Part shown: positions 1-20,773 of the stretch, one piece after another | Layout: every line of letters starts with the position of its first letter | How positions within the stretch are numbered: position 1 is the first letter of the stretch | Assembly (NCBI GenBank): GCA_029288535.1 | Contig: JARIGY010000061.1 | Location: 1-20,773 of the forward strand | From: Candidatus Tayloriibacteriota bacterium | Lineage (GTDB): Bacteria; Patescibacteriota; Minisyncoccia; Phycocordibacterales; JAKAEA01 | DNA: 20,773 nt | Reading direction: 5' to 3' | The notes under the pieces: generated by a model | What the model saw: the letters and a program-made list of their open reading frames with translations, nothing else | The model's database searches: none | What the model was told of the DNA's origin: nothing | Translations under genes and position numbers: made by a program

Positions 1-2
1 GC

Positions 3-68
3 GCTAAGTTCTGTCCCATTTGTGGCGCTGTTTGCCAGTCTTTAAAGACGTCAGTCGAAGCTGCCTAA
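3..68 (+). CDS. C-terminal tail of a zinc-ribbon-like protein (partial)
   Basis: The reading frame is open from the window edge and ends in TAA at 66-68. It gives a 21-residue tail that contains a CPICGAVC stretch, a CxxCG knuckle typical of small zinc ribbons, followed by an alanine-ending tail. A strong plus-strand terminator begins 29 bases after the stop, which supports this being a real gene end. The gene starts outside the window, so its family cannot be named. A chance open frame of this length is possible, and the Cys motif plus terminator are the only arguments for it. Confidence 0.45.
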   Translation, partial: AKFCPICGAVCQSLKTSVEAA

Positions 69-96
69 ACAACAGCAGTACATCATGACCTTTCTA

Positions 97-129
97 CTCC
101 CCACCTCACAAAGGCGGGGAGTTTTTATT
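97..129 (+). terminator. Rho-independent terminator
   Basis: CTCCCCACCT pairs with AGGCGGGGAG with one A-C mismatch, giving a 10-position stem around a five-base loop. It is followed directly by TTTTTATT. The T-run is on the plus strand only, so it ends the plus-strand gene whose stop is at 66-68. It offers no obvious stop for the minus-strand operon that ends at 132. Confidence 0.85.
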
Positions 130-131
130 GC

Positions 132-284
132 CTACCTCCCATCCGGCGCTTCATCGTTCGGCGCGCTTGTCGGGTCGACATTTTCCGAAGGAATGCCGTC
201 TTCAACGTCGTCTACAATAGAATCCGGATTCTGATCATCCGAGTCATTATCCTTATTATTTGTTCGTATATCGTCTCGATTCAT
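132..284 (-). CDS. Small acidic hypothetical protein (50 aa) at the end of the dnaN operon
   Basis: An ATG at 284-282 opens a 50-codon frame that ends in TAG at 134-132. The product begins MNRDDIRTNNKDND and is rich in Asp, Asn, Glu, Pro and Ser with almost no hydrophobic residues, so it is predicted to be disordered and strongly acidic. It follows the DciA-like gene by 21 bases on the same strand and would be co-transcribed with it. No Shine-Dalgarno site is visible; the upstream sequence is A/T only. The function is unknown. Its position beside dnaA, dnaN and a DciA-like gene makes a role as a charged partner or an unstructured accessory possible, but this is inference. The composition could also arise from a non-coding stretch. 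Confidence 0.45.
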   Translation of the reverse strand: MNRDDIRTNNKDNDSDDQNPDSIVDDVEDGIPSENVDPTSAPNDEAPDGR

Positions 285-305
285 ATTTTTATTTTTTATT
301 AGTTA

Positions 306-563
306 TTATCGTATATCGATAGGCGCTTTGTCCCCCAACTGAGCCTTGAGCTCATCTAATATTTTTTGCTTGCGCATGAATATCTCATTCTTGACGCCCG
401 GACTCGCCGTGAGCTTGATCACGAAATTCTTTATGTCGAGATCCTTCTCGTCGAGATTGATTTTCGCAACCCTATTGACGATCGAAATCACCGCGTCTTT
501 CTCGAACTTCGCGCCCTGGAATATACTTTTGAACTTATCAAGAAACCCGCCGAGGTTGTTCAT
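306..563 (-). CDS. DciA-like (DUF721) helicase-loader family protein
   Basis: The 85-residue product matches the style of the DciA/DUF721 domain. It has a predicted beta strand (FVIKLTASPGVKNEIF), a helix that packs 'RKQKILDELKAQLG', then a short terminal strand ending in IDIR, like the conserved 'eLr...LLerLn..lg...v..irf' ending of that family. DciA proteins help load the replicative helicase DnaB in bacteria that lack DnaC or DnaI. This protein is shorter than typical proteobacterial DciA and would be essentially one domain. Its ATG follows the dnaN stop codon with no gap, so translation is probably coupled. Location next to dnaA and dnaN agrees with a replication role. The assignment rests on recalled pattern, not on a profile search. 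Confidence 0.55.
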   Translation of the reverse strand: MNNLGGFLDKFKSIFQGAKFEKDAVISIVNRVAKINLDEKDLDIKNFVIKLTASPGVKNEIFMRKQKILDELKAQLGDKAPIDIR

Positions 564-1664
564 TTATTTATTGATCGGCATCACCAGATACGTGAATGAT
601 TTATCGCCTGCGCCTTTGATGATGAGCGGCCGGGTTAAGCCGTTGAAATCGAATGACATACTGTCCGCTTCGAGCGATTGGAAGCAGTCGGTAATATATC
701 TGTAATTGAAATTGATATCCAAATCGTCGCCATCCAAAACCGACTCTATTTTATTCACGCTTTCCCCAACGTCGGCATTGCGGGTTGAAAATTCAAATGT
801 TTTTTCGCTCGGATAGGCTTTGACAGACAGTTTGTTGAATTTATCGGAGAAAATAGTCGCGACTTTGAGCGCGGAAACGACATCCTGCTTCAGAACGATC
901 ACATGCGTCTTGAATTCCTTGGGGATAATCTGTTTATAGTCGGGGAAAATGCCGTCGACGATGCGCGACGTGAGATAAACGCCGCTGAAACTGAAGGAGA
1001 TCTGGTTTTTACTGACCGCCATATCGACTTCGCCTTGCGCCCCTTCGAGGATCCGCATGATTTCCGGAATATTCTTGACCGGAATAAGAATCGAGCCGAA
1101 ATCTTTGAGATCTTTCATCTTCACCCGCTTTTCGGCAAGGCGGAATGAGTCGGTTGCGACAAAGATGAGCCCGTCTTCGTCGGCATAAATGTAGACGCTC
1201 GATAATTCCGGCTTCATACTCGACGTCGCGCTCGAGTACCATACCGCCTTGATTCCCCGTATAAGCTCTTTAGCCGATACTTTGTATGCATTCTCGCCCA
1301 CTATCCTCGGGATGGTCGGAAAGTCCTCGCTCGGAAGAGATTTGATGACTGTGGTTCCAGCGTCGGTCGTGACTTTTACATTTCCTTCGGTTGTCTCGAG
1401 CGTTACATTCTTGTCCCCGATGCTCTGGGCCAGAAAACTATTCAAAATAGATCCGGGAATCGCCACCTTGCCTTCTTCGATCACTTTCACCGGCACAGTG
1501 ATCTCGATCCCGAGATCGAGGTTGGTCGACCGGATGACGACTTCATTGCCCTTCGCCTCGATCAGGATACAGCTCAATACCGGCAGGGTTAAATTCTTGC
1601 CGGTTATCTTCTCGGCTCTGTTTACGGCTTCGGCTAATTTCGATTTGGCGCATTCTATTTTCAT
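564..1664 (-). CDS. dnaN: DNA polymerase III subunit beta (sliding clamp)
   Basis: The 366-residue product has the length and layout of bacterial DnaN, three clamp domains of about 120 residues each. It starts MKIECAKSKLAEAVNRAEKI. It carries the LPVLSCILIEA strand region and the early 'STNLDLGIE' motif, and ends in SFTYLVMPINK, the counterpart of the usual YLVMPMRL tail at the peptide-binding pocket. The clamp is a ring-shaped dimer that tethers polymerase and other client proteins to DNA. The gene lies downstream of dnaA on the same strand, across the putative origin, and its stop abuts the start of the DciA-like gene. No Shine-Dalgarno site precedes the ATG (upstream is AAAGACCACC). Identification is secure. 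Confidence 0.97.
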   Translation of the reverse strand: MKIECAKSKLAEAVNRAEKITGKNLTLPVLSCILIEAKGNEVVIRSTNLDLGIEITVPVKVIEEGKVAIPGSILNSFLAQSIGDKNVTLETTEGNVKVTTDAGTTVIKSLPSEDFPTIPRIVGENAYKVSAKELIRGIKAVWYSSATSSMKPELSSVYIYADEDGLIFVATDSFRLAEKRVKMKDLKDFGSILIPVKNIPEIMRILEGAQGEVDMAVSKNQISFSFSGVYLTSRIVDGIFPDYKQIIPKEFKTHVIVLKQDVVSALKVATIFSDKFNKLSVKAYPSEKTFEFSTRNADVGESVNKIESVLDGDDLDINFNYRYITDCFQSLEADSMSFDFNGLTRPLIIKGAGDKSFTYLVMPINK

Positions 1665-1774
1665 GGTGGTCTTTATTCTCTTATCTATTCTATATATAAA
1701 TCTATTACTATACTTAGTACTGTGGATAAGTGGACAACTCCCCTATATGGCGACAGCTATGGCTGCTTTCCGAA

Positions 1775-1813
1775 ACCCGACTGTGCATAACTTTTGGTAA
1801 CATTTTGTCGGGT
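1775..1813. repeat. 7-bp inverted repeat inside the origin region
   Basis: ACCCGAC at 1775-1781 is the exact reverse complement of GTCGGGT at 1807-1813, with a 25-base loop. A TTATNCACA-type box follows the left arm directly (1782-1790) and another overlaps the last base of the right arm (1813-1821). It could be a cruciform or protein-binding dyad within oriC. A 7-bp match in this region could also be coincidental. Confidence 0.45.
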
Positions 1814-1883
1814 GTGAATAACCCAGTCTGCCCTGCGAATTGTCCCCATTTCATCCCCACTCTGTTCACATCATATCAATATC

Positions 1884-1938
1884 TTATCCACAGGTTTATC
1901 CCCACTATCCACACTTGGTTGTCCCCAGCTTATCCACA
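1884..1938 (+). promoter_or_regulatory. DnaA box cluster directly downstream of dnaA
   Basis: Four boxes lie in 55 bases: TTATCCACA (1884-1892), TTATCCCCA (1896-1904), CTATCCACA (1905-1913) and TTATCCACA (1930-1938). All have the same orientation. The middle two abut each other with no gap. The last box ends one base before the dnaA stop codon at 1941-1939. Dense same-strand boxes are the usual core for DnaA oligomer assembly. Confidence 0.85.
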
Positions 1939-3282
1939 TCAGAACATCGAGCGGATCTGCTTGAGCTCCTGGACCAGGATATGGTTGGTCTTGAGTTCAT
2001 TCTTGATCTTTTCGCAGGAATGGATGACGGTCGTATGGTCTCTTCCCCCCAGTTTCTGGCCTATGGAAGGATACGATACGTCAAATTCCTCCCTCAAGAT
2101 ATACATAATGAGCTGGCGCGGCCGCACCACTTCCTTGCGGCGGGTCTTTTCGTAGATGCTCGCTTCTTCGATATTGTAGAAATCGGCGATGGTTTTGATG
2201 ATATCCTTTACCGAAACGGCTTTTTTCGGCTTGGTATTGTTCTTGATCAGGTTTTTGATATCGACCAGATTGAGTTCCCTGCTTCGGAGCTGGGATTGGA
2301 TGATGATGGAATTCAAAACCCCTTCTATTTCGCGGATGTTGCCGTCTATCGTATTGGCCAAATACTCGACTATATCCGGAGAAAGCTCGAAATTCTGCAT
2401 TTTTGCCTTGGCGCGGAGGATTGCAGCTCTCGATTCCTGGTCCGGATGCGGAATATCGATGATCATGCCGGCAGAAAAGCGCGATTTGAGGCGCTCTTCC
2501 AGGTTTTGGATGTAGTTCGGGTGCTTATCCGAAGAAAAGATGATCTGCTTGTTATCATCGTAAAAGCTGTTGAACAGATGGAACAATTCCTCCTGCGACT
2601 TCTCTTTATTTGAGAAGAACTGGATGTCGTCCATGATCATGACGTCGTATTTGCGGTATTTATCCTTAAAGCTGTTGGCCCGGTTGTTCTGGACGGCGTT
2701 GATGTAGTCGATGGAGAATTTCTCGGAGGTCAGGTAATACACCCGTTTTGAAGTAGTGTTTTTCAAGTAGTTGCCAACTGCCTGGATAAGGTGGGTTTTG
2801 CCGCGGCCCGTGTCGCCATAGAGGAAAAGCGGGTTGTAGGTGCCGCCCGGTTTCTTGATCACCGCCTGGGCAGCTGCATGGGCAAGCTCGTTGAACGGAC
2901 CGACCACGAAAGACTCGAACGTGTAGCGCGGGTTCAGGTTGTCTTCTTTGTTTATATAGTAATCGCTGAGCGGAATTTCGCTTGTGGAATTGCTTTGGAC
3001 GATTTTCTGCGGCTCAAAATCACGCTTTTTCTGCTCATCTTTGGAAACGACATATTCGATAGCTCGGATTTCGGCGACATTGCGCAGGCACTTCAGGATG
3101 AATTTATGAAACTTGTTATTGAGCCAGTCTTTGACGAACACGTTGGGCACACTGAGAAACACCGTGCCATCTTCTACCTTCACAATGTACGTATCCTTGA
3201 ACCACATCTTGAAGTTGGCGGGCGAAACCTCGCGCTCGACTTCTCCCAGTACGCTTTCCCAAAGTTTAGTAGTATCGTTCAT
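1939..3282 (-). CDS. dnaA: Chromosomal replication initiator protein DnaA
   Basis: The 447-residue protein shows all four DnaA domains. An N-terminal helicase-interaction domain (about 1-80, with SPANFKMWF) is followed by a linker (80-115). The AAA+ domain has Walker A GDTGRGKT (156-163), Walker B IMDDI (216-220), sensor 1 SSDKHP (250-255) and the RLKSRF arginine finger box (264-269). The C-terminal DNA-binding domain contains the signature GGRDHTTVIHS (412-422). It opens DNA at oriC and loads the helicase. The Walker A loop has Arg where the family normally has Leu (GxxGLGKT). The gene has a promoter with flanking DnaA boxes upstream, suggesting autoregulation, and boxes directly after its stop. 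Confidence 0.98.
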   Translation of the reverse strand: MNDTTKLWESVLGEVEREVSPANFKMWFKDTYIVKVEDGTVFLSVPNVFVKDWLNNKFHKFILKCLRNVAEIRAIEYVVSKDEQKKRDFEPQKIVQSNSTSEIPLSDYYINKEDNLNPRYTFESFVVGPFNELAHAAAQAVIKKPGGTYNPLFLYGDTGRGKTHLIQAVGNYLKNTTSKRVYYLTSEKFSIDYINAVQNNRANSFKDKYRKYDVMIMDDIQFFSNKEKSQEELFHLFNSFYDDNKQIIFSSDKHPNYIQNLEERLKSRFSAGMIIDIPHPDQESRAAILRAKAKMQNFELSPDIVEYLANTIDGNIREIEGVLNSIIIQSQLRSRELNLVDIKNLIKNNTKPKKAVSVKDIIKTIADFYNIEEASIYEKTRRKEVVRPRQLIMYILREEFDVSYPSIGQKLGGRDHTTVIHSCEKIKNELKTNHILVQELKQIRSMF

Positions 3283-3303
3283 AGATGAGAAATGATTCGT
3301 ATC

Positions 3304-3331
3304 ATTATATACTTCTCAAAGCAGAGGTGAA
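3304..3331 (-). promoter_or_regulatory. Probable dnaA promoter
   Basis: On the minus strand, TTCACC (3331-3326) is spaced 16 bases from TATAAT (3309-3304). The -10 lies 21 bases before the dnaA ATG, which leaves a short leader of about 14 bases without a clear Shine-Dalgarno site. The dyad AATGAT-N4-ATCATT at 3291-3306 overlaps the downstream edge of the -10 and could be an operator. Confidence 0.6.
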
Positions 3332-3352
3332 CTTGTGGAAGGTTTATAAGTA

Positions 3353-3372
3353 TGTTGATAAGTTGTGGATAA
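3353..3372 (-). promoter_or_regulatory. Two DnaA boxes upstream of the dnaA promoter
   Basis: TGTTGATAA (3353-3361, one mismatch) and TGTGGATAA (3364-3372, perfect) stand in tandem two bases apart on the same strand. They lie 22 bases or more upstream of the dnaA -35 and about 60 bases upstream of the rpmH promoter. They fit DnaA autoregulation, or a second subregion of a bipartite origin flanking dnaA. The remaining part of the 3283-3467 gap holds only the two divergent promoters. Confidence 0.75.
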
Positions 3373-3431
3373 GGTGGGTATAACGCATTTCGCCACAAAT
3401 ATCCATCAGCAATAGACTCAGGATTGCCGTA

Positions 3432-3460
3432 TTTACTTTTTAGCGCATCTGTCGTATACT
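3432..3460 (+). promoter_or_regulatory. rpmH promoter, leaderless geometry
   Basis: TTTACT (3432-3437) and TATACT (3455-3460) are 17 bases apart. Only seven bases separate the -10 from the rpmH ATG at 3468. Transcription starting at the usual distance would begin at or next to the A of the start codon, so the mRNA should be leaderless. No Shine-Dalgarno site could fit. Confidence 0.7.
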
Positions 3461-3467
3461 CGCCTTT

Positions 3468-3605
3468 ATGTCACAAACGTATCAACCCAAGAAGCGAAAG
3501 CGCGCAAAGACCCACGGGTTTCTCGTCCGCTCACGCACCAAATACGGCCAGAACACCCTGAAGCGCCGCCGCCAGAAGGGCCGCAAGCTTATCACGACGG
3601 TATAA
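3468..3605 (+). CDS. rpmH: 50S ribosomal protein L34
   Basis: The frame ATG 3468 to TAA 3605 encodes 45 residues: [12 protein letters not shown], then the L34 core with THGFLVRS, a [16 protein letters not shown] stretch and LITTV. That is the normal size and the normal Arg/Lys-rich signature (the usual form is 'HGFRaRM.T..GR.vl..RR.KGRk.L'). L34 is a late-assembling protein of the large ribosomal subunit. The gene is divergent from dnaA and 19 bases upstream of rnpA, the classic arrangement. It is too short for many ORF callers. Identification is secure. Confidence 0.97.
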
Positions 3606-3624
3606 AGCCGCAGGAATAGCTCTC

Positions 3625-4011
3625 ATGCTTTCCCACAGCAGACGCGTTTCGCGAACTCTCTTCGAGAAGATCCTCAAAAAAAGCACCGTATCTCACGGTG
3701 CCTATTTCTCGCTCAGGATCGGCTCAATTTCCGAGCCAAGCCTCTCGAACACACCTGAAGCAAGCCTCTCGACTAAGCTCGAGGCAAGCCGGTTTTCTTT
3801 TGTCGTATCCAAAAAAGTGGCCATGAAGGCAACGAAACGCAACCTGATCCGCCGCCGCGGCTACGCGTCTCTCGAGCACTTGTCCCCTCTTATCAAGCCG
3901 GGCTTGGTAGTTTTATTCTTTGCCAAAAAAGGCATCGATACGCTTTCACAGAAAATGCTGGAAGACGCGATACTGGAAAGTTTAAAACAATCCCGAATTC
4001 TGATACAATAG
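3625..4011 (+). CDS. rnpA: Ribonuclease P protein component
   Basis: The 128-residue product has the RNase P protein core: FSFVVSKKVAMKATKRNLIRRR corresponds to the family's RNR-type motif, whose basic face binds the RNA subunit and the pre-tRNA leader. It works with the RNA subunit to mature tRNA 5' ends. It follows rpmH by 19 bases, with AGGA about nine bases before the ATG as a weak ribosome site. Between the first helix and the core strand is a Ser/Glu/Pro-rich insertion of about 20 residues (near 33-53), encoded by imperfect DNA repeats containing AAGCCTCTCGA (about 3739-3792). The last codons contain the -10 element for yidC. Confidence 0.92.
   Translation: MLSHSRRVSRTLFEKILKKSTVSHGAYFSLRIGSISEPSLSNTPEASLSTKLEASRFSFVVSKKVAMKATKRNLIRRRGYASLEHLSPLIKPGLVVLFFAKKGIDTLSQKMLEDAILESLKQSRILIQ
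3981..4009 (+). promoter_or_regulatory. yidC promoter inside the rnpA end, leaderless geometry
   Basis: TTTAAA (3981-3986) and TACAAT (4004-4009) are spaced 17 bases. TG at 4001-4002 makes an extended -10 (TGATACAAT). The -10 is built from the last rnpA codons (ATA CAA TAG) and ends seven bases before the yidC ATG at 4017. Confidence 0.65.
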
Positions 4012-4016
4012 CCCTT

Positions 4017-4748
4017 ATGCAACACGGATTCTTCGCCACAGTTTTTTATATCCCTTTTTATAACGCTTTCGTATATCTCGTCAATATCCTGCCAAGCCAT
4101 ACTGCATGGCTCGCAGTCGTGCTCCTTACGCTCATTATCCGCTTCGTCCTTTTCCCTCTTTCCAAGAAATCGATCCGCACCCAGCTTCTCATGAAGCAGA
4201 TCGAGCCTGAAGTCCAGAAAATAAAGGAAAACGTCAAAGATAAGAACGAACAGGGCAAACAGACTCTCGAGCTTTATAAAAAGCGCGGCGTCAACCCGTT
4301 CGCCGGTTTTTTACTCGTGCTTATCCAGCTCCCTATCCTTATCGGCCTCTATCGCGTATTCCGCAGCGGCTTTCCGAAAGTTGATCCGACCCTTCTTTAT
4401 AGTTTCGTCCATGCGCCGGCCATGGTCTCGATGTTTTTCCTCGGTGCCGACCTGCTTACTTCCATCAAACTGCGCTTTGTCCTAGCCGTACTTGCGGTCA
4501 TTACTCAATTTATCCAGATCAATCTTTCATTGCCGAAAGTCACCCGCAAGGAAAATGCCACGTTCCAGCATGACCTCGCCTACAGCATGAACATGCAGAT
4601 GCGCTACATCCTGCCGCTCATCATGTTCCCTATCGCCTATATCTCGTCGGTGATCGCACTTTACCTCATCACGACCAATATATTCATGACCTGTCAGGAA
4701 CTCTTTGTGAAGCGCAAGATGGAGGCTAAGTTCAAGGCAGCGATCTAA
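4017..4748 (+). CDS. yidC: Membrane protein insertase YidC (short, Gram-positive-like form)
   Basis: The 243-residue protein has the five-helix YidC/Oxa1/Alb3 core without the large periplasmic domain of E. coli YidC. TM1 contains the conserved groove arginine (LTLIIRFVLFPLS, Arg42). A charged cytoplasmic hairpin follows (about 50-90, with QIEPEVQKIKE). The hydrophobic PFAGFLLVLIQLPILIGLYRVF segment is typical of the second core helix. It inserts and folds membrane proteins alone or with Sec, and could insert the many membrane proteins of the neighbouring pilus/secretion cluster. It lies five bases after rnpA, with no yidD between. Identification is secure. Confidence 0.95.
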   Translation: MQHGFFATVFYIPFYNAFVYLVNILPSHTAWLAVVLLTLIIRFVLFPLSKKSIRTQLLMKQIEPEVQKIKENVKDKNEQGKQTLELYKKRGVNPFAGFLLVLIQLPILIGLYRVFRSGFPKVDPTLLYSFVHAPAMVSMFFLGADLLTSIKLRFVLAVLAVITQFIQINLSLPKVTRKENATFQHDLAYSMNMQMRYILPLIMFPIAYISSVIALYLITTNIFMTCQELFVKRKMEAKFKAAI

Positions 4749-4752
4749 TAAA

Positions 4753-4914
4753 AATCTCTCCGTCTCCTTCGGAGACACCTCTCTTATAAACAAGAGAGGA
4801 AATGCGCGCTTGCTAAATTGTAGAGTTAACCTCTAGTGTTGTTGTAAGGTTCCCCTCTTGTTTATAAGAGGTGAAGTTGGGGCGGGACCCAACTGCAAGA
4901 CGTCGGGGGAGATT
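4753..4914. mobile_element. Inverted-repeat (MITE- or REP-like) element
   Basis: This 162-base non-coding stretch between convergent genes begins AATCTC and ends GAGATT. It contains paired arms: CTCTTATAAACAAGAG (4781-4796) is the exact reverse complement of CTCTTGTTTATAAGAG (4855-4870). Each arm is also a hairpin by itself: 4778-4799 has an 8-bp stem and 4854-4871 a 6-bp stem. Extra hairpins are GTCTCC-TTC-GGAGAC (4762-4776) and AGTTGGG-N6-CCCAACT (4875-4894). No ORF or transposase is inside. It could be a miniature mobile element or a REP-like element, and may also act as a two-way terminator. No T-runs follow the hairpins. Confidence 0.5.
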
Positions 4915-4915
4915 G

Positions 4916-6148
4916 TTACTGCCCGATATTCAAACTCCACAGCGTGTAATCCTTTTTGTTCGTAAACAGAAGGTAGTCTTCGTTTGCGCTCAATGAAAGG
5001 TTGGTTGCGTCGATGCTCTGGTTGAAATCCTGAAACGGTCTGCTGATGACTTGGGTCGTGCCTGCGGCCGTGTCTATCTTATAGATGGAGTCGGTAAACG
5101 AAACGAGACCTTGGTACCACGCATCGGGGTAGGAAGCGGCAGGAATACTGTTGGGAACGGCGCAATACAATACAGTCGGAGCTTTTTTTGACCAGACGCA
5201 CTTTTCCGCCAGAGTTGAAAGCGCAATCGCGGTCGTTGCGTTGTCTTTTGGAGATAAGATATTCAAAGCGTTATTTGCATCCGAATATGCGATTTTTGTT
5301 ACAGCGGGGTTGGCCAAGACGGTCAGGCCGGCAATGTTCCCCAGGATCTCGGTGATCGATCCTGTTTTTGCGTTCAAAGCGTAGCTATGTCCAGGTACAT
5401 TGCTTGATGGTTTTGTGGTCAGAACAATCGTACTTTCCTGCGGCCATGAGACGAGCCATTCGGTAAGGGGCGCGGAGAAGATCTTCGCCGCTTTGGTGCC
5501 GTCGGGGTTTGCAACAAAACCGTTCACTCCCCCGCTTTGCGGTACGAGGTAGAAGATCTTGCTTGTGCTTGGAGAAACAGCAAGCGCTCCTATGCCGCTC
5601 GGGAGGAAACTTCCTTGCAGGCCGATCTCGGAAACTCTTGTCGTGCTCGAGATATTTGTCGAAACAAACTTTGCCGAATAGGTATTGATCGTGTTGTTTG
5701 CCCTAACTGATTGAAGAATGACTGCTGCGCCATTGTTTGCCCAGTATGAATGGCTAATGTCCGGAAGAGTGGTGTTGGTGACTCGGCTGAGGGTTTGAAA
5801 AAGCGTATTAAAGCTGAATGTGTTGCCGGTAATGCGATCGACAAAACTGATGGTCGGCCTGCCGCCATTCTGAATAAAAGCTCCGCCGGCTGTCGGAGCA
5901 TCGACGATTTTTACGAGCGCTGCCTGCTTTCCGGTTGTATTAAACGCAGTGGAAACCGATGTTTCCGTGGTTGGTTTTTTCAAGGTGATATTTTCCGAGG
6001 ACTGGCCAAATGGGTTCGCACTGGAATTTGCGGGAGGCACTACTGTGACCTGCGGCTGTGCCTTTGTTCTGGAAATAATAAGATATCCTCCGATTCCTAA
6101 AATAACTACGAGGCACGCTATGGCGATGATAATGGTTCGTTTGGACAT
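4916..6148 (-). CDS. Membrane-anchored propeller-like extracytoplasmic protein
   Basis: The 410-residue protein starts with MSKRTIIIAI and a single hydrophobic segment (about 5-25), then a Pro/Ser/Asn/Thr-rich linker (about 28-75). The rest is outside the membrane. Repeating blocks suggest a beta-propeller of the TolB/WD40-like kind: 'GIGALAVSPSTSKIFYLVP', 'SWPQESTIVLTTKP', 'LANPAVTKIAYSDAN', 'VWSKKAPTVLYCAVP', 'LSLSANEDYLLFTNK'. These blocks are inferred from sequence rhythm, not a database match. It is the last gene of the eleven-gene minus cluster, two bases after the pilin-like gene, so it probably acts outside the cell with that machine. No catalytic motif was seen; the specific function is unknown. 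Confidence 0.75.
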   Translation of the reverse strand: MSKRTIIIAIACLVVILGIGGYLIISRTKAQPQVTVVPPANSSANPFGQSSENITLKKPTTETSVSTAFNTTGKQAALVKIVDAPTAGGAFIQNGGRPTISFVDRITGNTFSFNTLFQTLSRVTNTTLPDISHSYWANNGAAVILQSVRANNTINTYSAKFVSTNISSTTRVSEIGLQGSFLPSGIGALAVSPSTSKIFYLVPQSGGVNGFVANPDGTKAAKIFSAPLTEWLVSWPQESTIVLTTKPSSNVPGHSYALNAKTGSITEILGNIAGLTVLANPAVTKIAYSDANNALNILSPKDNATTAIALSTLAEKCVWSKKAPTVLYCAVPNSIPAASYPDAWYQGLVSFTDSIYKIDTAAGTTQVISRPFQDFNQSIDATNLSLSANEDYLLFTNKKDYTLWSLNIGQ

Positions 6149-6150
6149 AT

Positions 6151-7161
6151 TTATGGAGTGCTAGTGATATTATTTTTGTCTTGCAGCGGTGTTTGTATGC
6201 ATTCGCCTGCTTTTTGGCCAGCGCTTGCGCTTGGCAATGCGGTCTGTTCGTATTGGCATGCAAGAAGAGTGAGGTTGCTGTAAGTGGTGCTATTTACGTT
6301 TGCCGTAAAATTGTATCCTTGGGTATTTGGAGTGCACTTAATAAGCGATGGATTCGATTCTTTGTTTATTTGAGCTTGGCATGCCTCAAGTGTAGGATAT
6401 CCATTGGATAAGGTAGAGTTATCTTCAGCACGGACAATATTGTAAACCGTTACCGGACTGCATGCCGCAACTATCTTGCTTGCAGGCTGGGCATTTTGAG
6501 CCGAAAGGCACTCAGCTTCGGAATTTAAATTGTAAGTCGCCGCTCCGCCCACAGTCAGGGAATAAAAACTATTGTCATCCAACTTATTCATATCTTCCTT
6601 AGTGAGACCTTGCACAGAATACCTTGTTTTATTTGTCGCCAAGAAAGAATATTGCTGGAGAGTCGCATTTCCACTTCCGATATTATAATCCGAAATAACT
6701 TTCTGATTGGCAGAATCATCTTGCATATTGGCCGCAGAACTTACTCCCAGATCATTATTCAGCACCGAAAAGTCCACGAGCGCGGGGTTTATGGTCTGAA
6801 GCACGAGATACGAAACCATGACAAGCAGGAAGCCGAAAAGCGCATTCCGGATGCGTTTTCCGGCGTCTGATTTGCCGGAAAACGCATCGGTCGACATATA
6901 TTGCACGCCGCCCACAATGACCATGAGCACTGCCAGGGCGGCCGAAGCGGCGATGGTGAGCTTCACCAGGCTGATGAGAAACTTTGTGAGGTTGCTCGTG
7001 TCGAGGCTAACTCCCTGAGCGGTAATGGGTGCAAGCGGAACATATGCAGGCTGAGCGTCGGCGGCGTGAGCGCTATGCCCTCCCATAAGAAACAAAATTC
7101 CAACCATCATGCTTGTCGCGATAATGCCGGACAGGATCGTTCTTTTAGAAAGTGTTTTCAT
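6151..7161 (-). CDS. VirB2/TrbC-like pilin with a cysteine-repeat C-terminal extension
   Basis: The 336-residue protein has a signal peptide (1-33, ending SAHA). Its pilin-like core has two hydrophobic helices (about 61-86 and 106-124) separated by a short loop (YMSTDAFSGKSDAGKRIRNA) with basic residues, the layout of VirB2/TrbC pilins in Patescibacteria. VirB2-type pilins form the T4SS pilus and are normally near 100-140 residues. Here about 200 residues follow. They end in three units of about 42 residues, each with one cysteine pair: C218/C234, C261/C276, C302/C321, with CSP and CTP at the first two second cysteines. The extension is predicted to be outside the membrane and disulfide-bonded. 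The gene sits between two secreted proteins, with one- and two-base gaps. Confidence 0.75.
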   Translation of the reverse strand: MKTLSKRTILSGIIATSMMVGILFLMGGHSAHAADAQPAYVPLAPITAQGVSLDTSNLTKFLISLVKLTIAASAALAVLMVIVGGVQYMSTDAFSGKSDAGKRIRNALFGFLLVMVSYLVLQTINPALVDFSVLNNDLGVSSAANMQDDSANQKVISDYNIGSGNATLQQYSFLATNKTRYSVQGLTKEDMNKLDDNSFYSLTVGGAATYNLNSEAECLSAQNAQPASKIVAACSPVTVYNIVRAEDNSTLSNGYPTLEACQAQINKESNPSLIKCTPNTQGYNFTANVNSTTYSNLTLLACQYEQTALPSASAGQKAGECIQTPLQDKNNITSTP

Positions 7162-7162
7162 A

Positions 7163-8161
7163 TTAGAAATGTAAATTGAATGAAGTGTCGGCAGATTGGT
7201 TGGTGTTCGCTACTGGCGCATTGGCAGTAGCTGAAATCTGGGTCGTGCCGGTCGTGGTGGCGTCGTTGCGTACCGTGAGGCTGTTGTTTGCATTGTTTTG
7301 CACTGGCGAACCGTTAATATCCCAAGAGTAAAGCACGTTCGGGTACGCTGGGTTGGCCGTGTTGAAAAAATAAGGCACAGCGGCAATATTCAATTCCTTT
7401 GTCGAAAGCTTCATGTCGCCCTGCAAAGCGATATTGTAGAGCGTGCCGAGAGCGGGGCTGGCCGCATAGGTTATGAGGACAGGGGCCGAAGGGTCGAGCG
7501 TAATGCTTTTTGTGGCGTTTATGGAAGTGTCCTTACTGGTCACGGTAACACTAATGTCCGTGGATTTGTATGTTGCCGAAGCGTCGAGGTCGAGGGTGTT
7601 GCGGCCATAGCCTGAAGCATCGCCGAGGACTCGGCCGTCTTTGCTCCAGGTGTAGATAAGGTTGGTCGGCGACAAGCTCGCAGTGCTCCTGCTGAGGTGC
7701 GGCACTGCCACGACCCGTACGGATTCTTTAGGCGTAAAAAGCGCTTTGCCTTCGTAAAACGGCGGCGTATAGGACTGCGCTTCCCATAAAAGATCTACAT
7801 TTACCGAAGAGAACGGCATGGTCTGGGTGATAGTGTTCCCTTCCTGGGTGCGGACAATGACTTTGACGGTAGTTTTCGTGCCGACAGCGCCAAGCTGGGT
7901 TGAAAAAGTCCGCAGGCCGGTGCCACTCGAAACTTTTCTGCCGTTTACGTACCAGGTTATGGAAGCAGTATCCAGATCGCTCAAGTAGCTTGTGACTTTA
8001 AAAGATACCGTGTCCCCCGGTTGCGGGCTGTCCGGCGTGCTGGTGACAAGTACGGACTGGGCGTTCGGGTCGGTGGCAAACTGGGCATGGGCAAACCCAA
8101 AAGGCAAAACTGCGGCAATGATAGCAAGACCAACGACGCGCTTTATGATTCGAGTCTTCAT
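7163..8161 (-). CDS. Secreted protein with PKD/Ig-like beta domains
   Basis: The 332-residue product has a signal peptide (about 1-26, ending AHAQ). It then has stretches typical of PKD/Ig-like folds: 'PQPGDTVSFKVTSYLSDLDTASITWYVNGRKV', 'LIYTWSKDGRVLG' and 'VLYSWDINGSPV'. These point to three tandem domains. Such domains usually act as rigid spacers or binding modules on surfaces. No C-terminal anchor was seen, so it is probably released or bound to other surface proteins. It lies one base upstream of the pilin-like gene and has its own promoter with an extended -10, so 7163-8161 and the genes after it can be a separate transcription unit. Patescibacterial pilus clusters commonly carry such a gene; the exact function is unknown. 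Confidence 0.75.
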   Translation of the reverse strand: MKTRIIKRVVGLAIIAAVLPFGFAHAQFATDPNAQSVLVTSTPDSPQPGDTVSFKVTSYLSDLDTASITWYVNGRKVSSGTGLRTFSTQLGAVGTKTTVKVIVRTQEGNTITQTMPFSSVNVDLLWEAQSYTPPFYEGKALFTPKESVRVVAVPHLSRSTASLSPTNLIYTWSKDGRVLGDASGYGRNTLDLDASATYKSTDISVTVTSKDTSINATKSITLDPSAPVLITYAASPALGTLYNIALQGDMKLSTKELNIAAVPYFFNTANPAYPNVLYSWDINGSPVQNNANNSLTVRNDATTTGTTQISATANAPVANTNQSADTSFNLHF

Positions 8162-8169
8162 TTCGTCCT

Positions 8170-8175
8170 ATTGTA
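8170..8175 (-). promoter_or_regulatory. Extended -10 promoter, leaderless geometry (332-aa gene)
   Basis: On the minus strand the sequence reads TGTTACAAT, a TGn-extended -10 with TACAAT at 8175-8170. It is followed by eight bases (AGGACGAA) and the ATG at 8161. No good -35 is at the normal spacing, which is typical for extended -10 promoters. The rest of the 66-base gap 8162-8227 holds no gene. Confidence 0.55.
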
Positions 8176-8227
8176 ACATGGCAGCGTGTGTAAGAGGTTG
8201 GTTTCTCCACATCCAGAGGTCAAACTT

Positions 8228-9097
8228 CTACGCATTGTTTTCTGTCGGCTCCGTGTATGGGCGCGATGCTCCCGCTTCGTCGATATCTTCGGTATCTTCT
8301 TTTATTTTCGGCAGATTGTCGGTGTGCTTTACTGTTTGGGTTTTCGACATCGGCATCATCGTTTCATCAGTATTTTCATCTTCCGGCCTGAGTTTCTTGG
8401 ATTGTCGGGATTGGATATTTTCTTTCCGGTCCTGTTCATATGCGGCCAAAAGGGCCGGGTCGCTCCGGTCGGCCGGTGAGATCTGATGTATCCTTCTTAT
8501 TCCCGCTATCTGGCTTAAGCGGGCATCATCTTCGCGGGTTTTATCCGGCTTCTGCTTCAATTCATCGTACGCGTCGCCGTTTGGAGCGTCGGGCAGCCTT
8601 CGTTTCTCGGCTTTTTCCTTTTCAGATTCCGGTTTCGGTTCGTAGCGCCTGATGCCGTCAGTCCGGGTGTTTGGCTGATCCTCCTGTTCTTCTGAGTATT
8701 CATCCCCTACCGTATCATTTTGAGTATATATCCTCTGTTGCTTAATGCTGTAGGCCTCCTGCTCAACAGTCAACGTAGCTTCTCCTCGGGCTGCGTTAAA
8801 GGCTTCGTCCTCAGTCTGAATAGCTTTAATATTCAGGTAAATAACATACGGCATAGCCGAAATAAACGTACCTATCAATGGAACGAGTCCGACTATGGCG
8901 GAACCGAGATTCGTTTTCCATTTTTTGCTGAGCGACGCGCCTCGAAACTTAAACCACATCCAGAAAATAAGCCATGCAACTGCGTCCGAAAAGAAATTTA
9001 CTATCGGAATGAAGCTGACAACCCAGAATAATATGGCGACCATAAGCATGGTCATTTTTGCCGAGGCGCCGATACGCTCTCTTGTCCCGTAATCCAT
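8228..9097 (-). CDS. Multipass membrane protein with a long charged cytosolic tail
   Basis: In the 289-residue protein, hydrophobic segments lie at about 14-34, 37-50 and 66-90 (MTMLMVAILFWVVSFIPIV, then a second helix and VGLVPLIGTFISAMPYVIY). From about residue 100 the chain is highly charged and rich in Glu, Asp, Arg, Lys and Gln. It has predicted helix and disorder and ends near PTENNA. The family is not recognised. It abuts the VirB4 ATPase gene on the promoter-distal side, with TAA of virB4 next to this ATG. It could be an inner-membrane scaffold of the same machine that meets the ATPase in the cytosol, but this is inference. Confidence 0.7.
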   Translation of the reverse strand: MDYGTRERIGASAKMTMLMVAILFWVVSFIPIVNFFSDAVAWLIFWMWFKFRGASLSKKWKTNLGSAIVGLVPLIGTFISAMPYVIYLNIKAIQTEDEAFNAARGEATLTVEQEAYSIKQQRIYTQNDTVGDEYSEEQEDQPNTRTDGIRRYEPKPESEKEKAEKRRLPDAPNGDAYDELKQKPDKTREDDARLSQIAGIRRIHQISPADRSDPALLAAYEQDRKENIQSRQSKKLRPEDENTDETMMPMSKTQTVKHTDNLPKIKEDTEDIDEAGASRPYTEPTENNA

Positions 9098-10909
9098 TTA
9101 CTTATTCAGATTAAATTCTTCCTTGGCTTTTTTGATGGCGAGAATCTGGGACGGATCGGAGGTGATGATCTGGTCCTCGGTATATGAAGCGATGATTTTG
9201 ATGGCCACGTGCTTGATGCCGGCAAAGAAGATCCCCTCTCCGACGCTTGATTCGAGCAAAAGGTACTTTTCTTCATCGGTCAGGTTGAACACCTGCTGGA
9301 GCTTGTCGATGGATGATGGCGACTGTTTGAGCAGGATCTGGATCGACGAGTTGGTGATGATCGGCATGCCGTACGGGCTTTTCAGGAAGTCGTCCACGTC
9401 TTGGGTGATAGTGGCCAGGCCGAGATAGTATTTGCGTCCTCGCTTCGCCAGGCTGAGCAGGAATGAAGCCGTATCTTCGGATTTCATCATCCACCACGCC
9501 TCGTCGATGACGAGCAGGCGGCGGCGGACGTTTCGGCGGATGGCATTCCATATATAGTGCATGACGATGTACATGGCGATCGGTTTGAGTTCGTCTTCCA
9601 TGTCGCGCACCGAAAAGACGATGAATTTTTTGTTCATGTCCACATTTGTAGGGCTGTTGATGAAACCGGACCAGGTGCCTTTGGTGTACTTGGTCAAGCG
9701 CTGAGCGAGCGACTCCCCTCCTTCAAGGCCGGCCAGGACGAGTTCGAAGTCGGAAAGGAGCGGCGCGTCGAGTTTGGAAAAGTCCGCATCCGGCGTGATG
9801 TCTTTGAGTGCGTATGTCTCGGAGATCGCCCGGTCGATAAGCGCATCCTCTTCCGGAGAAAGCCCTCCCATCATGATCCGGAAAAGCCCGACCAGGTTGA
9901 TGATGTTGGAACGCAAAACCTGGGCCGGTGATTCGTCTTCGGCAACAGGCGGCAGATCGAACGGGTTGATATGGTGCTCGGAGTTGAGGGAAATGTTGAA
10001 ATAGCGGCCGCCGGTCGCTTCGGCCAGATACTCGTATTCGCGCTCAGGGTCGATGACGATAACTTCGGTGTCGAACATGAGGGTTCGGATGATTTCAAGT
10101 TTTGTGTTGTACGATTTGCCCGAACCGGATTTGGCAAACGTGATCGAATTGTAGTTCTCGAGCGAGAAGCGGTCGAAAAGCACTAGGCTTGAGTTGTGGC
10201 GGTTGATGCCGTAGAGGATGCCTTTGTCCGATGTGAGGTCGAATGAAACGAATGGGAAAAGGCTCGAAAGCGGCGTCGAGTTGAGCTTTGAATGGACATT
10301 GAGTTCGTCGTTGGCGAGCGGCAAGGTGCTGCGGAAGCCCTGCTCCTGCTGGAAAAGCGCTGGTTTGACATAGACAAGTTTCGCTTCAAGGACGGACTTG
10401 ATCTCAGTTTCGATCCGGTCGAGCTCGGCTTCGGTCTGGCCGTAGATAGTCATGTAGAGGCCTACGTCGAAGAGTTTTTCCTGGGCCTGCTGCAGCTGGT
10501 CGCGCAGGTTTTCGAGGTCCTGGTAGGCCACGTCGAGCATCGGGTCGCGCACCAGGCCCTTCTCTTCCCTCATCTGGATCTGGCTTTGGACTTCAGCCAC
10601 CTTTTTTTGGAATGTCCGCAGGATGCTGGCGGTTTCTATCGGATGGATGAAAATGGAAATATCGAAAACCTGGTCGAGGTTGATGATCGGCGAGAACCAG
10701 CTCTCGGCCAGAAAGCGCGGATACGAGATCACGAAGAACGAGCGCAGGATCTTGTCGCCCAGATTGAGCGAGCGCGGCGAAACCTTGAGGGCAGACGGCG
10801 CCAGGATGTCGCGCAGCTCCAAGGTGGCGGCTTTGTACATTTCCTGCGGCATGATGGCGGTCGATGCTCCGGCAACTTCCTTCTTTTTTAAAAAATCAAA
10901 TAATCCCAT
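9098..10909 (-). CDS. VirB4/TraC-family T4SS ATPase
   Basis: In the 603-residue ATPase, Walker A is AKSGSGKS (259-266) and Walker B is LLVIDEAW (465-472, the VirB4-typical DEAW). They are followed by an LATITQD box (498-504). The N-terminal third (about 1-220) is the VirB4 substrate/assembly region with a helical hairpin (about 100-150). VirB4 energises pilus biogenesis and transport at the inner face of the membrane. It follows the VirB4 N-terminal-like gene by one base and is followed at once by a membrane protein gene. All nucleotide-binding residues seem intact, so it is probably active. Identification of the family is secure; the substrate is unknown. Confidence 0.93.
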   Translation of the reverse strand: MGLFDFLKKKEVAGASTAIMPQEMYKAATLELRDILAPSALKVSPRSLNLGDKILRSFFVISYPRFLAESWFSPIINLDQVFDISIFIHPIETASILRTFQKKVAEVQSQIQMREEKGLVRDPMLDVAYQDLENLRDQLQQAQEKLFDVGLYMTIYGQTEAELDRIETEIKSVLEAKLVYVKPALFQQEQGFRSTLPLANDELNVHSKLNSTPLSSLFPFVSFDLTSDKGILYGINRHNSSLVLFDRFSLENYNSITFAKSGSGKSYNTKLEIIRTLMFDTEVIVIDPEREYEYLAEATGGRYFNISLNSEHHINPFDLPPVAEDESPAQVLRSNIINLVGLFRIMMGGLSPEEDALIDRAISETYALKDITPDADFSKLDAPLLSDFELVLAGLEGGESLAQRLTKYTKGTWSGFINSPTNVDMNKKFIVFSVRDMEDELKPIAMYIVMHYIWNAIRRNVRRRLLVIDEAWWMMKSEDTASFLLSLAKRGRKYYLGLATITQDVDDFLKSPYGMPIITNSSIQILLKQSPSSIDKLQQVFNLTDEEKYLLLESSVGEGIFFAGIKHVAIKIIASYTEDQIITSDPSQILAIKKAKEEFNLNK

Positions 10910-10910
10910 G

Positions 10911-11558
10911 TTATGCGTTCAATTTTATCGGCTTCTCGGTGTCGCCGGGGTTGAATAGTTTGTAGAAAAGCTCGATGATCTCCTCGGTGCCGAGCTGGAC
11001 GACCCGGATGCCGGTGCGCGAAAGCCCCTGTTCGATGACCGAGACCCGCTCTTCGATCTGGGCCCGGTTCTCTTCGAATATTTCGTCGGCTTTTTTCTCC
11101 TGCTCTTCCGCCGCGCCCTTTTTACTGAACATTCCCCTTCCCGACCCGCCTTTCTGCAGCATGGCCGGCGCGTACGGCACGACGATGAAAAAGCTTTTCG
11201 TCATGATGTTGGTGTCGTCGGTAAATTTTTTGACGAAGCCGATGTATTCCTGGGTCTGGATCTTGAGCAGGTCGTTGGTTTGGACTTTTCTGCGCTCTTC
11301 AAGCAGGGCTATGTACGGCCGGATGTCGAGCTTGCGCGACTGGATGACGATCTCGACCGAGAAATCGAGCGAATTGAGAAAATCCTGAAACTGGAAAAGG
11401 ATAGCGCCCTGCTCGTCTTCGGATTTGAGAGCGAAGTTGACCGACGAAGCCATGACCAGCGCGCGCATCGAACCGTCTTTGAGGATCGCAAAACCGTCGC
11501 GAACCTCTTTGATGGGAACAAAATCTTGCGTTGGTTTGCCGACAGTCTTTTGCATCAT
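10911..11558 (-). CDS. Stand-alone VirB4/TraC N-terminal-like protein
   Basis: The 215-residue soluble protein begins MMQKTVGKPTQDFVPIKEV, then DGFAILKDGSMRALVMASSVNF, 'AILFQFQDFLNSLDFSVEI' and 'VIQSRKLDI'. These match the start of VirB4/TraC proteins of Gram-positive-type conjugation systems. A Gly-rich loop and a charged helical segment follow (about 135-185). It has no Walker motifs. It lies between the PrgI gene and the VirB4 ATPase gene, as expected for a PrgI-family T4SS, and could be a docking subunit for the ATPase. The track start (11558) has a second ATG at 11555. The second fits the promoter spacing better (six bases), so the real protein may start MQKT. The domain match is from memory, not a search. 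Confidence 0.7.
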   Translation of the reverse strand: MMQKTVGKPTQDFVPIKEVRDGFAILKDGSMRALVMASSVNFALKSEDEQGAILFQFQDFLNSLDFSVEIVIQSRKLDIRPYIALLEERRKVQTNDLLKIQTQEYIGFVKKFTDDTNIMTKSFFIVVPYAPAMLQKGGSGRGMFSKKGAAEEQEKKADEIFEENRAQIEERVSVIEQGLSRTGIRVVQLGTEEIIELFYKLFNPGDTEKPIKLNA

Positions 11559-11561
11559 TCT

Positions 11562-11567
11562 ATTGTA
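11562..11567 (-). promoter_or_regulatory. Extended -10 promoter, leaderless geometry (VirB4 N-terminal-like gene)
   Basis: The minus strand reads TGGTACAATAG, a TGn-extended -10 at 11567-11562. It is three bases from the first ATG (11558) and six from the second (11555). The other leaderless-type genes here have 6-8 bases, which supports the second ATG as the start. Confidence 0.55.
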
Positions 11568-11600
11568 CCACGAGCGCTGCTTCCCTTTTGTGAATAACTA

Positions 11601-12035
11601 TTATTTTTTGGCCGTTTCCGTAACGGGGTTGAGGGATTCTTTCGTTCCGAGCGCCCAGCTCATTTCTTTGAGTTTGCTGTCGGAAAGTTTCGGCACGAAC
11701 ACGGAGCCTGAGTCCTGGTCTGCGGCCGATGCCGATGCGACAGGCTTGGCAGGTTCTTCGACTTTGCGCCAGATGTAGAGCTTGGTGGTGACGAGGTATT
11801 TGCTGGCGGCTTCCACGACCGAGATGAACGGCCGGCCGTTGTAGGTGTAAAAAGCCAAAGCGAGCGAAAAGCTGGCGATCGGCAGGATAAGCAGCGCCGC
11901 GAAGAAAAGCGGCATCGAAAGGAAGATGACCAGGCACATTCCCCCGCCGCCGGCGACGTAGATGAACTGCTTGACGGTCAGCTTCCAAAAAAGCTTGTCT
12001 TCGACTTCGACAAATTGTGGAACTTGGAACTTCAT
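11601..12035 (-). CDS. PrgI family membrane protein
   Basis: The 144-residue protein starts MKFQVPQFVEVEDKLFWKLTVKQFIYVAG, the strongly conserved opening of the PrgI family. Two hydrophobic segments follow (about 28-45 and 46-63), then the short 'TYNGRPFISVVEAA' stretch and a 65-residue cytosolic tail rich in Ala, Pro, Ser and Lys. PrgI proteins are small inner-membrane partners of VirB4 in Gram-positive-type conjugation systems. The location directly before the VirB4-type genes agrees. It has its own promoter at 12042-12047. Confidence 0.85.
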   Translation of the reverse strand: MKFQVPQFVEVEDKLFWKLTVKQFIYVAGGGGMCLVIFLSMPLFFAALLILPIASFSLALAFYTYNGRPFISVVEAASKYLVTTKLYIWRKVEEPAKPVASASAADQDSGSVFVPKLSDSKLKEMSWALGTKESLNPVTETAKK

Positions 12036-12041
12036 GTGGTT

Positions 12042-12047
12042 AGTATA
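12042..12047 (-). promoter_or_regulatory. Extended -10 promoter, leaderless geometry (PrgI gene)
   Basis: The minus strand reads TGCTATACT, an extended -10 at 12047-12042. AACCAC (six bases) comes next, then the PrgI ATG at 12035. The gap to the preceding gene is 22 bases, so the promoter overlaps its end region. Confidence 0.6.
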
Positions 12048-12057
12048 GCATTTCTCC

Positions 12058-12903
12058 CTACTCGATCGGCTCCCTATACGGGTCTATTTTTGGTGCCGGA
12101 GCAGGTGCCGCTGGTGCGGCTGTCTGCGGATGCGCCGGAATGACCATTTCTTCCTGAGGCATATTGAACGAACCGCCCAAGCGGGCTTCTACGATGCTTG
12201 GTCCGTTTGGTTTGTTCATCTCCTGCGTTACTGGCGGTACTAGCGAAGTCTTTGCAAATGTCTGCAGAGGGTTATTTGAAGTGGGAACTTTGGACTGCAT
12301 AGGCGTAGGTGCAGCGACAGGCCGCGGTTTTTCGTAAGGGTGCGCCACCGGCACTTCAAGTTGTTTGTTCAAGATCGAATTCGGAGTATTGATTCTTTGC
12401 ACTGCCACTTCCCTTTCCTCTTCCAAAACAGGCAGGTTGTCGGGAACATTATTTGGTTTGATTTCAGGTTTTGCTTCGGGCTTAGTTTCGACTTTAACAT
12501 ATGCCGGCACAGCGATTTCGTCATGGATGACTTGCGTCCCCTCTTTACTAGGGTGAGTTCTCTCATCGGCAATCCCTTTTGTAGTATTTTGAATTGTCTC
12601 AGCAATAATGGCTTTTACATCATACAGGATCATGGTATCGATATCTTTTGCGATTTTAAGGCTTATTTCTGAACTCAGTTGGAGTTCGTTCTGAATACTC
12701 TTGAGCATTTGATCGGTATCTTCGATTGCCAACAATACATAAAGAACTTCATTTTTAAGTATTTCGACTTCTGGATCGGTAAGACCATACTTTAAGCCAA
12801 TACTTGCCACGTCCTTTGTCCATGCAAAACTAGAAACCTTATCCTGGGCTTGCGGTGGAAGAAGTTCGTAGAAAATTTGAATGATATCTTTTTGGTCGTT
12901 CAT
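12058..12903 (-). CDS. Helical cytosolic protein with a proline-rich tail
   Basis: The 281-residue protein has no signal or membrane segment. The first 115 residues are predicted helical and begin MNDQKDIIQIFYELLPPQAQDK; they include 'VASIGLKYGLTDPEVEILKNEVLYVLLAIED'. From about 130 the chain is Pro/Ala/Glu-rich and disordered (PEAKPEIKPNNVPDN...). It ends with APAPAPKIDPYREPIE, a likely exposed tail that could be a docking peptide. The family is not recognised, but proteins of this layout accompany pilus clusters in Patescibacteria. It lies between the VirB6-like gene and PrgI. Its role in the machine is inferred from position only. Upstream, no clear ribosome site is visible. Confidence 0.7.
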   Translation of the reverse strand: MNDQKDIIQIFYELLPPQAQDKVSSFAWTKDVASIGLKYGLTDPEVEILKNEVLYVLLAIEDTDQMLKSIQNELQLSSEISLKIAKDIDTMILYDVKAIIAETIQNTTKGIADERTHPSKEGTQVIHDEIAVPAYVKVETKPEAKPEIKPNNVPDNLPVLEEEREVAVQRINTPNSILNKQLEVPVAHPYEKPRPVAAPTPMQSKVPTSNNPLQTFAKTSLVPPVTQEMNKPNGPSIVEARLGGSFNMPQEEMVIPAHPQTAAPAAPAPAPKIDPYREPIE

Positions 12904-12924
12904 ATAATCTTTGGATTAAAGTTC

Positions 12925-15249
12925 CTAAGTTGTTGGGGGTGTACTAGGTGCTGCCGGTTTCGATTCCTTTGCTTCGTCTATACCTCCCACTCCGGCATCC
13001 TTGAGAAGATCTTTCAATCCGTCAATTGGAGACGAACCTTTCTTTGCCTTATCCCTCAAAGATTTTGCTGCTTCTTTTAGGGGTTCCGAATAAGTGCCGC
13101 CTTCTGTTAGTCGGCGGTATAATCTCAGAGGATTGAACACTGCCGCAACAACTTTTCTTGGCAACCCTCGTGCTGCGTCACTTTTCTTTCTCTCCTCATC
13201 GGCTTTCATCTTCTCGGAACTATATAATTCGTTAGCTTTTTTATTTCTTATATCTTTCAAAATCTGTTTTTTCTCTTCTGCTGTGGCCTCAATCTTCTCT
13301 ATGGGCAGAGCGTTAATTGCATTTTTCTGGTCGTTATATACTCGAGCTTGAGCATTTGCTCTGTTCCAATTTTCTTGTGCAGTTTGCTGGTCTTTATTTG
13401 GATCTTTTCGCTCAATGTCGTATCGAGCAATTTTTTCTCGCTCTTCTTCTATTTTTTCATTAAGGTTAGCAATTTTAACTCCTCGAACATAAACTTTATT
13501 GTCGATTAGTTTGTCCGCTTCTTTCTGAACCTCTTTATCCTGCTCCTTTGCAAAATCTTCTCTAAGTTTTTTATTATCTTTATCTACATCGATAACTGAA
13601 TGTTTGCTGCCAAATTTTGCTCCTGCAGCAAGGCCTGTGGTATTTTTTTGAATGTATGACCCTAAACGTGTGCTGGCAATAGGCCACTTTTTAAACTTAT
13701 TATCAAGGCGATTGAGGCCAGTTGCCCGTACTGTGCCTCTGCCCATATAACCCTGGGTCACTTTCCGCGCGCCTTCTATCCTTTTCAATCCCCCTTCCGT
13801 TATCTTACTAAACTTTCCTCCTACTTTGCCGGATTGGGTTTTTGCTAGTATAAGTGCAGCATTTAGAAGCACGATCAGGACAACAAAATGGATTGCGACA
13901 TCGGTGAAAGTATTAGTATTTTTACCACCGATACCAGCGGCTATGCCTGCCGAGACATTCTCCTGGCTAGTGCTTGCAAATTGGGCGCTTACGGTAACTG
14001 TTACCCAGATGAAGAACATGTAGAGAATTGGGAACAGCAACTGGCCTCTAAGCGCCGTCCACCATCGGTCGGCCTGGCTTTTTAACTGAGGCAGAACACC
14101 TCCCATGAAGGCAATCGGTGAAGACAAAAGCAGCAGGATGATGACAACATAGCGGAGCATGAACAGCCATGCTGCCGCAAGGAAGCTGAATGTGGCAATA
14201 AACATAACCACGCATTTCATGATTATGGTGCTAAGGAGGGCAAAGAAGGTATAGCTGCCAGGCGCTGCTGCAAGACTGGACATTCCGAGCAGTTGAACAA
14301 AACGGGTTGAGATGCTTCCGCCTGCGCCGATCGTGTTGTAAAAAGCCAAGGTAATGATGTTGGAAAAATCAATGAGGACTTTTGCGATAAAAAGGCTGAA
14401 ATTTATGAAGATGGCGGCAATGACAATCTGCATCAATACGCGTTTTGCATCCGCGCTTTTAATATCGAGTATTGTTTTGACTCCAACATAGAGAAGGATG
14501 AAGATAAACGATAAATTGGCGAGGTCACGGAACATTTTCCAAACGGTATCGATGCCCTTAACTGCCGTGATGTTGTTGTTTATGTTTACAACGCTGAATT
14601 TAATGACCGCATCAAAAATAATACCGGCGAGCCTCAGCAATAAACTAAAAATTTCGAGAAATATATTTCCAATCCAATCTACGGCATTGTTAATGCAATT
14701 ACCAACATCAATGCCCGATGTGACTCCTTGCCAGCAGGCTGTTTTTGAAGCGTTTGCGGTCGCTATCGATTCGTTATTTAATTGATTTAAATCTTTACCA
14801 ACAACATGCGATGCTTTTATTAAATCATTGTGAATGTTGTAAGCCGCCTGTTTCATATTAACCAGAAGATTTTGAGCATCTTTTGTGTCATTTTTCAAAA
14901 CAATATCACCTAGTGCTTGATCGAACTGAACATACAGGTACTTGTCGTAGTACATGCGAGCATCTGAATTGAGGGGTTTAACCTGGGCAATTATACTTGC
15001 ATCTTTAGCTGTATTCTCTATGCCATTCAATTGATTCAGATCAAGGATTCCCGCCTGCAGCGTTCCCATAATCTCGTTACAGATAGATATATTATCAGCA
15101 CTCACATGTCCAGATGAACAGTCATTATTTATATAAGGGACATCATCAAAACCTGAATTCGAAGCAAGTGACAGTTGAGGGACGGCAAATAGCAAAAAAA
15201 CAAATATAAAGATAGAAGTTATTTTTTTGTTCTTTGAAAGAAAGTTCAT
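12925..15249 (-). CDS. VirB6/TrbL-like polytopic membrane protein
   Basis: The 774-residue protein has a signal-like N-terminal segment (about 11-30), then an outer-facing helical region with four cysteines (C44, C57, C172, C184). Seven or so hydrophobic helices follow: near 193-218, 243-262, 271-293, 333-358, 361-384, 404-424 and 453-470. The pattern matches VirB6/TrbL-type inner-membrane channel components, with a core such as FMLRYVVIILLLLSSPIAFMGG. Residues 470-774 are cytosolic and strongly charged (KEVQKEADK, coiled-coil-like), ending Pro-rich. It is one of the few genes here with a clear Shine-Dalgarno: AGGAG at 15260-15256, overlapping the stop of the upstream gene. Its AT-richer composition differs from virB4. 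Confidence 0.8.
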   Translation of the reverse strand: MNFLSKNKKITSIFIFVFLLFAVPQLSLASNSGFDDVPYINNDCSSGHVSADNISICNEIMGTLQAGILDLNQLNGIENTAKDASIIAQVKPLNSDARMYYDKYLYVQFDQALGDIVLKNDTKDAQNLLVNMKQAAYNIHNDLIKASHVVGKDLNQLNNESIATANASKTACWQGVTSGIDVGNCINNAVDWIGNIFLEIFSLLLRLAGIIFDAVIKFSVVNINNNITAVKGIDTVWKMFRDLANLSFIFILLYVGVKTILDIKSADAKRVLMQIVIAAIFINFSLFIAKVLIDFSNIITLAFYNTIGAGGSISTRFVQLLGMSSLAAAPGSYTFFALLSTIIMKCVVMFIATFSFLAAAWLFMLRYVVIILLLLSSPIAFMGGVLPQLKSQADRWWTALRGQLLFPILYMFFIWVTVTVSAQFASTSQENVSAGIAAGIGGKNTNTFTDVAIHFVVLIVLLNAALILAKTQSGKVGGKFSKITEGGLKRIEGARKVTQGYMGRGTVRATGLNRLDNKFKKWPIASTRLGSYIQKNTTGLAAGAKFGSKHSVIDVDKDNKKLREDFAKEQDKEVQKEADKLIDNKVYVRGVKIANLNEKIEEEREKIARYDIERKDPNKDQQTAQENWNRANAQARVYNDQKNAINALPIEKIEATAEEKKQILKDIRNKKANELYSSEKMKADEERKKSDAARGLPRKVVAAVFNPLRLYRRLTEGGTYSEPLKEAAKSLRDKAKKGSSPIDGLKDLLKDAGVGGIDEAKESKPAAPSTPPTT

Positions 15250-15258
15250 ATATTTCTC

Positions 15259-17004
15259 CTATTGCACAATAACCGTCCTGCTCAACGGGCCTGATGAAAC
15301 GCCGGCGCTGTTCGTGACGCTGTAAGTGATGCTGTACGTGCCGGCTCTTGATGTGTCGATGCTTGAAGCGCCGCTCACGATCATCTTGTTGGAAATGTCC
15401 CCGTCTGCCTGGTCTATAGCCACCGCGCCCGGGTCTTCAAACGCACTTCCCTTTGCTACGGTAAGCGGATTTTCGCCGATGAGGGTAACGATAGGGATAA
15501 CCTTGGCGAAGATCTGCACGCCGGCGATCTCAAGCCGGGCATGGTGGTTTTCCTGAATGCGGACGTAGCGGCCGATAGTGCCTGCTGGCGGAGTGACAGT
15601 GGTGAGGTTGCCTCGAGGCGAAGCGGGCACGATAACCGCGCTCTTCCAGGTGCCCGGGCCGTCCGGCGGAAGGTCGTTGCCGCCCATCGGGTTTTGGGTG
15701 ATGGCGACGACGTAGTCGGTGAGGTCATCTCCGAAACCGTCGGCAATCCGCGGTGTGATGTCGATATGATCGATAGGTTGCTGTTTGCCCAGGTCTGCTT
15801 GCCACCAAGGGTTGTCCTGCGACTCGGTCATGGAAAGGCCGCCGAGTCCGGGGTCGCGGTTTTTGAAATTGGTAAGGGCAATCTGCGCGTCGTGGGCGCC
15901 GAGCGTGCTCGACTGGGTGGCAGTAGCGCCAAGGCCGGCGTTTTGCAGGCCGGCAGTCCCTGTGCTTCCCGTCGGTATTGTTGTGGTATTTAATGTAGTA
16001 GTTGTGTTGATGCCGGTCGTGCCGTTGCTCGAACTATTCTGCGGATTTTTCGGTTTTAAATATTTGCCCGAAGAGCTGTTTGAATTGTCGGATGAGCTGC
16101 TGCCGCGCAAGCCGTCTTTATTGTTGATGAGTTTACTGACGAGCGATTGGGCAAGGACAGTGACAGCGTCGTCCCATGTCTTGGCCTGTTCGAGCTGGCG
16201 GAGATCGCTGGTGAGGACGCTGTCCGCCTGGGTTTTTATAACAGAGCCGGGAGTGACGACATTGCCGTTGGCATCTTCCTGGGAATGAAAACCGTTGCCC
16301 CATGAGAGCTTCTGCTCTTCGATCGCCTGCTTGCTCGCGATGTTTGCACTGATGTTGTCCTGCTCGGTAAGATACGCGCCGATAGGGTTGCTGTCGTCGT
16401 TTTGGGTGACGGCAGCCCAGGTATCCCAGCCGCCGCCGCCTTCAAAATCGCCACTTACAAAAGTATTAAGCTTATCGGCCCCGACCTGCCTCTCGGCCGT
16501 GCAGTTGCCCGTGCTGCTGACATTGCTTGTGCCGGGAGTGTTGAAGTATGAGCCAAGACCGTTGACTACGTCCGCTTTGAAATATCCGCAGAGCGGCGCA
16601 TTGTCCCCGCTCAAAGCGTTGACGGAATCGGTGCCGGTCTTATCGTGGACGCTATTGAGGAAGTTGCCGAGATTGGTTTCGTACATCGGGTTGCCGTTGT
16701 TGCCGCCGTTGATCCAGGCAATGACTTCTTTTTGCATCTGTTCGATGATCAGTTTGACGGCAAATTTCAAAATCGAATCGAAACTCGTGAATGGAATCGG
16801 GATGCCCCATACGCTGTAGCCGGTGTGGACGGTTTCCTGGGCGCCTTGCGCATTGTTGTTGATCGGAATTCCCAGAGTGTCTCCAAGGTCGGTCGCCTGC
16901 GCTTTGTTTACGAATGAATTTCCAAAAATCGGCGCATAGGAAACCAGCAGAGTCGCGACGAGCGCTCCGGCTACCAGCTTCTTGGCATGTGATTGTAAGC
17001 GCAT
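15259..17004 (-). CDS. Secreted surface protein: VirB5/TrbJ-like N-region, discoidin-like and Ig-like domains
   Basis: The 581-residue protein has a signal peptide (about 1-37). A helical region (about 70-300) includes EVIAWINGGNNGNPMYETN, a stretch typical of patescibacterial T4SS-cluster proteins; its overall style recalls TrbJ/VirB5. A low-complexity Ser/Thr/Asn/Gly linker (about 300-357) leads to a discoidin/F5/8-type-C-like domain (358-500) with TATQSSTLG, 'WWQADLGKQQPIDHIDI', 'GRYVRIQ' and 'LEIAGVQIFA'. A DUF5011-type Ig-like domain follows (503-581, with 'FEDPGAVAIDQADGDIS' and 'AGTYSITYSVTNSAG'). Discoidin domains often bind glycans or lipid headgroups, so an adhesin at or near the pilus tip is a reasonable hypothesis. 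The start abuts the upstream stop. Confidence 0.8.
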   Translation of the reverse strand: MRLQSHAKKLVAGALVATLLVSYAPIFGNSFVNKAQATDLGDTLGIPINNNAQGAQETVHTGYSVWGIPIPFTSFDSILKFAVKLIIEQMQKEVIAWINGGNNGNPMYETNLGNFLNSVHDKTGTDSVNALSGDNAPLCGYFKADVVNGLGSYFNTPGTSNVSSTGNCTAERQVGADKLNTFVSGDFEGGGGWDTWAAVTQNDDSNPIGAYLTEQDNISANIASKQAIEEQKLSWGNGFHSQEDANGNVVTPGSVIKTQADSVLTSDLRQLEQAKTWDDAVTVLAQSLVSKLINNKDGLRGSSSSDNSNSSSGKYLKPKNPQNSSSNGTTGINTTTTLNTTTIPTGSTGTAGLQNAGLGATATQSSTLGAHDAQIALTNFKNRDPGLGGLSMTESQDNPWWQADLGKQQPIDHIDITPRIADGFGDDLTDYVVAITQNPMGGNDLPPDGPGTWKSAVIVPASPRGNLTTVTPPAGTIGRYVRIQENHHARLEIAGVQIFAKVIPIVTLIGENPLTVAKGSAFEDPGAVAIDQADGDISNKMIVSGASSIDTSRAGTYSITYSVTNSAGVSSGPLSRTVIVQ

Positions 17005-17832
17005 CTATGGTGTTAGGCTACTCCAGATTTTTCCGCTGTCGGTATTACTGAACAGTATACCATTGCCTGCAAGATAACTGGCGGCGGTTTTCAACAGATT
17101 GATCTGATTTGCGCTATCCTGCTGGTAATTGTTGATGCCGATGAATCCGCGGACCGAATCGGAAAAAAATACCGACATATTGTCGACGTCGTCGGCCAAG
17201 TGGGCGTAGCCGTTTATTATTTCCAGATAATTTGCCGCCTCGTTTGCCGGCGCCGGGATCTTTTGCAGGTCGAGCGCCAGCATGCGGTAGCTTTTTGCGA
17301 TCGGAGAGAGCTCGGCCGCAACGGTTGTCGTGCTGTTTGCGTTCTGGTCGGCCGAAATGATATCGACAGGGCTCGTCTTCAGGCTTTGATAGTAGGTAAT
17401 GACTGTTTTAGCCACGTTGTTGCCGAAAGTATGGGTTTTTTCCTTGTCTAAATCAGAAAATGTCGAGATATCCCTTAAAGTGAAGCTCTGTGCCGATGTC
17501 GTGGCGTATGTTGTCGTCAGGTTCTGGATGAGCTGCGCTTCATTGTCGGTCGTCAGGGTGCCGCTGTTTTTGAGCACGATATAATTTTGGGCGAAATCCT
17601 GGGAAAGGTTGCGGGTCAAAGAACTGCCCGTGTCCACTGAGCTATTTGCCGAAACTTTATTGAGAAGCTGCGTGCGGACGTTTGCTGTATCGGTTGGCTG
17701 AACGGCTACCACGCTGTTGCCTGTGCTGGTCAGGGCGCTGTCTTTTTCCTGGCCTACTGTATTGCGTACGGCGACACCAAGAACAATGAGGCATCCGAGA
17801 GCGATCGTTATTATTTTCTTTGAAGGAAGCAT
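17005..17832 (-). CDS. Anchored extracytoplasmic helical protein, first gene of the cluster
   Basis: The 275-residue protein starts MLPSKKIITIALG with one hydrophobic segment (about 5-22). A Ser/Thr-rich linker follows, then a mainly helical region ('NEAQLIQNLTTTYATTSAQSF', 'LALDLQKIPAPANEAANYLEIING'). No catalytic motif or cysteine pair was recognised. It is the first gene of the eleven-gene minus cluster, and its ATG lies 12 bases after a minus-strand -10 in the palindromic divergent promoter (17838-17853). It is probably a component or assembly partner outside the membrane, inferred from order alone. Confidence 0.7.
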   Translation of the reverse strand: MLPSKKIITIALGCLIVLGVAVRNTVGQEKDSALTSTGNSVVAVQPTDTANVRTQLLNKVSANSSVDTGSSLTRNLSQDFAQNYIVLKNSGTLTTDNEAQLIQNLTTTYATTSAQSFTLRDISTFSDLDKEKTHTFGNNVAKTVITYYQSLKTSPVDIISADQNANSTTTVAAELSPIAKSYRMLALDLQKIPAPANEAANYLEIINGYAHLADDVDNMSVFFSDSVRGFIGINNYQQDSANQINLLKTAASYLAGNGILFSNTDSGKIWSSLTP

Positions 17833-17837
17833 TTAGG

Positions 17838-17853
17838 TGCTATAATTATAGCA
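17838..17853. promoter_or_regulatory. Palindromic bidirectional promoter
   Basis: TGCTATAATTATAGCA is a perfect 16-base palindrome. Each strand reads TGCTATAAT, an extended -10: TATAAT at 17841-17846 on the plus strand and 17850-17845 on the minus strand. The plus-strand ATG is at 17853 (six bases beyond the -10), and the minus-strand ATG is at 17832 (12 bases beyond). It links the pilus/secretion cluster with the divergent peptidoglycan-binding gene. The two -10 elements overlap, so polymerases on the two strands should compete. Confidence 0.75.
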
Positions 17854-18662
17854 TGGCAGCGCGCTCGGATTCTATGCATAAAAAAATACTTATTTCAGGT
17901 TTGGTTTTTTCTTTATTTTTCCTGCCTTTCACAACGTTTGCATTTAGCCGCGATTTGAAAGTGGGTACGGTAAGCCAGGATGTGCGCCAATTGCAGGTCA
18001 TATTGAACAGCGACCCAGCTACGCAAATCGCTTCTTCAGGCATCGGTTCGCCCGGCCAGGAGTCGACCCGCTTCGGCGCTCTGACAAAAGCCGCGGTTAT
18101 CCGTTTTCAGATCAAGAATGGCATTAGTCCTACCGGTTTTGTGGGAGCGCTTACGAGAAGCAGGCTCAATAGTGCCGGCACCCTTGCGCCTTTGGCAACG
18201 GTCACAGACTTCCCTTCAAGTTTTGCCTTGAAAATTCCTTCCAACAGCCTTGCCGCTTCAAAACCAAGCGGTTCGGTCACTTTTTCCGATATCTCCGACC
18301 CTTCCCAGTCGGCGGCGGTCGCGGTGCATATCAAGTCTCCGGTTATCGCGCAGAACAAACCGAATGCGCCGGTTGTAGACTCCATCAATCCTTCGGTCGT
18401 GACCTCGATCAATCAGACTATTACCGTGACCGGTTCGAATTTTTCAAATGACACATCGATTTTCACCTATTTCGGTTCGGTCTCGCATCTCGCCTCTCCC
18501 GATGGCAAAACACTCGCATTCAAACTTTCGGACTTATCAAATCAGCCGCTTCTGCAGACGATGTATGCCAAAAAAACCCCAGGCCTCAACTTCGCCATGC
18601 CATTCGTGGTCTCGACTTCGGCCGGAGTTTCTGGCAGCAGCCAGTCCTTCGTAGTACAATAG
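17853..18662 (+). CDS. Secreted peptidoglycan-binding and TIG/IPT-domain protein
   Basis: The 269-residue protein starts at ATG 17853, placed six bases after a consensus -10. An ATG at 17874 is an alternative; an in-frame TTG at 17820 would overlap the promoter and the divergent start. A signal peptide (about 8-31) is followed by a peptidoglycan-binding type 1 domain (about 34-106): 'LKVGTVSQDVRQLQVILNS', 'TRFGALTKAAVIRFQIKNGI' and 'GFVGALTRSRLN'. A linker leads to a TIG/IPT-like domain (about 170-269, with 'INPSVVTSINQTITVTGSNFS'). It is expected to bind the cell wall, perhaps anchoring surface structures. The divergent promoter and neighbours suggest use with the pilus/secretion cluster. 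It has no catalytic hydrolase domain. Confidence 0.85.
   Translation: MAARSDSMHKKILISGLVFSLFFLPFTTFAFSRDLKVGTVSQDVRQLQVILNSDPATQIASSGIGSPGQESTRFGALTKAAVIRFQIKNGISPTGFVGALTRSRLNSAGTLAPLATVTDFPSSFALKIPSNSLAASKPSGSVTFSDISDPSQSAAVAVHIKSPVIAQNKPNAPVVDSINPSVVTSINQTITVTGSNFSNDTSIFTYFGSVSHLASPDGKTLAFKLSDLSNQPLLQTMYAKKTPGLNFAMPFVVSTSAGVSGSSQSFVVQ
18655..18660 (+). promoter_or_regulatory. Possible promoter of the hydrolase gene
   Basis: TACAAT at 18655-18660 lies in the last codons of the upstream gene (GTA CAA TAG), nine bases before the ATG at 18670. It resembles the yidC arrangement, but there is no TG extension and no good -35. AGGG at 18661-18664 could instead be a weak ribosome site, with co-transcription from the gene upstream. 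Confidence 0.35.
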
Positions 18663-18669
18663 GGCAAAC

Positions 18670-19794
18670 ATGAATCAAAAAGTATTACGAAGCGTTGCCT
18701 TCCTGTGCATCCTGAGCGTTCTTTCTTTCTATACCCCGCGCATCATCACTCCCCAAGCCCATGCCGCCACCTGTCCCGGACCGGGCTGTTTCGGTGGTGT
18801 TGATATTTTCAATTTCGAGTGCGACTGCAGCGACAATTTCCTTATTTTTTTCGCACCGCTTTACTTCTACGGCAGCCCGACGCCCACAATGGGTCCGATG
18901 GGTTACGAACAGGGCACGATCGAGTATTCCACCTATGACATCAGTCCGACCAAAGCGGCCCTGGGTACGTACGTACAAGGCGTTCCAACCTGTTACATCT
19001 ATGTCGGTGAAGGCTGTGTTTCTTTGCCGAGCTATGGTTATATTCTGCCGTACACCGGTGCGTCGCAAATGGGCGGCGGCCTTTCTGTGATAGGCAGCGC
19101 GATCGGCGGAGCGGTAAGCGCCGGCGGCAGCGGTTCGAATAACGGCGGATCGAATAACAATGGCGGTACTCCTACCCAGCCGACCCAACCCACCCAACCC
19201 ACGCAACCTACCCAACCGACTCAGCCTGTAACTCCGCCTACCAACCCTGTCGCACCGCAAAGCGGCAAAACAGTCGTCGTATTCGTGAGCGGTGGCGGCA
19301 TGACGCACGACGCGGCCCTGAGTGTCCAGGCATATGCCGCTTCATACTATAAAGCCAACCTGCCGGCCGGTACTCCTATAGCCACTTTCGGTTACGACGA
19401 CGATATTATCGGCGGTCTTCGCTCACGCTACCCTGGCTACAAAGTCATTCTTACCGGTCATAGTTTTGGCGGCGAGGCTGTTATCCGCGCGGCGGCCGGG
19501 CTGGGCATTCCTATCGAGCTCCTTATCGCTTTCGACCCTGTGCATTCACAAAGCTACTGGCAGGCATCCGACTTTCCGATATCAGCCAATGTAAAAAAAG
19601 CCATCGTATATCGCCGTGAATTCGTCGACGGCACTCCGGCGAGCGGCCTTGAAGCCAACCCCCGTCCCCAGGATATGAACGTTATCTATCCCGAAGACCC
19701 TTCGCAGCGAAACAACCAGGATTACGTCAATACCATGCACGGTTGGGCCGTGTGGAATGAGAATTATTTCCCTTATATTATTTCAGCGCTGTAA
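18670..19794 (+). CDS. Secreted alpha/beta hydrolase (lipase-like) with a cysteine-rich N-region and PTQ linker
   Basis: The 374-residue protein has a signal peptide (about 1-32, ending AHA). A cysteine-rich domain (about 34-130) starts CPGPGCFGG and has C51, C53, C108, C116; it resembles N-terminal domains common in patescibacterial secreted proteins. A Gly/Asn-rich linker and six PTQ units (168-185) follow, encoded at 19171-19224. The C-terminal domain (about 198-374) is an alpha/beta hydrolase: GHSFGG has the nucleophile Ser265, and the likely acid and base are Asp289 and His357. The substrate is unknown, perhaps a lipid or ester of the host cell. It is eight bases after the peptidoglycan-binding gene. 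The 3' end overlaps rsmA by 17 bases. Confidence 0.8.
   Translation: MNQKVLRSVAFLCILSVLSFYTPRIITPQAHAATCPGPGCFGGVDIFNFECDCSDNFLIFFAPLYFYGSPTPTMGPMGYEQGTIEYSTYDISPTKAALGTYVQGVPTCYIYVGEGCVSLPSYGYILPYTGASQMGGGLSVIGSAIGGAVSAGGSGSNNGGSNNNGGTPTQPTQPTQPTQPTQPTQPVTPPTNPVAPQSGKTVVVFVSGGGMTHDAALSVQAYAASYYKANLPAGTPIATFGYDDDIIGGLRSRYPGYKVILTGHSFGGEAVIRAAAGLGIPIELLIAFDPVHSQSYWQASDFPISANVKKAIVYRREFVDGTPASGLEANPRPQDMNVIYPEDPSQRNNQDYVNTMHGWAVWNENYFPYIISAL
19171..19224 (+). repeat. In-frame 9-base tandem repeat encoding (PTQ)6
   Basis: Six copies of a CCNACNCAR unit encode Pro-Thr-Gln repeats in the hydrolase linker. Copies differ at third positions (CCTACCCAG, CCGACCCAA, CCCACCCAA and others), so they are not a fresh expansion. 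Such repeats form extended spacers and can vary in number between strains. Confidence 0.85.
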
Positions 19795-20554
19795 AAAGGC
19801 TTTTTATCTGATCCAATGTCAGGTCTTCGGCGCGAATTTTCTCACTTATTTTTTCTTGTGAAAATACTGAAACGAGTTTTTCTCGAGGGTAGTGTTCACT
19901 TAGGTTCCCTATCAGCATTTTGCGCTTGTGGGCGAAACCAAGTTTCATGAATGTAAAAAATTCCTGCTCAGAAAAATTTGAAAAGAAATTTTTTGAAATA
20001 TCGCTTATCGCGATAATGGCAGAATCGACATTTGGCGCGGGAGAAAAATATTTTGCCTTTACAGTCATGACGTATTTAGGGTTGCCGTAGGCTTTCACGC
20101 TCATCGAGAGGATGCTTTCTTTGTTGTCCCGGGCCACTATGCGCTGCGCCACTTCTTTTTGCAGCATGATCACCATTTTTGAAGGTTGAAAATTGCTTTC
20201 CAGAAACTTCTGCAAAAATGTGCCGGTAATGTAATACGGAATGTTGGCGATGATTTTATACGGATGCGAAAAAGAAACATTAAACTCCAAAATATCTTTC
20301 TCTAAAATTTCCAACTTCCCCGCTTCTATTTCTGCTTTGAACTTTTCCTGCAAAAGCTCTATCAAACGATGGTCTTTCTCGACAGCAATGACTTTCCCGG
20401 CAAGCTTCACAAGCTCTGCGGTGAGCACGCCTTTGCCCGGGCCGACTTCGAGAATAGTATCTTCAGCTGCAATGTCTCCGGCAGTTATGAGCGCCCGCAA
20501 GGCTTCTTTGGACTTCAGAAAATTCTGGCCGAGGGATTTTTTGGCGGGGATCAT
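19778..20554 (-). CDS. rsmA: 16S rRNA (adenine1518-N6/adenine1519-N6)-dimethyltransferase
   Basis: The 258-residue protein is a complete KsgA/RsmA. It has KKSLGQNFL (5-13, SAM-site entry), the SAM motif ILEVGPGKGVLT (34-45), the acidic residue in VIAVEKD (55-61) and the catalytic NIPYYI motif (104-109). It dimethylates two adenines at the 3' end of 16S rRNA, a late step and check in small-subunit assembly. It follows the helicase gene by five bases on the same strand. No Shine-Dalgarno site is visible. Its stop overlaps the end of the convergent hydrolase gene by 17 bases, so no room for a terminator exists between them. Confidence 0.95.
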   Translation of the reverse strand: MIPAKKSLGQNFLKSKEALRALITAGDIAAEDTILEVGPGKGVLTAELVKLAGKVIAVEKDHRLIELLQEKFKAEIEAGKLEILEKDILEFNVSFSHPYKIIANIPYYITGTFLQKFLESNFQPSKMVIMLQKEVAQRIVARDNKESILSMSVKAYGNPKYVMTVKAKYFSPAPNVDSAIIAISDISKNFFSNFSEQEFFTFMKLGFAHKRKMLIGNLSEHYPREKLVSVFSQEKISEKIRAEDLTLDQIKSLFTALK

Positions 20555-20559
20555 GGTAT

Positions 20560-20773
20560 TCAGTCAAAATAAATCGTCTTGAAGCCGGTTTTGCGGCTGC
20601 CGGTGCGTTCTTCCGCCTTGGTGATGTCGTCGTCCATTTCCACCATGAATTCGGACGGCACGTTCATCTGCTTCGAGCCGAAAATAGTGCGCATGCCGGC
20701 GTAGGTCAAAAAGAGCCGCTTGCGCGCCCGGGTCAGGGCGACATAAAAGAGTCGGCGCTCTTCTTCCATATCC
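20560..20773 (-). CDS. UvrD/PcrA-type ATP-dependent DNA helicase (C-terminal part)
   Basis: Only the last 70 residues are in the window. The frame is open at the right edge and ends in TGA at 20562-20560. The piece contains helicase motif VI, DMEEERRLFYVALTRARKRLFLTYA, typical of superfamily 1A helicases such as UvrD, PcrA and Rep. A short 'PSEFMVEM' stretch follows, as in the family's 'SRFL.EI'. These enzymes unwind DNA 3' to 5' in repair and replication restart. The exact subfamily cannot be set from this fragment. It is upstream of rsmA in the same direction. Confidence 0.88.
   Translation of the reverse strand, partial: DMEEERRLFYVALTRARKRLFLTYAGMRTIFGSKQMNVPSEFMVEMDDDITKAEERTGSRKTGFKTIYFD

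Follow-up and report, generated by a model that had tools for sequence, protein, structure and literature searches.

In light of several promoter-like sequences placed immediately before start codons, the window, a stretch of 20,773 nucleotides forming contig JARIGY010000061.1 of a Candidatus Tayloriibacteriota bacterium, raises the question of whether its genes are transcribed without a leader and how ribosomes would then select their starts. The initial annotation had described six genes sharing a fixed distance between a −10-type hexamer and the ATG, five of them carrying a TGn extension, and direct reading bears out this geometry at all six sites, with rpmH as the one that lacks TGn. The features are listed below, where N6 denotes six bases between hexamer and ATG; promoter elements were read directly from the sequence, and the genome pattern scan is named where it lists them.

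3455–3460, + strand: −10-type hexamer TATACT of rpmH, without TGn, N7 to the ATG at 3468
3468–3605, + strand: rpmH (ribosomal protein L34; PF00468), leaderless-type start
4001–4009, + strand: extended −10 TGATACAAT of yidC, N7 to the ATG at 4017, overlapping the rnpA stop codon TAG (4009–4011)
4017–4748, + strand: yidC (PF02096), leaderless-type start
8170–8178, − strand: extended −10 TGTTACAAT of the 332-aa gene, N8 to the ATG at 8161
7163–8161, − strand: 332-aa Ig-like gene (PF13927, below the curated cut-off), near-leaderless-type start
11562–11570, − strand: extended −10 TGGTACAAT of the VirB4 N-terminal-like gene, N3 to the first ATG and N6 to the second (11555); genome pattern scan match C36:11553-11570
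10911–11558, − strand: VirB4 N-terminal-like gene (direct reading; matches no Pfam family), second ATG as likely start
12042–12050, − strand: extended −10 TGCTATACT of the PrgI gene, N6 to the ATG at 12035 (genome pattern scan)
11601–12035, − strand: PrgI-family gene (PF12666), leaderless-type start
17838–17846, + strand: extended −10 TGCTATAAT of the peptidoglycan-binding gene, N6 to the ATG at 17853 (genome pattern scan)
17853–18662, + strand: peptidoglycan-binding gene (PF01471), leaderless-type start
17838–17853, no strand assigned: perfect palindrome TGCTATAATTATAGCA, back-to-back extended −10s of a divergent gene pair starting at 17853 (+, N6) and 17832 (−, N12)
18655–18660, + strand: TACAAT of the hydrolase-like gene, without TGn, N9 to the ATG at 18670, overlapping the upstream stop codon

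Six such sites among about 20 window starts exceed the background rate, estimated at about 1.25% of starts (P ~1e-7). The octamer TACAATAG, previously noted to recur at window starts, is present in five copies in the window but does not hold up as a wider feature of the genome, where 7 copies in 408.5 kb, including these five, compare with 4.4 expected. It consists of TACAAT followed by AG and overlaps the upstream stop codon at yidC and the hydrolase-like gene, and we have rejected it as a separate signal.

In the scan of gene starts that the initial annotation had proposed, the sites proved strongly enriched relative to three kinds of control (backwards, shifted spacing and all ATGs). In whole-genome pattern counts, which do not depend on gene calls, TGnTAYAMT-N6-ATG occurs 36 times compared to 0 times backwards and 4 times at a spacing of N12. 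Gene starts were obtained with a simple in-house caller (minimum 80 aa) in a sample of 60 of the 107 contigs (408.5 of 792.3 kb), encompassing C1–C59 (C30 in part) and C62. In this sample, 38 of the 340 called starts have TAYAMT 6–8 bases upstream, with 1, 1 and 2 cases at shifted spacings, and in 23 of the 30 TAYAMT-N6-ATG sites the ATG is in frame and within 150 nt of the longest start of a called gene, a property shared by 638 of 13,099 ATGs in the all-ATG control. The view that the pattern is an artefact, be it from base composition, the gene calls or a biased choice of examples, would find some support in chance matches to TANNNT in AT-rich upstream regions (27 of 343 starts at a shifted spacing) and in the fact that twelve contigs, the window (C36) and eleven others, were first fetched for strict matches, with an estimated leaderless-type share of 25% in these and 13% in the remainder. 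We give this explanation next to no credence, since the counts independent of gene calling and those from 286 genomes of the phylum agree, and since the remaining contigs completed a numbered run, beyond which C62 alone was chosen for its matches.

The spacing between hexamer and start codon has a sharp lower edge. For 343 starts of the own genome, TGnTANNNT is found 2, 0, 0, 29, 7 and 7 times at N3 to N8, and in 17 other sets of starts the counts for N3 to N6, summed by hand, are 0, 1, 0 and 59. Such an abrupt edge at N6 is expected for leaderless transcripts because the AUG must be inside the transcript. The extended −10 character re-emerges in sites selected by TANNNT alone, where the T and G of TGn, directly 5' of a TATAAT-like hexamer, are found in 56% and 57% of 94 own sites and in 80–90% in two f45 genomes, and where T at −5 is likewise recovered. 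We did not find a strong −35 element among the 94 own sites, which show a weak excess of TTG at spacers of 15–18 (15 in total). A pyrimidine before the ATG, considered as an initiator mark, was rejected as not specific (42 of 50 N6 sites and 172 of 229 other ATG starts). Nearly all sites precede an ATG, with 4 GTG starts at N6 in the own sample.

The same data bear on two further readings. The TA-rich hexamer could act as a translation signal, an unstructured or A/U-rich ribosome site as in SD-less genes of the Bacteroidetes kind, and starts of non-leaderless genes in the order of the window indeed also have A/T-rich upstream regions. We consider this very improbable in view of the unprompted recovery of TGn and of T at −5, the resemblance of the hexamer to TATAAT and the sharp edge of its spacing, and since the non-leaderless starts show AATAA/ATAAA instead. 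Alternatively, the promoters could be real and give rise to mRNAs with leaders of 1–5 nt, on which near-leaderless initiation would use the 5' end differently from true leaderless initiation. Transcription start sites often vary by 1–3 nt, and part of the excess is indeed found at N7–N10, sites that may carry leaders of 1–4 nt. Still, short leaders as a general rule appear unlikely, as the mode is exactly N6 and TGnTANNNT is absent from N4–N5 in the own genome (0–1 in other counts).

The geometry is conserved across an order, more sharply for yidC than for rpmH. Upstream of yidC orthologues, TANNNT is located at N6–N9 in 59 of 73 distinct sequences and exactly at N6 in 38; for rpmH the corresponding number at N6–N9 is 48 of 84, with a blunter peak and TANNNT common at N11 and N14 as well. 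Among 286 genomes of the phylum we counted 4294 sites and 352 backwards, and the control was exceeded in 279, although some lineages have little or no strict signal, as in f44 (4.8 compared to 3.7 in the control) and in genomes of the same class (50 sites compared to 17 at N12). Sequence, spacing, enrichment and conservation of these promoters are thus observed properties.

Leaderless genes of the 'TA-led' type are an already known kind. Their hallmark is a TANNNT element that precedes the start by about 12 bp and is interpreted as the −10 box of a leaderless gene; on average, 19.2% of actinobacterial genes and 39.4% of those of Deinococcus-Thermus belong to this type (Zheng et al. 2011, PMC3160421). 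The sites described here have the same geometry, with TANNNT at this distance above control and, with just six bases between hexamer and ATG, no SD between promoter and start; they differ in the prominence of the TGn extension and in a use of SD sequences that can be near zero, and the sections on bacterial groups in that study name no candidate phylum. In Deinococcus-Thermus, reported to make leaderless mRNA, the −10 region adjoins open reading frames, experiments show the motif to be the promoter, and expression becomes aberrant when the distance between the two is too short (PMC12340547). We have reproduced the N6 peak in this different phylum on a D. deserti plasmid, where 11 of the 70 starts have TANNNT at N6 (0 of 84 in E. 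coli); TGn accompanies 1 of the 11, hence without preference in this sample. Annotated starts and TANNNT were used here because the strict AT-rich pattern gave 0 matches in the whole D. deserti record. The domain-wide motif scan of the same study (figure S7) may include Patescibacteria, whereas its main text names none, and the main text on the bacterial leaderless class of GeneMarkS-2/StartLink, a close system, likewise leaves them unmentioned (PMC9581028). In our literature search, we found no report of phylum-wide TA-led use in this group or of its link to anti-SD loss.

Together, the enrichment, the N6 edge, the order-wide conservation and the spacing in D. deserti support the initial suggestion of leaderless initiation, and these sequences are best read as promoters of leaderless or near-leaderless transcription from predicted start points. 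About one-sixth of the genes in the own genome would be driven by a sigma-70-type extended −10 promoter (TGnTATAAT-like), whose hexamer ends six, less often 7–9, bases before the ATG. From this spacing we infer that RNA polymerase would start at the A of the ATG or 1–3 nt before it and that ribosomes would initiate on a 5'-terminal AUG.

In the order of the window, all 22 genomes with a readable 16S rRNA 3' tail have a copy that lacks CCUCC; in one of them, G205, a canonical second copy is located on a different contig. These 22 comprise 14 genomes from one set of tail searches and 8 from another; the latter matched 175 genomes, of which part are listed, with all nine places of the order included. 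As the own 16S is absent from the assembly, the loss in this species is deduced from its 22 order-mates. The 'clear' SD initially assigned to the VirB6-like gene is thus probably not one. Bacteroidetes-type SD-less initiation relies on an occluded anti-SD, where CCUCC is kept intact but hidden. In the order, the tail itself is lost, replaced by a sequence resembling AYAUUUCAAA. Among the 14 most enriched 5-mers upstream of starts, none stands out as complementary to this new tail. The absence of either IF3 or S1-domain proteins was rejected as a cause, as both IF3 and S1 domains are found in 21 of 21 genomes including the own. A CCUCC-less tail with sparse SD use was described for Ca. Wolfebacteria, Ca. 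Campbellbacteria, Ca. Peribacter and Ca. Absconditabacteria (PMC10783764), in a handful of genomes and, in the account of those groups, not tied to −10-adjacent promoters, whereas here it concerns all readable tails of one order together with a promoter architecture.

SD-type starts are not enriched before genes in the order-mates, with 6 of 441 starts in seven of them (control 6, equalling background). Five of the seven, among them G183 without a readable 16S tail, account for 1 of 312 (control 5), and the other two, G284 (2 of 62, control 1) and G251 (3 of 67, control 0), for 5 of 129 (control 1). In G129 and G264 together, 47 of 155 starts are of this type (control 2). The own genome is mixed: of its 343 starts, 23 are SD-like (control 6), and 11 of these come from seven small contigs devoid of any leaderless-type start; upon exclusion of these contigs, a grouping made post hoc, 12 of 307 remain (control 5). 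The seven contigs are possibly foreign, but this SD use may also be native, as an S1-domain ORF of normal appearance is present on one of them, C42. Searches covered 10 of 43 strict leaderless-type genes (NCBIfam) and 10 of 14 strong-SD genes (Pfam). Among tandem gene pairs, an SD is present in 1 of 127 in the own genome, 1 of the 84 from five order-mates, 27 of the 55 from G129 and G264, and 6 of the 14 within a 50-kb stretch of E. coli. Downstream genes of operons mostly start near the preceding stop codon and without SD, which suggests that they could be re-initiated by terminating ribosomes.

With a 16S tail devoid of CCUCC, ordinary SD pairing would be unusable for start selection in this order. 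The promoters described here occur throughout the phylum. Since those relatives sampled that retain the anti-SD likewise show leaderless starts and little use of SD sites, we propose that these two traits came first and that decay of the anti-SD was tolerated thereafter. Loss of the anti-SD and leaderless promoters might instead be unrelated, the 16S tail having drifted for other reasons such as altered ribosome assembly. Leaderless sites are indeed abundant also next to an intact anti-SD, as in G129, whose tail is TTACCTCC and which yet has 106 of them. Conversely, tail-less genomes of the order have SD use at background, and low SD use in several intact-tail relatives is as predicted by the path starting from leaderless genes, so that we regard independence as possible but somewhat doubtful. 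The overall explanation, combining an extended −10 adjacent to the ATG, leaderless mRNA and a proposed leaderless-first decay of the anti-SD, appears to us highly probable. In its furthest form, which we advance tentatively as somewhat less likely than not, an entire order would live without any SD:anti-SD pairing, with first genes translated from 5'-terminal AUGs and later ones by re-initiation, phylum-wide leaderless initiation having made the loss tolerable and the replaced tail being conserved for another role.

Patescibacteria constitute a large and mostly uncultured share of the diversity of bacteria. Should leaderless genes be numerous among them and the order lack an anti-SD, gene finders trained on SD sequences would misplace starts there, and SD-based expression constructs would be unsuited to these organisms. 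The proposed sequence, leaderless first and anti-SD loss second, is testable on existing genomes, and if true, the group would offer a natural test of bacterial life without SD pairing and of the alternatives used by such ribosomes.

The initial annotation had placed –10-type elements 6–8 bases upstream of the ATG of six genes in the window and read these genes as leaderless. Direct reading of the sequence recovered all six sites at the assigned places and spacings, five of them with the claimed TGn extension, which is missing in front of rpmH. In the VirB4-N-like gene, which contains two in-frame ATGs, only the second is found at N6 (six bases between hexamer and ATG), and because this spacing fits the second ATG only, it suggests that translation would start there. 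Among the products of the window genes, L34, YidC, PrgI and a peptidoglycan-binding domain scored above Pfam cut-offs, the 332-residue protein showed a sub-threshold Ig match and nothing else, and a Pfam search with the VirB4-N-like protein returned no family match.

Several further features of the window were recorded. A perfect 16-nucleotide palindrome at 17838–17853 consists of two back-to-back extended –10 elements serving a divergent gene pair, and a comparable arrangement is found between two divergent genes of locus L022 near 1811–1828. A type IV secretion-like cluster at 6151–17004 (T4SS pilin-like protein, TraG/VirB4 ATPase, PrgI and a large membrane protein) contains several tandem genes that begin 0–2 bases past the preceding stop. 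Several TTATCCACA-like boxes, read by eye at 1720–1940 and 3300–3420, flank dnaA close to dnaN and rpmH-rnpA-yidC, and this part of the window likely constitutes a replication origin region.

The enrichment of such sites at gene starts was borne out in the genome containing the window. Across its 792,295 bases, the strict site TGNTAYAMT-N6-ATG occurs 36 times, compared to 0 for the reversed pattern and 4 at N12. In a sample of 408.5 kb with 359 called genes (contigs C1–C59 and C62), 38 of 340 starts have TAYAMT 6–8 bases upstream, compared to 1, 1 and 2 cases at shifted spacings of 16–18, 26–28 and 36–38 bases, and 23 of 30 TAYAMT-N6-ATG sites open a called gene, a placement shared by 638 of all 13,099 ATGs (4.9%). 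The looser TANNNT precedes 84 of 343 starts compared to 27 at shifted spacing, thus assigning about 17% of starts to this arrangement; the excess amounts to 25% among 103 starts on twelve contigs that were initially chosen because they held hits and 13% among 240 starts on the remaining contigs, two parts that carry opposite biases.

If these elements were promoters of leaderless transcripts, a sharp lower edge at N6 would be expected, because the AUG has to be within the RNA. TGnTANNNT is found at N3, N4, N5, N6, N7 and N8 of 343 starts in 2, 0, 0, 29, 7 and 7 cases, and hand-summed totals for N3 to N6 in 17 further sets from relatives are 0, 1, 0 and 59. Selection for TANNNT alone at N6–8 recovered the extended element unasked, with T in 56% and G in 57% of 94 sites in the same genome and TG in 80–90% in two genomes of family f45; the selected sites also show T at –5 and an A-rich hexamer interior. 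Like this genome, a Deinococcus deserti plasmid shows a TANNNT peak at N6 (11 of 70 annotated starts), unlike Escherichia coli (0 of 84), and ORF-adjacent –10 motifs of Deinococcus-Thermus have been shown to be promoters of leaderless genes (PMC12340547). Together, the recovered TG, the N6 edge and the match to D. deserti argue for promoters from which transcription would start at or close to the ATG, as initially proposed. A pyrimidine preceding the ATG was discarded as supporting mark, as it is found at 42 of 50 N6 sites and also at 172 of 229 other ATG starts. Among the open-licence titles listed, none concerned leaderless genes in this phylum, although a domain-wide motif scan (figure S7 of PMC12340547) may include Patescibacteria. 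In two of three papers in which the term occurs together with candidate phyla radiation or Patescibacteria, it appears in a passage on YchF and in a reference list, and Parcubacteria are absent among the listed matches on leaderless genes and Shine-Dalgarno (SD) sequences.

The arrangement extends to orthologs from records named Taylorbacteria, Zambryskibacteria, Kaiserbacteria, Wolfebacteria, Adlerbacteria and other Parcubacteria. TANNNT is located at N6–N9 in 59 of 73 distinct yidC upstream regions (exactly N6 in 38), with varying hexamers such as TACAAT, TAGAAT, TATAAT and TACTAT, and in 48 of 84 for rpmH, where the spread is wider with extra peaks at N11 and N14. All 22 genomes searched, which underlie 22 of 80 loci, contain the strict site (4 to 37 each, compared to 0 to 4 backwards). 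In 286 genomes of the phylum it was counted 4294 times versus 352 backwards, 279 genomes exceeding their own control. Twelve genomes of the order, including the one studied here, hold 334 sites (8 backwards, 29 at N12), and eleven genomes of the same class 50 (5 backwards, 17 at N12). The signal is weak in family f44 (mean 4.8 versus 3.7 in the control) and in six of the eleven same-class genomes (1–3 sites), although TANNNT at N6–8 still exceeds the control by 9–16% of starts in the five same-class genomes sampled. The 14 genomes of f45 average 48 strict sites; this richest multi-genome family (including G129, G177, G264, G272 and G289) reaches up to 106 in about 700 kb. Ten of 43 strict leaderless-type genes beyond the window were scanned for function, with valS, murA, dnaX, gltX, D-Ala-D-Ala ligase and ruvA above and RNase H, scpB, an adenylate-kinase-like gene and undecaprenyl-diphosphate phosphatase below the curated cut-off; from these functions, they look like core genes rather than a special regulon.

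Genomes of the order lack the anti-SD sequence: beyond helix 45, their 16S rRNA carries an AYATTTCAAA-like tail instead of TCACCTCC. This was found in all 14 readable tails of a first set (16 of 21 genomes with a 16S match; two tails read with a looser pattern) and in 8 of 8 genomes of a second (12 searched), one of which, G205, holds an additional canonical, perhaps foreign, copy on a separate contig. No CCTCC was found within 80 bases past helix 45 in 13 re-read genomes of the 14. The replacement is itself conserved, approximating AYATTTCAAAttGA (L199–L209, L212–L214): position 6 is T in all 14 genomes, and positions 7–9 are C, A and A in 11, 12 and 12 of them. Elsewhere in the phylum, most tails among the genomes listed are intact, with variants in family f94 and a few others; two of six listed same-class genomes (G095, G301) retain an intact tail, and the other four (G063, G109, G138, G293) have an altered one. 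A search of the assembly containing the window found no 16S gene. That Wolfebacteria and Campbellbacteria have lost CCUCC was reported earlier (PMC10783764). The 16S matches in G007 (L208) and G017 (L209) span 2360 and 2883 bases compared to the usual 1500 or so, reflecting long insertions.

SD-type starts number 1 of 312 in five other genomes of the order (control 5), 2 of 62 in G284 (control 1) and 3 of 67 in G251 (control 0), both sampled later, totalling 6 of 441 versus 6 in the control, and 47 of 155, about 30%, in two f45 genomes (control 2). Contrary to this, the genome containing the window shows 23 SD-like starts among 343 (control 6). Eleven of them are located on seven small contigs, grouped post hoc with the counts already seen, where 0 of 36 starts are of the leaderless type (shifted control 3):

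Contigs rich in SD-like starts: C7, C18, C21, C26, C31, C32 and C42 (L036, L045, L047, L052, L057, L058 and L065).

As a guess, these contigs are possibly foreign DNA in the assembly; C42 bears an S1-domain ORF of normal size. The other contigs show a weak excess of SD-like starts (12 of 307 versus 5 in the control).

Tandem gene pairs with SD account for 1 of 127 in this genome, 1 of 84 in the five order members, 27 of 55 in f45 and 6 of 14 in E. coli. In 58 of the 127 pairs, the second gene starts 0–9 bases past the stop of the first; 46 of these stops are TAA, and such short gaps would fit re-initiation by terminating ribosomes. Low SD use despite an intact tail is also found outside the order (G301 0/55, G095 1/43, G058 1/55, G297 2/49, G069 2/17). 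Since these relatives rarely use SD either, although f45 uses many, we propose that leaderless initiation and low SD use may predate the loss of the anti-SD sequence.
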